From Planctomycetaceae bacterium (GTDB taxonomy: Bacteria; Planctomycetota; Planctomycetia; Pirellulales; Pirellulaceae), in NCBI GenBank assembly GCA_027487485.1, contig JAIYDN010000048.1, forward strand, positions 62,001 through 126,000: a stretch of 64,000 bases of DNA, given 5' to 3'. The notes under the pieces are model-generated. The model made no database searches. It was given only the letters and a program-made list of their open reading frames with translations, and was not told the DNA's origin. Below, piece by piece: positions 1 through 64,000 of the stretch; positions within the stretch are counted from its first letter, which is position 1; the number at the start of each line of letters is the position of its first letter. The translations under genes and the position numbers were made by a program.

Positions 1-2
1 TA

Positions 3-2357
3 CGTGATCCATTGTCTGTCGGCCAAGGCCCTGTGCAAATTGCATTGTTAGATATCGATGGTGATCGAGATAAAGACATCCTTGTTTCTAACCTTCGTTC
101 CAAATCGTTATCGATCCTGCGCAATCGATCGAGCCAAGATCAAGTCGATAACCCCAACGGATTAGTCTTTGAACCATCCGAGAGTTTTGGTGTCGCAGAA
201 TTGTCGATTGGTCCTAGGCTTGTCTTTGATGCAGCAGATATCGACCGTTCCGGAACAATCGATCTGGCCTTGGTCAACAGCGAAACCAATACAATTCAAA
301 TACTGAGCAATGAGCTTATTGGCGGGGCGAATCGCGTCCAACTCAACGGCGTTGGCACGACTCGCAATCAGAACTTTGGTACCAAGTCGCAAATCCTTCC
401 TCCCCGATTGAATTCTATCGCAGGACCGGTCGAATTGTTCGAAGATAGCATTGGGGCATCGATTGCGCTGACGGGCATTGCACGGGGCAGGACCAGCGGA
501 CCACCGCTTCGCATTACCGTTTCTAGTTCTAATCTACTGCTCATTCCTTCGCCGACAATCGACTATACACCAGGTGCGACGGAGGGGCGGATTCAGTTTT
601 CGCCCACTCCGGATGCAAATGGCACCGCCGTGTTGCAAGTTGTTGTTCGAGATGCAGGGGCCGACGGGGTGTTCGATACCAGTGACGATGGAACTGCCCA
701 ACAATCGGTCTCGGTCATCGTGAAGCCCGTCAACGATCGACCCGCGATTCAGTTGCGAGGTAACCAACTGGCGACGATGGGTAGCAATCTAAGAACGATC
801 GCACGCTTTGCAACGGGATTCGAAACGGGTGGAGGAAGTGATGAACAGGCTCAGGCTATGGCTGAGATCATCGTCAATAACAATCGGACGGACTTGTTCC
901 TGGTTCAGCCTAGTATTGATAACGACGGCAATCTTCGTTTCCAAACCTCGCTAACCAATCAAGGGATTGCCACCATCAGCGTTCAAGTGCGAGACAATGG
1001 TGGGACCGATGCGGGTGGGAATGATCGGTCTGCGATTCAGACTTTTCAAATCACGGTAACTGATCTTGCCGATGGCGAAATCGATTTTGGCGACGCTCCC
1101 TCGTCCGTTCAATCTGCGTTTGTTGCAAGCTATCCAACTCAGATCAAGGATAACGGTGCAAGGCATGTGATTAGCAATTTGTTTTTGGGCTCCTTTGTCG
1201 ACCCGGAACTGGACGGGAATGCATCGACAAACGCGTTAGGAGACGATCTCGCAATTGACGATGAAGATGGGGTTGTTTTTCCTGTCTCAGCCATAGCATC
1301 GTCCAATGTTCCAACCATTTCGAGTGTCGTCGTCACGGGCTCTGGCAATTCCAAGTTGGATGCGTGGTTGGACTTTAATCAAGACGGGGATTGGAACGAC
1401 AGCGGTGAACAGATCTTGTCCGGCGCGAACGTACTTGCGGGGGCTCAATTTCTTAGCTTCACGATTCCTGCGGGGGCGAAGTCGGGAACAACATACGGTC
1501 GATTTCGTTTGAGTTCTGCGGGTGGTTTGTCTCCAACAGGGTTGGCCGAAGATGGAGAAGTGGAAGATTATGCCATTTCGATTTTAGACGGCCAAACGAA
1601 CCATACGGTAACACTCGATGCGGCCGAGTTTGGGGATCATGATGTGTTGTTATCGGATGGCCAGCTCGTGGTGAGTGCGTTCGGCAAGACGTTGTTCAGT
1701 ACGCCCGCAGGTCGTTTAGACCGAGTTCAATTGGCTGCCTCCACGGGTTCAGCGATTTACGAAATCCAAGCTCCGTCCAGTCACTTGTTTGGCACGCTGC
1801 AATACCGTGAATCTGGGCAGAGTGTCACGATGGTGCCGGCCATTCCAAACGTAGACTTGACGCGAATTCCGAATGGTTCACTGCAGGGGGTAGAAGTCCT
1901 GGATTTTACAGCCTTGTCAGCACAAACATTGATGTTCAATGCAGCCAACATCGCCAGCTTCAATGCAGAGAAAACGTTGCAAATCACGCTTGGTTCGCAA
2001 GACACCGTGCAGACAACGGGTGCATGGGTTTTAAGCACGCGTCTGAATGAGTCAGTTGGGATCGTGAATGTATTCCGTCAGAGCGGGGCAACCATTCGAA
2101 TCACTTCACCCACTTCATGGCAAAATCCCGTGAATCGTTTCGATGCGGACGGTGACGGCAATCTTTCGCCTTTGGACGTGTTGGCGGTGATGAATTATAT
2201 CAATCGATCCTCTGGAACGAATTCGGCAAGTGCGTTACCCGTATTGGATCCGGCTTTCCCACTCGCACATCCGTTTGTGGATGTGAACGGCAACGGGGCG
2301 AGTGATCCACTGGACGTTCTGGAAATCATCAATGAGATTAATCGCTTGTCGCGTTGA
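3..2357 (+). CDS. Secreted FG-GAP / GEVED / dockerin protein, 5' end outside window
   Basis: The frame is already open at the first base, so this is the C-terminal part of a larger protein; the TTG at 12 is not a convincing start. The visible part begins with FG-GAP/VCBS-like calcium-binding sequence (DIDGDRDKD, then DRSGTIDLA). Ig/cadherin-like beta domains follow to about residue 350. A GEVED-type domain runs from about 355 (GEIDFGDAPSS) to about 525, with the typical DFNQDGDWND and GEVEDYAIS motifs. A type I dockerin-like pair closes the protein in the last 75 residues (DADGDGNLSPLDVL and DVNGNGASDPLDVL). In planctomycetes such architectures belong to very large surface or exported proteins. 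I infer an extracellular structural or adhesive role. The substrate or partner is unknown. Confidence 0.85.
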   Translation, partial: RDPLSVGQGPVQIALLDIDGDRDKDILVSNLRSKSLSILRNRSSQDQVDNPNGLVFEPSESFGVAELSIGPRLVFDAADIDRSGTIDLALVNSETNTIQILSNELIGGANRVQLNGVGTTRNQNFGTKSQILPPRLNSIAGPVELFEDSIGASIALTGIARGRTSGPPLRITVSSSNLLLIPSPTIDYTPGATEGRIQFSPTPDANGTAVLQVVVRDAGADGVFDTSDDGTAQQSVSVIVKPVNDRPAIQLRGNQLATMGSNLRTIARFATGFETGGGSDEQAQAMAEIIVNNNRTDLFLVQPSIDNDGNLRFQTSLTNQGIATISVQVRDNGGTDAGGNDRSAIQTFQITVTDLADGEIDFGDAPSSVQSAFVASYPTQIKDNGARHVISNLFLGSFVDPELDGNASTNALGDDLAIDDEDGVVFPVSAIASSNVPTISSVVVTGSGNSKLDAWLDFNQDGDWNDSGEQILSGANVLAGAQFLSFTIPAGAKSGTTYGRFRLSSAGGLSPTGLAEDGEVEDYAISILDGQTNHTVTLDAAEFGDHDVLLSDGQLVVSAFGKTLFSTPAGRLDRVQLAASTGSAIYEIQAPSSHLFGTLQYRESGQSVTMVPAIPNVDLTRIPNGSLQGVEVLDFTALSAQTLMFNAANIASFNAEKTLQITLGSQDTVQTTGAWVLSTRLNESVGIVNVFRQSGATIRITSPTSWQNPVNRFDADGDGNLSPLDVLAVMNYINRSSGTNSASALPVLDPAFPLAHPFVDVNGNGASDPLDVLEIINEINRLSR

Positions 2358-2363
2358 GAGCCG

Positions 2364-3815
2364 TTACAGTGAACGCAGGACGCTCGGGATCATTCCCGGC
2401 AAGTCATCTGCGATCAGTCCTGGACCAAACAAACGCGCCGCTTCGCCATGAATCCAAACGCCAGCGCATGCGGCTTCAAAAGGATCGAGCCCTTGAGCCA
2501 ATAGGCCGGTGATGATGCCGCTCAGAACGTCACCAGCGCCTGCAGTCGCTAAAGTTGGCGGAGCATTGTTATTGATCACACATCTTCCGTTGGGACATGC
2601 GATCACCGTGTCTGCTCCTTTCAGGACGACGACTGCCCCAGATCGTTTCGCCGCCCGTCGGCATCGAGTCAGCTTGTCACCTGCTGAGTCGAAAACACGT
2701 GCAAATTCGCCGTCATGAGGGGTCAACACACACGGGCCTGCAATGGCTTGATCCAGTTCGGTAGGTTGTTCTTGAAACGCGGTGATCGCGTCCGCATCGA
2801 TGACGGTTGCGCGCTTTGCTTTTAGCAACAGCAAAGTGTCCCGGCGCGTTGTTTCAGAAACCCCGGCGCCAGGACCTATCAAAAATGCCGTGATGCGTTT
2901 GTCTTGAAGGATTGTTCGAAGGGTGTCTCGGGAGCTTAATGGCTTTACCATGATGCTAGTCATGGAAGCGGCATAAATGGGAAATGCAACCTCGGGAACA
3001 ATCACCGTCGTCAATCCAGCTCCGATCCGAGCGGCAGCAAAAGCTGACAAGCGAGCTGCACCGGTCATAGGATAGCCACCGTAAACCACTGCATGACCGC
3101 GGTCGAATTTGTTCGAGCCCGATGTAGGTTGGCGCAAATGGGAATGCCAAAGCGATGGATTGTTTTCAAAAACGTCCGGTTGGATTGTGTCTAAGACCGA
3201 AGAAGGGATGCCGATATCGGTCACGATAACTTCACCGCAATGGGTTTTACTAGGCAGGAGAAGATGGCATGGTTTTTTACGAAAGAAGGTGACGGTTAGG
3301 GCTGCCATCACCGGCGTAAAAACTTGCCCGGTGTCCCCTACGACGCCTGATGGAACGTCTACGGCGATGACTATCAGCTTGCGACTTGCTATGTCTGCCA
3401 GCAAGGGCAAAACAGGATTCGGGCGTTCTGGTTGGAATCCGGCGCCAAACACGGCATCCACGACCAATTCGGCACGCTCTAGGCACTCCGAGGACATGGG
3501 CTCCACCAGGCCAGTCCATTGATTAGCATGATAAAGAGCTTCTGGAGACATGCGGTTCCGCGAGCCTTCCAGCGCCAAGCGTACGGGCCAACCGCGCGCA
3601 GCAAGCTGCTTTGCGATGACAAAGCCGTCACCGCCATTATTACCTGAGCCACAAAGTACGACGGTTGGGCGAATTGACCAGCGCGACTCGATGGCGTCCA
3701 CGACAGATTGACCGGCGTTCCGCATCAGCTCGACGGCAGGTGTTCCCGATGCGATTGCGAGTTGGTCCGCTTGGCCCGTTTGGCCAACCGTCAGTAGTGC
3801 ATTTTCAAAGTTCAT
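2364..3815 (-). CDS. nnr: Bifunctional NAD(P)HX epimerase / ADP-dependent NAD(P)HX dehydratase
   Basis: Repairs hydrated NADH and NADPH: the N-terminal half epimerises NAD(P)HX and the C-terminal half dehydrates the S form using ADP. The first ~210 residues are a YjeF_N domain, with the GSGNNGGDG nucleotide loop, FGAGF and AVDVPSG. From about residue 230 the ribokinase-like carbohydrate kinase domain shows GPGAG, IDADAIT, LTPHDGEFAR, VLKGADTV and the catalytic-type ATAGAGDVLSG loop. Length 483 fits the fused bacterial enzyme (usually about 490-510). It is convergent with the dockerin gene and only 6 bp separate the stops. The tRNA-Leu gene lies upstream, transcribed away. A housekeeping gene with no anomaly. 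Confidence 0.96.
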   Translation of the reverse strand: MNFENALLTVGQTGQADQLAIASGTPAVELMRNAGQSVVDAIESRWSIRPTVVLCGSGNNGGDGFVIAKQLAARGWPVRLALEGSRNRMSPEALYHANQWTGLVEPMSSECLERAELVVDAVFGAGFQPERPNPVLPLLADIASRKLIVIAVDVPSGVVGDTGQVFTPVMAALTVTFFRKKPCHLLLPSKTHCGEVIVTDIGIPSSVLDTIQPDVFENNPSLWHSHLRQPTSGSNKFDRGHAVVYGGYPMTGAARLSAFAAARIGAGLTTVIVPEVAFPIYAASMTSIMVKPLSSRDTLRTILQDKRITAFLIGPGAGVSETTRRDTLLLLKAKRATVIDADAITAFQEQPTELDQAIAGPCVLTPHDGEFARVFDSAGDKLTRCRRAAKRSGAVVVLKGADTVIACPNGRCVINNNAPPTLATAGAGDVLSGIITGLLAQGLDPFEAACAGVWIHGEAARLFGPGLIADDLPGMIPSVLRSL

Positions 3816-4011
3816 GCGTTGGATCCGACCATTGCGAGTGTGTTCTAGCGAAAGAGAACGGTTTTTATTAAAAATTCGGCCAAACAGAGTGCGTCCACCC
3901 GTTTCTCCAACCGATCCGGAAGGATGAAATCCGATTGGTTTTGCGAGCCAAGGATCCGAATGCCGCTACTACCCAGTTGGCTGGCGCCAGGATATACTCA
4001 CGCTTCTAAAG

Positions 4012-4097
4012 GCCGCTGTGGCGAAATGGCAGACGCATTGGATTTAAAATCCAAGGTCCCGTAAAGGGGCGTGTGGGTTCGAGTCCCACCAGCGGTA
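4012..4097 (+). tRNA. tRNA-Leu (anticodon UAA)
   Basis: An 86-nt cloverleaf with a long variable arm as expected for leucine. The acceptor stem pairs GCCGCTG at 4012-4018 with CAGCGGT at 4090-4096 (one G-T pair), with discriminator A at 4097. The D-loop holds the AAATGGCAGACGC stretch. The anticodon stem TTGGA/TCCAA encloses loop TTTAAAA, giving anticodon TAA. The T arm is GTGGGTTCGAGTCCCAC. CCA is not encoded. Confidence 0.96.
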
Positions 4098-4475
4098 CTT
4101 TTTCTTGTTCGGGCAATTTGTTGTCTTCTGCACCTTTCATGGTGTGTTTGTGGGAGCGTCTACGATGGGCTCTCTTTTTTTGCTTGCTCCTATTTGGTGA
4201 GAGCAATTGGTGCAGTGTCTTAAGTAATCAAAACACCGATCTGCACCGGTGGTGTTGCGTCATAGATTCGTGATTGTTCCCCGTTGGTAGATGCAAGGCG
4301 TGCATCGGTTCCCAATTGAGGTGGGCACCTCATTTGAGGAAGGTCGTGCCGTTTGGGGGGCAAACCCAAAACCAGCTATCCATTCAAGAACCGATTTTGG
4401 AACCACGGAATACACGGAACACACAGAAATAAAGACATAAAGCAGTAAGAAGACTTCTCGCTGATCGCCACCCAT
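4098..4475. other. Non-coding stretch after tRNA-Leu
   Basis: About 380 bp between the tRNA and the first interspersed repeat. Small open frames exist but none has a recognisable domain or ribosome binding site. I see no convincing gene, terminator or regulatory element. Confidence 0.5.
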
Positions 4476-4623
4476 TTCACCCTCCCCAAACAGCGTTTGG
4501 GGAGGGTCAGCCCGCGATAGCGTGGCTGGGGAGGGGCGTCCGCATCGTTGACACACGCCTGCCCTCCCCGGCAATCTCGCTGAAGGCTCAATTGCCGATC
4601 CTCCCAGCTTCTGGGAGGGTAAG
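4476..4623 (+). repeat. Structured interspersed element, family A copy 1
   Basis: One of six copies in this window of a roughly 165-bp element. It opens with TTCACCCTCCCCAAAC, which folds back on GTTTGGGGAGGG. Next comes a hairpin between CAGCCCGC and GCGTGGCTG, then the conserved GGGGCGTCCGCATCG block, then a GGCAATC...GATTGCC-type hairpin. It closes with CTCCCAGC...GGGAGGGT. Outer ends are near-perfect inverted repeats of (C)TTCACCCTCCC. No coding capacity is evident. It lies between the tRNA and the 3' end of the sulfatase gene. Confidence 0.88.
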
Positions 4624-4680
4624 ATTGGATGTGGTAGCACCCCGTTTGGGGTGGGTAATGCCGTGCAAGAGTCGGTAAAG

Positions 4681-4820
4681 ACGCGCCCGACAAAAGTCGT
4701 TTTTCCTTTCTTTGAGCCTGAGGCGCTAGCCGATTATCACAATGAGCCTGAGACGCTAGCCGAGTTTTTTCGTATTGCAAAACTCGGCTAGCGTCTCAGG
4801 CTCACTTTTGTCGGGCGTGT
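4681..4820. repeat. Nested palindrome, GCTAGCC family (family B)
   Basis: The right arm at about 4776-4820 reads AAAACTCGGCTAGCGTCTC, then AGGCTCACTTTTGTCGGGCG. Its complement is present on the left in two blocks: GCCCGACAAAAGT at about 4685-4697 and GAGCCTGAGACGCTAGCCGAG at about 4744-4764. Between those blocks sits a second, slightly diverged GAGCCTGAGGCGCTAGCC unit at about 4714-4731, as if one copy was inserted into another. No coding potential. Related half-units occur near 12971, 34863 and 41136. Confidence 0.85.
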
Positions 4821-4848
4821 CGGTAAACTCAAATCCGTAGCCTCGTGT

Positions 4849-4895
4849 TAGCGCACCAAACCTATTGCGACGAAGAGCACGAGGCCCTACTTTGC
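4849..4895 (+). repeat. Short repeat, family D copy 1
   Basis: TAGCGCACCAAACCTATTGCG, followed by ACGAGGCCCT. The same 22 bases occur inverted at 43335-43356, with a diverged version at about 43410-43430. It runs up to the stop codon of the sulfatase fusion gene. Confidence 0.75.
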
Positions 4896-4896
4896 G

Positions 4897-7800
4897 TCAC
4901 TTACCTTTGGCTGATTCCATCGCTTTCATGACTCGCATCATGTTGCCCGAAAGGATCTTCTGAATGTCGGTTTCTGAGTAGCCCTTTCGAAGCAACAACT
5001 CCGTCAGGATGGGGTACTTGGAAACGTCTTCTAAGCCATCGGGCAACGTGGAAATGCCATCGAAATCGCTTCCAATTCCAACATGATCTACGCCTGCGAC
5101 CTTGGCGATGTGATCGATATGATCGACGACAATGTTCGCATCACCTGGAATGATCGGGTGAGTGGCTCGCCAAGTGGCCATCGCCTTTTTGAATTCATCG
5201 GATTCGTTATTCGGTCCTAGCTCTTTCTCTAACTTTCGACGAACGTCGAACATGTCCTTCATGTTCTTGGCGGATTCAGGTACCACAAATCCACTGAAAA
5301 AGTTAATCATCACGAGCCCACCGTTTGTCTTCAAGCGAAGCAGCACATCGTCCGGAACATTGCGAGGGTGATCCGCAACTGCTTTGGCGGAAGAGTGGGA
5401 AAAGATGACTGGCGCGGTGGTGATGTCCAATGCATCGTTCATGGTCGCAGGCGATACGTGCGATAGGTCCACCAGCATTCCAAGCCGATTCATCTCGCGA
5501 ACGACTTCTTCCCCAAATGGGGATAGGCCGTCGCTTTTCGCTTGATCCGTGGCCGCGTCGGCCCAATCCAGAGTGTCGCCATGCGTTAACGTCATGTATC
5601 GAACACCTTGGGAGTAAAGTTCTCGCAACTTGGCGATCGAGTTTTCAATCGAATGACCTCCTTCGACCCCCATCAGCGACGCAATTTTGCCTGCCTTGCG
5701 AATTCGCTCGACATCCGATGCGCTGGATGCAAATTCGAAAACGTTTGGGTGCTTCGCCAGGATCGCTCGCACGCAAGCGATCTGTTCTAGGGTCATTTGA
5801 AACGAGTTTTCGGTCTTAACGGTATTCGCGGGAACGAAGACAGACCAAAACTGTGCTCCTACATTTCCAGCTCGCAATCGAGGGATGTCCGTATGTAACG
5901 ATGGCTCATGGTTTAAGTTCGTTTTTTTGACGTTCAGATCGTTCCTCTCTCGCAAAGCCCAAGGCAAATCGTTATGCCCGTCCCATACGTAGCTTCGTTC
6001 GTGAATCTCTTTAGCTCGATCTGAAATAGCAATGACATCGTCCTGCGATGGTCGAAGGACGATTTGACGAATATCCATGATGGCAACGCCAGCTTTGGAC
6101 TTTGGGCGAACAGCCAACCGGTTGGTGCCTGCAGGAAGCCATGTCTTCCCTACATTCTCGATAATGATGTTTTGAAAATGCCCTGTGTCTCGAACCGTCC
6201 ATTCGTAAGAAGAATCTCCCACCTGAAGGGCTACCAAGGAACCACCGCCGGCACATCCGCAATGAACTTCAATCTCATAGCTACCATCCTTGGGAACTTT
6301 TAGTTCCCAGTCGACCCAGTCCTCCACCTCGGTCCAGTACCCAACCACGTTCTTGTTAGGTTGAGGTTCATAGATGATTTTTTTCCCATGAGTTACTGAA
6401 GCAGAAGGGGTTAGTCGGATTTCCCCATCCACCACTTTCAGGGCTGGCTTTTTGCCCGCAACAACTCGATTCATTTCTTTACGCCAGTTTTGCCATGCTT
6501 TTGCTACCTCGTTCGCACCGCGGCTGGAGTCAAGTCGGCTCGGGTCTTGGTCCAAGTAGATGGCTCGATGGAGTTCCGCTTTGGCCAATGGATTGGCTTT
6601 TCCGAACTGAGCTCCAACACTCTTTTGCCACCGATGCAGGGCATTTTTCATTTGGTCCGCTTGTTCAGCGAACTGAACGGCCACATTCGTTTTTTCCCCA
6701 ACATCTTTCTCCAGGTCAAACAATTCGATGCTTCCATCATCGAGCGTTTCCACAAGCTTCCATTTTCCTTGCAACATGGCCGCGGCGGGACGGCTGCCTT
6801 GGTTGGTGTAATGAGGAAAGTGCCAGTACATCGATCGGTCCATCGCCAGCGACCCACGCCCACCTTGCAACCAGCTGGATTTGAGACTGATACCGTCGAG
6901 TGGTCCAATGGCCTTCGCGGGCTCGACGCCAGCCACTTCCATCAAGGTTGGCATTAGATCTAAAAGCGATACAGGGGCATCGACGATCTGTTCTTTTTCA
7001 ATAGTTCCCATCCATCGCACGACCAAGGGGACTCGAATTCCACCTTCATACAAATACCCTTTGCCAGCACGGAACGGTTCGTTGTGAGTTGCAGGTTGTC
7101 CGTTACCTTCGGGTACGTGTAGGCCTCCGTTATCGCTGGTAAAGATCACGATTGTGGGGCGTGTTAAAGAGTCGATCGCGGTGATCAGCTTTCCGATCGA
7201 TTGATCGAGCGATTCGATGGTGGCTGCATACAACGGATTGAAGGCTGAAGCATTTTTTTGGATGAGTGCTTCTTGAGCAGCGAGATTGATGTGGGGCGAG
7301 TGTTGTGGGATGTAACAAAAGGTTGGCTTGTCGGTGCTTGATTTCAAAAATTGGATAGCTGCATCGACAATTGCAAATTCGTTCTTGCCCCCTTCTTTCT
7401 CGTCTAACGCTCCCTTCTCGGGGAACTCTTTTGCGACTTCGAAACCTTGGTACGTAGGTCCAAAGGCTCCTCCGCCAAGATGCCATTTTCCAAACAATCC
7501 CGTTCGGTAACCTGCGGCTTGCAGAGCTTCCGCCAAAGTGGTTTCCTCAAGCGGTAGATTCGGCTGAATTCTGGGACTGAGTAGTAACTGGGATTCGGCA
7601 TCGGGTCGGCCAGGAAGATAATTCGTCAGATGCAATCGAGCTGATGACTTGCCAGTCAATAATGCGGCTCGGGAAGCAGAACAAATGGACAAGCCGCAGT
7701 AGCTGTTGGTGTAGCGAATGCCTTGACTTGCAAGCAGATCAAGATTGGGTGTGTTGTGATCTTTGCGACCGTAGCAATGAAGATCCGAGATACCTAAATC

Positions 7801-7935
7801 ATCAGCAACCACCATAACAATGTTTGGTTGGTTATCGAGCTTGGTATCTTTGGCAGGCAAAGAAGAAGTCCAGCATGTCGCGCACAAGAATATAGCCAAA
7901 GGCAACAGGCCGTTGCGAAAAGGAAGTATGAGCAT
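4897..7935 (-). CDS. Secreted sulfatase / beta-sandwich / membrane dipeptidase (M19) fusion
   Basis: A 1012-residue protein starting at 7935, where GAGGA lies 6 nt upstream; an ATG 30 nt earlier is less well placed. Residues 1-28 form a signal peptide. Residues ~35-440 are a type I sulfatase: metal-binding DD at 45-46, formylglycine motif CSASR with Cys85 (Ala replaces the usual Pro), GKWHLG near 150-155 and TSDNG near 266-270. Residues ~500-630 resemble a carbohydrate-binding beta-sandwich. Residues ~635-1005 are a peptidase M19 (renal dipeptidase-like) domain with all expected zinc-site motifs: DGHNDLP, GVEGGHS, VDLSHVS and FSHSS. Each domain looks intact, so a two-activity exported enzyme is inferred. 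The sulfate ester and dipeptide or lactone substrates are unknown. The gene stands alone and is divergent from the LOR-domain gene. Confidence 0.9.
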
Positions 7936-8226
7936 GATGATCCTCGCGGTATGAATGGGCTGCAAACTCGATCAGCGTGACACGAAATGCTTTGGAAACG
8001 CTCATTTTAAACACTCCATAGCACCCCAGGGAATCATCGATATGTTAACCATGGTTGCGTTTCCAAGTAAGGTTCCAGCCAAGAATCGACCGGATGTTTC
8101 GGTTTTTCTCCGCCGCGTTTCGAAAGCATGTTGTTGGAATCCAGTTCGATTTTAAATCGAGTACAATCGCAGCAGTTGATTTTGATTCCCAACGCCACTT
8201 TTATAGCCAGTGTATCGGAGCTTGGT

Positions 8227-8811
8227 ATGAAGTATCCATTGGATCTGCGTTTCACGATTTTTTCTCTTTCGCAACAGATTACCGTGCGCGATGCGGATGG
8301 TAAGTCGATTTTATTTGTGAAACAAAAGATGTTTCGGTTCAAAGAAAAGATCGAGGTGTTTTCGGATGATTCGATGCAGAAGAAGCTGTTTGAAATCAAC
8401 GCCGATCGCATTATCGATTTCTCCGCCAACTACCACTTCACTTCAGCCGACGGTTCGGATTGGGGGGCCGTTCGGCGTCGCGGTATGCGATCGTTGTGGT
8501 CAGCTCATTATGAGATCATCGAAAACGGTGTCGTCGACATGAATCTGCAAGAAGAGGATCCTTGGAAAAAAATTCTGGAGTCTTTGTTGGGTGAGATTCC
8601 CTTTGTGGGATTCTTGGCAATCTATTTGCTTAACCCTACCTACCTGATCTCCATGGCAGACGGTACTCCCGCTCTGCGTGCGCTCAAGAAACCTTCGATC
8701 TTTGAACGCTATTTTGTGATCGAAAAGCTAGCGGAACTGGATGAGGATGACGAGCTCCGAGCATTGTTGTCCATGATCATGATGGTGCTTCTCGAAAAAT
8801 CACGTGGCTAA
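8227..8811 (+). CDS. LOR (LURP-one-related / tubby-like) domain protein
   Basis: A 194-residue cytosolic protein of the LURP-one-related family, which has a tubby-like beta-barrel around a hydrophobic helix. The start at 8227 is chosen because the family typically begins MKYPLDL and GGAGC lies just upstream; the open frame extends 33 codons further upstream without support. Visible signatures are QQITVRDADGKS, FVKQKMFRFKEKIEVFSD and the paired strands ending SMADGTPALRALKK. The bacterial function is not established; phospholipid or nucleotide binding has been suggested for relatives. It is followed 56 bp later by a TrkA-C membrane protein on the same strand, suggesting co-transcription. Confidence 0.85.
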   Translation: MKYPLDLRFTIFSLSQQITVRDADGKSILFVKQKMFRFKEKIEVFSDDSMQKKLFEINADRIIDFSANYHFTSADGSDWGAVRRRGMRSLWSAHYEIIENGVVDMNLQEEDPWKKILESLLGEIPFVGFLAIYLLNPTYLISMADGTPALRALKKPSIFERYFVIEKLAELDEDDELRALLSMIMMVLLEKSRG

Positions 8812-8867
8812 GCTCCAGATGCTGCGATCGTAAACCAATTCCTCGAATGACTGCAGGGTAAACAAGT

Positions 8868-9560
8868 ATGGCAGCGATCGTATCCCTCATCGTGATTGCG
8901 ATGGTCTCGCTTTTAGCCGTTCGTGCAGGCACGACGGCTCTGATGATGACGGGGCTAAGCTGGGATACTGCGAGTTTTCAGAGTTATTCCGCGTTCTTCG
9001 GTGTTGGATTTACGACTCGCGAAGCAGAAATGGTAGTGAATCATCCCGTGCGCCGTCGGATCATTCGCGACTTGATTCTTGCAGGAAACATCGGCGTTAC
9101 CTCTGCGGCGGCAACCTTGATCGCAACCTTGGTGCAGAACTCGAGTGGTTTCCGACCCTTGCTGATTGTTTGCGGGCTCGTTTGCGGGCTTTGTCTGCTT
9201 TTGTATCTAACCCGAGTCAGTTGGGTTCAGCGCGCTATCGATAAGATGATTCAGCGGACTCTTGAGCAGACTGGCTTGGTTCGTGTTATGGATTACGAAT
9301 TGTTGCTTCGAATCCAGCATGGCTATGTGATCTCGCAGGTCGAAATCATGGGCGACTCACCGATCGCGAATCAGTCGCTACGGCGTTCACGTCCTTGGGA
9401 TCAAGGAGTCATTGTTTTGTCCATCAAGTCAAGTGGCAAAGATCTTCCGGGCATCCCAAGCGCTGATACGACCTTGAGTATCGGCGATGTGGTGACGGTG
9501 TATGGTGAAGAGCATCATATACGGGCCCTTTTCGAAACAACCAAGCCAGCCCTTGATTGA
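8868..9560 (+). CDS. Membrane protein with C-terminal TrkA-C (RCK_C) domain
   Basis: A 230-residue protein with three probable membrane segments (about 3-28, 70-92 and 96-115) followed by a cytosolic TrkA-C domain from about 140 to 225 (SQVEIMGDSPIANQSLR, then LPGIPSADTTLSIGDVVTVYG). TrkA-C domains bind ligands, often cyclic dinucleotides or ions, and gate transporters or channels. No ion-channel selectivity filter is visible. A ligand-responsive membrane regulator or transporter subunit is an inference. It is probably co-transcribed with the preceding LOR-domain gene. Downstream it is convergent with the stress-protein gene, 71 bp away. Confidence 0.8.
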   Translation: MAAIVSLIVIAMVSLLAVRAGTTALMMTGLSWDTASFQSYSAFFGVGFTTREAEMVVNHPVRRRIIRDLILAGNIGVTSAAATLIATLVQNSSGFRPLLIVCGLVCGLCLLLYLTRVSWVQRAIDKMIQRTLEQTGLVRVMDYELLLRIQHGYVISQVEIMGDSPIANQSLRRSRPWDQGVIVLSIKSSGKDLPGIPSADTTLSIGDVVTVYGEEHHIRALFETTKPALD

Positions 9561-9631
9561 GCAAACGAGAAAGTGGACCTCGGTAAGTCCGAATACCTTG
9601 AGGCGTTTCTAGTAGACGAGAGATGGGATAT

Positions 9632-10495
9632 TCATCGCTTTCTTATCAGCAAAACTGAGCAAGGTGCATGGCGAAGCAAACCGCGAGAAACGCTCCCCAC
9701 GAAAAATCGGCTCATGGCAGAGCGTCCCTTGTCACCCAGAACAAGCATGTCCGCCTTTTGATCACCAAGATAATCCAAAATCGCATCCGCAACATGAGGC
9801 TGTTCCAAGACATGCTTATCGATGTGTTTGAAGCTAGGTGATAGTTCATTGGCTAATCGATTCAAAGCTGTAGTTGCTTCTTGAGAGAGTTGTGGATCGT
9901 ACTCGTAGCCTGGTTCCAGCAAGTAGGGATGTTCGATAACAGAAATCAATTGGACTTTTGTACTCTCAGAAAGATGCAATGCTTTGATTTGGGACGCTAG
10001 TTCGCGATCCGTCTCGGACCCATCGGACGCAATGATCAGGTTCAGCGGTTCACCAACTTGTTCTGTTTGTACGGCCTTCGGCCGAACCACAAGAACCGAG
10101 CAGGTTGCGTTCTGGGCTACTGATTCGCTAGTGCTTCCGATAAGCATACGTTCTAACAGTCCCCTACCTTGCGCGCCAACGACGATCAAGTCGACATTCG
10201 TTTCTTGAGCGTAATACGTGATCTCGTCAGCCGCGTTCCCGAGGCGTGCAACATGCAACCCCTCGATTCCAACTTCCTTTAAGATGGCCGAAGCTCGCTG
10301 AAAGGATTCATCTGCGTGGTTGCTCTCCTGGCGAATCGTTTCGTCAAAAACCGCCGCCGGAGTGACACCATAAACGTGATAATTCGAAACCGTCATTATC
10401 TCGTAGGATGTGCTGTGTTTTAAAGGAAAGCGTGAGAACCATCGTATGGTTTGTTCTGCGGATTTGGAACCATCAGTGGTTAGTAGCACTTTCAT
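9632..10495 (-). CDS. Tandem universal stress protein (two UspA domains)
   Basis: A 287-residue protein made of two UspA folds, residues 1-145 and about 155-287. The start at 10495 (MKVLLTTDG) matches the family; the frame extends 27 codons upstream but that sequence is unlike Usp proteins. Both domains carry the ATP-binding signature G-2x-G-9x-G(S): GAQGRGLLERMLIGS in the first and GDKGRSAMSRFFVGS in the second. Usp proteins bind ATP and help cells survive stress such as starvation, oxidants or low oxygen. The gene is divergent from a c'-like cytochrome gene across 490 bp, so a shared respiratory or stress context is possible but unproven. Confidence 0.93.
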   Translation of the reverse strand: MKVLLTTDGSKSAEQTIRWFSRFPLKHSTSYEIMTVSNYHVYGVTPAAVFDETIRQESNHADESFQRASAILKEVGIEGLHVARLGNAADEITYYAQETNVDLIVVGAQGRGLLERMLIGSTSESVAQNATCSVLVVRPKAVQTEQVGEPLNLIIASDGSETDRELASQIKALHLSESTKVQLISVIEHPYLLEPGYEYDPQLSQEATTALNRLANELSPSFKHIDKHVLEQPHVADAILDYLGDQKADMLVLGDKGRSAMSRFFVGSVSRGLLRHAPCSVLLIRKR

Positions 10496-10985
10496 AATTA
10501 TTCTCTTTTCGTGTTGGCGATGGCTGGAGAGTTTCGCTTTCATGAAGCAAAAAACATACCAACAGTCCGTTTTCACAGAGCATCCATGGGATTGGAACTC
10601 TAACCGCGAAACGACCAGCCTGTCCCGCTAACGCAACTAGCTCTCACTGGTACTCGTAATCAATGAAATGGTACTCGTACTAGAAACACGCTGGTCGAGT
10701 ACGCCTCACTTCGTTATTCGAAATTTCTCAAACGGTGTTCAACATTCAAAAAAGCTCCGGTCGTGTTTAGTCGCATGAGTCACTTTGGCACAGTTGTGCA
10801 GGTAGGTGTGTCTTTTGAGGTGTGCAATGGCGAATGGAGAAGTTGGGTTCTTAAAAGGTGAAGAAAGAATGATCACCGATTTCGTGCATGTTGTGTTCGA
10901 CCTGGACAAGTTTTGAAGAAAGGCTCAAAAAGGATCCGATAACAGAATTGAGTGAATGCAGTTTTAGAGTGGAACGGAGACCATC
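10496..10985. other. 490-bp divergent intergenic region
   Basis: Lies between the start of the stress-protein gene and the start of the first cytochrome gene, so it should hold two divergent promoters. The 10-bp word GGTACTCGTA occurs twice about 25 bp apart near 10640-10680, a possible operator. A sigma-54-like sequence near 10786 has the wrong spacing. No gene is supported. Confidence 0.5.
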
Positions 10986-11486
10986 ATGAAATCGAAACGA
11001 ACTTGGGTTTGGGTAGGGACCTTTCTTGCTATTGGAACAGGCGTCAGTGTTTTGTCTGCAGCTTGGGCGAACAACCAACAGCCATCGCAAGAACAGAATA
11101 TGCCCGGGTTGATGTTGGCAAAATTAGCCAGCACACAAAGGGTGGTTACGGGGCTTGTCTCCAAGGATTTCGGAGAGATCAAACGTGGTGCGAAGGACAT
11201 GATGAGCATTTGTGACGCATCGCAATGGGAATCGCATCCCGACCCTGTTTACGGACATTACAAAACAGAACTACGCCGTCAAGCTTCCAGTTTGTCCGAT
11301 CTTGCGGATCAACAAAACTTGGAAGGAGCGGGGTTCAGCTACATCCAAACCATTTCAACCTGCATCAACTGCCACACTCATTGTCGCGATATTCTTCGAA
11401 TCGCCGAAGTGCCAAATCGCGTGATCCAGATTCCAGTGGTGGGCGACGAATATGAGCGTTCTGGTATGCCGATCTATCGACGCTAA
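10986..11486 (+). CDS. Exported c'-like monoheme cytochrome (C-terminal CxxCH)
   Basis: 166 residues: an N-terminal signal peptide (about 1-28, hydrophobic VGTFLAIGTGVSVLSAAWA), then a mostly helical region, and one heme-binding site CINCH near residue 127, followed by a further His-Cys. A single CxxCH near the C-terminus after helices is the layout of the cytochrome c' / c556 group, which bind small ligands or transfer electrons in the periplasm. The assignment to that group is by layout only. A ribosome site (GGAGACC) sits just before the ATG. A shorter paralogue lies 166 bp downstream. Confidence 0.82.
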   Translation: MKSKRTWVWVGTFLAIGTGVSVLSAAWANNQQPSQEQNMPGLMLAKLASTQRVVTGLVSKDFGEIKRGAKDMMSICDASQWESHPDPVYGHYKTELRRQASSLSDLADQQNLEGAGFSYIQTISTCINCHTHCRDILRIAEVPNRVIQIPVVGDEYERSGMPIYRR

Positions 11487-11652
11487 ACATCGCCTTTTTC
11501 GTTTCATTAGGGTTTGACACTGGCTTGCGATGATTCTGGAATGCAAGTTGCATACTGAAAAGCAAATTGGTGAACCTAGATTGGTTGACGTAGATCGTCG
11601 GACGCACTGGTCGCGATCAACTTCTAATTAACTCCTGAAAGGCTCGATTCCC

Positions 11653-12096
11653 ATGCGGATAGTAATGTTGTTTATCGGTTCTGCTATCATCTCGTGGGCC
11701 GCTTTCTGCCAGCAGCCGCCCGAACAAACTGTGACACCGGCCCCGGCCAATACCTCGACGGACGACGATGTTCCCAAGGTCACGAGCGAGAAGACAATGA
11801 GCTTCTGGATGGCCAAGAAACTTGAGCTGTCTAAGGCTATCTTGGAATCATTGACGACCGGAGATTTTGAAACGATGGCAAAAGATGCAGAGCAAATGCA
11901 AAGGCTCGGACGGATGGAGGGGTTGGTGCGTCGCAATAAGGACTATCAGACCCAGATGCAGAGCTTTCGATTGGCAAACCAAGAACTAATCCGCCATTCC
12001 AAACGAAAGAATGTCGAGGGGGCAACGCTCGCATTTAACCAACTGACCACCAGTTGTGTCGCATGTCACACCATGCTGCGCGAAGGCCTAGAATAG
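11653..12096 (+). CDS. Second c'-like monoheme cytochrome
   Basis: 147 residues with a short signal peptide (cleavage likely after WAAFC or just beyond), a Pro/Thr-rich spacer, a helical core and a C-terminal CVACH heme site near residue 136. The spacing FNQLTTSCVACH parallels IQTISTCINCH in the upstream gene, so the two look like diverged paralogues. GAAAGG about 12 nt upstream is a plausible ribosome site. It is followed 15 bp later by the DUF4404 gene, so these two are very likely co-transcribed. No terminal oxidase or reductase partner lies nearby. Confidence 0.82.
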   Translation: MRIVMLFIGSAIISWAAFCQQPPEQTVTPAPANTSTDDDVPKVTSEKTMSFWMAKKLELSKAILESLTTGDFETMAKDAEQMQRLGRMEGLVRRNKDYQTQMQSFRLANQELIRHSKRKNVEGATLAFNQLTTSCVACHTMLREGLE

Positions 12097-12111
12097 GAAG
12101 GGCCCGTAAAC

Positions 12112-12405
12112 ATGACGCAAGACAAGCTAGCTACAGAACTGGAAGCCTTTCACCAATGCTTGGTCGAGGCACCTTCTATCGATGCGGCGACAAGAGAAAA
12201 ACTAAAGACTCTCATCGGCGAAATCCAAACAGCCTTAGCGAGCCCCCGACCGGCGGACGCCCTTCACTTGGAAACGAAGGTCCCCGATGAGGAGACCTTT
12301 CAACAGCGAGTCGATAAGCTTATCCAAGATTTTGAAGTCCAGCATCCGCAACTGACCACCAACTTGGCGATCATTGCCGAGCGACTTGCCGACATGGGGA
12401 TCTAG
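12112..12405 (+). CDS. DUF4404 family small protein
   Basis: 97 residues, no signal peptide and no membrane segment. The pattern of LATELEAFHQCL, REKLKTLIGEIQTAL and a C-terminal helix PQLTTNLAIIAERLADMGI matches the DUF4404 family as I know it; members are small helical proteins of unknown function found widely in proteobacteria and planctomycetes. It starts 15 bp after the cytochrome stop with GGAAGGG upstream, so it is probably in the same transcript. The link to the cytochromes is only positional. Confidence 0.75.
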   Translation: MTQDKLATELEAFHQCLVEAPSIDAATREKLKTLIGEIQTALASPRPADALHLETKVPDEETFQQRVDKLIQDFEVQHPQLTTNLAIIAERLADMGI

Positions 12406-12418
12406 CCGCGTGTGGATT

Positions 12419-12538
12419 CTACCCGGCAAACCCAGCCAGGCGTCGCACGAAAATCAGGACGATCAAGATTGCTAACAAACCAATGGCTCCCCAGCCTAAA
12501 GCTTGGGCCGGGGGGATGCGTTTGAACCAATCGAACAT
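12419..12538 (-). CDS. 39-residue single-pass membrane peptide
   Basis: A short gene with a near-ideal ribosome site, AAAGGAG, 5 nt before ATG at 12538. The product begins MFDWFKRIPPAQALGW, continues with one hydrophobic helix (about residues 17-31, GAIGLLAILIVLIFV) and ends with a positive RRLAGFAG tail. This looks like a translated small membrane protein rather than chance. It is convergent with the DUF4404 gene; the stop codons are 13 bp apart. Function unknown. Confidence 0.68.
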   Translation of the reverse strand: MFDWFKRIPPAQALGWGAIGLLAILIVLIFVRRLAGFAG

Positions 12539-12689
12539 AGGTGCTCCTTTGCATTGGATGTTTCTTGAATCAACTTAAGCCTGGAAGATCGCAGTCGGTT
12601 CGGCTCGAATCATCGTGGCTGGCTGACACAAGAGCAAAACTTAGACCGATTCGATCAAGAATGGTCGTAAGTGCAAGAAACCGTGCCAA

Positions 12690-12960
12690 CCCCGCGGTGC
12701 TCCCCTTAGGCCGCAGGGGCTAGTTTTTATGTTGCGCATTTTTGTAAGGGCTGGAAGCCCGACACATCCATTGCCGGTGGCGCAAGCCACCGGAACGTGG
12801 CATAAAACATTATTACAGGCCTGAAGGGCCGACATAGACGCCAGTGTGTCGGCCCTCCAGGCCTTTGTTTGTTAAGATTTGTGATCCGGTGGCTCGCGCC
12901 ACCGGCATTGGATATGTCGGCCCTCCGGGCCTAACATACGAAGCCGGGCCTAACATGCGC
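12690..12960. repeat. Cluster of GGTGGC / GGCC palindromes (family E)
   Basis: Several short perfect hairpins follow one another: CCGGTGGCGCAAGCCACCGG at 12774-12793; GGGCCGACA...TGTCGGCCC at about 12827-12855; CCGGTGGCTCGCGCCACCGG at about 12886-12905; and GGCCCTCCGGGCC near 12919-12931. Related sequence recurs near 43590-43640. These have REP-like size and form. No coding sequence is supported in this stretch. Confidence 0.85.
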
Positions 12961-12970
12961 AATATCAAAA

Positions 12971-13025
12971 GGCGCTAGCCGCGATACTGGCTCGCCATCA
13001 AAAGGACTATGTCGCGGCTAGCGCC
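12971..13025. repeat. GCTAGCC hairpin, family B
   Basis: Left arm GGCGCTAGCCGCGA at 12971-12984 pairs perfectly over 14 bp with TCGCGGCTAGCGCC at 13012-13025; the loop is 27 nt. It shares the GGCTAGCG core with the nested palindrome at 4681-4820. The remaining ~300 bp up to the next gene hold no other feature I can support. Confidence 0.88.
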
Positions 13026-13335
13026 TGTGGCTCATTTCAGTGTGAAGAGCGAATCTCGTTGGGTGCAATATTGTTAATCCCTAGGGGATGTTCTGCTGAG
13101 CACTAGCACACTCGTCGGCTGAACATGTTTTAAACCTACTTTGCCTTAGGTGCACACGTGTGACCAAGTCGAAGGTCACTTTCGGTACTCGATCTGATGA
13201 TATGGGGAAATTTGCAGCCGATCCGTCTGTTTCCAAAAGGAATCGACGAAGCGACAGCAATGGATTGTGGATGGAAGATCGCTCCCCCGTAGTTGATCGA
13301 TGGAATGGAATCCTATTAATTCGAACGGTAGAATC

Positions 13336-14427
13336 ATGCAAAAAATCAAATATGCGATGATGATCGCTATTGCTGCTTCCTTGGGTGGAAGAGGGCTTGC
13401 TGCAACCACGCAGAGAATCGGCAGCGGCATTCAGGGGCCCACGAAACAAGCTTCACCTATTGACTGGGATGTCACTCAGGCTTCTTGTGAGGGGGATGCC
13501 GTCGCTTCGAGCGACGCGTGTGACCTGAGTGTTCCAATGCAATTCGGTGGGTGCGGTAGCGCGTGTTGCGATTCCTCTGCGAGCTGCGATAGCTTCAATG
13601 TTGGGAATAAGAGTCTTTTCGGACTGGGTATTATCAAGCAGAGCGAAGGTTGTTACGACGATTTTATCAGTCCGATGACCAACCCCGTCTATTTTGAAGA
13701 TCCTCGTCAGTTGACTGAAGTGCGAGGGATCTTCATCCATCACAACATTCCTAGTCTTCTAGGCTTACCGAAAGACGAGCTTCGCTTGTATGCACTTCAG
13801 GTAAGGCTTCGATTGACCGAGAATTTGTCGCTCATCGCTGTCAAGGATGGCTATATCGACAGCTCAAGTCCACTCATTACCAATGGCTGGGCAGACATCG
13901 GTGCCGGATTGAAGTACTCGTTATACCGTGATCCAGAACAGGGGCAGTTGTTGTCGGTTGGCGCTCGTTTCGAAACAACTGCGGGAACGCGATCATCGCT
14001 GCAAGCTAACGGAGACGGCGTGTTTGACTTCTTCCTGTCAGGTGGAACACGATTAGGCTCTTCGGCTCACTACCTGACGTCAACGGGCTTTATACTTCCA
14101 GTCGATAGCCAAGCTGAAAACCAAATGTTCTACTGGTCCCATCACGTGGACCGACGTTTCGGAAGCATGCTCTATGGGTTCACCGAACTCAATTGGTACA
14201 ACTTCATGAAGAGTGGCACCGGCCTAGCCGCCCCAATCGAAGGTGGCGATCTTTTCAATCTCGGTTCCATCGATATTGCTGGAAACAACATGGTAACGAA
14301 TGCTTGGGGAGTCAAACTCAAGCCAAACCGAAACATTGAATCAGGTGTCGCATTTGAGTTTCCTTTGACAGAGCGTCGTGGGATTCTTGAAAATCGAATC
14401 ACTGCCGATCTGATTCTTCGGTTCTAA
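13336..14427 (+). CDS. Probable outer-membrane-type beta-barrel protein, planctomycete family
   Basis: 363 residues from the ATG at 13336, chosen because MQKIKYAMMIAIAASLGGRG is a good signal peptide; an in-frame ATG 36 nt upstream is possible. After the signal, a short Cys-rich segment (CGSACCDSSASCDS, about residues 72-85 of the mature region) precedes an amphipathic beta-rich body: SPMTNPVYFEDPRQLTEVR, then alternating strands, ending in an aromatic residue (TADLILRF), as outer-membrane barrels often do. I recognise it as a family conserved in planctomycetes with no assigned function. It lies alone, facing the 1209-residue gene. Confidence 0.75.
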   Translation: MQKIKYAMMIAIAASLGGRGLAATTQRIGSGIQGPTKQASPIDWDVTQASCEGDAVASSDACDLSVPMQFGGCGSACCDSSASCDSFNVGNKSLFGLGIIKQSEGCYDDFISPMTNPVYFEDPRQLTEVRGIFIHHNIPSLLGLPKDELRLYALQVRLRLTENLSLIAVKDGYIDSSSPLITNGWADIGAGLKYSLYRDPEQGQLLSVGARFETTAGTRSSLQANGDGVFDFFLSGGTRLGSSAHYLTSTGFILPVDSQAENQMFYWSHHVDRRFGSMLYGFTELNWYNFMKSGTGLAAPIEGGDLFNLGSIDIAGNNMVTNAWGVKLKPNRNIESGVAFEFPLTERRGILENRITADLILRF

Positions 14428-14560
14428 CCCAATGGGTGAAAACGTTTCAGGGGTATCGCTACGAAGTGACAGTCCGGATTGCTTGGAACTCCTCTAGGGT
14501 GCAAACCGACCATGCGAACCGGGAACGAACAGCTGTGACGAATCCCAAAGGCAACATTCC

Positions 14561-14593
14561 ATCAAGAACCGAAATGAGTCTTCGGTTCTTGAT
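14561..14593. terminator. Perfect 13-bp hairpin between convergent genes
   Basis: ATCAAGAACCGAA at 14561-14573 pairs perfectly with TTCGGTTCTTGAT at 14581-14593 around a 7-nt loop. It lies between the ends of two convergent genes, where a bidirectional terminator is expected. No T-run follows on either strand, so intrinsic termination is not certain. Confidence 0.6.
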
Positions 14594-14609
14594 AAGGTCA
14601 AGTGGCCTA

Positions 14610-17600
14610 TCAGCGCTTTGTTTCCAGTTGAATCTTACTGCTCGCGTCGCTGGAAGATTCTTTTGATAACCAAGTTTTCTCCCACTGAGTCCACTCGGTT
14701 TCCGTTGCGGAAAAGACGATCTTTTCTCGCTCGGTCGGCTTCAAACCCGCCTGGCTTGCTGGAAAGGCTGGAAGCGGAGCAATCATTTTCTCGTCCCGCA
14801 GATTCGCAATCAGTTCCACCTCAAATTGCTGCGACGGCCAAATGCGCAGACCTTCCGAGTCGATGTCATACGGGTGCTCGCGAGTCAAGTTGTTCTCCAG
14901 TTGCTCACGCACCAAATCGATTCCGCCCTTGCGATAGAATCCTTCGAGTGCATGCAGGACCGAGTTGCGTTGCTCGGAGGGGATAAGCTCAAGCCAACCC
15001 GTTTGAGCGACAGTGGCTATCAACCAACCGCTCTGTTCCTGAAATCGAAACTGAGCAGGTTCATTGGGGTGCGATGAACATACTAGTTCAACAGAAAAAC
15101 TGTTCGATGCGGTTTGAATCGTTGTGCATGCCACCTTCAAGTCTCCCAACGCTGGGGATTTGTGAAGCAACGCAATGAGTTCCCGATCGACAAAAAAACG
15201 AATCGCCTTCTCGACATGGTGAAGTTGCTCTTGCGCGGAGCGACGGCTCGTAAATCGGCCAAGAGAAGAATCCCTGTGCTCTAATTTGCGAAGCTTTCGA
15301 AAGATCTTAGGTAACGTGCCAGAGTGAAATCCTGGTCGAAGTAGACGCGTCAGCGTTTCACCATGGCTTCCGACTGGAACGGGGCCAATGCGGTTGACTC
15401 GATTGGACAGGTAAAGCTTCCAGTTCTCTTTCAATTCCCAAACAGCAAAACCAAAGAACCCCGGTAGGAAGAAAATATTGAACCAAGTGATCGAGCGTGC
15501 GATTGGGGTTCCTACATATTGGCCTAAGAAGTGAACCATGTTCCCTTCCAGCATGATCAGAGCGGGCAACAAAATCTTATGAGCCACAGTGACAACGGGG
15601 AAATGCTTTACGGGATGGAACGTTGGCTCAATCAAAAGATTAACGTAAATACGAATCAAGAACGAGACAAAGGACCAAGCAACTCCCAAGATTGCTTTTG
15701 CCAGAATAGACAGCCAATTTTCGTCGCTGTGAAAACGTAGCCATTCATCAACGGCGTACAAAACTCGTTCGAGTGTGCCCAAAAGCAGACGAAAGAAGTC
15801 CACAATCCAACCAATGAACGCAAAGACGAACCGAGCTTGCAATTGATGCAAGGCGTTCTCGATCCAGTCGCGGGTGACTTCTTGGGTGTCCCGGCCCATG
15901 CGTGTGTTCAAAATGGTGCTGGTCAGCAAGGCAATGGTTGCTATACCCCACCATTCCATAGGATTCCATCCCGCCAACCAAGGAAACGTTCGTCCCACTA
16001 AGAGAGCTAGAATGCATGGAACCACCATGTATCGACGCAGTCGGACGAATGGTTTGGACGTCCATAATCGTGTTAGTACGGGAAGCTTCAGCAAGAACAG
16101 TGGGGTCTCGACAATCACCGCCCGTAGGAATCGCCAAGATCTTGTAAGTCCCGTCAGCAACTGTTTTCGAAACGAAGGCACATGAATCAGAGCCAACAAA
16201 AGTAAACCCAAAATTAGAACCCACGAAAAGGTTTCTGTCCGCTGAGATAAAATCTCACCCACCGCTTCATCAGTGGTCTTGGGTGCAACCGAAACGATAG
16301 ACTCGGTTTGGTCCAAAGACGTTTCCGACAATGATGCGGATGCTGATTCAGGCAATGACTCGGGTGAGGGGGCTGTTGTACCGGTTTTCCCTTGTTTCTC
16401 TTGGATCGATCGATCCGAGGAGTCCGCTACAGGATTTGGTATCTGCGGTTCAGCCACGGGTAGGATGGCAGAAGGGCTGGCTTCTGCATCGTGCTCCACC
16501 GTCGATTCGCTTCCCGATTCGTGATGATGACTTCCAAACATGTGAAGCACATGAAGCGCCCCTTCAACGATCACCACCGCTCCGCCAAATGGGATAATAA
16601 GATACAGGGTTGCGAAGCGTCCGAATCGAGTTCCAAAGAAGAAGGAGCTAACCACTTGAAGCCAACGCAGATAAAACTCGCCCCGCCTGTAGACCCCATC
16701 CAGGGACAGATCAAGTCGGTCGTCCGCTCGCAGCAGGGAATCGCCATGCCAGACTTCGCGTGCCTCTTGGATGTCAGGAAGTTTCAGGTCGTTGCGACTG
16801 ATTGCATCCCGCAAATATCCCATGGTCAAATAGCCACGGTCTGCAATGCAATCCAGGGCTTCGTCAACCAGCTTGTCCATGGCAACCTGTTCGGGGATGC
16901 TTTTTGGGACCAAGTCGACAGACAAAAGCGTTTGGTACAGTACGGGACGCATGCGGTCTCGCATCTGTGATTCCGAAAGCGAAGCTGCATTTTGTATCAG
17001 TTCCGTTAAACGGTTTCGATCGTTTCCGCTCAGTCGAACATAGGTTAGCCGCGATGCTGCACTTGCAAGATGCTTTGCCATGGCGACCTCGCGAAGATTT
17101 GTAAGAGGTCTTCGAACTGGCCGTTTACCTCGGCTAACAAGCCATTTAACGAGGTCTACTTTGTACGTCAGACGTTCGTGATCAAGGCATACCTTTTGGA
17201 GATCATAAAGCAATCGTTTTTCTGCATTCCAAAATCCATGAATCGAATTCTCGGCTAACTCCCATAAGGCTGTTTGCCAAGCTTGAGTATCACGATCTGG
17301 AAAGTCGATAGCATTGCGCAGGCGACTGACAAGGCGCGCGACATCTTCCCGAGCTTTGCTTTTCGCCGAGCTTTTTTTTCTTTCCGAGTTGGCATGATGC
17401 ACCGCTCGGATGGCGCATGCAATCGAAAAAACGGTGTTCCCCCGTTCGATGGCTCGATCGCGTTTTCGAAGTTGCCGAAGATATCCTCGTTCCGATTTGG
17501 TGGCGTTGGATGCCAATGACCAATTTCGACGTGTCGTAAGAAGGCGATCCTCATCGCTATCCGTGTGCGAGATCAGTGCGGGGGACGGAGCGCCTTCCAA

Positions 17601-18239
17601 TCGAGATCGCTCGAAGATCTTTGGGATGTCTAAGTCGTGCGACAGAAGAGCTTCAACGCTGTGGGGTTCGGACAAAGCTGGGAACCAGATTGGCAAAAGG
17701 TCGGGTTCAAAATACCGCAGTTCAAAATAAACTGCGGCCAGCTCTCGCCATGCCTCGTCGCGAGACTTAGGAGACATCAGCCGCAGTTCGCTACGAAGTA
17801 CATAATGGGCTTCATCAAATTCCACTTGCCCGAATTCCGCAATGCGGCGACGCAGTTCTTGGGGGTAGGACTGTAAATTAGCTCGTTGAAGTTCGCGATC
17901 CAAAATGGCGTGGAACAAACGACGCCAAACTTGTTGCTTCAATTCCGGAAGCGGCCAATGATCCAGCTCACCTCCTTCCGGTTGGCAGATCAGCAAACAC
18001 TCTTCCGGCAAAGTCTGGAAAGATTTTAGCCCCAATTCATCGGGGTGAGCAAGCTTTAGCACGTCCACTCGGTGGACGACTTGACACTGCGTATGGGGCA
18101 ACGCCAAAGCGAGGTTGGTAACGCCATGACGCTCACGAATGATACGGCGGATCACGCGTGCCTCGACCAAAAATGCAGATGGCTCGGCAGCCGATAGCGA
18201 ATCTTGTAGTGCTTTGGTAGTTGAAACGACTTCGCTCAT
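14610..18239 (-). CDS. Large uncharacterised membrane protein (1209 residues)
   Basis: I do not recognise a named domain. Residues 1-500 are soluble, charged and helical (many RxL/ExL repeats). One hydrophobic segment lies near 550-575 (FATLYLIIPFGGAVVIVEGAL). A Ser/Glu/Pro-rich low-complexity linker covers about 585-680. A multi-pass region from about 690 to 960 has roughly six to eight helices (e.g. WVLILGLLLLALIHVP, CILALLVG). The last ~250 residues are soluble again. The frame is open and clean over 3.6 kb, with a start at 18239 close to the open region's edge. It is flanked by a convergent barrel gene and by CheX. Membrane scaffold or transport roles are both possible. Confidence 0.8.
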   Translation of the reverse strand: MSEVVSTTKALQDSLSAAEPSAFLVEARVIRRIIRERHGVTNLALALPHTQCQVVHRVDVLKLAHPDELGLKSFQTLPEECLLICQPEGGELDHWPLPELKQQVWRRLFHAILDRELQRANLQSYPQELRRRIAEFGQVEFDEAHYVLRSELRLMSPKSRDEAWRELAAVYFELRYFEPDLLPIWFPALSEPHSVEALLSHDLDIPKIFERSRLEGAPSPALISHTDSDEDRLLTTRRNWSLASNATKSERGYLRQLRKRDRAIERGNTVFSIACAIRAVHHANSERKKSSAKSKAREDVARLVSRLRNAIDFPDRDTQAWQTALWELAENSIHGFWNAEKRLLYDLQKVCLDHERLTYKVDLVKWLVSRGKRPVRRPLTNLREVAMAKHLASAASRLTYVRLSGNDRNRLTELIQNAASLSESQMRDRMRPVLYQTLLSVDLVPKSIPEQVAMDKLVDEALDCIADRGYLTMGYLRDAISRNDLKLPDIQEAREVWHGDSLLRADDRLDLSLDGVYRRGEFYLRWLQVVSSFFFGTRFGRFATLYLIIPFGGAVVIVEGALHVLHMFGSHHHESGSESTVEHDAEASPSAILPVAEPQIPNPVADSSDRSIQEKQGKTGTTAPSPESLPESASASLSETSLDQTESIVSVAPKTTDEAVGEILSQRTETFSWVLILGLLLLALIHVPSFRKQLLTGLTRSWRFLRAVIVETPLFLLKLPVLTRLWTSKPFVRLRRYMVVPCILALLVGRTFPWLAGWNPMEWWGIATIALLTSTILNTRMGRDTQEVTRDWIENALHQLQARFVFAFIGWIVDFFRLLLGTLERVLYAVDEWLRFHSDENWLSILAKAILGVAWSFVSFLIRIYVNLLIEPTFHPVKHFPVVTVAHKILLPALIMLEGNMVHFLGQYVGTPIARSITWFNIFFLPGFFGFAVWELKENWKLYLSNRVNRIGPVPVGSHGETLTRLLRPGFHSGTLPKIFRKLRKLEHRDSSLGRFTSRRSAQEQLHHVEKAIRFFVDRELIALLHKSPALGDLKVACTTIQTASNSFSVELVCSSHPNEPAQFRFQEQSGWLIATVAQTGWLELIPSEQRNSVLHALEGFYRKGGIDLVREQLENNLTREHPYDIDSEGLRIWPSQQFEVELIANLRDEKMIAPLPAFPASQAGLKPTEREKIVFSATETEWTQWEKTWLSKESSSDASSKIQLETKR

Positions 18240-18623
18240 TCGCAGTTCCCAGAAATCTTACCCGGGGAACCAAACGGTTGGCTCCCTGTGTCCAAGTTGA
18301 TCATTGTGAATAACCAGACTTAGGAAGTGTACCGAGATTTTCGAAGTTTGGCACACGAAAGAGAAGTCAAACAAGGCACTAAAAGTAGCCCTGATAAGCC
18401 GTTTCAATGGCGAGACGCAAGTGGCGTTAACGCCATTTGGAACCCATCGGTCGGGATTTGCAACCGAATGGGAAATGGCTTAGAAAGTTGGTGAGAAGGG
18501 TTTTAAGACGGCGATGCAGAACTCAATAGCAAGTTGCATAGGCCGATGCCAAATCAGGTTGGGCCTCGAGTGATTCGTCTGGGAATTCAAAGTTCTAGAG
18601 CGAACGCTTTGAATCGTTGCAAT
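18240..18623. other. 384-bp intergenic region upstream of the 1209-residue gene
   Basis: Separates two genes on the minus strand, so it should contain the promoter of the large membrane protein and the end of the CheX transcript. I see no gene, strong hairpin or repeat. Confidence 0.45.
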
Positions 18624-19106
18624 CTACTGCCGCATTGCAATTTGGACAGTAACTGGTCCCGATGGAGATTGAAATCGTACTGTTTCCACTTCGACTTCGT
18701 GGTTGAAACAAACGCGATAATCGCTTCCAGTGATACTGGTTGGTAGTCCAAGGACGATGTCTGGGATTCCAAACCGATCTTTAGCGCCACCGCCAATCAT
18801 GTTGGCCAATTCGCCAACCAAGTCAAGAACATCGTTATCAACAGTGGTGGGGCGTTCACCAATAAACGCCTCTGCAGCTGCGAAGGCAACTTCTTTATCG
18901 ATACTGACGACGATGGTACCTTTCAGACCGCCTGCAAAGCCAATAATTCCTGTGACATCGTGTCCAGGTTGAAATGCGGTGCACTTCGAAGCCGACTCAA
19001 TCTCGATCTCCATTCCAACCATCGTTTGGAACACGGCCTTGGTGCTCGAAATGAAGGGAGGAAGAAACTTACTGATGATTACTGGGGAAGCGACTAACGT
19101 GGACAT
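18624..19106 (-). CDS. CheX-like chemotaxis phosphatase
   Basis: 160 residues from the ATG at 19106, which has AGGTAG 8 nt upstream; the frame extends 45 codons further without family similarity. The CheX/CheC signature with Glu and Asn in one helix is visible as DLVGELANMIGGGAKDRF (about residues 94-111), after ISIDKE-type strands. CheX dephosphorylates CheY-P in motile bacteria, and single CheX proteins also occur with other response regulators. No flagellar or chemoreceptor genes are in the window. A phosphorelay cluster lies 12 kb away, but a link is speculative. Confidence 0.85.
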   Translation of the reverse strand: MSTLVASPVIISKFLPPFISSTKAVFQTMVGMEIEIESASKCTAFQPGHDVTGIIGFAGGLKGTIVVSIDKEVAFAAAEAFIGERPTTVDNDVLDLVGELANMIGGGAKDRFGIPDIVLGLPTSITGSDYRVCFNHEVEVETVRFQSPSGPVTVQIAMRQ

Positions 19107-19428
19107 TCTAGAAACTACCTGTTCAAGCGCGGAATGGATCAAAATCCTACAATTCATCATGCCGCTTGAATGAGGTTTTTGAAACTCGCATCCAAAGTAA
19201 GCAATGGCCAAATTTGTAAGAACCGTGATTCCCGAGAGCACTTTCTGGGGCGGAATGCGTCTGAGATCATTTCAGTCTGGCTTTTTAATTTGGGATTGGT
19301 CGAGAATCGCCAGTTCGGTTGCATTTCTTTTCCTGAAGCAATCGTGAAGCATGACGATTCTATCGTTGGTAGCGATTGGTTCGAATTTCCGTGCTTTGGT
19401 TTGGTTGTATCGCCAGCCGAACGCGTGT
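19107..19428. other. 322-bp intergenic region between pgi and the CheX gene
   Basis: Both flanking genes run on the minus strand, so this region should hold the CheX promoter. No gene, repeat or obvious hairpin is supported. Confidence 0.4.
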
Positions 19429-21066
19429 TCACTTTTTTCGTTTGCGATAGCGATCCACCAACGTATTCGTTGAGCTGTCGTGGCCAAGTAGCGGCTCAGA
19501 GACGCTTTCGATCTCTCCAACGATCTTCTGAGCGAGTACCTTTCCTAACTCAACTCCCCATTGATCGAACGAATCAATGTTCCAGATCGCGCCTTGAACG
19601 AAGACGATATGCTCGTAAAGTGCGATCAGTTTTCCAAGTGTGCATGGATCGAGTTTCTGCATGAACAGAGTATTCGACGGCCTGTTCCCATCGAACACCC
19701 GATGCGGCACAAGCCATGGCGCTGTCCCTTCGCTTTGAACCTGTTCCGCGGTCTTTCCAAATGCAAGCGCTTCTGCTTGTGCGATTGCATTGGCGATCAG
19801 AATATCGTGATGGCGTCCTAGTGGATTTCCAGGTTCAACAAACGCGATAAAGTCACATGGGATCAAGGCCGTCCCTTGGTGGATCAATTGGTAGAACGAA
19901 TGCTGACCATTGGTGCCAGGTTCGCCCCAGTATACCGGACTGGTTTTGTAGTCCACCCGTTGCCCTTCGAGCGTCGTGCTCTTGCCATTGCTTTCCATGG
20001 TCAACTGCTGCAAATAGGCGGGGAACCGTTTCAAGTATTGCTCGTAGGGTAGCACTGCAATGGATTGGACGTCGAAAAAGTTGACGTACAAAATCGATAT
20101 CAGCCCCATTAGAACTGGCATGTTTTGTTCCAGTTCGGAAGTTCGGAAGTGCTCGTCCATTTCATGAAACCCATCCAAGAGGGATTCAAATTCCGTTGGC
20201 CCTATTGCGAGCATCGTGGAGAGTCCGATTGCGGAAATCATGGAGTAGCGACCGCCGACCCAATCCCAAAATCCAAACATATTGTCCGTATCGATTCCAA
20301 ACGCGGATACTTTGGAAGCATTGGTGGAGACCGCCACAAAGTGTTTGGCTACTGCCGATTCTTGGCCGCCCAGTCCCTCCACGAGCCAAGATCGAGCCGA
20401 TTGGGCGTTCGTCATGGTTTCTAAGGTCGTAAACGTTTTCGACGCGACAATGAACAGTGTTTCGGATGGGTCGAGATCATGGACACATTCACTAAAGTCC
20501 GTGCCATCGACATTCGAAACAAAACGGAAGTTGAGACTGCGGTCGGTATACTTACGCAGTGCCTCGTAAGCCATCACGGGCCCCAGATCGGAACCGCCGA
20601 TTCCAATATTGACGATGTTGCGAATGCGTTTCCCCGTTTGACCCTTCCATTCTCCGCTGCGGATTTTCTCGCAGAAGCTTCTCATTTTCTCTAGGACGGC
20701 ATGAACGTCAGGTACAACGTTCGCCCCTTCAACCAGGATCGACTGTTCTCTTTTAGCGCGTAAAGCAGTATGCAAAACAGGTCGATCTTCGGTGATATTA
20801 ATCCGATCGCCTCGAAACATGGCTGCGATCTTGTTCGGCAAGTCGCACTGGCGGGCAAGATCGAAAAGCAGTGCAAGCGTTTCACGTTGGATTCGATTTT
20901 TCGAATAGTCTAAGTAAATCCCGAGTGTTTCCAGCGTCATTTCCTTGCCACGCACTGGGTCGTCTGCGAAAAGTTCGCGCAGATGAAGGCTCTTCAGTTT
21001 CGTCACATGAGATTCGAGCGATTTCCAAGACGGTAATTGAGCAAGGGGCAGCGGCTGATTGGTCAT
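19429..21066 (-). CDS. pgi: Glucose-6-phosphate isomerase
   Basis: Interconverts glucose 6-phosphate and fructose 6-phosphate in the cytosol (glycolysis, gluconeogenesis). 545 residues, the normal bacterial length. Signatures are [30 protein letters not shown] and the second family signature around [18 protein letters not shown], which includes the catalytic His. The C-terminal [11 protein letters not shown] motif is also present. The start at 21066 ([14 protein letters not shown]) is close to the expected family N-terminus. It appears monocistronic, between CheX and the kinase gene, all on the minus strand. Confidence 0.98.
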
Positions 21067-21201
21067 AATGGAATTGAATTCAAAGCAAGGTCAGAGAACG
21101 GCGAGGGGTTCCTTCTCGCAAACGTCGATGAAGGCTATGTTCCCTATCATAGCGTTGTCAGAGCCGTTCATGCAGGGAGGCGGCTACGTAAGTTCGCCGT
21201 G

Positions 21202-23361
21202 TTATTCCGCTTCGAATTGCTTCCCCGTGATTTCATGCCACCGAGCTAGCTGCTCTGGGGTCAAGCGTTTTAGAAGGATTTTCATAAGTTCTAGTTTGGC
21301 CTGGGAGCTGACAAGAGCGTCGGACGCGATTGGCTCAGATTCGGCCGCCAAACTTGAAAGCTCGCCAAAATCGGTGCTTTCGAATGAGGTAAGATCTGCC
21401 AATAAAAACTGGGCCCCTTGCTTGGAAAGATTCTTCTTGATGAATCGCATGATATCCAGTTGGATATCTTTCGTTTGCTCTGGAGATAGATCAAATTCAC
21501 CAGACAGTACTAAGTCCCGAAGCCCTGGCGGTCCCTTCAGTTGAACAGATATCTGGTGAAGCCGCTGCCATTGCTTGTCCGATAAAACTTGCCGTGCAAC
21601 TTGTTCTCGTTCCTTGACAGCTTCGATGTTCATTGCCGATGCCGGGCTGGTGTTTTTGGATTGTAGTAAATCCATTTGCTGCTTCGATAGTCCGATGTCG
21701 CGCTTTACCGAAGGGTCTTGCAAAAGCCGAAGTTCGTAGGCCGTTTGGTCGATCGTTAATTGACTCAGGATCTCACGCGCATGATCTCGTGTCGCCAGAA
21801 GATTGTTTTTTGTTCCGGCGTCGTCCGTGGTCTGGTCGATAAGCGATTGATAATACTTGATGGCTGAAGTTAGCAAACGCTGACGAAGCACTCCTTCGAT
21901 TGGACTAATACTCAATTCGCTTTCTGCCATGTGAATCATTTCATCCGCAGCAGCTTGTGCAACAGCCAATCGTCGTTCGGCTTGAATCGCTCGTGATTGT
22001 TCCCTTTGGAACGACGCGTCGGTAAGCGATTTTTGCAGAGTTACGGTGTAGGTCACAATCCCTAACGAAATGACGGAAGCTACTAAAGCAAAGAGAACGC
22101 TGAGGACTGTCGACGGATGGCGTCTCATCCATTTTCTTGTTTTGTCTGTAAGGGATGGGCGTCGAGCAAGTATCGGCTTTTCGTTTAGAAATCTTCGTAA
22201 ATCATCGCCAAAGGCTTGCGCCGATTCGTACCGATCCCCTGCGGATTGGCGTAGTGCCTTAAGGGTAATGATCTCCAGTTCTTCTGGAATCGTGCGATCC
22301 AATCGTCTTGGAGGACATGGCTCGTCATTAAAGATCTGATGAAGCAGTTCTTGACGACTTAGTCCATCGAACACAGGTTTGCGAGTGAGCATTTCATACA
22401 AAGTAGCTCCTAACGAATAGACATCGGCCCGGTGGTCGATGACGCCCCGATTCCCAGCGGCTTGTTCGGGACTCATGTATCTTAGCGTTCCTAGAAGGTC
22501 CCCCGTTTGAGTCATGTGTTCGCCCGTAGCGATCTGAGCTAGTCCAAAATCAGCAATCCAAATTTTACCGTCGATGTCCAACAGAAGATTGGCTGGCTTG
22601 ATATCGCGGTGGACGATTCCGCATGAATGTGCGTATTCCAAAGCGTCCGCAGCTTGGGCCATTAAGGTGGCAATCCGTCGATATCGATCGCGCGATCGTG
22701 CTCGTGCGCTTCCGTTGGTGAGATGCTCTCGTGCCGTCGGCTCTCCTTTTCGTGCAATGATGGTGCTTGAGGATCCATTCGCAGGGAAATTCATGGAAGG
22801 CGAAAGATCATCAAACATCGAAGCCGAGATCGAACGTCCATTGATGAGCTGCATCGCGTAAAAATGGGTGCCTCGTTCGCATCCAACGGCATACACGGGA
22901 ACAATGTTTGGGTGATGCAGTTGAGCCGCATACTGCGCTTCCAGTAGAAACCGCTTGCGATGTCGATCGTCTAGGGCAGCCGCAAATGGGAGAACCTTTA
23001 GGGCGACGTTTCTCGCGAGGGATAATTGCACGGCTTCGTAAACCACACCCATGCCACCTCGACCGAGCTCACGCAAAATTCGAAAATCTCCTAGCGGCTC
23101 TGAAGACAGCGCGTCAACACGTTGCGAATTTTCGCAAATGCTTCGAGGCCTCTTTTGCATAGAAAATGCTAACTCGACTCCATCTAAGGCTTCGGAGGCT
23201 CGCTCTCGCAAGTCAGGCATCTGGGCCAAGATCAAGTTGCGGTCCGGCCGCTCGCCTGCTTCTAACTTTCGCAGATACTCGCGCGAGATCGTCACCAGCC
23301 TCACTTCGTCATCGTCGCCTGCCTCCAGGCCAACTTCGGTCTGAGCAAAAGGATCTAGCAT
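21202..23361 (-). CDS. Transmembrane Ser/Thr protein kinase with exported C-terminal region
   Basis: 719 residues from an ATG at 23361 that overlaps the sigma-factor stop as TGATG; a longer in-frame start 57 nt upstream would lie inside the sigma gene. The kinase domain (about 90-390) is complete: LGRGGMGVVYEA loop near 99, Lys122 in VALKV, HRDIKPAN with catalytic Asp near 253, and DFG at 271-273. One membrane helix lies at about 418-440. The outer part is helical and ends with LSPEQTKDIQ and LTPEQLARWHEI, resembling Spy/CpxP-type LTxxQ segments. The preceding sigma factor is the likely functional partner. Confidence 0.93.
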   Translation of the reverse strand: MLDPFAQTEVGLEAGDDDEVRLVTISREYLRKLEAGERPDRNLILAQMPDLRERASEALDGVELAFSMQKRPRSICENSQRVDALSSEPLGDFRILRELGRGGMGVVYEAVQLSLARNVALKVLPFAAALDDRHRKRFLLEAQYAAQLHHPNIVPVYAVGCERGTHFYAMQLINGRSISASMFDDLSPSMNFPANGSSSTIIARKGEPTAREHLTNGSARARSRDRYRRIATLMAQAADALEYAHSCGIVHRDIKPANLLLDIDGKIWIADFGLAQIATGEHMTQTGDLLGTLRYMSPEQAAGNRGVIDHRADVYSLGATLYEMLTRKPVFDGLSRQELLHQIFNDEPCPPRRLDRTIPEELEIITLKALRQSAGDRYESAQAFGDDLRRFLNEKPILARRPSLTDKTRKWMRRHPSTVLSVLFALVASVISLGIVTYTVTLQKSLTDASFQREQSRAIQAERRLAVAQAAADEMIHMAESELSISPIEGVLRQRLLTSAIKYYQSLIDQTTDDAGTKNNLLATRDHAREILSQLTIDQTAYELRLLQDPSVKRDIGLSKQQMDLLQSKNTSPASAMNIEAVKEREQVARQVLSDKQWQRLHQISVQLKGPPGLRDLVLSGEFDLSPEQTKDIQLDIMRFIKKNLSKQGAQFLLADLTSFESTDFGELSSLAAESEPIASDALVSSQAKLELMKILLKRLTPEQLARWHEITGKQFEAE

Positions 23362-23990
23362 CACGTCCGCACGCCTTTCGAAAACTCTCTCTTCAACTGA
23401 GTCATCCCGCGAAGCCAAAGCTTCTCAACGCTGTCTAAGCTTCTTCCCATCGCTTCTGCGATTTGAGGAAACGTAAGGCCATCGATATGCCGAAGTAGGA
23501 TGGTCTGGCGATAATCGTCCGGCAACCGCGAAACAGCCTCTGCCACCAATCGCGACTGCTCCTGGCCTTGAACATGTTGGCTCGGTGAACTATTCGGATC
23601 GACCAGCATGCCTCCGAACGAAGCGGACGAATGGTCGAGCTCCTCTTGGATTCGTTGTTCGATTCGCAAGTCTCGAGATTGCGTTCCAAAATAGTGCCGC
23701 ATCGTATTCGCTAAACGTGTTGAAAGAATTGCCTTGAGCCATGCTACAAACTGAGCGGCTTCTGTTCCTTGAAAACGACCAATTGCCTGATGGGCTTCAA
23801 GGAATGTCTCTTGAACAATGTCGCAGGCGTCAACCTTGCCTCGCAATGAACGACCGATTTGAACCTCCGCCAACATGCGCAAGTAAGCTTCATAAGATGA
23901 CAACAACTCCCCAAGAGCATGCTCGTCTCCCTGTTTTGCTTGCCCGATCAGTTCGCTTTGGCTGCACATCAAGACTCGGTGCATCCCCAT
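23361..23990 (-). CDS. ECF-type RNA polymerase sigma factor
   Basis: 209 residues. Region 2 shows DIVQETFLEAHQAIGRFQG...FVAWLKAILSTRLAN (about 58-95). Region 4 shows LPDDYRQTILLRHIDGLTFPQIAEAMGRSLDSVEKLWLRGMTQLKRE (about 155-205), including the helix-turn-helix. A long acidic linker separates the two. The start is uncertain: ATGs at 23990, 23984 and 23969 are all possible. In planctomycetes many such sigma factors sit beside Ser/Thr kinases, and phosphorylation of the sigma factor or its regulator is a reasonable inference. The stop overlaps the kinase start by one base, implying coupled translation. Confidence 0.93.
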   Translation of the reverse strand: MGMHRVLMCSQSELIGQAKQGDEHALGELLSSYEAYLRMLAEVQIGRSLRGKVDACDIVQETFLEAHQAIGRFQGTEAAQFVAWLKAILSTRLANTMRHYFGTQSRDLRIEQRIQEELDHSSASFGGMLVDPNSSPSQHVQGQEQSRLVAEAVSRLPDDYRQTILLRHIDGLTFPQIAEAMGRSLDSVEKLWLRGMTQLKREFSKGVRT

Positions 23991-24369
23991 TTGATGACGA
24001 ACTCCTCTCTGTCCAATCCACCCTGGGATGAAACCGAGTTCATGTTGGCTAACCTCATGTATTGGAAGAAAGAACCTACCTCTATATTTTCATGTCGCTT
24101 CGGATTGAACTACACCGCCGCGAAATCTGGCTGTGATTGTAAAAAGTGCCGGGATTCTATCGTTTCCACCTGAGCCCCAATTGTACTTCGTGGGAGACGG
24201 AACCGTAAATCCCTGGAAACGGAGCCGATTTCGCCTCGCGGAAGTATCTTGGATTTTTCGGCGGTTTTCGTTCGGGTGTTGCGACCCTTTCCTTAGACGA
24301 TGACATCTGGCTAGCCCATTTTGAGCTCGCCTAAAGTTCAATCCGCCTTTACCTATGGAAAGAAGAAAA
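23991..24369. other. 379-bp divergent intergenic region
   Basis: Should contain divergent promoters for the sigma-kinase pair and the small secreted protein. No gene or clear repeat is seen. Confidence 0.4.
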
Positions 24370-24792
24370 ATGAGATCCTGGAATTTCAATTTTGCTATCG
24401 CTTTACTGACGCTGGTTTGCAGCCGTGGATTCACTCAAGATCGTTACCCCTTGGAACAAGAACGCAAGGAGCAATCCATCATCGGTAACTGGGAATGGAC
24501 CATGGCAATAGGGCCGATGAAACAGAAGATTTCTATGGAAGTCATCGAGAAGGAAGGCAAATTGATTGCAATGGTTGTCACGCCGGATGGGGATAAAATT
24601 CAATCCGAAGACTTCGATCACAAAGAGGGGCGAGTTCAGTTCACTGTTCGCAAAGAAAAAGGTGGGCGAGTAATGACGCTGACGCATGAGGGAGAGTTGA
24701 AGGGAACCAAGATTGCGGGCGCAATCACCGTGCAAGGGGGCCCGGTCGATTTCAAAGGGAAATGGGATGCCACTCGCTCCACCCAAAAGTAA
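24370..24792 (+). CDS. Small secreted beta-rich protein
   Basis: 140 residues from the ATG at 24370, preceded by GGAAAGAAG; an in-frame ATG 15 nt earlier is also possible. The signal peptide (MRSWNFNFAIALLTLVCSRG, about 1-22) is followed by a repetitive beta-strand pattern: GNWEWTMAIGPMKQKISMEV, then EGKLIAMVVTPDG, then GRVQFTVRKEKGG, then GTKIAGAITVQGG. This resembles a small exported beta-barrel-like domain common in planctomycetes. The ligand and function are unknown. It lies 46 bp before the MacAB-like genes on the same strand and may be in that transcript. Confidence 0.75.
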   Translation: MRSWNFNFAIALLTLVCSRGFTQDRYPLEQERKEQSIIGNWEWTMAIGPMKQKISMEVIEKEGKLIAMVVTPDGDKIQSEDFDHKEGRVQFTVRKEKGGRVMTLTHEGELKGTKIAGAITVQGGPVDFKGKWDATRSTQK

Positions 24793-24838
24793 AGGGGCCT
24801 AGGTGCATGTTTGCTTGGGAGTGCGTTAGTTCGAAGTT

Positions 24839-26218
24839 ATGGCGAGAATTTTCCGGAGTCAAATCTTGGTCAAAGTTGCTATTGTTCTCTTGGTGGTTGC
24901 TTCCTCGGTTCTTGCCCTTGTCAGGTACACCATGTCGGGTGCAAGACCTAACGAGGATGCCTATCGCATGGCTGTGGTGCAACGGCTGACTCTGTCAAAC
25001 ACGATTAGTGCGACTGGAACTTTAGAGCCGTGCGACATCATTGATGTGGGAGCTCAAGTTGCAGGACGCGTCGTGGAGTTCGGAACCGATTTGGATACTG
25101 GCAAACAACTTGATTATGGATCTCGAGTGACGAAACAGATGGTGCTCGCGCGGATCGATCCGGCGGTCTACGAGATCGAAGTTGCGATTGCAGAAGCGCA
25201 AGCGAAGCGATCGAATGCTCAGCTTAGTCAAGCGATCGCCCAGCTCAACGAAGCCGATGCGACGATTCGAAGGAACGAAGCGGAACTGGCCCAGCAGCAA
25301 TCGAGACTGGAACGTTCGGAACGGGAATGGATTCGCGCACAAGGGCTTTCCAAGTCGAACTCGATAAGTGCTTCCGAGATCGACACCATTCGCACGGATT
25401 ACGAATCGCTCCAAGCCGCTGTCGCGGTCGCTTCAGCGGCCATCGAACAATCTAAATGCAGGGGCGATTCCCAACGTTCGGTCATCGCGGCAGCAGAGGC
25501 CGAAACCGAAAACATGAAAGCCGTTCTGAAACGGGCACGCAGAACGCTAGAGTATTGCACGATTGTTTCTCCCATTGACGGAATCATCATTGATCGTCGT
25601 GTCAATCAGGGCCAGACCGTAGTTGCAAGCCTGAGTACGCCAAGCCTTTTTCTTCTTGCGACCGACCTTCAACAATTAGAGATTTGGGTCTCCGTCAATG
25701 AAGCGGATATCGGCCAAATCAAGAACGGAATGCCTGTTCGCTTCACGGTAGATTCTCTTCCTGAACAAGTATTCCTAGGCTCGGTCAAACAGGTTCGATT
25801 GAACGCTTCGATGAGTCAGAACGTGGTCACGTATACGGTCGTTGTTTCGGTACAGAACGAATCTAATCTTCTGCTTCCCTATCTGACCGCCAACGTGGAG
25901 TTCATCGTGAGCGAGCGTTCCGATGTCCTGTGCGTTCCAGCTGCCTCGTTGAAATTCAACCCGAGCGAGAAGGACATTCCAGAATCGGAATTAGGAGCCG
26001 GAAGCGAACAGCCCAGGGTTTGGGTTGTCGAGTCGGGAAGACTCCGTAAAGTTCCTGTGGAAACCGGGGTGTCGAACGGAAGCATGGTGGAGATTCAGTC
26101 AGACATATTGCAAGAAGGATTCATGGTGGCCATTGGTTATCCAATTCCAACAAGCTCGCAAGCCTCCAATCCGTTTGTACCGCGAATGAGGAGCAACAAA
26201 CGCGATGCAAAGCCATAA
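24839..26218 (+). CDS. MacA/HlyD-type periplasmic adaptor of an ABC efflux pump
   Basis: 459 residues. An N-terminal membrane anchor (about 9-28, VKVAIVLLVVASSVLALV) is followed by a lipoyl/barrel-sandwich half (GTLEPCDIIDVGAQVAGRV), a long alpha hairpin (about 105-245, rich in QLSQAIAQLNEADA-type heptads), the second lipoyl half (IVSPIDGIIIDRRVNQGQTV) and a beta-barrel domain. Adaptors of this type link an inner-membrane ABC exporter to an outer-membrane channel. Downstream genes encode the ATPase and permease. The stop overlaps the ATPase start by 14 nt. No TolC-like gene is present in the window. Confidence 0.94.
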   Translation: MARIFRSQILVKVAIVLLVVASSVLALVRYTMSGARPNEDAYRMAVVQRLTLSNTISATGTLEPCDIIDVGAQVAGRVVEFGTDLDTGKQLDYGSRVTKQMVLARIDPAVYEIEVAIAEAQAKRSNAQLSQAIAQLNEADATIRRNEAELAQQQSRLERSEREWIRAQGLSKSNSISASEIDTIRTDYESLQAAVAVASAAIEQSKCRGDSQRSVIAAAEAETENMKAVLKRARRTLEYCTIVSPIDGIIIDRRVNQGQTVVASLSTPSLFLLATDLQQLEIWVSVNEADIGQIKNGMPVRFTVDSLPEQVFLGSVKQVRLNASMSQNVVTYTVVVSVQNESNLLLPYLTANVEFIVSERSDVLCVPAASLKFNPSEKDIPESELGAGSEQPRVWVVESGRLRKVPVETGVSNGSMVEIQSDILQEGFMVAIGYPIPTSSQASNPFVPRMRSNKRDAKP

Positions 26219-26900
26219 CATCATCGAGTTGAACAACGTCGTGAAAACCTACCAGCGCGGGGATGTTGCAATACCCGTGCTCAAGGGCGTTTCCATGGAA
26301 GTCGCTCATGGTGAAATGGTCGCTTTGATGGGAGCCTCCGGTTCAGGGAAAAGTACGCTCCTCAATATTCTTGGATGCATCGATCGTCTTTCCGCAGGGA
26401 CCTATTGGCTGGACGCAGTCGACGTCACTCGTTTCTCCAAAGACGAGCTCGCAAGTCTTCGAAACTCGAAACTCGGCTTTTGCTTTCAGAACTTCCATTT
26501 GCAGCCCCGTATGTCTGCTTTGGATAATGCAATGTTGCCGCTAGATTATCGCGAACCCATTTTGAGTCGTAAGGAAATGGTCGATCGAGCTTCAGAATTG
26601 CTCGAATTGGTTGGACTCGCCGATCGTATGGACCACCAACCGTCGCAATTGTCGGGTGGTCAACAACAACGCGTTGCAATCGCTCGAGCTTTGATCAACC
26701 GCCCTCGATTGCTGCTCGCAGACGAACCAACCGGAGCTCTCGATTCGAAAACTTCTCACGAGATACTCGAGCTTTTCGAGCAATTACATCAGGACGTGGG
26801 CTTGACCATGATTCTAGTGACTCACGATGCCGAAGTCGCATCACACGCGAAACGAACGATTCATGTTCGAGATGGTTTGATAGCAGGGAGTAGTTCGTAG
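26205..26900 (+). CDS. MacB/LolD-type ABC transporter ATPase
   Basis: 231 residues with all ABC motifs: Walker A GASGSGKST (about 43-51), Q-loop FCFQNFHLQPR, signature LSGGQQQRVAIARAL and Walker B LLLADEPTGALDS, then the switch His in LVTHDAEV. The short single-domain form with a LLADEPTGALD motif is typical of lipoprotein, macrolide or peptide exporters. It lies between the adaptor gene (overlapping by 14 nt) and the permease gene (14 nt gap), so one operon is very likely. The exported substrate cannot be told from sequence. Confidence 0.96.
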   Translation: MQSHNIIELNNVVKTYQRGDVAIPVLKGVSMEVAHGEMVALMGASGSGKSTLLNILGCIDRLSAGTYWLDAVDVTRFSKDELASLRNSKLGFCFQNFHLQPRMSALDNAMLPLDYREPILSRKEMVDRASELLELVGLADRMDHQPSQLSGGQQQRVAIARALINRPRLLLADEPTGALDSKTSHEILELFEQLHQDVGLTMILVTHDAEVASHAKRTIHVRDGLIAGSSS

Positions 26901-26914
26901 ATCGAAGGACAAGC

Positions 26915-28399
26915 ATGACTAAATTGTTGACCACTCGGGATGAAACAATGCCACAATCTTCTTCCCTGCGTTGGGCCAGTGATGTAAGTTCTCCAAAACA
27001 TACGTTTCGTCGCTTTGTCTTTCGATGGCGGCCTTTCTTGCGTTTATGCGTAACTGCAACCCATGCGCTGCGACGCAACGTGCTGCGTTCGCTTCTGACA
27101 ACCTTGGGGATCGTTATCGGAATCATGTCGGTGATCGCAATTATGGAAATCGGGCAAGGGGCTTCCGCAACTCTCGGAGAGAGTATCCAGAGCATGGGTT
27201 CCAATTTAATCATTGTGATGCCAGGCGCTGCTTCGGCGGGGGGCATCGAGATGGGGGCGGGCACGATGCCTACACTGACTCCCGATGACGTGAACGCGAT
27301 TCTAACCGAATGTCCCTCCGTGCTTGCCGCTGCGCCTTCTGTGCAAGCCAGGATGCAAGTGGTTCATGGATCGAAGAACTGGGTGCCGGCCACCATGCTT
27401 GGTACCACCCCGTCTTACTTAGCGATTCGAGGTTGGAATTCGCTTGACGAAGGAGAGAACTTTACGGAACAGGACGTTCGCAATGCGAATAAGGTCTGCG
27501 TTGTTGGTCTCACTATCGTGAAAGAACTATTCGATGGCCAGTCCCCTATTGGCAAATCGGTGCGGATCAACAATGTTCCGATTCGCGTAATCGGCGTGTT
27601 GGGGCGCAAGGGAGCGAACGTCATGGGGATGGATCAAGACGATGTTTTGTTAACTCCGTGGACAACCATGAAGAATCGAGTCAGTGCATCAACGCTTGGG
27701 TCGGTCAATCAGAGTGTCTTGACATCGAGCGCCAATGGAGTGAATTCATTTGGAGATGCTTATCCTCGATCATTCATCGAACTTTATACGACTCCGACTG
27801 CAACACAGATGATGAATACGCCCCGCCCGCAACGACTCACCAACGTCGATCAGATTTTCGCATCGGCCGTAAGCATGGAGAGAATTGAAACCGCAGTTGA
27901 TGAGATACAGCAAGCGCTTTCGCGAAGTCACAATATCCGTGATGGTCAAGTAGATGACTTCAATTTGCGAAACATGACCGAGTTGACCAAGATGTTTGGC
28001 TCGACGACAACGCTGATGACGAACCTGCTGCTGGCGATTGCTATGATTGCACTGCTTGTCGGCGGTGTGGGAATCATGAACATTATGCTCGTGTCTGTAA
28101 CAGAACGAACACGCGAGATCGGTTTGCGGATGGCTGTTGGGGCAAAGGGACGCGACATTTTAGCTCAATTCCTCGTCGAGGCAGTTTTGCTGTGCCTGTT
28201 CGGGGCGGCAATTGGGATTGTGCTGGGGCGAGGGATTTCGATCGCCGTTTCGAAGTTGGCTGGATGGCCCGTTGCGGCTTCGCCTTATGCAATCCTGGCG
28301 TCCGTGGGAGTTTCTTTGATCATCGGAATCGGCTTTGGATTCTATCCTGCGTGGCGAGCCTCCAAGCTAGACCCAATCGATGCACTTCGATATGAATGA
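26915..28399 (+). CDS. MacB-like ABC transporter permease
   Basis: 494 residues. A cytosolic N-terminus of about 45 residues precedes the first membrane helix (LRSLLTTLGIVIGIMSVIAIM). A large MacB_PCD-type periplasmic domain covers about 90-350. The C-terminal FtsX domain (about 365-490) has three helices and the coupling motif TERTREIGLRMAVGAKGRDI. Together with the adaptor and the separate ATPase it forms a MacAB-like exporter in which ATPase and permease are two proteins instead of one. The start at 26915 has AAGGAC 5 nt upstream; an ATG 33 nt later is an alternative. Confidence 0.95.
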   Translation: MTKLLTTRDETMPQSSSLRWASDVSSPKHTFRRFVFRWRPFLRLCVTATHALRRNVLRSLLTTLGIVIGIMSVIAIMEIGQGASATLGESIQSMGSNLIIVMPGAASAGGIEMGAGTMPTLTPDDVNAILTECPSVLAAAPSVQARMQVVHGSKNWVPATMLGTTPSYLAIRGWNSLDEGENFTEQDVRNANKVCVVGLTIVKELFDGQSPIGKSVRINNVPIRVIGVLGRKGANVMGMDQDDVLLTPWTTMKNRVSASTLGSVNQSVLTSSANGVNSFGDAYPRSFIELYTTPTATQMMNTPRPQRLTNVDQIFASAVSMERIETAVDEIQQALSRSHNIRDGQVDDFNLRNMTELTKMFGSTTTLMTNLLLAIAMIALLVGGVGIMNIMLVSVTERTREIGLRMAVGAKGRDILAQFLVEAVLLCLFGAAIGIVLGRGISIAVSKLAGWPVAASPYAILASVGVSLIIGIGFGFYPAWRASKLDPIDALRYE

Positions 28400-28455
28400 T
28401 CTAGGCATTCTAGTTCTTCATTTCGCTAGACCTGAATGCGCCTTGGGTGACTGCT

Positions 28456-29610
28456 TTACTCAGGGGATTTCACCGTGCGAAATCCAAGATGATTGGTGCC
28501 CGTAACAGGGTCTCCTTTGCCGCGGCCCCCTGGCATGTATCGTGAACAGTATTGGTCGGTGCAAAGAAACGATCCACCTTTCATAACACGTTTTATTTGT
28601 CCAGGCTCTGCTGGGTCAAAGCTACTGGAAGGCCCCAATGGGTTCTTGGTAATTTCGTTGCGAGCAAGTGTTTCGAAGTATTCTGGTCGATACCAATCGG
28701 ATGCCCATTCCCAGACATTGCCGGCCACATCGTACAAACCATATCCATTCGGAGGAAATGTCTTCACAGGCGAAGTCGTTGCGAATCCGTCTTCCAGCGA
28801 GTTCTTGGTGGGAAACGTTCCTTGGAACGTGTTGGCCATGATCTTGTTGCTCGGCCGAAATTCATCGCCCCATACATAGCCTTTTCGATCAAGACCTCCT
28901 CGCGCTGCAAGCTCCCACTCCGCTTCGGTTGGAAGTCGCTTTTTGGCCCAAGTCGCATATTTAACCGCGTCGAACCAGCCAACATGAACCACGGGATGCT
29001 TTTCTTTTCCTTCGATCGTGCTGTCTGGGCCCTCAGGGTGTTTCCAGTTGGCTCCTGGAACATAAGCCCACCATTGGTAGGAACTGCCACGAAGATCCAC
29101 AGCCCCAGCAGGGGGCGAGAAAACGACGGAGCCAGCAACTAAGTTTTCTGGAGGTGCGCCGGGATAGTCCTCGGCTTTAGGTGCGATTTCTGCAATCGTG
29201 ACATAACCCGTCTCATCGACAAACTTTTGAAACTGCTCGTTGGTGACTTCCGTTTCGTCCATCCAAAAACCTTCCAGCTCGACTTGATGCAAAGGCCTTG
29301 AATCCGACATGTCTCGCATGTCATTGGCTATCTCGCTTTCCCCTTTGCGCTTGGGTGCACCCATCCAAAACACCCCTCCAGGAATCCAGACCATCCCTTC
29401 AGGCGCCGGGCCTTTCGGTCCGGTGGTACTAGGTTTTGCCGAGTCTGCAACAGTCGCAGAGGAAGAGCTGGAAATGCCCGGTTGTTTGGGCTTGGTGGTG
29501 GAAGAGTTTTGAGCCGAATCCGAAGTGGACTTTGGAGAATCGCATCCAAGCACCCCAAGGAGAAATAGAAGCAGAAATAGGATTGGCTGAAGGGAATGTT
29601 GTCTTGGCAT
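28456..29610 (-). CDS. Formylglycine-generating enzyme family lipoprotein (SUMF1/FGE-like)
   Basis: 384 residues from the ATG at 29610; the open frame extends 34 codons upstream but the chosen start gives a clean lipoprotein signal with lipobox GVLGC (Cys23). A Ser/Thr-rich linker is followed by the FGE-sulfatase domain (about 69-380): MVWIPGGVFWMG, VTNEQFQKFVDETGY, HPVVHVGWFDAVKYATWAKKR and VYDVAGNVWEWASDWY-type motifs. Near the end GGSFLCTDQYCSRY carries two cysteines (about 350 and 355) at the spacing of the paired active-site cysteines of true formylglycine-generating enzymes; many non-FGE relatives lack them. Likely role: oxidising the Cys of exported sulfatases. It is followed upstream in the genome by ilvD, 76 bp away. 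Confidence 0.9.
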   Translation of the reverse strand: MPRQHSLQPILFLLLFLLGVLGCDSPKSTSDSAQNSSTTKPKQPGISSSSSATVADSAKPSTTGPKGPAPEGMVWIPGGVFWMGAPKRKGESEIANDMRDMSDSRPLHQVELEGFWMDETEVTNEQFQKFVDETGYVTIAEIAPKAEDYPGAPPENLVAGSVVFSPPAGAVDLRGSSYQWWAYVPGANWKHPEGPDSTIEGKEKHPVVHVGWFDAVKYATWAKKRLPTEAEWELAARGGLDRKGYVWGDEFRPSNKIMANTFQGTFPTKNSLEDGFATTSPVKTFPPNGYGLYDVAGNVWEWASDWYRPEYFETLARNEITKNPLGPSSSFDPAEPGQIKRVMKGGSFLCTDQYCSRYMPGGRGKGDPVTGTNHLGFRTVKSPE

Positions 29611-29686
29611 TTTGAATTGTTTCTTCGGAGCGTCTATCGTCGTGTAGGAATGCGGTATGCCTGTATTGTAATGAAAGTCCTGCTGT

Positions 29687-31345
29687 CTATTGGAAAGACA
29701 CACATCCTTCATGAGCTTGGCTTACCAATCTGGCAAAATCAGCGAGATAGCCTCGAGGGTGATTTGTCGGGCTCTGGAACGGCTTTCGTTCTTCAAAGCA
29801 AACATCTGCGTGGATGTATCCTTGGCGTAGGTCGAAGCGAATAATGTCTCCGTCGATCAATTTGCCGATAGGGCCACCTACGGCAGCTTCGGGCGCACAA
29901 TGCACTCCGATTGCACCGCTTGAAACTCCGGAAACACGAGTGTCCGAAATCAATGCGACTCGCCCTTTTAACTCAGGAACGGATAAGGCAGATGTTGCAA
30001 CATGCACTTCAGGCATCCCCGCCCCGACGGGGCCTAGACCGCGGAGAACAACCATATGTCCAGGCTTGATTTTTCCTGATACGGCCGCCTCCGAAACCGC
30101 CCTGCCACTCTCAAAACAAATGGCCCGACCCTCGAACACTGCGTTCTCAATCGACGAAACTTTAAATACGATTCCGTCGGATGCAACGTTGCCATAGCAC
30201 ACTTGCAAATCCGCGTACTCCTTCCAAGGTTTCCCCTGTTCAGCAACCAGATTGTTTCCAACTGGGAAAGCCGCTGCATCCATCAGGTTTTCTTCCAGAG
30301 TCTTTCCGGTCACGGTCAAGCAGCTTCCGTCCAGCAATCCAACTTTCAGCAGATGCTTTAAAAGCATGGTCGTTCCACCGATGCGATGGAGATCCACCAT
30401 CGTCCCTTTACCTCTGGGGGCAAAATCGCAGTATACCGGTACTTTTCGACATATGTTCTGAACATCGCGTAAAGAGAAGTCGATCTCGGCTTCCTTGGCC
30501 AGTGCAAGCAGATGCAAGACGCCGTTCGTGGATCCCCCGATCGAAGCGATCGTCGTCATGGTGTTCACGAAAGCATTTTTGGTCAGGATGTCTCTTGGGC
30601 GAATGTTTCTTTCGAGCAAGTTGCGAATCGCAGCTCCGACTCGTAGACAGTCCTGTTTTTTGCTGGCATCGATTGCAGGGATAGAAGAGGTGTCGGGCAA
30701 ACTCAAGCCAATCGCTTCCATTGCGATTCCCCAAGTATTGAACGATGCTGCAATCCCGCATCCACCCGGACCAGGGCAAGCTGTGCGCAGGATCGATTCC
30801 GCTTCTTGCGGTGCCATCAATCCCGCTTTCAATTTCGTTTGAGCGTCGTAAACGTCAAAGATGGTGGTCGGGTTTCCTTGATGGCAACCCGGCATAATGG
30901 AACCACCATTGACAATCAGGCCAGGAAAGTTGAGCCTCGCCAAAGCCATGGCAAACCCTGGACCATTCTTGTCGCAATGATGTAGGCCAACAATGGCGTC
31001 GTAACGATGTGCGTTGCAAACCATGTCGGTCGCGTTCGCTATTTGATTTCGCGAAGCAAGGGACGCCCCGCCGTGCTGTCCCCCTTGAACCAAATTATCG
31101 CTGACGGCAGGCACACCAAATGGGAATCCGATTAAACCAGCGGATTTGCAACCGGCCTGAATGTGCTTAGCAAGTTCGTAGGCATGTACGTTGCAAAGAT
31201 TCCCTTCCAGCAAGGGCGTACCGATGCCAACTTGAGGCTTCTGCAGATCATCTTCCGTAAGCCCCAATCCCCAAAAGAACGCATTGACCCCTCTTTGCCA
31301 GCCTTGCGTCAGATGTCGAGAATTCCAGTTTAGGTCGCCTACCAT
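29687..31345 (-). CDS. ilvD: Dihydroxy-acid dehydratase (IlvD/Edd family)
   Basis: 552 residues. Converts 2,3-dihydroxy-isovalerate-type acids to 2-oxo acids in branched-chain amino acid synthesis, using an Fe-S cluster. The three expected cluster cysteines are visible: NLCNVH near residue 51, HHCDKNGPG near 124 and ACPGPGGCG near 195. SIPAID and IASIGGSTNGVLHLLALA match the dehydratase family, and GLGPVGAGMPEV and ISDTRVSG the C-terminal swivel domain. The close match to CDKNMPG-type enzymes favours IlvD, although sugar-acid dehydratases of the same family cannot be excluded. No other ilv/leu gene lies in the window. Confidence 0.9.
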   Translation of the reverse strand: MVGDLNWNSRHLTQGWQRGVNAFFWGLGLTEDDLQKPQVGIGTPLLEGNLCNVHAYELAKHIQAGCKSAGLIGFPFGVPAVSDNLVQGGQHGGASLASRNQIANATDMVCNAHRYDAIVGLHHCDKNGPGFAMALARLNFPGLIVNGGSIMPGCHQGNPTTIFDVYDAQTKLKAGLMAPQEAESILRTACPGPGGCGIAASFNTWGIAMEAIGLSLPDTSSIPAIDASKKQDCLRVGAAIRNLLERNIRPRDILTKNAFVNTMTTIASIGGSTNGVLHLLALAKEAEIDFSLRDVQNICRKVPVYCDFAPRGKGTMVDLHRIGGTTMLLKHLLKVGLLDGSCLTVTGKTLEENLMDAAAFPVGNNLVAEQGKPWKEYADLQVCYGNVASDGIVFKVSSIENAVFEGRAICFESGRAVSEAAVSGKIKPGHMVVLRGLGPVGAGMPEVHVATSALSVPELKGRVALISDTRVSGVSSGAIGVHCAPEAAVGGPIGKLIDGDIIRFDLRQGYIHADVCFEERKPFQSPTNHPRGYLADFARLVSQAHEGCVSFQ

Positions 31346-31506
31346 TTACCAACTTTGTGAACTCGTAAGGGAAAACTCCAAATGCAAGCAACTAGCCACG
31401 CGTTTGGATTTTAACAACTCTTCCCAAAAGATGTTGGTGCAGCCGATTGAATTCTTGTTGGCAGGTTCAATTCGGCGATGGCCTAAATGACTTGAGACGA
31501 ATCGCT

Positions 31507-32088
31507 CTATCTGGCGACATTCGATGGTGTCATTTGCTCACCGATGGCTCGATTGCTTGGGACGAATGGCAAGCCTGTGGTGCTGTCAAACGCATCTGCA
31601 ATTCGACCCTCGCTTCGGTTGCGTGTCTTGATTTCAGTCCATTCGCTGAGGACGTCCCACCATCGGTCAATCTTGGCAAAGGCATGATTGACGGCCGTCA
31701 CCAGCGGGTTAATGTCGGTAAGCGGTTTGAAGACACAACCTTCGGCGCCGGCGGCAATGGCTGATGTGATAGTGGTTAATGACACCATGCCCGTGCAAAG
31801 AATCACCTGAACACCCGCATCGGCAGCCTTAATGGTCTTTAGAAGCGAGACACCATCAATGTAGGGCAAGTCCACGTCGAGAATGACAACGCGAATGCCG
31901 TCGTTCGTAACCAAAGGTACAACTTCACGGGGATCTTCGACGGATACAACTTCAAACCCTTTGTCCCCCAAACGTTTGGCAACCAGTCGTAGGATGCTTG
32001 GGTCATCGTCGACATGAAGAACTCGCAAACGTGTGCGTGCTTTCAAGGCTTGGTTTTCATCAAAGAGCATCGTACCCATCCATTCCAT
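31507..32088 (-). CDS. CheY-like response regulator
   Basis: 193 residues. The receiver domain covers about 20-145: VLHVDDDPSI (acidic pocket), VVILDVDLP with the phospho-acceptor Asp near 72, LCTGMVS (switch Thr) and FKPLTD (Lys). The C-terminal ~50 residues have no recognised output domain, so it may act by protein contact or as a relay intermediate. It lies 168 bp after the Hpt gene and downstream of the hybrid kinase, all on the minus strand. The start at 32088 is one of two nearby ATGs (MEWMGTM). Confidence 0.93.
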   Translation of the reverse strand: MEWMGTMLFDENQALKARTRLRVLHVDDDPSILRLVAKRLGDKGFEVVSVEDPREVVPLVTNDGIRVVILDVDLPYIDGVSLLKTIKAADAGVQVILCTGMVSLTTITSAIAAGAEGCVFKPLTDINPLVTAVNHAFAKIDRWWDVLSEWTEIKTRNRSEGRIADAFDSTTGLPFVPSNRAIGEQMTPSNVAR

Positions 32089-32255
32089 TAAAGTGATTGA
32101 TGAGCCTCTTAGCTAAGTCTAAGGTGCTCTTTCTGCGTGACATTGAACTCGACCGGAAAAAATACAATGTTATTTGGGGTTCTGTGCAGAAACCCAGGAA
32201 TTGCCTTATGCGATTTGCGGGCTACCGCTTCTACGTTTAACGATAATGTAGGGGC

Positions 32256-32567
32256 TTACTCGGGATCTGCCGTCATAAGTCGCAAATTCGCGACAAAATG
32301 AGCCATTTCCGATTCGAAATTTTTCACGGACGTTTTGTTATCCATCACTTTTTCCAACGCGAACGCCTCCTCCGTCAAGGAAGGAAAACCATAACCACCG
32401 CAAGCTCCCTTGAGCTGATGCACAATCCGCTTTAGCAATTCGACGTCGTCAGCGGCCAAGGCTAAATCGATATGGGAAATCCGTTCGGGAATCTCCGAAA
32501 TAAACTGCTGCAAAAGGGGGGTGAAATCTTCGTTGCCGGCCAACTGTGAAATGATTTTCATCGTCAT
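32256..32567 (-). CDS. Stand-alone Hpt phosphotransfer protein
   Basis: 103 residues, helical. The Hpt signature with the phosphorylatable His is IVHQLKGACGGYGFPSL (His about residue 50). Hpt proteins carry phosphate from a hybrid kinase receiver to a response regulator. The positions of the hybrid kinase upstream and the CheY-like protein downstream support a His-Asp-His-Asp relay. Translation could start at MTMKII or MKII. Confidence 0.93.
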   Translation of the reverse strand: MTMKIISQLAGNEDFTPLLQQFISEIPERISHIDLALAADDVELLKRIVHQLKGACGGYGFPSLTEEAFALEKVMDNKTSVKNFESEMAHFVANLRLMTADPE

Positions 32568-32723
32568 GTACTACAAAGAGTTCAGGAAAAACAAACAACG
32601 CAAACTGGCAACAACCCTTATAGGCCCTTAACCAACATTCAGTATTTTTCATCCTAATCGTACTTGTCGTTGCAATCCATACGTCCAGAACAATGTACTA
32701 CTTAGCGCACCACCGCATGCGTT

Positions 32724-32887
32724 CTTACCCTCCCAGCCGCTTCGGCCGGGAGGGTCGGCAATCGAGCCCTCAGCGAGATTGACGTGGAGGGCAGGACGCG
32801 GTCGATTGACTTAGCGATGCGGACGCCCCCTCCCCAGCCACGCTATCGCGGGCTGATCCTCCCCAAACGCAGTTTGGGGAGGGTGAA
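32724..32887 (-). repeat. Structured interspersed element, family A copy 2
   Basis: Inverted relative to copy 1. Begins CTTACCCTCCCAGCCGCTTC and ends CAGTTTGGGGAGGGTGAA. It keeps the GGACGCCCCCTCCCCAGCC block and the ATCGAGCCCTCAGCGAGAT hairpin core. It sits in the 373-bp gap between the hybrid kinase stop and the Hpt start, so it may separate the transcripts of the two. Confidence 0.88.
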
Positions 32888-32939
32888 ATGGGTGGGTGAT
32901 CAGCGAGAGTCTCTCGACGGGATTCTTTTTACTTCGAAT

Positions 32940-34805
32940 TTAAGGAACACTAAACGAAACGCTGGACGACGTTCCTGATTGGACCGACAATGGAACGACC
33001 GGCCCTTTCGCCGCATTTCCGTAAAGGCGAATCAATCCAAGTAGCTCTGACTTGTTGATGGGTTTGGTGGTGTAGTCGGTGCAGCCTGCCGCTATACATT
33101 TTTCACGATCACCTTCCATCGCATGAGCGGTCAACGCAATGATGGGCAAAAGGTAACCTTGTTGCCTTAAGTATTGTGTGGCCGAGTAACCGTCTAATTC
33201 CGGCATTTGCATATCCATCAAGACGACGTCAAACTGATCGTGACGGCTTTCGATTGCCTCGACAGCAAGACGACCGTTTTCTACAACATCGACGATCGCC
33301 CCCGCTTTTTTCAAATGGAATGTAATGAGTCGCTGGTTGTCTTGCCCGTCTTCGGCAAGAAGCACTCGCATACCTTGAATTTCAAGACCATTGTTGGGTG
33401 ATGGAGGGTTGCCCTGGGCTAACGAAGCTATCTTCAGTGGCGATCGGTCCACTTTTTTGAGCGGTACAAGATGCACGCCTTCCAGATCACCTGCTGCCAG
33501 CGTAAAACGAAAGTGCGTTCCGTTTCCGGGCTCCGAACGAATCACCACCACGTCTCCCCCAAGCATCACTGCTAATCGTCGACTGATGGTTAATCCTAGG
33601 CCAGTTCCACCGAATTTTCGCGTGGTGGATTCGTCCGCTTGAGTGAAGGGCTTAAAGAGATTTGCAATCTGCCTTGGTGTCATTCCTAGACCTGTATCCA
33701 AAACATCAAATCGCAGAACATTCGCTATCGCAGGGTCCAATTCGACCCGCAGAGTGACGGAGCCAAATTCCGTAAACTTAATAGCATTCCCAAGGAGATT
33801 CAATAACGTTTGGCGAACACGTGTTGGGTCCGTCAGAATAAATTCCGGAACGACTGTCGTATCATCCAAAATCAAGGAGATGCCTTTGGATTCCGCTCGA
33901 ACCCGCATCAGTTCAATAACGTCTTCCAGGATTCGAATGGTCGAGTAGCGTATGTTCTCAACGACAACTCGATCCGCTTCGATCTTGGACAAATCAAGGA
34001 TGTCGTTGATCAGCTCCAGTAAATGGTTTCCATTTCGTTGGATGGTTTGTATGAAGTCCAGCCTTTTCTCATGGTCGAGTGAACGTTCGTCTGCAAGCAA
34101 GCCGGTGTAGCCAAGGATCGCGGTCAGTGGCGTCCGAAGCTCATGGCTCATGTTGGCAAGAAACTGAGATTTCAATCGATTGGCCGAGTCTGCTTTCTCT
34201 CTGGCTGCAACTAATTCTCGAGTCTGCTTTTCCAAGGACTGTTTGGAGTTAAACAGAGCGCGTGCTGCATCACCCATAGACGCACTTTGTTGTTCTAAAA
34301 GTTCATCCACCTCGATCTTTTGCCGCATGGTCTGATCGATCAGATTGCGTTTGTGAATCAACGAGAGAGAAATTTGTTGAACTTGGGGGGCTGATAAAGG
34401 CTTAATAACCAGAATCAATTTTTCAGAGAAGTTCAAAAGGCTTTGTAGCCTACTCCACCAAGAGTCGTTCGGTTCCGAGCAAAAGACAACTTGAAGGTCC
34501 GGATCCGCAGCCCATAATCGCGTTAGTAATTCCGTTGCTTCCCAACCTAGAATTTGGGTCCCTTTGTCATGGAATGAAGACCCGTCAATAAAACAGATTC
34601 GATAGGGAATCTGATTCTGGTTAGCCAATCGCACCATCGAAACGGCATCGCGCAGGTCGCACGCTGAATCGAACTCGACTTCCCTTAAAGTGTCGGGTTG
34701 GATCTTGGCGATCGGATTATGAAATAGCCTTGTTAGGTCTTGATGGAAATTCCCATGATTTCCCACCGTCAGGCTTTTGAGATTCTTTGAGCCTATTTCG
34801 GACAT
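32940..34805 (-). CDS. Cytosolic hybrid sensor histidine kinase
   Basis: 621 residues from the ATG at 34805, which has AGAAGG 5 nt upstream; the frame extends 18 codons earlier. Residues ~8-150 form a receiver-like domain (CFIDGSSF with Asp74, VIKPLS with Lys-Pro near 135). A coiled coil spans about 155-215, then HisKA with ANMSHELRTPL (His221), then the ATPase domain (NAIKFTE, DTGLGMT, GGTGLGLTIS). A C-terminal receiver lies at about 475-600 (AEDGQDN, VVLMDMQMPELDG, TTKPI). No membrane helix is seen, so the signal is cytosolic or delivered by protein contact. The Hpt and response regulator genes that follow complete the relay. Confidence 0.95.
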   Translation of the reverse strand: MSEIGSKNLKSLTVGNHGNFHQDLTRLFHNPIAKIQPDTLREVEFDSACDLRDAVSMVRLANQNQIPYRICFIDGSSFHDKGTQILGWEATELLTRLWAADPDLQVVFCSEPNDSWWSRLQSLLNFSEKLILVIKPLSAPQVQQISLSLIHKRNLIDQTMRQKIEVDELLEQQSASMGDAARALFNSKQSLEKQTRELVAAREKADSANRLKSQFLANMSHELRTPLTAILGYTGLLADERSLDHEKRLDFIQTIQRNGNHLLELINDILDLSKIEADRVVVENIRYSTIRILEDVIELMRVRAESKGISLILDDTTVVPEFILTDPTRVRQTLLNLLGNAIKFTEFGSVTLRVELDPAIANVLRFDVLDTGLGMTPRQIANLFKPFTQADESTTRKFGGTGLGLTISRRLAVMLGGDVVVIRSEPGNGTHFRFTLAAGDLEGVHLVPLKKVDRSPLKIASLAQGNPPSPNNGLEIQGMRVLLAEDGQDNQRLITFHLKKAGAIVDVVENGRLAVEAIESRHDQFDVVLMDMQMPELDGYSATQYLRQQGYLLPIIALTAHAMEGDREKCIAAGCTDYTTKPINKSELLGLIRLYGNAAKGPVVPLSVQSGTSSSVSFSVP

Positions 34806-35113
34806 GCTTACCTTCTGCATTTGGATGCGCTTGCTAGCGCGGATTGTTCCTAGGATCAACTTGAGCCGCAGGCGCTAGCCGCGACATACGTTTTTTCCCG
34901 AAATCCCGAACCTAGCAACCGCCAGCAGCTCAGTCTGAATAATCCGGGCTCGATCGAACCCATGGTTGCGATCGTCACTCAGGGGCGTAACAGAAAAAGT
35001 TATCGGAGCAATTTCGAGCAATCTGGAGAATCGAAGTCAATTTTCCTGATTTGACATTGGATCGAAAGGCTACGCGAACCATTCGCCGACGCTTTGTATC
35101 GACCGTAGCATTT
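34806..35113. other. 308-bp gap with a GCTAGCC half-unit
   Basis: Holds a half-copy of family B, GAGCCGCAGGCGCTAGCCGCG, at about 34863-34883, and the promoter region of the hybrid kinase. No gene is supported. Confidence 0.6.
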
Positions 35114-36160
35114 CTATATTCCGTACCGATTATCCGGTCCGAGAAGAGAAGTCGATTTCAAAACGTCGGCGGGATCTAAACGGTTTTTGAAGTAGACCAC
35201 CGGCAATTCCGGCGGGACCTTCAATCTATCCTTCAGCGGTTTCGCGATCGCCAAGAGAATGGGTTGGTGACGGAACTGTTGGAGCACCCTTGCTTTCTCC
35301 TGGAGATATTCAGGAGTCCAAAAACCCACAATCTCCAGCATGACTCGTGATCCGTTTTCATGCACCAAAGCAAAGTCTGGAAAGAATGCAGTCTGCCCGC
35401 AATGAAGAATCTCTGTTTCTCGTTCAAGTCGCCACCCTTCCCGGATCTCGCCCCCCCATTCTTCGAAGAATTTTTTCTCTAAGCTAGAGTCAAACTCCTG
35501 GTTGCACAGGATGCCGCTCGTGAGGCCGCACGGATCGTCTAACCGAAATTGGATGGGCGGCCGGAATCCACGGGCGCGAAGTGTGGCAATCATGGACCAG
35601 CCCTGGTATGAAAGTAACCCTGGAAGAAATCGAGCCATTGCGGTTCCATAGCGATGCGTGGTATGTAGGACCGATGTCGCTCCGCCAAATTCAAAGTCAT
35701 AACCGCGATTCGTTTTGACCAACCGGTACATCAATCGGGCAAGCTTTGCATATCGTAAAATGCCTTTGAAATCGCGAGTCGCTCGGACCTCCAATCGAAC
35801 TGCATCGTACAAAATCACTTGCGTTTGAGCAACGTTGTACCGAGACAGCAACGCATTCGCGAGTCCCAAGACCAAATGTTATCACCAAAAATGGATTGGA
35901 TCGCTTTTTGAGACCACCCATTTAGTACGATCGTTCCGTCAAGAAAATCAAGGAACGCTTGGTCGGTGTCTCGCGATGCATGTGGCTGAGGATAGAAGGA
36001 TTCGGAAGGCACTGCTCTTAATCCATCTCAACGGGGTGTTGTCAATCCTTCGCAAAATCCGAAAGACGCTGGATGCAATAAAACAAAGTTGCTTGAAAGA
36101 TGGTTCATTGTAATCGTAAGCGAGTAAGCATCTACAAAAGAGGGGTCGCAATTCTGTTTG
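35114..36160 (-). pseudogene. Frameshifted DUF790-family nuclease-like gene
   Basis: The readable part is 35114-35875 (253 residues) and matches the C-terminal region of DUF790 proteins: LLSRYNVAQTQVILYDAVRLEVRA, FEFGGATSVLHTTHRYGTAMARFLPGLL, then FPDFALVHENGSRVMLEIVGFWTPEYL, which fits a restriction-endonuclease-like fold. Its only start is a TTG two codons after a TAA. The missing upstream sequence continues in another frame (DQAFLDFLDGTIVLNGW...IFGDN, 35876-36012), and an RPLF then VDAY string near 36130 lies split between frames. A normal gene of this family is about 400 residues or longer. At least one frameshift near 35876 and probably more upstream indicate decay; a sequencing error is the alternative. 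Confidence 0.7.
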
Positions 36161-36217
36161 AAAAGGACGAAAAGGGATAGCCGCTTTTCTGAGCCTTCTA
36201 GTTAATCGCCACCCAAC

Positions 36218-36384
36218 TTCACCCTCCCCAAACCCTGTTTGGGGAGGGTCAGCCCGCGACAGCGAGGCTGGGGAGGGGCGTCTGCATCGCTGACAGTTCG
36301 ATCAGCCGCGACGAACCCTCCCCGGCAGTCTCGCTAAAAGCTCGATTGCCGACCCTCCCAGCCTAATCGGCCGGGAGGGTGAAG
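36218..36384 (+). repeat. Structured interspersed element, family A copy 3
   Basis: A full-length copy: TTCACCCTCCCCAAACCCTG at the left and CGGGAGGGTGAAG at the right, with the GGGGCGTCTGCATCG block inside. It is followed 86 bp later by a truncated copy in the same orientation. Confidence 0.9.
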
Positions 36385-36470
36385 ACTTAATGCTAAAGCA
36401 AAACAACTTCATGCTAATAAGAAACAGCATCTGCAACGCCATCAACCCTGAGCCTGTGGTACCACCCAAC

Positions 36471-36573
36471 TTCACCCTCCCCAAACCCTGTTTGGGGAGG
36501 GTCAGCCCGCGACAGCGAGGCTGGGGAGGGGCGTCCGCATCGTTGACAGTTCGATCAACCGCGATCAGTCCTC
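36471..36573 (+). repeat. Structured interspersed element, family A copy 4 (3' truncated)
   Basis: Identical to copy 3 for about the first 75 bases (TTCACCCTCCCCAAACCCTG onward). It then ends abruptly, directly before the stop codon of the phosphodiesterase gene, and lacks the right-hand hairpins. Confidence 0.88.
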
Positions 36574-38370
36574 CTACTGCTCCTCATACTTCGGCGGCTT
36601 TCCAAGCAAGCCAGCAATTTCTGTCAGTAATCGATCGGTGCTGCTCATGTTGGAGCGTTGCTTCAGCACATCTTTTGCAACCTCCGGGCGATTGGTGATC
36701 ACACCATCGACCCCGCGATTCATGAGCGACGACATGCTTACCGGGTCGTCTACTGTCCAAACATAAATCTCCTTGCCTGCTTGGTGCATCTTGTTGATCA
36801 AGCTTCGCGTTGCAAACCGAGCGTTGACGGCCAAAAAGTCGGCCTCAATCTTTTGAATGTTCCCCACGGAGACTGAGAGAAGCACACCGCATTTCCAACT
36901 CGGGCGCAGACGTTTCATTTTCCGTACTCCGTCTGGTTTCAGCGACATCACCATGATTTCATTCGACATCCCGTGTTTTTCCACAATGTCCACCACCCTT
37001 TGTTCCAGTTGTTGATCGTGGCCGTAGTACTTCAGCTCGATCAGAACCCCGGTCTTGCCTTGGCACAGCTGCAGTACTTCCGAAAGAGTTGGAACACGTT
37101 CGTTTTGGAACGGGGGACCAAAGGAACCGCCGATATCAATACTCTGAAGATCAGATAATCGAGCGTCCCAAACTTTGGTTTTGTTGCGTGCCAACTTCAT
37201 GAAGTCGCTGTCGTGGATGACAACCACCTCGCCATCGGCAGTCTCCTGCACGTCAATCTCGACCCAGTCGCTGCCGGTCTCCATGGCGACGCGAACGGCA
37301 GCCAAACTGTTTTCGGGTGCTGCTTTAGACGCCCCGCGATGCGCCATGATCATCACGTCCTCTTTCCATTGCAAGCGGCTAATTGCGCTGGCACCAATCC
37401 AAGCAGCCACAAGTAATCCGATCAGGCAAATCGCTATCGCCCTGTAACGATTTAAAGTCGGCTTCGGAAAGTGGAGACGATGGTTCAGTAGCGGAGCACT
37501 CGCAAGCGATTTTTTGGCGTCTGGATTCAGTTTCTGATACGCATGAAACAACAGCAGCGCAAAGCCTAGCGATCCAATCAAATTGAGAATCAAGCTGACG
37601 ACGGAAAGCGCAACAAGCATCAGTCCAACTCGCCCTGCCAATAAGGCTAGCGATCCAAGAGTGCTCGGGATAAGCCAACGCCCTGCCATTCCCAGGAAGA
37701 AGGTTGCAAGGGCGTTGGCAATGATACCAACCGTCAACCAAGCGACCATCCATCGCAAGACAAGAAGACGCTTCCCTGCAATCATCTGTCGACTCTTCGG
37801 CAAAGCCACCGAAGTCGGGACGCGATCAAACAACACCAAGGGCAGTGCGAGAAACCAACCCGAATACAGTCGCAGCAAAATGGTCAGCAGTCCCGTTGCA
37901 AGAATAACCCCTAAGACTACAGCAATGCGAAAAATCAATGGCCGCTCGTCGAGATAGTAATTGATGTCGTACTCGCTAAGAGCAAAAAGGTAGACCGAAC
38001 CGGCCGTCAACAGAAACGGCGCAGCGACCAACAAGGATGCCGCAGTCAGTCGGCCCGCCACGCGAACGACGGGCACCGTATAGTTCAACGCATATTGCAG
38101 CGCACCCAACGCACTCAGTTGCTTTCCCTGGGAGTGTGCCGCAAGGATCGCTAGTAAAGAAGCTTGCTCCAAAGCAAGAATGCCTAACCACACGGCGCCA
38201 ATCACAATCGCACAAAGCCAACCAAGTGGACCGATGAAGAACCAAGCAATATCCACGTCAGATAAAACCGGATTGCCACGCACCATCAATAACCCCTGCA
38301 GCAAGATCGTCAGCAAAGGTGTTAAAACAGCCATCGTGAGAAGCTTGTATGCCAGATCGGTAACGATCAT
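36574..38370 (-). CDS. Membrane-anchored glycerophosphodiester phosphodiesterase
   Basis: 598 residues. The first ~330 hold about seven or eight membrane helices of the type found fused to GDPD domains. A GDPD TIM-barrel follows (about 345-580): MAHRGASKAAPENSLAA, then DWVEIDVQETADGEVVVIHD with the catalytic His, Glu and Asp pattern, IELKYY, and VWTVDDPVSMSSLMNRGVDGVITNRP. It should release glycerol 3-phosphate from glycerophosphodiesters. Whether the domain faces the cytosol or periplasm is unclear. The 3' end abuts repeat copy 4. It is followed upstream by ogt, 116 bp from its start. Confidence 0.92.
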   Translation of the reverse strand: MIVTDLAYKLLTMAVLTPLLTILLQGLLMVRGNPVLSDVDIAWFFIGPLGWLCAIVIGAVWLGILALEQASLLAILAAHSQGKQLSALGALQYALNYTVPVVRVAGRLTAASLLVAAPFLLTAGSVYLFALSEYDINYYLDERPLIFRIAVVLGVILATGLLTILLRLYSGWFLALPLVLFDRVPTSVALPKSRQMIAGKRLLVLRWMVAWLTVGIIANALATFFLGMAGRWLIPSTLGSLALLAGRVGLMLVALSVVSLILNLIGSLGFALLLFHAYQKLNPDAKKSLASAPLLNHRLHFPKPTLNRYRAIAICLIGLLVAAWIGASAISRLQWKEDVMIMAHRGASKAAPENSLAAVRVAMETGSDWVEIDVQETADGEVVVIHDSDFMKLARNKTKVWDARLSDLQSIDIGGSFGPPFQNERVPTLSEVLQLCQGKTGVLIELKYYGHDQQLEQRVVDIVEKHGMSNEIMVMSLKPDGVRKMKRLRPSWKCGVLLSVSVGNIQKIEADFLAVNARFATRSLINKMHQAGKEIYVWTVDDPVSMSSLMNRGVDGVITNRPEVAKDVLKQRSNMSSTDRLLTEIAGLLGKPPKYEEQ

Positions 38371-38485
38371 GCTCTTCCAGCACCCGTTGCCGTAGGTGGC
38401 TATTGAGCTGAGCAGGTTGTTCTTGGTCCCTGGATTATTGATTACACGGACTCCTCGATGAAGAACTGCAAAAAGAAAACATGCC

Positions 38486-38962
38486 TCAAGTCTGCTCGAT
38501 CTTCAGCAAGATGGCTTTGTTTTCCAGCCCACCACCAAACCCAGTTAGCTTACCGTTCGTCCCGATGACACGATGACAAGGAACGACAATGGGTATTGGG
38601 TTTCTGCCGTTGGCTAACCCAACTGCACGAACGGCCTTAGGGTTGTCGATGCGTTTCGCAATGTCACCATACGTGGCTGTCTCGCCATAAGGAATTTTGG
38701 AAAGCTGCTGCCAAACCGACAATTGAAAGTCGGTACCTTGGAGCCTCATTGGAATGTCAAATTGCCGACGCTTGCCCCGAAAGTATTCCTGGAGCTGCCG
38801 TGCAATCGATCGAAAGTGCCGATCGTTTGCAACCCAATCCGGTTGAACCTCTACTTTGCGCTTTTGGTTGAACATGCATATGTTCGTCAGATGTTCGTCC
38901 TCAAGAGTCAAAAGCAAGGAGCCAATGGGGCTCTCCAGCTGCGTGTAATAGATTTGGGACAT
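38486..38962 (-). CDS. ogt: Methylated-DNA--protein-cysteine S-methyltransferase
   Basis: 158 residues from the ATG at 38962 (MSQIYYTQLESPIGSLLL), the usual family start; the frame runs 23 codons upstream without support. It removes alkyl groups from O6-guanine by suicidal transfer to its own Cys. The active-site motif VVPCHRVI is present near residue 124, preceded by the helix-turn-helix with YGETATYGDIAKRI and the arginine finger region AVRAVGLANGRNPIP. Length is normal for Ogt. It lies between the phosphodiesterase and the MscS-family gene, all on the minus strand. Confidence 0.97.
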   Translation of the reverse strand: MSQIYYTQLESPIGSLLLTLEDEHLTNICMFNQKRKVEVQPDWVANDRHFRSIARQLQEYFRGKRRQFDIPMRLQGTDFQLSVWQQLSKIPYGETATYGDIAKRIDNPKAVRAVGLANGRNPIPIVVPCHRVIGTNGKLTGFGGGLENKAILLKIEQT

Positions 38963-39049
38963 TGCGAAAAGTGCCTTTATGCTTTTTTGCGAAAACCCAA
39001 ATCGGGCTCGCTTGAAGTTACTTATGCCCAAACACCGAAAGTCGCGTCA

Positions 39050-41068
39050 CTAACCGGCAAGTTTCTTGGGATGGGCCATCCGAAGCTGGCTCGATTCTTC
39101 CATGCTCTGTTCGTCCAGTTTGTTCTTGATTCTTCGAAGCCATTCTTGCTTGATAGCTCCATGGCGATTCGGAAGCGTCTTTACGGACATCTTGATCAGA
39201 ACGGTCGACTCATTCAAGGTCTCAATCGCCGGTTCGGACGGATCGTCGATCATCAGCGTACCGAACTCCGGCGCTGCTTTCAATTCACGGGAAACCTGAC
39301 GAAGAGTCTGCATGATACTTTCTAAGTCTTCGCGGCGATTGACGGTGATGTCGCAGACGGCCCGGGACCAACCATGCGTTTCATTACTGACGCTGTTGAT
39401 CGTTCCGTTGGGTATAAAATGCACAACACCGTTCGCGTCGCGCAGAACCGTCATTCTCAGGGTGATTCGTTCCACTTGGCCGCTCACCCCTCCGATTCGC
39501 ACGGAATCGTTAAGCATGTATTGATTCTCCAACAGCATCACGAAGCCGTAAAAATAGTCCTTGATCAAGTTTTGAGCACCGAAGGCAACCGCCAAACCAA
39601 TCACAGCAACCCCGCCCATCAGAACGGTAATGTTCGCCCCAGCCTCTTCAAGCATCATCAACGTTCCGCTGATAAAGATGGCAACAGTGGCTGCGTTTTG
39701 AAAGACTCCCACAAGAGTTTTCGCGCGATTCTCCCGTTCTACTTTGGAACCTCGACCTGAACTGGACGTTACCAGCCTGACCGATCGGTACGCAAAAAAC
39801 GACGCCATACGATTAAGAAGAAACATGCCCACGGCGATCATCAGCAGACGAGGACCATGTTCTATGATCCATTGAAGGATATTCTTCAACGAGAATGGAT
39901 TGCGAAGCGAATCGACATGTTCATCGGCTGCAATCGCTTCTTGACGCTTGCGTTCCATCTCGTGAAGGGCAACGATGTGTTCGGATTGCAAACTGCTTTG
40001 TTCGGCCCGACGATCGTTCAGGCGTTCGCTGATTTCACTCACTTCCGTTCGAGCTTGAATCAAGCGTTGGCTGGCTTGGCTGATCGCGGAACGCAAGTCA
40101 TTCAGGTCCTGCGCGTCCGCGTTTTCCGACTGTCGCGTCGCTAGCTCCTGCGACAGCCCCAGCTGCGCGGCAGTGGCAAGGTCCACCTTCTTCCTCGCAA
40201 GATCCAATTCTTTCTGCTCTTGGGCGACCAGCTTTTGAATATCCGCAAGACGGGCTGCAATCGACTTTGTTTCTTCTTGCGCCTCTGCCGCCTCTTCTTC
40301 TTTATGGTCTGCTTCGGCAGCCGCTTGGGCAAGCTCTTCGTCTTCCTGCTCTTCCGAAGTCAGTTCGTCCGAAACGGTGCTCTCCTGCTCCTTCTCGTTG
40401 GAATCCAAGGGGGCAGAATTGGCTTGCTCCCGCTTGCCTTCGCTGTCGGCAGCTAATGGCTTGGATCCTTCCGGATCGAGTTTGACAGGTGATTCTTCGG
40501 ACGTGTCTGGTTCATCGAGAGCCCCAGAAAGCGAGTCCAATGCGGCTTGGTCCTTTTCGATCTTGCTGCGTAGGATGGCCCGCTGATCTCGATTTGTTTT
40601 GCGATCCTCGATGGCAAGGTCGAATCGATCTTGAGCTAACTTCTTCTGACGCTCCAACGACGCGATCTCTTGCTCGAGTCGCAAAATCTCAGGTGAGTTC
40701 TGCGCTTGCTTGGCCACCTCCAGTGACTCCTGCGTCTTTTCCAGCTCCGTCAAAAGGTCGCGGAACTCATGCTCCGCGATCGCGTACTCGCTGTTGGGGC
40801 TGTCCAGTTCATTGTCCAGCTCAAGAAGTTGTTGCTTGTCCTGCTCCAATGATTCCTGAAGCTCGGCAATGCGCTGCGCATCGGATGCCGTCGCGGGCTC
40901 GACCATCACATCGAAGCTAGAATTCGTCGTTTCTTCCAGCGGCATTTCTTCCTGAGGCTGCGATGCGCCGCTTTGACAAACCAAACCTAAGAAGAACACA
41001 AGTATTGGCAGTATCGCAAAAAGCGAATCGCGAGAAAGACGTGCCAAAAGATTGAAATGGCTGTTCAT
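39050..41068 (-). CDS. MscS-family mechanosensitive channel with long coiled-coil N-terminus
   Basis: 672 residues. An N-terminal signal or anchor (about 15-36) is followed by a long charged, coiled-coil periplasmic region (about 60-390) with an acidic Ser/Glu-rich insert near 180-260. Membrane helices start at about 405. The pore-lining and conserved MscS core runs from about 470: VIGLAVAFGAQNLIKDYFYGF, LLENQYMLNDSVRIGG, VHFIPNGTINSVSN. This is the layout of large MscS relatives that protect against hypo-osmotic shock. The very long helical region differs from small MscS. ogt follows 87 bp downstream. Confidence 0.93.
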   Translation of the reverse strand: MNSHFNLLARLSRDSLFAILPILVFFLGLVCQSGASQPQEEMPLEETTNSSFDVMVEPATASDAQRIAELQESLEQDKQQLLELDNELDSPNSEYAIAEHEFRDLLTELEKTQESLEVAKQAQNSPEILRLEQEIASLERQKKLAQDRFDLAIEDRKTNRDQRAILRSKIEKDQAALDSLSGALDEPDTSEESPVKLDPEGSKPLAADSEGKREQANSAPLDSNEKEQESTVSDELTSEEQEDEELAQAAAEADHKEEEAAEAQEETKSIAARLADIQKLVAQEQKELDLARKKVDLATAAQLGLSQELATRQSENADAQDLNDLRSAISQASQRLIQARTEVSEISERLNDRRAEQSSLQSEHIVALHEMERKRQEAIAADEHVDSLRNPFSLKNILQWIIEHGPRLLMIAVGMFLLNRMASFFAYRSVRLVTSSSGRGSKVERENRAKTLVGVFQNAATVAIFISGTLMMLEEAGANITVLMGGVAVIGLAVAFGAQNLIKDYFYGFVMLLENQYMLNDSVRIGGVSGQVERITLRMTVLRDANGVVHFIPNGTINSVSNETHGWSRAVCDITVNRREDLESIMQTLRQVSRELKAAPEFGTLMIDDPSEPAIETLNESTVLIKMSVKTLPNRHGAIKQEWLRRIKNKLDEQSMEESSQLRMAHPKKLAG

Positions 41069-41515
41069 AAGCTTCCATACCCTGTTTTTTTGCGTGCAAA
41101 GCGATCCATCACTTGCTTGGTCCGACTACTTTTAATGAGCCGCGGGCGTTAGCCGCGTCAACGGTGACTTGTGAGAAATAGATGCCGCTGCCATCGCACG
41201 CATCTCAAGTTGAATCCCGCGAACCATCCGTACCCATGGGGCCAGTATAGCACCGCACCGTCCCCGCTCCAATCCTCAACAAAATGCTAGCCTTCGAATT
41301 TTGGAAACAAACCAACTTGCAACACACCAATAAAACCAACCGTTGATTGGTGATCGTAGTATTTGCTTTTCCGCTTCTTGGTAGTTGCGAAATCGATCGA
41401 GTGGCAGACAATAGCAAGCGAAGATAACCGCCCAGCAGGCATCGTTCTGTATGCCGCGTGCGAATCAATTTTTGCCAAGCCAATCTCACTTCATCAACAA
41501 CGAAAGTTACCTTTC
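41069..41515. other. 447-bp divergent region between the MscS-family gene and pepD
   Basis: Includes a family B half-unit, TGAGCCGCGGGCGTTAGCCGCG, at about 41136-41157. Otherwise it should hold the two divergent promoters. Short open frames here have no support. Confidence 0.55.
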
Positions 41516-42976
41516 ATGTCACATCATCAGGCCATTCGCGAGCTTGAACCTACTTTGCTATGGAACGCTTTTGCCGACCTGAATGCGGTCCCTCGAGGGT
41601 CCAAGAAAGAGGCCGCTGTCACACGATTTGTTGCTGAGCGTGGGCGGAAGATGGGGCTGGAGACCGAAGTCGATTCGATGGGCAACGTTCTGATTCGCAA
41701 ACCTGCGTCGAAAGGATATGAAGATCACCCGACCGTGGTGCTTCAGTCTCACATCGACATGGTCTGGCAAAAGAATTCCGATTCCACGTTTGATTTTAAC
41801 TCGCAGGGGATTGAAATGCGGTTGGATGGCGACTGGGTCCGAGCCGTTGGAACAACGCTCGGTGCGGATAACGGTATCGGTGTTGCGTCGATTTTTGCTG
41901 TGCTCGAATCCAGCTCGCTGACCCATCCGGCGTTGGAGTGCATCTTCACGGTGGATGAAGAGACGGGTATGACGGGGGCGAAGTCCTTGGATCCTTCTTG
42001 GCTGAAGGGACGTGTTCTGCTGAATCTGGACACCGAACAGGACAACGAATTAACAATAGGTTGCGCTGGTGGTGCGGATGTGACGTCGGTATCGAGCTAT
42101 CAAGCGCAGTCGCTGGATGATTCGTATGTAGGTAAGAAGATTCTCGTGCGAGGGCTCAAGGGGGGGCATTCCGGGATGGAAATACATCTTGGGTTTGGAA
42201 ATGCGAATAAGATTATGAATCGCATACTCGATGGGGCAAGTCACCGATTTGGATTGCGGCTCGCATCGTTAGAGGGGGGAAGCTTGCGGAATGCGATTCC
42301 TCGCGAGTCGACAGCGATTGTGTATCTTCCCAAGCAGCAGCTTGAAGACTTTACGGCTTGGTTGGCTCTGCTTAGTGCAGTGATCCAAGCAGAAAATGCA
42401 GTGACCGACCCGCTGTTGCGCATTACATGCGAATCGCATGATGCATCACCGGTACCAGTGCTTCCCGATTCTGTTCAGAAGACTCTGATTGCAGTAGTTT
42501 TTGGTGTGGTCAGTGGAATCTACCGAATGAGTCCATCGATTCCGGGTTTGGTGCAAACCAGCAACAATCTTGCCCGCGTGGTCGCACGCGATGGCGAGAT
42601 ATCCGTCATGTGCCTCGCACGTAGCTCCGTCGACACGGAACGCGATGCGCTATCCGAATCTCTTGCCTCTATTCTGTCGCAATTAGGTGGGCGAGTTACA
42701 GTGGAGGGGGAGTATCCGGGCTGGCAGCCAGTTCCAACAAGCAAGATTGTGCAATTGATGAGTTCGATTTACGAAGAGCTGTTTCAGGACAAGGCGCATG
42801 TCGCGGCATGCCATGCAGGCTTGGAGTGCGGGATTATCGGCAGTAAGTATGCTGGGATGGAGATGATCAGCTTCGGCCCTAACATTTTGGGTGCTCATTC
42901 GCCCGACGAACGCGTTCAGGTTAGCAGTGTGCAAAAATTCTTTCGCTACTTCGCAGAAACCTTAGCAAGGCTGTAA
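41516..42976 (+). CDS. pepD: Aminoacyl-histidine dipeptidase (PepD, M20C)
   Basis: 486 residues from the ATG at 41516 (MSHHQAIRELEPTLLWN), matching the usual ~485-residue family length; the frame is open 51 codons further upstream. A cytosolic two-zinc dipeptidase that splits X-His dipeptides such as carnosine. Metal ligands and catalytic residues are visible: QSHIDMVW, GADNGIGVA, DEETGMTGA, NLDTE and the C-terminal GAHSPDERV. The dimerisation lid domain lies at about 200-385. It stands alone; the 3' end is followed directly by a repeat cluster. Confidence 0.96.
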   Translation: MSHHQAIRELEPTLLWNAFADLNAVPRGSKKEAAVTRFVAERGRKMGLETEVDSMGNVLIRKPASKGYEDHPTVVLQSHIDMVWQKNSDSTFDFNSQGIEMRLDGDWVRAVGTTLGADNGIGVASIFAVLESSSLTHPALECIFTVDEETGMTGAKSLDPSWLKGRVLLNLDTEQDNELTIGCAGGADVTSVSSYQAQSLDDSYVGKKILVRGLKGGHSGMEIHLGFGNANKIMNRILDGASHRFGLRLASLEGGSLRNAIPRESTAIVYLPKQQLEDFTAWLALLSAVIQAENAVTDPLLRITCESHDASPVPVLPDSVQKTLIAVVFGVVSGIYRMSPSIPGLVQTSNNLARVVARDGEISVMCLARSSVDTERDALSESLASILSQLGGRVTVEGEYPGWQPVPTSKIVQLMSSIYEELFQDKAHVAACHAGLECGIIGSKYAGMEMISFGPNILGAHSPDERVQVSSVQKFFRYFAETLARL

Positions 42977-42977
42977 T

Positions 42978-43160
42978 CTTCGTAGTGGCCGAGGCAAGGA
43001 GGCCCTGTCTTAGGTAGTGGCCGAGGCCACGAGGCCTTGTCTTCGTGGTGGCCGAGGCAACGATTCCTTGTCTTCGTAGTGGACGAGGCAACGAGTCCTT
43101 GTCTTCGTAGTGGATGAGGCAACGAGTCCTTGTCTTCGTAGTGGCCGAGGCTACGAGGCC
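42978..43160 (+). repeat. Tandem array of 31-32-bp units, family C (six units)
   Basis: Six head-to-tail units of about CGTAGTGGCCGAGGCAACGA followed by GGCCTTGTCTT, starting at 42981, 43013, 43044, 43075, 43106 and 43137. Units differ by a few bases. There are no unique spacers, so this is not CRISPR. The same unit forms a second array at 52967-53108. The array begins directly after the pepD stop. Confidence 0.92.
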
Positions 43161-43165
43161 CGGCT

Positions 43166-43280
<115 letters not shown>

Positions 43281-43334
43281 AAGCAGCGAGTCCCCGCTCA
43301 CACAAAAAGCGAAACAGGGCCTTGAGCCCAGATT

Positions 43335-43430
43335 TCGCAATAGGTTTGGTGCGCTAAACCCAGCGAGCACAAGCTTGCGATCGCGGTCCAGGGCCTCGAG
43401 CCCGACGACCGCAACAGGTTTGGCGTGCTA
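43335..43430 (-). repeat. Short repeats, family D copies 2 and 3
   Basis: CGCAATAGGTTTGGTGCGCTA at 43336-43356 is the exact complement of 4849-4869. CGCAACAGGTTTGGCGTGCTA at 43410-43430 is a diverged second copy, about 75 bp later. Each is preceded by GGCC(T)TGAGCCC-type sequence. Confidence 0.8.
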
Positions 43431-43693
43431 CCGGAACTGGGCCATCTCTCGCTTCCGTCGAGTTTATCTCGGCGGAGCGTACAACTGAAAGCTACCAACG
43501 GTAGAATTTGAAGTTGAATGGGCTTCGGACGAGGCGGCGCGATCTGTGTCGCCCCATTCGGGGCTTTCGAGGATCAAGGGGTTCGGGACCGGTGGCCGCG
43601 GGCCACCGGCAAAGGATGTATCGGCTCATTCGGGCCTGGAATACAAATCGATTGCGGCAAGCATGTCTTGTCAGGATCCCTCGATATCGAGCC

Positions 43694-43820
43694 TGTGCCA
43701 GCGTGGCTGGAGGGGCTTCTTTGTTGCTGGAGGGAGACCGACCGCGACGAACCCTCCCCGGCAATCTTACTAATTACTCGATTGCCGACCCTCCCAGCCG
43801 AAGCGGTTGGGAGGGTGAAG
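43694..43820 (+). repeat. Structured interspersed element, family A copy 5 (5' truncated and diverged)
   Basis: Lacks the left TTCACCCTCCCC hairpin. It keeps CCAGCGTGGCTGGAGGGGC, GACGAACCCTCCCCGGCAAT, TCGATTGCCGACCCTCCCAG and the right end GGGAGGGTGAAG. A 60-bp G/C-rich stretch before it (about 43590-43640) resembles family E (GGTGGCCGCGGGCCACC). Confidence 0.85.
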
Positions 43821-44025
43821 ACCTGATGCGAAATCATTGCGATGGTGCCACCAACCATGTTCGGCACCAACAGTGATCCGTCCACCGTGTATCTTCTGCT
43901 TCATAGGACATTCTTGTCTTAATCCATTGAAAAACGGCAGTCATTGAGAAAACGGCTGCCTAAAATGAAGGGGGCATTAGAGATGCCAGCCTAATATGTT
44001 CATTATCAATGGATCACTAAACCGA

Positions 44026-45414
44026 ATGAGATACCAATCCTACTGCATCCAACTGCTGCTTATGTCGTTTTTCGTTGTTGTGACCTATGCTGAAGACACT
44101 TGCAAGCTGGGAGGGCTAGTCGAAAAGGAAGGCTCGCATTCGTCGTTGTCGCATGCTACGTGCGGCTGCGATTTGGATGAGACGGAATGCAATGAACTGC
44201 TAACCGAAGTTAGAGGGGCTGTCGACGACTTGCGTGTGCAACAGCAACGGGTCGCTGAGTTGACAAAGATTCCAGGCCTTGTCGCTTTCTGGGACTTTGT
44301 GAAGAAGGAAAATGGCGGGGCGCAGCGATTCACGGCTCATGTGCCCGCTGGTTCCGTAACCGACTACCCGCTTGATGCTGGGAATTACATTCGAGACTAC
44401 TGGGGGACCGGTCGCGAGGCGACGTATGCCGATTTTCCCCAGCTCGGTCGCGGTCCCTTTGGCAATGCCATTCGTATCGTCAAAGAAACCGATCCTGACT
44501 TTCGTCCCTTTCTGTTTGTTCCTCGAGCGCGGCTGCACGATACGCCTTTGGATATCAAGGGGGGCGGAAAGTCGGTCTCGGTCGTGGTGTGGGCGATCCG
44601 TGAAAGTGGCAATCATGCGCTCGCAGGCATCTGGCATGAAGGTACCGATTTGAAACAGAATGAGACATCCAGCATCGCAAAAGTAGAACGTGGACAACGC
44701 CAGTATGCGCTGTTTGCTGGCCTGAATAAACAAGGCAGCGCTTGCGGCCATGTGTCGGAAAATGGAGCGAGTTCCTTCTTGAACAAGTACGCTCTGCACA
44801 AGAGCAATTCCGTCGCAACGTCCCCAGAAATTCCTTTTGACTCACCCGATGATGTGCTCGACACATCATGGCAGTGTTTCGCAATGACTTTCGACCATGA
44901 GAAAGACGAACTCACCTGCTGGCTCAATGGCGTCTCTGGTGATCGTTGGCTCGATAATCCGAAGAAAGACAATTTAATCGTGTCGGCACACAATGCATAC
45001 ATGCAAGGGCATTTCGCTAAGGTTCCAGGGAAGCAGGATGGGGAAGACAGTTCTTTCCCTAAAGACCAGTACTACAATCCGCCGGAAGGTGAGCCGTTGC
45101 GTGTGAGTGTGCTTCGCGAATCGGCGGAAGGACGGGTAGAGCTACATGAGCATCCTTACACCAAGATTGAAGTTACTCTGAAGGATGGGGTCGAAGTGGC
45201 TCGCGATCTTGTCGCCTTGCGATTGAATCCCTGGTGGTATTCACATGATCTGTATGTGCCAAAGGATGCGCAAAGCGGTGGCCCTTTTACCATCGGTCGC
45301 GTCATTCACAGTTCACGCGGAGTTGGCTTTACAGGTTGGATCGGTGGCGTTGCGGTATTCGATCGAGCATTAACGGCCAATGAACTTGCCGAACTTGCGT
45401 CTTACTCGAAATGA
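44026..45414 (+). CDS. Secreted LamG/concanavalin-like protein
   Basis: 462 residues from the ATG at 44026 (MRYQSYCIQLLLMSFFVVV, a signal peptide); an ATG 30 nt earlier is in frame. A short helical segment (about 50-85) precedes a jelly-roll region: LVAFWDFVKKENG, SVSVVVWAIRES, TSWQCFAMTFDHEKDELTCWLNGV, then IGRVIHSSRGVGFTGWIGGVAVFDRALTANELAEL. The last motif is the typical end of a LamG-like domain. Such proteins often bind carbohydrates in planctomycetes; the ligand is unknown. The 3' end runs toward the convergent DUF1569 gene. Confidence 0.82.
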   Translation: MRYQSYCIQLLLMSFFVVVTYAEDTCKLGGLVEKEGSHSSLSHATCGCDLDETECNELLTEVRGAVDDLRVQQQRVAELTKIPGLVAFWDFVKKENGGAQRFTAHVPAGSVTDYPLDAGNYIRDYWGTGREATYADFPQLGRGPFGNAIRIVKETDPDFRPFLFVPRARLHDTPLDIKGGGKSVSVVVWAIRESGNHALAGIWHEGTDLKQNETSSIAKVERGQRQYALFAGLNKQGSACGHVSENGASSFLNKYALHKSNSVATSPEIPFDSPDDVLDTSWQCFAMTFDHEKDELTCWLNGVSGDRWLDNPKKDNLIVSAHNAYMQGHFAKVPGKQDGEDSSFPKDQYYNPPEGEPLRVSVLRESAEGRVELHEHPYTKIEVTLKDGVEVARDLVALRLNPWWYSHDLYVPKDAQSGGPFTIGRVIHSSRGVGFTGWIGGVAVFDRALTANELAELASYSK

Positions 45415-45485
45415 CCCGGCTGCAGACGATGCCTCGATGGGGCGCGAAGCTTTCGGTCTCATGAGGGATGCATGGGACCAAGAAA

Positions 45486-45983
45486 CTATTTTGGTTCAAG
45501 AAAGCTTAAGTGATGAGCGCAGTGAGCCAGTTGTAAGGCGACCGCTTCGTCGTAGCTTAGTGGTCCAAACAGTGGCGAAGGATGCAGTGGGCCTCGGTAG
45601 GCGCTCAGGCGGTCGATGCAACCTAACAATCGATCCACCGCAGCCGCTTGATATTCTATGCTTGGTACACCCGGAGCCTGGTTGGTGGTGGATGGGTAGA
45701 CGGTGGATGGTATGGTGGGCTGCCCTAGGGCCATTCGTTGTTCTTTTGCAAACTTTTTGAAAAGCGCTCTTCCCTGCGTAACACGCATGATGCCCAACAC
45801 AGCACGAATGAACCAAGGAGACTTGGGAAATCCGTCCATCGGGAAACTCATCCAGTCCGCTAAATGGTTGGCATTCTGCGATAGATTCCATTTTCCGAAC
45901 TGGCGGTATCCTCTGGAATGAAGCGCAAGCAGATCGGACTTAACGTCGTCGAGGGTTGAAAAACGAAGTACTCGTCGTTGCAT
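45486..45983 (-). CDS. DUF1569 (DinB-like) protein
   Basis: 165 residues from the ATG at 45983 (MQRRVLRFSTLDDVKSDLLAL), the expected family start; the frame continues 63 codons upstream only by chance. It is a four-helix DinB-superfamily fold. Conserved positions include the His in WNLSQNANHLADWM and the final YDEAVALQLAHCAHHLSFL pair, which in relatives bind a metal. Function unknown; members may be metal-dependent thiol-utilising enzymes. It is divergent from the GH10-like gene across 153 bp. Confidence 0.85.
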   Translation of the reverse strand: MQRRVLRFSTLDDVKSDLLALHSRGYRQFGKWNLSQNANHLADWMSFPMDGFPKSPWFIRAVLGIMRVTQGRALFKKFAKEQRMALGQPTIPSTVYPSTTNQAPGVPSIEYQAAAVDRLLGCIDRLSAYRGPLHPSPLFGPLSYDEAVALQLAHCAHHLSFLEPK

Positions 45984-46136
45984 GGTGTAGTTGGGGAAAC
46001 AAAGACTTCTGGGAAACACTCGGAAACATGTAGAGAAAATTGTACCAAATTGCTGATTGGCAGCGAATCGAGTACACTGCCGTACCCTACCGAGGTCTAT
46101 TTCCCTTCCAATTGCTGTAGCTTTGTCGAGAAATGC

Positions 46137-47729
46137 ATGGGTCAACTGCGATTCCGAGTGCCGAGCGCCCATGAGTATGATCCTCAGATTTGGAGCACTG
46201 CGTTTGTATCGGGCATCGAAGGGATCCCATGGGCCAGCAAGAATCGAATTGAAAAAGACTGCTTGGTCATCGAGCGAGCCGTCAACGAATCTGGAAAGCT
46301 CTCCATTGTTTGGCCTACGGAAGAATACGGGCCCATTCAGCTTTCGACCGCCTCACTTCGGTGCCAAGACGAACCCTATTGGCTACATGTTGAGCTTGCT
46401 CGAGGGACCATTCACCGGATTCGTGGCAGGGGCCTAGATTGGCTACGGTTGGGGCTCAAGGTACCCGAATCGTACACGTCGTTGATGGAACAGGCCGTAA
46501 CGTCTTTTGTTCAATCCCTGCTGACGACGGATACACCGGAGGTATGTTTGGTTCATGCCCAGAACGCAATCGACCTAGCGATCAGTGCTTCGAAGCCGTT
46601 GGCGCGCGCCTTCATTTCGCAATCACTTCAGGCCAGGCATCAGACGGAGAAGCAGTTAGGAACCCTTCTGGGTGTCAAAGTAGTACCCAAGGAGCATTGG
46701 GAGAGAGAAATCGCGCAGGCGGTGCCGGCCATCAATACGATTCAGATATCGATGGAGATGGGGCAAATTGAATCGGAGTCGAAGAATGCTACGTTCGCAA
46801 TTATTGATTCCCAGTTGAATTGGGCTCGCAAGAATTCCATGAGGGTTTTCGGTGGTCCGCTTCTGAATTTGCAATCGCATGCCGTCCCAAAGTGGTTGTA
46901 CCTTTTCAGCGATTTTGAGTCTTTGTACGAAGCGGCTTGCAAGCATGCGGTACAAGTGGTCGAACGGTATCGGGGGCAAGTTCACTTGTGGTCCGCAGCC
47001 ACAGGTTTGAATTGCCCGAACACACTGGGAATCTCGGACGAACAAGTGCTGCATCTGGCGGTAGGCGTGATCCAAGCGATTCGCCGATCCGATCCCAAGA
47101 CACCGGTGGTGTTGACCATCGATGCACCGTGGGCCGAGTATCTGGGGCAAAAGGCCGATGGAATCAGCCCATTGCATTTTGCGGATGCGTTGATTCGCGC
47201 CGACTTGGGACTCTCTGGCTTAGGCTTGGAATTGAATATGAATTACTGGCCCGGTGGTTCAATGCCCCGCGACTTGGTCGATGTTTCGGATCTGATTGAT
47301 CACTGGAATATTCTTGGGCTTCCGCTGTTGGCACAAGTCTCTGGTCCATGCAATTTGCTGAACGACGCACAGGCATTATCGAAATCAGGAATCGTATCGA
47401 ATTGGGAGTATCCCAACATGGCGGGTTGGAAAACGTCCAAGATGTCAGATTCGGGCTCGATTGATCTGCCCAACGGCACATTCTCGCAACCTGTAAGCCA
47501 TTTGGGAGCAGCCGACGCGGAGGCCAACAAACGCGACCGAATGCCAGTCAACGGCCTGGAGATCATGCAAATGCTTTTAGCCAAAAGCAATATTCATGGG
47601 ATCATATGGAATCAATTTTCTGATTGCGATGAGCATGTTTATCAGAATGCCGGTTTGATTGGTCCCAATGGAAAGACGCGTTCGCTGCTGGATGGCTTAT
47701 CAAGGCTTCGCCAACTGCACGTTCACTGA
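46137..47729 (+). CDS. GH10-like protein apparently lacking catalytic glutamates
   Basis: 530 residues from the ATG at 46137 (MGQLRFRVPSAHEYDPQIW). No signal peptide, so probably cytosolic. The N-terminal ~160 residues are a beta-rich domain. From about 190 a TIM-barrel resembles glycoside hydrolase family 10: FGGPLLNL (strand and turn), YRGQVHLWSAATGLN where GH10 has the WDVVNE acid/base, LGLPLLAQVSGP where GH10 has the TELD nucleophile, and the closing IHGIIWNQFSDCDEH...GLIGPNGKTRSLLDGL. At both catalytic positions no Glu is visible. It may bind rather than cut polysaccharide, or use other residues. I recall similar proteins across planctomycetes. Confidence 0.68.
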   Translation: MGQLRFRVPSAHEYDPQIWSTAFVSGIEGIPWASKNRIEKDCLVIERAVNESGKLSIVWPTEEYGPIQLSTASLRCQDEPYWLHVELARGTIHRIRGRGLDWLRLGLKVPESYTSLMEQAVTSFVQSLLTTDTPEVCLVHAQNAIDLAISASKPLARAFISQSLQARHQTEKQLGTLLGVKVVPKEHWEREIAQAVPAINTIQISMEMGQIESESKNATFAIIDSQLNWARKNSMRVFGGPLLNLQSHAVPKWLYLFSDFESLYEAACKHAVQVVERYRGQVHLWSAATGLNCPNTLGISDEQVLHLAVGVIQAIRRSDPKTPVVLTIDAPWAEYLGQKADGISPLHFADALIRADLGLSGLGLELNMNYWPGGSMPRDLVDVSDLIDHWNILGLPLLAQVSGPCNLLNDAQALSKSGIVSNWEYPNMAGWKTSKMSDSGSIDLPNGTFSQPVSHLGAADAEANKRDRMPVNGLEIMQMLLAKSNIHGIIWNQFSDCDEHVYQNAGLIGPNGKTRSLLDGLSRLRQLHVH

Positions 47730-47753
47730 AATCCGTTTCTGTGAATCTCACGC

Positions 47754-47774
47754 GATCGCCCATGTTCCGGGCGA
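47754..47774. terminator. Short hairpin between convergent genes
   Basis: ATCGCCC pairs with GGGCGAT across 7 nt, between the GH10-like and HNH genes. No T-run follows, so termination is only suggested. A 16-bp tandem duplication (CTGTTAGCTTGCAACG twice, 47791-47822) lies just beyond and covers the HNH stop codon. Confidence 0.45.
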
Positions 47775-47809
47775 TTCGCTTGATTGTCCCCTGTTAGCTT
47801 GCAACGCTG

Positions 47810-48421
47810 TTAGCTTGCAACGTTCGTCAGAAACGTTTTCCAGGAATGATACCTTGGATCTTGCAACGTGACCGCGATACCTGGATTTGCATGAGGCCGG
47901 ACAGGGGTGGTCAATAGCTTCATGGAGGCCTGAACCGGGGTGCGTCCACCCTTTTTGCCATTGCAACCCATGCAAGAACAAACCACATTTTCCCAGGTCG
48001 TCTTTCCACCTTGAGAACGCGGGACAACGTGGTCCAGACTTAACTGGCTCATCGGTCTTGTTTGACCGCAGTATTGGCATCGATAGCCATCGCGCGCGAA
48101 CAAGGTTTTGCGATTGAATCGAACGGTTGATTTAGGAATTCGATCGTAAAGCACTAAGCGAACAATGCGAGGGACTTGCAGTTCTCTTGTCGGGGTTCGA
48201 AGGTAATCTTCGTCGTTCTGCTTTTCCATCGCATGCAGTTCCGACAATTCGCACCAACTTTCAAAGTCGTAATTGGCGTACTGATCTTCTTCGATCACAA
48301 TCACTTCGGCACACCCACGATATAGCAGCGTCATCGCACGTCGAACGTCGACCACGCGAACGGCCATGTAGAAACGATTCAGCACCAATACACTACAATC
48401 CAATGCGGAGCTTTCGCTCAT
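47810..48421 (-). CDS. HNH endonuclease family protein
   Basis: 203 residues from the ATG at 48421 (MSESSALDCSVLVLNRFYMAV), which has GGGAGGAG 5-6 nt upstream. The HNH core lies at about 110-160: LFARDGYRCQYCG, LSLDHVVPRSQGGKTTWENVV, CSCMGCNGKKG. The two CxxC pairs should bind a structural zinc. Stand-alone HNH proteins of this kind are widespread in planctomycetes and cyanobacteria. Their role (repair, restriction or other) is not known. No methyltransferase or phage gene is nearby. It is divergent from the DUF456 gene. Confidence 0.9.
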   Translation of the reverse strand: MSESSALDCSVLVLNRFYMAVRVVDVRRAMTLLYRGCAEVIVIEEDQYANYDFESWCELSELHAMEKQNDEDYLRTPTRELQVPRIVRLVLYDRIPKSTVRFNRKTLFARDGYRCQYCGQTRPMSQLSLDHVVPRSQGGKTTWENVVCSCMGCNGKKGGRTPVQASMKLLTTPVRPHANPGIAVTLQDPRYHSWKTFLTNVAS

Positions 48422-48497
48422 GCTGACTCCTCCCGGTGGGTGATTGAACAAAATCCAGAACACTGAAGGCATACCGTGCCCATCAGCATAACCCATT

Positions 48498-49088
48498 TTG
48501 GGCGCGGTCGCCAACAGTCCGAAGAGATCTTCACAATTTCGCGAGTTACAAAACTTGAACTACCTTATTGCTAGCGTCGTTACCTTGGTTGCCCCCATTT
48601 TGTGGGTGTGCACTTTGCTGGGGTTGCCCGGTAACTGGGGGTTGCTGTTGCTTGGCGCAGCGGTCGCCTACTTCAACACGGTTGAGACGCATCAGGACGT
48701 TGACTTCCCAGCAATGATCACGCTGTTGGTGCTTGCAATCGCGGGTGAGATCATCGAATTTTTGGCTGGGGCAGCAGGCGTCAACCAGCTTGGTGGTTCA
48801 CGTCGAGGGACCGTTTTAGCGGTCGTGGGTTCGCTCGTGGGGGCGATCGTTGGGATGTTTGTAGGGATCCCCGTGCCGTTTATTGGAAGCTTGATCGCGG
48901 CGGTATTTTTTGGAGGGCTTGGAGCTTTTGGCGGAGCCATTGCGGGCGAGCGATGGGCTGGAAAAGATTGGGATCTCAGCATCCGAATCGGGTGGGGAGC
49001 CCTATGGGGCAAGCTGCTGGGCACCTTGCTCAAAACCATTTGCGGAACGGTGATGATGGTTTTGCTGATCTACTCGGTTTGGTTTTAG
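48498..49088 (+). CDS. DUF456 family membrane protein
   Basis: Up to 196 residues. The start is uncertain: the open frame begins at a TTG at 48498, and a second TTG at about 48555 (LNYLIASVV) would give a shorter protein starting at the first helix. Five or six hydrophobic segments rich in Gly cover most of the length, e.g. VAPILWVCTLLGLPGNWGLLLLGAAVAYF and SRRGTVLAVVGSLVGAIVGMFVGIPVPFIGSLIAAVFFGGLGAF. The glycine-zipper-like repeats are typical of DUF456. Function unknown. Confidence 0.85.
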   Translation: MGAVANSPKRSSQFRELQNLNYLIASVVTLVAPILWVCTLLGLPGNWGLLLLGAAVAYFNTVETHQDVDFPAMITLLVLAIAGEIIEFLAGAAGVNQLGGSRRGTVLAVVGSLVGAIVGMFVGIPVPFIGSLIAAVFFGGLGAFGGAIAGERWAGKDWDLSIRIGWGALWGKLLGTLLKTICGTVMMVLLIYSVWF

Positions 49089-49104
49089 CCAAGGCGGTTT
49101 GGCC

Positions 49105-50493
49105 TTAGCCAAGACTGACGCGTCCAGTTCCGTCGCCAAATGTTACGCCTTCGATCCCGACATGTTCTAACATGGTGGAGAACAGATTGTTCAAAGGGGT
49201 GTTGATCGGGAATTCGAGCAGCCGCCCCGTTTCAACTCGATTGCCACCTTTGCCCGCGAGAATGATGGGTAGATCATGATGGTCATGTCGATTTCCGTCG
49301 GAGATACAACCACCGTAGACGATCAGCGACTGATCGAGCAAGGATCCGTTGGCATCCTTTGTTTCCTTCATCTTTTTGAGGAAGTAGCAAAATTGCTCGG
49401 AGTAGTACTTGTCGATTTTCGCGATCTTGTCCACGTTCTCTTGCTTGTTCTCGTGGTGCGATAGCTGATGGTGGCCGTCTTTTACTTCAATCATTGGGAA
49501 GGCTCGGTTGCTTCCTTCGTTGGCGAGCATGAACGTAGCAAGCCGTGTGGTGTCCGTTTGGAATGCCAGAACCATCATGTCGTACATCAGTCGAATATGT
49601 TCTGTCGGGTCATTTGGTTTTTCCGAAGGCTCTTTTGTACCTTCTGGCAGAGTAATCTCCTTGGTGAAGCGATTGATGCGTTGTTCGACTTCCCGAACGC
49701 TATTGAAGTACTCTTCTAATTTTTGTTTGTCTTCCGAGCCGGCAATGCGTTCCAAGTGGGATCGCTGGTCGGCAACAAAATCAAGGATATGCGACTGCAT
49801 TTGGCGCAATCGCGAATCCTGGCCGCCGGTGCCGAAAAGTCGCTGAAACGCTCGAAGCGGGTTCACTTCTTTGGCAGTAGGAAGGGAGTCAGATCTCCAA
49901 GAGATATTATTCGAATAGGCGCACGCGTAGCCCGAATCGCAGGAGCCTGCATCGCGACCTTCTTCCGTGCCTAGTTCGATGGATGCCAATCGCGTCGATC
50001 GGCCATACGAATCGGCAGCAATCTGATCGACGCTTCGGCCAGCTTTAATTTTCGAACCCGCCGTCTTGTAAGGATGTGCACCCGTCAGAAACGCTGCCGC
50101 CGAACGAGCGTGATCTCCAGGTCCGTCCCCAAGCGACTGGGCATTCACTTGCGCTAAGCCACGCAGGACATTGAAGTCGGATTTGCAGTCGGCCAGTGGT
50201 TCCAAGCTGGGCGAAAGTTGCCAGTCCAAGCCTTTGCCTTTGGGTAGCCAACGTTCTGCATTCGTTCCATTGGGAAAAAACACCCAAGCAAGTCGAACGG
50301 GCGACGCTGCGGCCCCTTGTTCAGCGGCTCGCGCCAAGGGCGTTTGCATTAGATTTAAGCTGGGCAATGCAAGCGAAACTCCTAGGCCTCGCAGCAAAGT
50401 GCGGCGATTGATCCTGGAGCAAGCCACGGATCGGTCCAAAATATGGGAAGCGTCAGCCACGCTGGAATGAACGTTTGGATTTTCAGTTTGCAT
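49105..50493 (-). CDS. DUF1552 exported protein
   Basis: 462 residues. The N-terminal RINRRTLLRGLGVSLALPSL looks like a twin-arginine signal. The rest is a DUF1552 domain (VFFPNGTNAERW, DHARSAAAFLTGAHPYKT, YGGCISDGNRHDHHDLPIILAGKGG), which has a remote alkaline phosphatase/sulfatase-like fold. Found almost only in planctomycetes and related phyla, next to the DUF1592 protein; function unknown. Its ATG lies 11 nt inside the upstream gene, with AAAGGAAAT as ribosome site, so the two are translationally coupled and probably act together in the periplasm. Confidence 0.95.
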   Translation of the reverse strand: MQTENPNVHSSVADASHILDRSVACSRINRRTLLRGLGVSLALPSLNLMQTPLARAAEQGAAASPVRLAWVFFPNGTNAERWLPKGKGLDWQLSPSLEPLADCKSDFNVLRGLAQVNAQSLGDGPGDHARSAAAFLTGAHPYKTAGSKIKAGRSVDQIAADSYGRSTRLASIELGTEEGRDAGSCDSGYACAYSNNISWRSDSLPTAKEVNPLRAFQRLFGTGGQDSRLRQMQSHILDFVADQRSHLERIAGSEDKQKLEEYFNSVREVEQRINRFTKEITLPEGTKEPSEKPNDPTEHIRLMYDMMVLAFQTDTTRLATFMLANEGSNRAFPMIEVKDGHHQLSHHENKQENVDKIAKIDKYYSEQFCYFLKKMKETKDANGSLLDQSLIVYGGCISDGNRHDHHDLPIILAGKGGNRVETGRLLEFPINTPLNNLFSTMLEHVGIEGVTFGDGTGRVSLG

Positions 50494-52879
50494 GGGTGGG
50501 ATTTCCTTTAGCGAGGAAGGCGGGGGACTCGTGAAACGCGTTGCTTAAGACAATAGCCTTAACCATCGCCCGAAACGAGCCTGAGTTTTCTGTAGTGTAC
50601 TGTAAAACCAAGTCAACGTCACACTTATCCTGACGTTGTAAACCTCGTCCCAAAGCATACGTTAGCATGCGTTGAGCAACGTTTTTTTCAACCTGGGGTT
50701 GGGCGGACGACATGAACGCGATCAATTCGGCGGGGCTTTGAAAAACTCGCCCGTCTGCCAATTCCCCTTTGGAATCGATCGCGATATCACCGTCCTTATC
50801 ACGCCATCGTCCAATTGCGTCGAAATTCTCAAGCCCAAGTCCAATCGGGTCCATCAATTTGTGGCAACCTGCGCAGCTTGGGTTGCTTCGGTGGATTTCC
50901 AGTCGTTCCCGCAGCGAAGCGTTCGGCTTGTGTTCGGCCGATTCGAGGGATGGGACGTTGGGTGGAGCAGACGGTGGCGGATCCCCTAGAACATTTTCCA
51001 AGATCCATTTCCCTCTTTTGACGGGGGACGTTCGAGTTGGATTGGAAGTGAGTGCTAGAACCGAAGCATGCGTCAGAAGGCCTCGTCGGTTCAAGCCCTG
51101 TTCAGAACGTACCCATTTATCCTCGTTCTCATACAATCCTTGGCGACGTTCGTAGCCCCCTTTTCGGTTTGGGTTCCGGCGATACATCTTGCTGGGATCC
51201 TTCCCTTCGAAAGGGATCCCATAGAACTCCGCTAGTCTTGGATTGATGAATGTGTAGTTCGCGCTGACAATCTCGTCTAGCGATCCCTGTCTCAAAAGAT
51301 GACCGCAAAACATTTCTGTCTCTTTGACCAGTGCATTTCGCAATCGGTCGTTCCAGCCCACATATTTTTCGCGGTCGATATCGATCTTGGCTAGGTTTCT
51401 CAATCCGAGCCATTGACCAAAGAAGCCACTTACCATCGCGTCCGACTTAGGGCTCTCCAGCATGCGATCGACTTGCTGCTTGAGAATTTCAGGATCGCGC
51501 AAGGAACCGGTTCGAGCCAATTCAAAGAGCGTTTCGTCCGGCATCGAGGACCACAGAAAGTACGAAAGTCGGACTGCTAGGCTGTAATCATCGATTCGCG
51601 AGCTCGTGTCCAACGATTCGTTCCGAAACAAGAAGTTGGGTGAAACCAAGACCGCTTGCAAGCCAAATCGAAGGGACTCTTCGTAGGTGAAGCCCGCTGC
51701 GGCAGCTTTCTCGCATACGGCCACCACGGCGTTCACTTCTTCCGCTTGGATTGGACGACGGTATGCACGCGGCAGCAGTTTTGCGAAAACACGTCGGGAC
51801 GCTTCCGGCAGGCCAATAGGCTCGGAATCGGGAGTGTCGCGTTGGTCGGGTCGAGCGATAACCAATAAGTCATGGTGCCGGGGAAAAGAAGGCTTGCCTT
51901 TAGATGGCCCGGAAAGCCGAACGGTGTCAATGAACAAACGACTATTGGGATCATTGCGATCGTCTGGGTTGTTATCCTGCAGGTATTGCACAGTCACTTC
52001 ATGCTCGCCTGCGGTCAATGTTACATCGTGTTTGTAAGTTTCTTCTTTGGACTGGACGTCGTGCTGGGCAACTGGTTTGCCATCGACGGCGATGGCCACT
52101 TGGCAGTTAAAGTTTGGCTTTTCGCCAAAACGCATTCGGACATTGATTTGATAGTCTCCCTCCGCTGTATATATCGGAACGGCTTGAGATCCCAGATGAA
52201 ACAGAGCCTCACCTTCGAATGTTTGCTTGCGAAACTGTTCGCGATCGGTCTCGATGGTGTTGTTCGCAACGAACTCGGCGGCTTGCAGGTATTTCTCCAG
52301 CACGATGGGCGGCAAGGTCAGCACTTCACCTTGATTGTCGAATCCGTTCCCCACGTCATCGGAAACAAAGCCTATTTTACGAGACGCTTTCAAGTCGACC
52401 AAAAGCAGATCGCGAACCGTGTTGTCGTATTCGATCTGATTTAGTCTTCGCAAAGTGACTGCCGGCGGAGGTTCCGCGCAGGAGCAATCCACTTCATGCA
52501 ACGCCTGTTCGATCCAAGTGGCCAGTTGCACGCGTTGCTCGGGGCTGATGCGGCTTTCTGCCGGAGGCGGCATGGCTTCCGCCCGAATGACTCCTCGAAC
52601 TTGTTCCCATGTGCTGGTGTGCAACCGAATTTTTGCAAGATCTTGGTAGTCGTCCAAGTCAACGCCACCTTCGTTGGCGGAATCCATGTGGCAGCTTCCA
52701 CAGTGCTCCTTCAAGAGTGGCTGGATGGCATTCGTCCAGCGTTGCGATAGGTCTTGATCCAGCGAGTTTTCTTTTTCTTGAGCTACAAGGTCGATCGGCG
52801 TCCAAAGAGCCATTGAAACAGAAAGCGCGAAAGCCCCCCAAGCAAGGGGTGGGTGATTGAAGCAACCAGTTCTAAACAT
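50483..52879 (-). CDS. DUF1587/1595/1592/1588/1585 cytochrome-like exported protein
   Basis: 798 residues from the ATG at 52879; the frame is open 21 codons upstream. A signal peptide is followed by a c-type heme site CGSCH (about 58-62) in the N-terminal domain, then DUF1587 (LRRLNQIEYDNTVRDLL), a beta-sandwich domain (YQINVRMRFGEKPN), DUF1595 and DUF1592 (LSYFLWSSMPDETLFELA), DUF1588 (RGLLTHASVLALTSNPTRTSPVKRG, with a second CAGCH and KLMDPIGLGLENFDAIGRWR) and DUF1585 (RMLTYALGRGL). Such multi-domain proteins are a planctomycete hallmark. Electron transfer or polysaccharide handling is often proposed but unproven. The DUF1552 gene overlaps its end. Confidence 0.96.
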   Translation of the reverse strand: MFRTGCFNHPPLAWGAFALSVSMALWTPIDLVAQEKENSLDQDLSQRWTNAIQPLLKEHCGSCHMDSANEGGVDLDDYQDLAKIRLHTSTWEQVRGVIRAEAMPPPAESRISPEQRVQLATWIEQALHEVDCSCAEPPPAVTLRRLNQIEYDNTVRDLLLVDLKASRKIGFVSDDVGNGFDNQGEVLTLPPIVLEKYLQAAEFVANNTIETDREQFRKQTFEGEALFHLGSQAVPIYTAEGDYQINVRMRFGEKPNFNCQVAIAVDGKPVAQHDVQSKEETYKHDVTLTAGEHEVTVQYLQDNNPDDRNDPNSRLFIDTVRLSGPSKGKPSFPRHHDLLVIARPDQRDTPDSEPIGLPEASRRVFAKLLPRAYRRPIQAEEVNAVVAVCEKAAAAGFTYEESLRFGLQAVLVSPNFLFRNESLDTSSRIDDYSLAVRLSYFLWSSMPDETLFELARTGSLRDPEILKQQVDRMLESPKSDAMVSGFFGQWLGLRNLAKIDIDREKYVGWNDRLRNALVKETEMFCGHLLRQGSLDEIVSANYTFINPRLAEFYGIPFEGKDPSKMYRRNPNRKGGYERRQGLYENEDKWVRSEQGLNRRGLLTHASVLALTSNPTRTSPVKRGKWILENVLGDPPPSAPPNVPSLESAEHKPNASLRERLEIHRSNPSCAGCHKLMDPIGLGLENFDAIGRWRDKDGDIAIDSKGELADGRVFQSPAELIAFMSSAQPQVEKNVAQRMLTYALGRGLQRQDKCDVDLVLQYTTENSGSFRAMVKAIVLSNAFHESPAFLAKGNPTHAN

Positions 52880-52966
52880 CAAACCAAAGCTCTTATTTCG
52901 TGAGGTGATCCAAGACGACCTTCTATTGTAACAACAAAACAAACCGAATTCTGAAAAGATTCATCA

Positions 52967-53108
52967 CGTAGCGGACGAAGCAACGAGGCTCAAACTTTCG
53001 TAGTGGACGAGGCGACGAGGCCCAAAAGTTCGTAGTGGACGAGGCGACGAGGCCCAAAAGTTCGTAGTGGACGAGGCAACGAGGCCCAGAGGTCCGTATT
53101 GGACGGAG
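52967..53108 (+). repeat. Tandem array of 31-32-bp units, family C (five units)
   Basis: Five units of about CGTAGTGGACGAGGCGACGA followed by GGCCCAAAAGTT, starting at 52967, 52999, 53031, 53063 and 53095. Units two to four are nearly identical and the outer ones are diverged. Same family as 42978-43160. It lies between the DUF1592 gene start and the VOC gene and so overlaps any promoters there. Confidence 0.92.
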
Positions 53109-53180
53109 GCGAAGAACTTCGTTACGTTGACTGTCCGACGAGATGCAATTTCCTTACACCAACCCATTTTTGGAGGTCCG

Positions 53181-53567
53181 ATGAAACGAGTCACTGGCAT
53201 AGGCGGCATCTTCTTTAAAGCAAAGGATGCCCCAGCATTGCAAGCTTGGTACAAGCGGCATTTAGGTATCGACGTTCAGGCCTGGGGTGGTACAGCCTTC
53301 ACTTGGACCGATGGCGATGGGAAACCCATGGCGGGAACTACCATCTGGTCGATTGGTCCCTCGGAAAGCGATCACTTTGCCCCCAGTGAAGCGCCTTTCA
53401 TGATCAACTATCGGGTTGAAGATCTTCATTCGCTTATCAAAGTTCTGCGAGAGGAAGGTTGCAACTTGCTGGAGAAGATCGATGAATCCGAGTACGGGAA
53501 GTTTGCCTGGGTCATCGATCCGGAAGGAAACAAGGTAGAACTTTGGCAGCCCCCTGCTGGGCAATAA
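53181..53567 (+). CDS. VOC-superfamily (glyoxalase-like) protein
   Basis: 128 residues from the ATG at 53181, which has the strong site TGGAGGT 5 nt upstream; the frame extends 38 codons earlier into the repeat array. Two beta-alpha-beta-beta-beta modules: VTGIGGIFFKAKDAPALQAWYKRHLGI, then FMINYRVEDLHSLIKVLREEGC ending AWVIDPEGNKVELWQP, the classic VOC C-terminal strand with its metal-ligand Glu. Metal-dependent, small-molecule chemistry is likely but the substrate is unknown. It stands alone, convergent with the phosphohexomutase gene. Confidence 0.93.
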   Translation: MKRVTGIGGIFFKAKDAPALQAWYKRHLGIDVQAWGGTAFTWTDGDGKPMAGTTIWSIGPSESDHFAPSEAPFMINYRVEDLHSLIKVLREEGCNLLEKIDESEYGKFAWVIDPEGNKVELWQPPAGQ

Positions 53568-53645
53568 TGAAGCGAGTTGGGAAGAGTCTTTAAGTGAAAA
53601 TGAAAGTTAGTCATGACACTTCTCGTTGATCATTACCACATCTAG

Positions 53646-53813
53646 CTTCACCCTCCCAGCCGCTTCGGCAGGGAGGGTCGACGATCGAGCCTTCAGCGAG
53701 ATTGCCGGGGAGGGTAGGTCGCGGTCTGTTGACCTGTAGACGATGCGGACGCCCCTCCCCAGCCACGCTATCGCGGGCTGCCCCTCCCCAAACGGGGTTT
53801 GGGGAGGGTGAAG
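53646..53813 (-). repeat. Structured interspersed element, family A copy 6
   Basis: A full copy with the clearest ends: CTTCACCCTCCCAGCC on the left and GTTTGGGGAGGGTGAAG on the right, which are 12-bp inverted repeats. It lies between the convergent VOC and phosphohexomutase genes. Confidence 0.92.
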
Positions 53814-53886
53814 TTGATAGAACCTCAGGATCTTGGATGGTAGTGATCCGCGGGGAAGTTTCGAAATCAGTATGGTTTCCGACGAA

Positions 53887-55230
53887 TTAATCTTCTGCCA
53901 TGATGGTCTTTGCTTGGTTGATGAGGCCGAGAGAATCAGATTCGTTGGGTGATTCCGCAATCAAGCGAACGATGGGTTCCGTGTTGCTACCTCGCAACAA
54001 GAGCCATCGATCCGACCAATCCAATCGAACACCATCCAGGTTGCTCACACGATCCGCATTCAAGCGAGAAGCTAGTTTCGCGATCGATGCATTGAGTTTC
54101 TCTTTGCTTAGGGTCATTTTGTCTTTGATCATGGCCAGTCTTGGAAGCTGGGCCGTTAGTTCGGAGACCGTCGACTGGGAGTGGGCCATCAGGTCAAGAA
54201 CTTGCGCGATACCAACAAAGCTGTCGCGAATGAATCCAACTCGAGGGTCGATGGGGCCGCCGCTTCCTTCGCCTCCGTAAAGGGCACTATGAGCCAACAT
54301 CATGTCGACGACATTCGCTTCCCCCACATTGCTTCGATAGAAAGGAACGTTGTACTTTTGGGCCAACCATTCTGTCATGCTGCTCGATGCGCAGTTGGTG
54401 ACCAAGGGGCCGCGGTTTTGTGTGAGCGATCGCATCATGCACAAGACGGCCGTATATTCCTCCCCGATAAAATGCCCCTTTTCATCAATAATCGCGAGCC
54501 GGTCGGCGTCCGGGTCCTGGCAAAATCCGACGTGGAAGCCTTCTTGGGCTACTCGAGGTGAAACAGTGACTAGGTTTTCTGCTAGGGGTTCCGGAGGGTG
54601 TGCGAACTGACCGTCAGGCTGTCCGCCCAAAATCACGGTTTCGCAACCTAGGGCATCAAGAAGCCGTTTGCCGAGAATGGAGCCCGCGCCATGGTTGCTA
54701 TCGAGAAGAACTCGGAATTGGCATTTTCGAATCGACGGGACATCGACGGTCGCCAGCACTAGCTGCAGATGGATTTCATGGCTTTCCTCGGTAGGGCGTC
54801 TTGTGCCCAGCGAGTTTGCCGGTTGCCAGTTCGTAAGCCCTTGTCGATAGGCGTTGAGAACGCGAGTTCCCGGTTCGGATGGTAGAACTCGACCTTCGGG
54901 ACTGAAAAGCTTCATCCCGTTGTAGGCAGGTGGGTTGTGGCTGGCCGAAATTTGGATCGCTCCCGCCGCTTTGGCGTGACGAACGAAAGCCCCGACGGTG
55001 GGCGTGCTTGCAACCCCCAGATCCAGGCAATCGCGTCCATGTCCTGTGATGGTCGCGGCGATGGAATCCGCCAGCATGGGCCCGCTCAGACGGCCGTCGC
55101 GTGCGATCGCGATGGGGCCCGGCGGCGCTTGGGTGCAAAATGCAGCGGCGAAAAGACTCGCGACTGTCGGAGAGAGTTCGGAACCCACGATTCCTCGGAG
55201 GCCGCTGATGCTGATAATCGGTTCTGGCAT
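53887..55230 (-). CDS. Phosphohexomutase (phosphoglucosamine/phosphomannomutase family)
   Basis: 447 residues from the ATG at 55230 (MPEPIISISGLRGIVGSELS), the standard family start; the frame is open 40 codons upstream. All four domains are visible: the phosphoserine loop IQISASHNPPAYNGMKLF (Ser near residue 103), metal-binding CQDPDADRLAI, sugar-binding GGEGSGG and the C-terminal phosphate-binding RGSNTEPIVRLIAES. The GEGSGG and N-terminal sequence fit GlmM-like enzymes, which make glucosamine 1-phosphate for cell-wall and LPS precursors; the exact sugar cannot be fixed by eye. Confidence 0.93.
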   Translation of the reverse strand: MPEPIISISGLRGIVGSELSPTVASLFAAAFCTQAPPGPIAIARDGRLSGPMLADSIAATITGHGRDCLDLGVASTPTVGAFVRHAKAAGAIQISASHNPPAYNGMKLFSPEGRVLPSEPGTRVLNAYRQGLTNWQPANSLGTRRPTEESHEIHLQLVLATVDVPSIRKCQFRVLLDSNHGAGSILGKRLLDALGCETVILGGQPDGQFAHPPEPLAENLVTVSPRVAQEGFHVGFCQDPDADRLAIIDEKGHFIGEEYTAVLCMMRSLTQNRGPLVTNCASSSMTEWLAQKYNVPFYRSNVGEANVVDMMLAHSALYGGEGSGGPIDPRVGFIRDSFVGIAQVLDLMAHSQSTVSELTAQLPRLAMIKDKMTLSKEKLNASIAKLASRLNADRVSNLDGVRLDWSDRWLLLRGSNTEPIVRLIAESPNESDSLGLINQAKTIMAED

Positions 55231-55546
55231 AGTTTCTGGAGTCAACCTGGAAGGTAAGGGAGTAGGAAGGGAGTCGGGGACGGGTTTGTCGTAACCGGCC
55301 GACGTTCCAGCCCGATCGGTAAAACCCTCAAAATCGGGGCATAAGGACAAGTCGGCTCAGGCAAAGCGTTATGTCTTGCTTGACAGTGAAATCTAGTCAA
55401 CTTAACATCGATTTGACGGAGGAAATGTTAGGAAAACTCATTTTTTCCAACTATGCTGTAGCGTGCGTTGGCTCGTTTCCAGCGTACTCGTGCGTTTCGA
55501 CAGTCTTCCCCACACCATCGCGACTTTCAACCCCAGGCAGAATTAC
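55231..55546. other. 316-bp divergent region
   Basis: Separates the phosphohexomutase and the coiled-coil membrane protein, and so should contain both promoters. Nothing else recognisable. Confidence 0.4.
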
Positions 55547-57061
55547 ATGGACATTTTCGGCATGCTTGTCTGGTTGGTTGTGTTCATTTCTCTGGTGGTC
55601 TTTATCATTTTGTTGGTCAAAGGCTTTAAGGCTTGGGGAACAGCCCACACCATTCTTCTGACAATCCTGTTCATCGAGTCCTGGACCTTTATGTTTTTTG
55701 CGGGAAGTGTCACCCATCAACGTGTTGCGTTGACAAAGTCCCACGACACTTTGATGGAAAAAGTAGCCAAGCTGACCAAGCAAGTGGACTTGGAAATGTT
55801 GGGAGACCGTCTGGATCCAAGCCTCAATCTTGAGAAGTTTGTTCCGTTGTCAAATGAAGTGAACCGCTTGGCGTTAGAACGAGGCAGAGTGTGGCGAGGC
55901 GCAAGGCGTCAAGCTGCTCCGCCTGCAAAGCAAGGTGAGCCAACGTTGTATGCCGTTCAGCTCCCACCGATGATTAGCAATCTACCCGTTGCACCACCTG
56001 CCGATGCTGCCAATGCCGGAGGTGCCGCCGCACCCGCTGTTCCAGCCATGGATTCCGCATTGACGCCCGAAAGCGTTGTGTATGCGTTTGGAGAAGCGAT
56101 TTCCCCTGTGGGGTTGCTGCCGACCGTTTATTTGGGCGAGTATGTTGTGGTAGCAAACACCAACGGTCTAGCTACCATGCGGCCTACAGCTCCTCTTTCG
56201 CAAGTGCAGCAAGCGTCCATCAACGCAAATGAAACCTGGGCTATTTACGAAGTGGTGCCCATCGATTCCCACGTTGCTTTCGCTGCGGAAGGATCGAAAT
56301 CAGAAGAAGATGCCATCTTTGGTCGGATGGACAAAACCAAGATCGCCGAATTGCTCGGCGTTGACCCAGCATTGGCAGACGCTGATCTTTTGCAATTGAG
56401 TCCTAAAGATGTCGCAAAAGCCAAGCTCCTTCAATCGTATGTGAATGATGGTGGTCGCGCTCCTGAGAAAACATTGGATAGCTCCTTGGGATACCGTGTT
56501 ACTTTCACGAAAGATCATTCGATTGAAGTCGATTCGCAAGAACAACGCAACGCCATGGAAGGTGGCTATTACGACTTAAGTGGACGCAGCGTGGACGCTC
56601 GTTTGAAGCGAGATGTCGAAGAAGCTGTCATGTTCAAGACGGGAGACACCTATGTGTTCGATGCAGCCGCAGCCAAAGAGCTCGATAAGCTGGGCGTAGT
56701 GACTCTTGGGGAACGTATTTTCATTCGGCCACTGAACGATTACGAATTTGCATTTCGGGATACAAGACGTCTAACCACACGTGCCAGACAGGATCTGCTG
56801 TTGATCAGCCGTGAGCTGGACGAAGTCAGTCGAACGAACACGGTTGCTTTGGAGCAAGAATTAAAGCGATCGGAAGAGAACACCAGACTCAAGATGGATA
56901 AGAGTCAATACGACAAGGAGTTTGCTGTAATTTCCGAAGTCGCAACTAGTCTGGAAAACGATGTCCAAACGAAAACGAAAGAGCTGGACGAATTGTACGG
57001 CTCGATCATCGATTTGCACGAACGCCTTGTAAAGCGCAGTCGTGCTCTGGCTAATCCTTAG
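55547..57061 (+). CDS. Membrane protein with exported coiled-coil region
   Basis: 504 residues from the ATG at 55547 (MDIFGMLVWLVVFISLVVF); the frame extends 28 codons upstream. Two membrane helices lie at about 4-25 and 32-54. A short coiled coil (about 60-85) is followed by an Ala/Pro-rich linker near 115-180, a mixed domain with LLGVDPALADADLLQLSPKDVAK, and a long coiled coil at about 405-500. I do not recognise a named domain; similar proteins occur in other planctomycetes. It precedes the SHD1 protein by 98 bp on the same strand, so co-transcription is plausible. Confidence 0.75.
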   Translation: MDIFGMLVWLVVFISLVVFIILLVKGFKAWGTAHTILLTILFIESWTFMFFAGSVTHQRVALTKSHDTLMEKVAKLTKQVDLEMLGDRLDPSLNLEKFVPLSNEVNRLALERGRVWRGARRQAAPPAKQGEPTLYAVQLPPMISNLPVAPPADAANAGGAAAPAVPAMDSALTPESVVYAFGEAISPVGLLPTVYLGEYVVVANTNGLATMRPTAPLSQVQQASINANETWAIYEVVPIDSHVAFAAEGSKSEEDAIFGRMDKTKIAELLGVDPALADADLLQLSPKDVAKAKLLQSYVNDGGRAPEKTLDSSLGYRVTFTKDHSIEVDSQEQRNAMEGGYYDLSGRSVDARLKRDVEEAVMFKTGDTYVFDAAAAKELDKLGVVTLGERIFIRPLNDYEFAFRDTRRLTTRARQDLLLISRELDEVSRTNTVALEQELKRSEENTRLKMDKSQYDKEFAVISEVATSLENDVQTKTKELDELYGSIIDLHERLVKRSRALANP

Positions 57062-57159
57062 GGGATAGTGGCGGGACGCGTTTTGAACCGTTACGATAGA
57101 GCGTTCGAGATTTCTCCTGATTTCGAATTTTGGCTCTTTTGTATGGTAGGTCGATTGCA

Positions 57160-59274
57160 ATGCTCCCTCTGCGATACTCTCATTATCTCGCTACGTATTG
57201 TCTGATTCCGACTCGCAAAGTTTTGCTATGTGCGTTTCTATCGATGAACGCTTTGCTGTGGTCGCAATGGCCCAGCCTTTGTTTGGCAGGTGAACCAAAA
57301 GGCCCTCTTGCTTCGTTTGGGGAGAAACGCACTTTTTCCGACAAGTCTGGTAAGTTCAAGATCGAAGGGAAGCTCAAGTTTGCAGATGCCAAAGCGGCTC
57401 AGATCCTTAAGCCTGATGGAAAGGTAGTCACCGTACCATTCGACAAGCTCAGCCCTGCTGATGCTCAGTTTGTAAAAGCTTTCTTGTCGGCTGAAAAAGT
57501 TCTGGCGGATGCGGGTATGCCGGAAGAAGACCCCGACAATCCCTTTGCTGGCGGCACGGAGCAACCCGATTCGCAGAGCAGTTCTTCGAAGGACTTGCCT
57601 AAATCGGAAACCCAACGAGCCGGTCGCACTTCTAGGGCAGATAAATCCAAGAAGGAAGAAGATCCTGATGACGATGTCTCGGAATCCGTAGCCGATGGTG
57701 ATATACCGAAACGCAAAGCCAAGAACACTGGGTTTAAACCGATGTCCATTGTGCCCGCAAAGCCTTTTTGGTCGGCGAAGGAACCCGCTGCGTTTCCCGA
57801 GATTGTTTTTGACGATGCGATCATTCCGTGCACTCTCAAGAAACCCTTCTTTGCAAAACTACAAGTGATGGGTGCCGGTAAAGCTGGAACCTTGGTGCTG
57901 AACGTCTACCAAGAAGGCAAACGCGGAGAAAGCTATGGCAAATTTGCAGTATGTTCGGCGACGAGTTCGGAGGTGACTTCGGTTGCCGAATACCCGGACC
58001 CTTGGAAGCTGATGGCAATCAGTCCGGACGGCTCACGCTTTGCGGCAGTTCGAGTCGAGGGATTTGACAAAGGAAATGATGTGGCGATTTTCCGAATTGC
58101 CGACGGGCAAATTGTCCCCGAGTTTCAATTCACAGGGGGCGGTGGAGCGTGGGATGAGCTTCATTGGATGGCCTTCCTTCCTAACAACCGTTTTGCCACC
58201 ATCAGCCAAAAGCATAACTTCACGATCTGGGATCTCGAAAACAAGATTGGACCAAAGGCATTAAAGCAAGGCTCGACCGGGAATACTCTGAGCGCGTCGA
58301 TGACACCCGCAGGCGAACTCATGGCGTTTGTTTCTGGAAACTCGATCGCCGTCGTGGAGACGAACGAAGGAAAGCTGGTGGGGGCCATCAAGCAAGAATC
58401 CCCTTGCAGCAGTCTCGCGTTTTCGTCGGACGCAACCATGCTGGCTGCCTTTCGACCATTCCAGGTTGCGCTTTACAGCACCAAGGATGGAAAAGAAATC
58501 AGAACGTTGCCTGTCAGCCAAGAGCAGCCCAATACAAGTCTGCACTGGTTTGGAAAGAATTTGATGGTGGGCGCAACGCTGTATGATACGACGACCGGCC
58601 TTCCGATTTGGAACTACGAAATGAATGCTGCAAAGGCGTCTCTAGGAAGCTATCTCCTTGCGGGGTTCGGAGGCGACGAAGGAACTTCGGTTGGCTTGTA
58701 TCGCTTGCCCCATGATGCAGCTGTCAATTCGAGCGAAATCGATCCAGACACTTCTTACGCATTGAAACCAGGAAGCAAAGTTTCTGTCGAGTATGATTTC
58801 GGTCCAACGCCTCAAGATGCCCAGGCCAAAATTCGAGAAGCCGTTACTGGTAAAATCAAAAAGCTGGAATGGGTGGAAGAGCCAGGTTCGGATAACGTGA
58901 TTCGAGTCGCAATCACTCAAGGGCAAAGCGATACTGCCGAGTACTATACTCGACAAGGTTTCGGGCCTTTCTTCGCTCCACCTGGTTTCGGGCCTCGACC
59001 ATCGGGTCCATCGGACAAGGTTACTTTCACTTCATGGACACACAACCTAGTCATCCTGAATGAAGGAAAAAAAGTGTTCAACACAACGATGACTGCCACA
59101 GCACCTCAAGTGCTGCAAGAAGAAAAAGGGGAGACGACTCAGCAAACCGTGAATCGAATCTGCCAACCCAATCCCGATTTCTTCAAAAACGTTTCCATTC
59201 CACCCTATGTATTGAACGCGAAGTTTCAAGAGAATGTTGGAAAGTCTGTAGTCGCGGCTGAAGGGTTGAAGTAG
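57160..59274 (+). CDS. SHD1-domain / WD40-like propeller exported protein
   Basis: 704 residues from the ATG at 57160 (MLPLRYSHYLATYCLIP); a TTG 30 nt earlier is possible. After a signal region (about 1-45), an SHD1 domain appears (about 55-115: KRTFSDKSGKFKIEGKLKFAD, then KPDGKVVTVPFDKLSPADAQFVKAF). This domain is abundant in planctomycetes. A low-complexity acidic linker (about 120-190) precedes a beta-propeller-like region (about 240-540: PWKLMAISPDGSRFAAVRV, NKHNFTIWDLENKI, CSSLAFSSDATMLAAF). The C-terminal ~150 residues are unassigned. Likely exported and protein-binding; function unknown. Confidence 0.85.
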   Translation: MLPLRYSHYLATYCLIPTRKVLLCAFLSMNALLWSQWPSLCLAGEPKGPLASFGEKRTFSDKSGKFKIEGKLKFADAKAAQILKPDGKVVTVPFDKLSPADAQFVKAFLSAEKVLADAGMPEEDPDNPFAGGTEQPDSQSSSSKDLPKSETQRAGRTSRADKSKKEEDPDDDVSESVADGDIPKRKAKNTGFKPMSIVPAKPFWSAKEPAAFPEIVFDDAIIPCTLKKPFFAKLQVMGAGKAGTLVLNVYQEGKRGESYGKFAVCSATSSEVTSVAEYPDPWKLMAISPDGSRFAAVRVEGFDKGNDVAIFRIADGQIVPEFQFTGGGGAWDELHWMAFLPNNRFATISQKHNFTIWDLENKIGPKALKQGSTGNTLSASMTPAGELMAFVSGNSIAVVETNEGKLVGAIKQESPCSSLAFSSDATMLAAFRPFQVALYSTKDGKEIRTLPVSQEQPNTSLHWFGKNLMVGATLYDTTTGLPIWNYEMNAAKASLGSYLLAGFGGDEGTSVGLYRLPHDAAVNSSEIDPDTSYALKPGSKVSVEYDFGPTPQDAQAKIREAVTGKIKKLEWVEEPGSDNVIRVAITQGQSDTAEYYTRQGFGPFFAPPGFGPRPSGPSDKVTFTSWTHNLVILNEGKKVFNTTMTATAPQVLQEEKGETTQQTVNRICQPNPDFFKNVSIPPYVLNAKFQENVGKSVVAAEGLK

Positions 59275-59346
59275 GTTGCTACCGAACCAATTCGGATTTC
59301 GATATTTTAATTTACGTTACCAAGATATTGACAAGAACGTCTGACT

Positions 59347-60555
59347 TTGAATATTCAGCCCTACGGTACCCCCGAAGGCCAATGGCCTCCGAAAATGACC
59401 CCTTGGTGGTTTCGTTGGACTCAAGGATTGCGGCGGAAAGCGCTGCGTAAGCAGAAGATCGATAAGATCAATGTGGAAGGTTTGGAGCATTTGCGTTCGT
59501 CATTGGCCGCGCAACATGGAGTGCTACTGACCCCCAATCATTCCTTCCATTGGGATTCCTATTGTTTGATCGCTGCGACGGAACCTTTGCAAACGCCGTT
59601 TTACATCATGACCGCATGGCAAGTGTTCGCGATGAGCAAACGCTTCGAATGCGAATCCATGCAACGCTGCGGTTGTTTCAGCGTCGATCGTGAAGGAACT
59701 GACGTTCAAGCTTTGAAGACGGCCGTGGATGTGCTCCAGAATCGCAAACACCCGTTGGTGATCTTTCCGGAGGGAGACGTTTATCACATGAACGATCGTG
59801 TGACACCGTTTCGGGATGGAGCCGCTTCCATCGCTGTTTTGGCGGCCCGAAAGTCAACTCGGCCTGTCGCCGTCCTTCCGGTTGCCATCAAACGCTGGTA
59901 CAGCCAAGATCCTACGCCCAGCTTGCTGAAGGTTATCGAAAAGCTGGAACGTCGATTGTATTGGCGACCTCAAGTGGATTTGCCGCTGAAGGATCGTGTG
60001 CTGCATGTGGCGTCCGGTCTTTTGGCTTTGAAGGAACTGGAGCACTTTCGCGAGAACCAATCTGGTACACTCAGCGAACGCGTCAACCGACTATCATCCA
60101 GTCTTTTGAGTCAAAGCGAGGCGCGTTATGGGCTCGCTGTGCGTTCTGATATGGTTCCAGAACGAGTGAAAGAAGTACGGCGCAAGATTATCGAACTGCG
60201 AGACGGGGATCAAGGATCTGCTTCCGCAGAAGTGCAAAGGCAATGGGCTTCTGACATGGACAATATGTTTTTGGTGACTCAACTGTACAGCTACCCTGGC
60301 AATTATCTGATCGAGAACCCATCGATCGAACGAGTTGCGGAAACGTTGGACAAGCTGGAAGAAGACGCTTTGGATGCGCCCTACCCGACCGTCCATGCAG
60401 AACGGGAAGTGCTTGTTCGATTCGATGAGCCGATTACCTTGATGCCCGGCAAGGACAAGCGAGTTTCCCCGGCTGAGCTTACCGATCAAATTGAAAGTCG
60501 AGTCCAATCGATGCTCCATGAAATGAACTCTCAACGCAAGAGCCTGTCTAGGTAA
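59347..60555 (+). CDS. PlsC-like 1-acylglycerol-3-phosphate acyltransferase family
   Basis: 402 residues. The annotated start is a TTG at 59347 with AAGAACG upstream; no ATG is better placed. Acyltransferase motifs are clear: NHSFHWDSY (the HX4D catalytic pair, about residue 59-64), a Phe-Ser-Val-Asp-Arg region (CFSVDREG) and FPEGDVY. A C-terminal extension of about 180 residues beyond the usual PlsC core has no recognised domain. Its role is fatty-acyl transfer to a glycerolipid or related acceptor. The ABC ATPase gene starts 3 nt after its stop, suggesting one transcript. Confidence 0.88.
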   Translation: MNIQPYGTPEGQWPPKMTPWWFRWTQGLRRKALRKQKIDKINVEGLEHLRSSLAAQHGVLLTPNHSFHWDSYCLIAATEPLQTPFYIMTAWQVFAMSKRFECESMQRCGCFSVDREGTDVQALKTAVDVLQNRKHPLVIFPEGDVYHMNDRVTPFRDGAASIAVLAARKSTRPVAVLPVAIKRWYSQDPTPSLLKVIEKLERRLYWRPQVDLPLKDRVLHVASGLLALKELEHFRENQSGTLSERVNRLSSSLLSQSEARYGLAVRSDMVPERVKEVRRKIIELRDGDQGSASAEVQRQWASDMDNMFLVTQLYSYPGNYLIENPSIERVAETLDKLEEDALDAPYPTVHAEREVLVRFDEPITLMPGKDKRVSPAELTDQIESRVQSMLHEMNSQRKSLSR

Positions 60556-60557
60556 CT

Positions 60558-61289
60558 ATGTTTGCACTCGAAAATGTATCCAAATCCTTTGGCTCGCTCC
60601 AAGTGCTCAAGCCAACCACCATGGAGTTTCGGACCGGTGAGTCGACGGTTTTGATTGGGCCAAGCGGGTGTGGTAAAAGCACGCTGTTGCGGGTTCTGGT
60701 TGGCTTGGTCGGGGCCGATACGGGGACGGTCCTGTTCGATGGCGTACCGATTACACCAAAGAATCTCCAGCAATCGCGGCAACGTATGGGGTATGTGATC
60801 CAGGATGGTGGCCTGTTTCCGCACCTGACTTCGCGTCAGAATGTAGGCCTGCTGGCAACGCGATTGGGGTGGGATGCCGAACGAGTTCGAAAACGTGTTG
60901 AAGAGCTAGCAGATTTAACGCGATTACCCCGAGTTGCTCTTGATCGATATCCCTCTCAAATTTCTGGTGGGCAACGACAACGAGTTGGGATCATGCGAGC
61001 CCTGATGTTGGATCCCGCAGTGATCTTATTGGATGAACCCATGGGAGCGTTGGACCCCTTGGTTCGCTTCGATCTTCAAGAAGACTTGCTAAAAATCTTT
61101 CGCACGCTCAAGAAGACTTCGATCATGGTGACACATGACATGGGCGAGGCTTCGTTCTTCGGCGACCGAGTGCTCATGCTGGGCGAAGGAGAAGTGGTCC
61201 AAGAAGGACGGCTTGAAGATCTGATTCAAAATCCCGCCAACGAGTATGTCGCTCGATTCATCAATGCTCAACGGATACCTCAATCGTGA
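60558..61289 (+). CDS. Betaine/choline-type ABC importer ATPase
   Basis: 243 residues with Walker A GPSGCGKST, signature ISGGQRQRVGIMRAL, Walker B VILLDEPMGALDPL and switch MVTHDMGEA. The DEPMGALDP version is typical of glycine betaine / proline betaine / choline importers (OpuCA type). No CBS domains follow, unlike many OpuCA proteins. It lies 3 nt after the acyltransferase and its TGA overlaps the GTG start of the binding-protein/permease fusion by 4 nt (GTGA), so translation is coupled. Confidence 0.94.
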   Translation: MFALENVSKSFGSLQVLKPTTMEFRTGESTVLIGPSGCGKSTLLRVLVGLVGADTGTVLFDGVPITPKNLQQSRQRMGYVIQDGGLFPHLTSRQNVGLLATRLGWDAERVRKRVEELADLTRLPRVALDRYPSQISGGQRQRVGIMRALMLDPAVILLDEPMGALDPLVRFDLQEDLLKIFRTLKKTSIMVTHDMGEASFFGDRVLMLGEGEVVQEGRLEDLIQNPANEYVARFINAQRIPQS

Positions 61290-62836
61290 TTCGAATTGCC
61301 CTCCACAACGCGTTTCGTGTATTTGGCTTCCTTTTGTTTTTGGCCCTTCCGCATCTTGATTTGATCGCAGAGGAAAAGCCCATTGTTCGAATCGGCTCCA
61401 AGAGTTTTACGGAGTCGGTCATCCTTGGCGATCTGTTGTCGCATTTGGCGCGCGATGCCGGCGCTCAAGTCGAACATCGATCCGAGCTTGGAGGAACCCA
61501 AGTGCTTTGGAAAGCCTTGGTCCAAGGAGATATCGATGCGTACGTCGACTATACCGGAACCATTCGCGAAGAGCTTCTTGCCGAGTCGATCAAGCAAGGG
61601 GCCGAAATACATTCCGAAAGCGATATGCGTGAAGCCATGGCCAAATTGAAGGTCGTGATGTCCGACCGAATTGGCTTTAACAATACGTATGCATTGGGTA
61701 TGCGAGAATCGGTTGCTGAACCTTTAAAGATTACCAAGATCAGCGATCTTCGAAACCACCCCGATTTGAAACTGGGTATCAGCGACGAGTTCATGGAACG
61801 CAAAGATGGATGGCGTCAGCTAGCCGCAAAATACCGGTTGCCCCAAACGGATATCCGAACGATGGACCATAACCTTGCCTATCGAGGCTTGGAACATAAT
61901 TCGATCCAAATCACCGACTTGTATACAACCGATGCGGAAATCGAATTTTATCGGCTTCGGACATTGGAGGATGATCAAGGCTTTTTTCCAACGTATTACG
62001 CAATGGTGCTGATGCGAGACGATTTGCCCAAGCGACTTCCCAAAGTCGCCGAAGCAATTCTCAAGCTGGAAAACTCCATCAATTCCGAAGAAATGTCGTC
62101 GATGACCGCAGGTGTTCGATTGGACCGCCAGCTGGAGTCGAACGTTGCAGCTGAATTCCTTAACAAAAAATTGGGCATGAGTTTGCCACTGCAATCCGTG
62201 GGGGCAGGAGCAGAATGGAAGCGGTTCTTTTCGAGGTTGGGAAGAACGACTCTTGAGCACATGTTTTTGGTAGCAATTTCATTATCCCTAGCCATCGCAA
62301 CCGCCATCCCGTTGGGTATTCTTTCTGCTCGCAATGATACTGCGGGGCAAACGATTTTGGGAATTGTTGGGGTGATCCAGACGTTGCCGTCGATGGCATT
62401 GTTGGTGTTTATGATTCCGTTGTTTGGGCTTGGGGCCGTCCCTGCGATTGCGGCTTTGTTTTTCTACAGCTTGTTGCCGATTGTTCGAAACACGTATGCT
62501 GGTTTGACTCAGATTCCCAAGGTAACGATTGAATCGGCGGAGGTCCTGGGGCTTGATGCTGCCGCTAGGCTGCGTCTGGTGGAGTTACCGCTTGCTCTGC
62601 CATCCATTTTGGCAGGAATTAAAACGGCGGCGGTGATCAATGTTGGCACAGCAACGATTGGAGCTTTCATCGGTGCAGGTGGATATGGTGCACCGATCTT
62701 GACCGGTATTCGACTATCGAGCATCCCATTGATTTTGCAGGGGGCCGTTCCTGCTGCTGTTTTGGCTCTGATCGTGCAATTTGGATTTTCACATCTGGAG
62801 AAACGATTCGTGTCACCCGGTTTGCGAATTCGATAG
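61286..62836 (+). CDS. Betaine-type ABC importer: binding protein fused to permease
   Basis: 516 residues, GTG start at 61286 overlapping the ATPase stop. A signal region (about 1-30) is followed by an OpuAC/ProX-type binding domain (about 35-290: VRIGSKSFTESVILGDLL, GTQVLWKALVQGDIDAYVDYTGTI). A permease domain follows (about 315-510) with five or six helices and the EAA-like loop AEVLGLDAAARLRLVELPLALPSILAGI. Fusions of the two halves are known in this transporter family, usually permease first; here the binding domain is first. Osmoprotectant or quaternary-amine import is the likely role; the actual ligand cannot be told. Confidence 0.93.
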   Translation: MIRIALHNAFRVFGFLLFLALPHLDLIAEEKPIVRIGSKSFTESVILGDLLSHLARDAGAQVEHRSELGGTQVLWKALVQGDIDAYVDYTGTIREELLAESIKQGAEIHSESDMREAMAKLKVVMSDRIGFNNTYALGMRESVAEPLKITKISDLRNHPDLKLGISDEFMERKDGWRQLAAKYRLPQTDIRTMDHNLAYRGLEHNSIQITDLYTTDAEIEFYRLRTLEDDQGFFPTYYAMVLMRDDLPKRLPKVAEAILKLENSINSEEMSSMTAGVRLDRQLESNVAAEFLNKKLGMSLPLQSVGAGAEWKRFFSRLGRTTLEHMFLVAISLSLAIATAIPLGILSARNDTAGQTILGIVGVIQTLPSMALLVFMIPLFGLGAVPAIAALFFYSLLPIVRNTYAGLTQIPKVTIESAEVLGLDAAARLRLVELPLALPSILAGIKTAAVINVGTATIGAFIGAGGYGAPILTGIRLSSIPLILQGAVPAAVLALIVQFGFSHLEKRFVSPGLRIR

Positions 62837-62907
62837 GAACATGTGCTTTGCATCATTCTGCAGTCTTGTATGCAGAATAGGCCTGCTTGCTCTACTGAAT
62901 CACATTG

Positions 62908-64000
62908 TCAAACTTGGCTGGGCTCAGCCATCTTCCGAATCGTGACGATTTGCGGTTCGGCCGCGACGAAGTTCTTTTGATTCGACTTGGGAGTCGAAAT
63001 GGGCTTCAGCATGTCCAGGGTGTAAATCGCGCTAGGTACAACTTCGCATTCTGCCCAGCACCCTACGCAGCCTCGCACCCATTTGCGTTGGTTGACAGCC
63101 TGTTGGCTGTTCCATACTTCCTGGAACGACTGACGCTTTAAATTGCCGACAGTTTTTGAGTTGAATTGGCAAGTCGGTACATCTCCGTTGGGGAAGATGC
63201 GCAAATGAGAATGAAGTGCAACGCATTTTGGATTGGTCCATTCGTCTTGATCGGACGAAGGGAGCAGACGCTGCCGAATACCATTGAGATAATAGCTCTT
63301 GGCGGCTCTTGCCCACCATGGGAGCTGCTTGAGATCGGATTCTACTTCGTTGAAAAATGCTTCCAACTGAGCCGGTGTGAACGTGCCTCGAGATGCGAAT
63401 TCACCGATTTGTCGAGGTGCAACATCAAGCTCTCGTTCTAAGTTGTACGTTGCACTGGTATCGTAAGCCATAACCGCTTGGTGCCGAACACCCATAGGAC
63501 GAAGCTTTTCGCGAAGTAGTCGATATTGCTCCATTCCCGTTGGGTCAACAATAGTCTGGTTGACAGCCAGATCGAGATTCAGTTCCTGTTGGCGATCGCA
63601 CAGTTGTTCAAGCGTGGCGATTGCCGTTTTCCATGCAATGCTGCTGCCTCGGATACGGTTATGCTCTTTCTCAATTCCGTCCAAGCTAACCATTAACTGC
63701 AATGGGATTTTTTTGTTTCGCTGCTCACAAAGCTGAACAATTCGATCCGTTAAAAAGCCGTTCGTCGTGATATGAACACCAAGGGGATTCAGGTAGCGAA
63801 TGGCCAAGTCCAGAATTTCCGACAGGTCGGTCCGGACGAAGGGTTCGCCTCCGGTCAGTCGAACAGCATCCAGTTGTCCGATCTGTCGGAACGCATGCTT
63901 GATTTCGTCCAGGCTCATATCGCCGTCACCGGACATTTTCCATGAATCGCACATGATGCAGCGAGCATTGCATCGAAAGGTGACGGTATAGGTCAGAAGC
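62908..64000 (-). CDS. Radical SAM / SPASM-domain protein, 5' end outside window
   Basis: Partial: the frame is open to the last base. Translating beyond the ATG at 63954 gives TYTVTFRCNARCIMCDSW, whose Cys-X3-Cys-X2-Cys is the [4Fe-4S] radical SAM motif, so the real start lies outside the window. RLTGGEPFVRTDLSEI (GGEP motif) and ITTNGFLTD follow. The C-terminal part has a SPASM-type cysteine set: CVALHSHLRIFPNGDVPTCQF, then GCVGCWAEC. Such proteins modify peptides or mature enzymes; the substrate is not evident and no precursor peptide gene is visible inside the window. Confidence 0.92.
   Translation of the reverse strand, partial: LLTYTVTFRCNARCIMCDSWKMSGDGDMSLDEIKHAFRQIGQLDAVRLTGGEPFVRTDLSEILDLAIRYLNPLGVHITTNGFLTDRIVQLCEQRNKKIPLQLMVSLDGIEKEHNRIRGSSIAWKTAIATLEQLCDRQQELNLDLAVNQTIVDPTGMEQYRLLREKLRPMGVRHQAVMAYDTSATYNLERELDVAPRQIGEFASRGTFTPAQLEAFFNEVESDLKQLPWWARAAKSYYLNGIRQRLLPSSDQDEWTNPKCVALHSHLRIFPNGDVPTCQFNSKTVGNLKRQSFQEVWNSQQAVNQRKWVRGCVGCWAECEVVPSAIYTLDMLKPISTPKSNQKNFVAAEPQIVTIRKMAEPSQV

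What the first reader, a model, noticed from the sequence alone, without database searches (positions are those of the whole stretch)
4476..53813. Six copies of an unnamed ~165-bp structured element with inverted ends (family A)
Copies at 4476-4623, 32724-32887, 36218-36384, 36471-36573, 43694-43820 and 53646-53813 share the same order of hairpins: TTCACCCTCCCCAAAC/GTTTGGGGAGGG, CAGCCCGC/GCGTGGCTG, then the GGCAATC/GATTGCC and CCCTCCCAGC/GGGAGGG end. The outer 11-12 bases are inverted repeats. Three copies are complete, one is 3' truncated, one 5' truncated and one has a shortened middle. Both orientations occur. All are between genes, mostly at gene 3' ends. Variation falls in loops and in paired positions, suggesting structure is kept. 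I cannot assign it to a known REP, MITE or RNA family. The inverted ends favour a non-autonomous mobile element; the repeated GGGGAGGG words could also form G-quadruplexes.
Basis: partly seen in the sequence, partly recalled or inferred. Interest (0 to 1): 0.72.

Follow-up and report, generated by a model that had tools for sequence, protein, structure and literature searches.

The report
Planctomycete mobile element with folded core
The six copies belong to a family of short, gene-less mobile DNA elements of planctomycete bacteria whose middle folds into five touching hairpins, a fold kept across several genera while the outer ends that mark the element's borders differ.

Summary
Confirmed and extended. 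All six window copies are real; the host genome holds 27 places.

Mobility is supported. A close relative lacks the 53646 unit, flanks meeting near the outer repeats. Five relatives lack the 36217/36471 pair. A related core in Rhodopirellula solitaria sits in six 300-bp units with 25-bp terminal repeats; four of five inspected have 7-9-bp target duplications.

The core fold is conserved across genera: 21 of 48 pairs change on both sides, shuffled mean 7.9. Outer repeats differ between genomes, and once within one genome. Three complete genomes of another genus carry dozens of copies each, many in 181-184-bp tandem arrays; at one shared site the copy number is 7, 3, 1.

Best reading: a MITE-like family with a conserved multi-arm core. 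Transposase and core role are unproven. No Rfam match; no description found in my literature searches.

The parts
4453..4474 (-). outer (shell) inverted repeat, H5 side, of the 4475 copy
   Evidence: holds exact GGTGGCGATCAGCGAGAAGT
4475..4624 (-). core copy with shortened H1 loop and middle
   Evidence: R1 157.1 bits
32707..32722 (+). partial outer repeat, H1 side (by eye)
32723..32888 (+). complete core copy
   Evidence: R1 171.1 bits; decayed ortholog in G020
32889..32909 (+). outer repeat, H5 side
   Evidence: 4 mismatches to the pattern
36194..36216 (-). outer repeat, H5 side
36217..36384 (-). complete core copy, second of a tandem pair
   Evidence: R1 182.1 bits; absent from five relatives
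36453..36469 (-). partial outer repeat, H5 side (by eye)
36470..36573 (-). core copy lacking H1-H2, abutting the stop codon at 36574
   Evidence: R1 101.3 bits for 36470-36633; absent from five relatives
43694..43820 (-). core copy with H5 lost
   Evidence: R1 70.7 bits for 43679-43820
53618..53645 (+). outer repeat, H1 side
   Evidence: missing in G020
53646..53813 (+). complete core copy: H1 5-34, H2 35-63, H3 64-70 with 111-117, H4 118-138, H5 139-168 (columns of alignment A1)
   Evidence: R1 183 bits
53833..53859 (+). outer repeat, H5 side (after a 19-bp extra stretch 53814-53832)
   Evidence: 4 mismatches to the pattern

Best explanation
A family of non-autonomous, MITE-like mobile elements of Pirellulaceae. 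A unit is an outer pair of imperfect inverted repeats around a 168-bp core that folds into five helices with no linkers. Shown: the units are dispersed, are missing from the same sites in relatives, and in R. solitaria are bounded by terminal repeats and target duplications; the core's pairing is conserved between genera while the outer repeats are not. Inferred: a DDE-type transposase acting in trans on the outer repeats moves the unit. The core is kept because the element's multiplication or tolerance depends on its fold as single-stranded DNA or as RNA. CCCTCCC words repeated in the arms allow slippage that deletes arms (short copies), and unequal exchange makes tandem arrays.
For: 27 places in the host genome, 18 of them 140 bp or longer with the 168-bp query; only 6 of 27 genus genomes (host included) with a DNA match. 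Outer 20-mer: 10 host-genome matches at up to 3 mismatches, 8 beside the element, reversed control 0. G020 lacks the 53646 unit, flanks meeting near the outer repeats. G020, G018, G014, G006 and G016 lack the 36217/36471 pair after the conserved stop codon. R. solitaria: six 300-bp units, 25-bp terminal repeats, 7-9-bp duplications in 4 of the 5 units whose flanks were printed. G093: one unit with a 22-bp perfect terminal repeat and a 4-bp CGTA duplication; another with ends that by eye resemble the window-type outer repeat. Covariation: 21 of 48 pairs with two-sided change (shuffled mean 7.9, slid versions 6-12), 94.5% of cells paired. Decay of the orthologous 32724 copy in G020: 20 of 30 comparable pairs kept, 18 pairs lost to a deletion.
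Against: No target duplication evident around host-genome copies (0 of the 4 loci with both outer repeats recognised, by eye). No autonomous partner with the window's outer repeat at up to 3 mismatches. In R. solitaria the same terminal repeat lies beside a single ORF without any family match; that it is a transposase is my impression, not shown. The other genus (g7) has arrays without evident outer repeats (by eye). The 36217/36471 site in the window also lost native sequence, so it is not a clean insertion. At array site E no clean empty site was seen. The junction at 53646 was placed by eye in poorly conserved flank. 45 of the 55 rows behind the covariation count come from g7, and the alignment was fitted to the model.
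Confidence: 0.68

Rival explanations
1. Host-used 3'-end element: a folded RNA or DNA module downstream of genes that stabilises transcripts, blocks read-through or binds a protein, as proposed for REP/BIME sequences.
For: 37 classified sites: 24 codirectional, 10 convergent, 3 divergent, against 118, 25 and 49 of 192 intergenic gaps of 150 bp or more in the same loci. 19 of 24 codirectional sites are nearer the gene 3' end (one-sided binomial 0.003, or 0.021 for 15 of 20 after collapsing orthologous sites by hand). Pairing conserved between genera. In g7, G-U outnumber A-C departures on the H1-first strand 42 to 11.
Against: Both orientations relative to codirectional genes: 15 same, 9 opposite. 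In the host genus G-U to A-C is 10 to 19. Orthologous copy decayed in G020, and other copies are absent from relatives. The g7 contrast of C>U to G>A between paired and unpaired columns is not significant (Fisher p 0.12). No T-run directly follows H5 in the flanks printed.
Confidence: 0.2
2. REPIN-type element moved by a RAYT tyrosine transposase through single-stranded DNA.
For: Conserved inverted ends with a variable spacer, compensatory changes and tandem clusters are described for REPINs (PMC3116915, passages). Y1_Tnp genes exist: 11 matches in the host, 17 in three g7 genomes.
Against: No R1 match within about 1.5 kb of 8 of 11 host Y1_Tnp loci (the other 3 not examined) or of 17 of 17 g7 loci. 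Target duplications in R. solitaria and G093 do not fit RAYT chemistry as I recall it.
Confidence: 0.07
3. A plain satellite: tandem repeats spreading by slippage and recombination only, without transposition.
For: Arrays of period 181-184 and copy number 7, 3 and 1 at one shared site; local pairs in the host genome.
Against: Copies dispersed on 16 contigs of the host, outer repeats, target duplications in relatives, sites without the element.
Confidence: 0.05

Closest known systems
MITEs of prokaryotes, e.g. QMITE2 of Coxiella (PMC10969869; passages and figure legend seen)
   Same: Short, gene-less, terminal inverted repeats (QMITE2 23-29 bp; here 22-25 bp in two relatives), direct repeats (QMITE2 7-9 bp; here 7-9 bp in R. 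solitaria), stable predicted fold
   Different: GC-rich (62-68% in the 18 long host copies, 51% in the window) where that review calls MITEs typically AT-rich; core conserved between genera with covariation while the terminal repeats change; tandem arrays in another genus
REPINs / REP doublets (PMC3116915; abstract and passages seen)
   Same: Inverted ends around a variable spacer, compensatory changes, tandem clusters, extragenic
   Different: Five helices in 168 bp instead of a REP pair; not found beside the Y1_Tnp genes examined; target duplications in relatives
GTAG/CGTC-tagged REPs, reported also in Planctomycetes (PMC3733652; abstract and passages seen)
   Same: Extragenic palindromes, phylum overlap
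   Different: Those are 20-40 bp palindromes; the held text has no mention of Rhodopirellula, Pirellula or Blastopirellula
Prokaryote satellites (PMC6749651; passages seen), whose table lists Rhodopirellula baltica with what I read as 29 satellites
   Same: Tandem arrays in this family of bacteria
   Different: Whether any of those is this element was not tested

Membership tests
MITE | terminal inverted repeats | tested here: met
   window-type outer repeat imperfect, recognised on both sides at 4 of 18 host loci looked at; 25 bp in R. solitaria, 22 bp perfect in one G093 unit
MITE | target-site duplication | tested here: inconclusive
   4 of 5 inspected R. solitaria units and 1 G093 unit yes; none evident at the 4 host loci with both ends
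MITE | short, gene-less, dispersed | tested here: met
   about 220-300 bp units; 27 places on 16 host contigs
MITE | related autonomous element with the same ends | tested here: inconclusive
   none for the window repeat; in R. solitaria one terminal repeat beside an unassigned 371-aa ORF, other end not found
MITE | insertion polymorphism | tested here: met
REPIN | association with a RAYT gene | tested here: not met
   0 of 8 host loci (of 11) and 0 of 17 g7 loci
REPIN | a pair of inverted short REP hairpins | tested here: not met
   five helices
Named structured RNA (Rfam 15) | match to a covariance model | tested here: not met
   window: only a tRNA at gathering threshold; none at E up to 1 in L009, L120, L071, L150
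Functional RNA | transcription of the folded strand | not testable with these tools
   no RNA data

The most novel reading that the evidence does not exclude
The folded core, not the terminal repeats, is the persistent lineage: a five-helix DNA (or RNA) module that has been carried inside different mobile shells, two of them within one genome, and that in another genus multiplies as shell-less tandem arrays. Its fold would then have a job of its own, such as recruiting replication or recombination enzymes or a host protein.
Probability: 0.25. Interest if true: 0.7.

Novelty: new variant of a known kind. Interest (0 to 1): 0.5.

Why it matters
It gives planctomycete genomes an abundant repeat family, undescribed as far as my searches show, with a covariation-supported fold. 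Complete genomes and close relatives make gain, loss and array growth directly measurable. It separates two questions usually merged for small bacterial repeats: what moves the unit (outer repeats) and what keeps the inside folded (core).

Tried and rejected
Rfam: no match. RAYT neighbourhoods: no element in those examined. Autonomous partner of the window repeat: only two extra 3-mismatch matches, C109:311877 and C113:60612, whose 350 printed bases show no element. Target duplications in the host genome: none evident (by eye, no statistic). Locus E in G032 versus G127: no clean empty site. Candidate transposase in R. solitaria: no Pfam, NCBIfam or PDB match, no match in G000, G018 or G093, a second 20-residue match in G115, no relative in viral contigs. 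First MAFFT alignments of the sites without the element were misplaced and replaced by pairwise ones. Strand preference (G-U versus A-C) points opposite ways in two genera; left open. Literature: (listings only) and passages of four papers gave no description of this element; subscription papers are mostly not held.

Limits of counts: gene context used 25 of 27 host copies (two near contig ends left out), the g7 stretches fetched, and a home-made gene caller. Searches used 91 distinct rows of 105 after antisense and identical rows were dropped. A2 and A3 were fitted to R1, so pair counts lean towards its structure; 45 of A3's 55 rows are from g7. R1's E-values are rough by the tool's own statement. 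Because the core is palindromic, match totals count some copies on both strands: one search's totals (137, 114, 117) are not copy numbers; its 150 best rows, all above 78 bits, I counted by hand as 64, 42 and 44 places. Family and phylum searches used stricter filters, so absences are soft. In one search two of the six printed loci (L125, L140) showed the same unit, so five R. solitaria units were inspected.
Full report
Observation. A 168-bp query from 53646-53813 finds 27 distinct places on 16 contigs of the 7.49-Mb host assembly, 18 of them 140 bp or longer; five further rows are antisense palindrome matches. The 18 long copies align with 84% mean column identity. Their consensus fold is five helices with no linkers: H1 ACCCTCCC/GGGAGGGT, H2 CGGCAATC/GATTGCCG around GAGCC..AGCGAG, H3 GGGGAGGG/CCCTCCCC enclosing the variable middle, H4 CAGCC.CGC/GCGGGCTG, and H5 ACCCTCCCCAAAC/GTTTGGGGAGGGT. 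Within the host genome only 1 of 48 predicted pairs shows a two-sided change.

True borders. The flanks outside the core are themselves repeated. GGTGGCGATCAGCGAGAAGT has 10 matches at up to three mismatches in the host genome, 8 of them beside the element, with none for the reversed control. An inverted, imperfect version lies on the other side of some copies, e.g. window 53618-53645 facing 53833-53859; both sides were recognised at 4 of 18 loci scanned. A complete unit is thus about 220-240 bp. Some shorter copies join what looks like the left outer repeat straight to H4-H5, as expected from slippage between CCCTCCC words (by eye, inference).

Gain and loss. G020, a 77%-complete relative with aligned stretches of 80-93% identity to the window, has about 27 bp between aligned blocks where the window has about 283 bp at the 53646 site. 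By eye the flanks meet at GCGTGTCAGGTACCGACG, so the missing part is shell, core and shell; the flank next to the junction is poorly conserved. No outgroup was aligned there, so gain in the host and loss in G020 are not separated. At 36217/36471, G020, G018, G014, G006 and G016 keep the gene's stop codon; none has the element in the 320 bases printed after it, and R1 finds no match beyond it in the stretches fetched, except in G020 the orthologous 32724 copy further on. G020, G018 and G006 share downstream sequence that the window lacks, so the host lineage most likely gained the element here, with loss of native sequence (by eye). At 32724 the G020 copy scores 31.1 bits against 171.1, keeps 20 of 30 comparable pairs, and lost 18 pairs to a deletion. 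Paired columns changed at 16 of 70 and unpaired at 7 of 48. That copy is not being maintained.

Relatives elsewhere. The covariance model R1 matches 26 of 119 sampled genomes of the family, host included, at E up to 0.001; several of the weaker matches share the architecture only loosely. At E up to 1e-6 it matches 2 of 294 drawn across the phylum: the host and one of another family of the same class. Exact pattern matches name Rhodopirellula solitaria CA85, R. maiorica SM1, an uncultured Pirellula MAG and the NIOZ-UU7 MAG; G115, G018 and G093 are equated with three of these by matching contig lengths.

R. solitaria carries six 300-bp units with 25-bp terminal repeats. Of the five whose flanks I printed, four have direct duplications of 7-9 bp (GGCTACC, CGCAAGC, GCTTGCC, GGCTTATGG) and one (contig C9) has none. 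Near-identical ends, at up to 3 mismatches, also occur on other variants of the core and beside a 371-aa ORF of no known family. In G093 one unit has a 22-bp perfect terminal repeat with a CGTA duplication, and a second carries, by eye, ends like the window-type outer repeat around the same kind of core.

Arrays. Three complete genomes of genus g7 give 137, 114 and 117 R1 matches from 150 scored candidates each. These totals include antisense doubles of the palindromic core. The 150 rows listed, all above 78 bits, are by my hand count 64, 42 and 44 places. Many lie in tandem arrays of period 181-184. At one shared site 50-51 bp after a stop codon, G127 has 7 copies, G097 3 and G032 1. No outer repeats are evident around the arrays whose flanks I printed (by eye).

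Fold conservation. On 53 distinct sequences from seven genera (45 of the 55 rows from g7), 94.5% of cells pair, 21 of 48 pairs have a two-sided change (shuffled mean 7.9, 0 of 500 shuffles as high) and slid structures give 6-12. H4 is the clearest, e.g. G-C 39 to A-U 13 at one pair. The alignment was fitted to the model, so the figures lean towards it. Hairpin-templated correction of palindromes could also create paired changes without selection (established idea, recalled). G-U versus A-C departures do not agree between genera: 10 to 19 in the host genus, 42 to 11 in g7.

Context. Of 37 classified sites, 24 lie between codirectional genes, 10 convergent and 3 divergent, against 118, 25 and 49 of 192 gaps of at least 150 bp in the same loci; 19 of the 24 are nearer the 3' end. 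Orientation is mixed (15 same, 9 opposite). This fits tolerated landing sites as well as a 3'-end role.

Conclusion. The best reading is a MITE-like family, confidence about 0.68, whose core fold is conserved between genera for a reason not shown. The bold reading, that the core is the persistent unit and the shells are exchangeable, rests and stays open.

Noticed in passing
window 43081-43509: A different dispersed repeat: stretches of about 190-420 bp match other host contigs (C17, C59, C110, C73, C75, C85) at 77-88% identity.
   Followed up: no
window about 4637-4655: A CACCCC AAAC GGGGTG palindrome beside the 4475 copy where the outer repeat is cut short; looks like another small repeat.
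   Followed up: no
window 53646-53813 and 32723-32888 versus L016: The H1 loop CGAAGCG occurs inverted (CGCTTCG) in some copies, as if hairpin loops flip (by eye).
   Followed up: partly
H1 of g7 copies (e.g. L104, L120): A G-A mismatch stands in place of the U-A pair in the middle of H1 in 52 of 91 rows.
   Followed up: no
L127, L129, L130 (R. solitaria): The target sites look palindromic (GGG..CCC), as if the units insert into another hairpin repeat (by eye).
   Followed up: no
L132 (R. solitaria C9:839-1138): Unit without matching flanks, its two sides resembling those of other units: possible recombination between copies.
   Followed up: no
L136 (R. solitaria C4): A stretch of about 900 bp between similar ends (1 and 4 mismatches) contains two copies of a different repeat (GTAGGGCCGGTTCCCACCGGCC...).
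   Followed up: no
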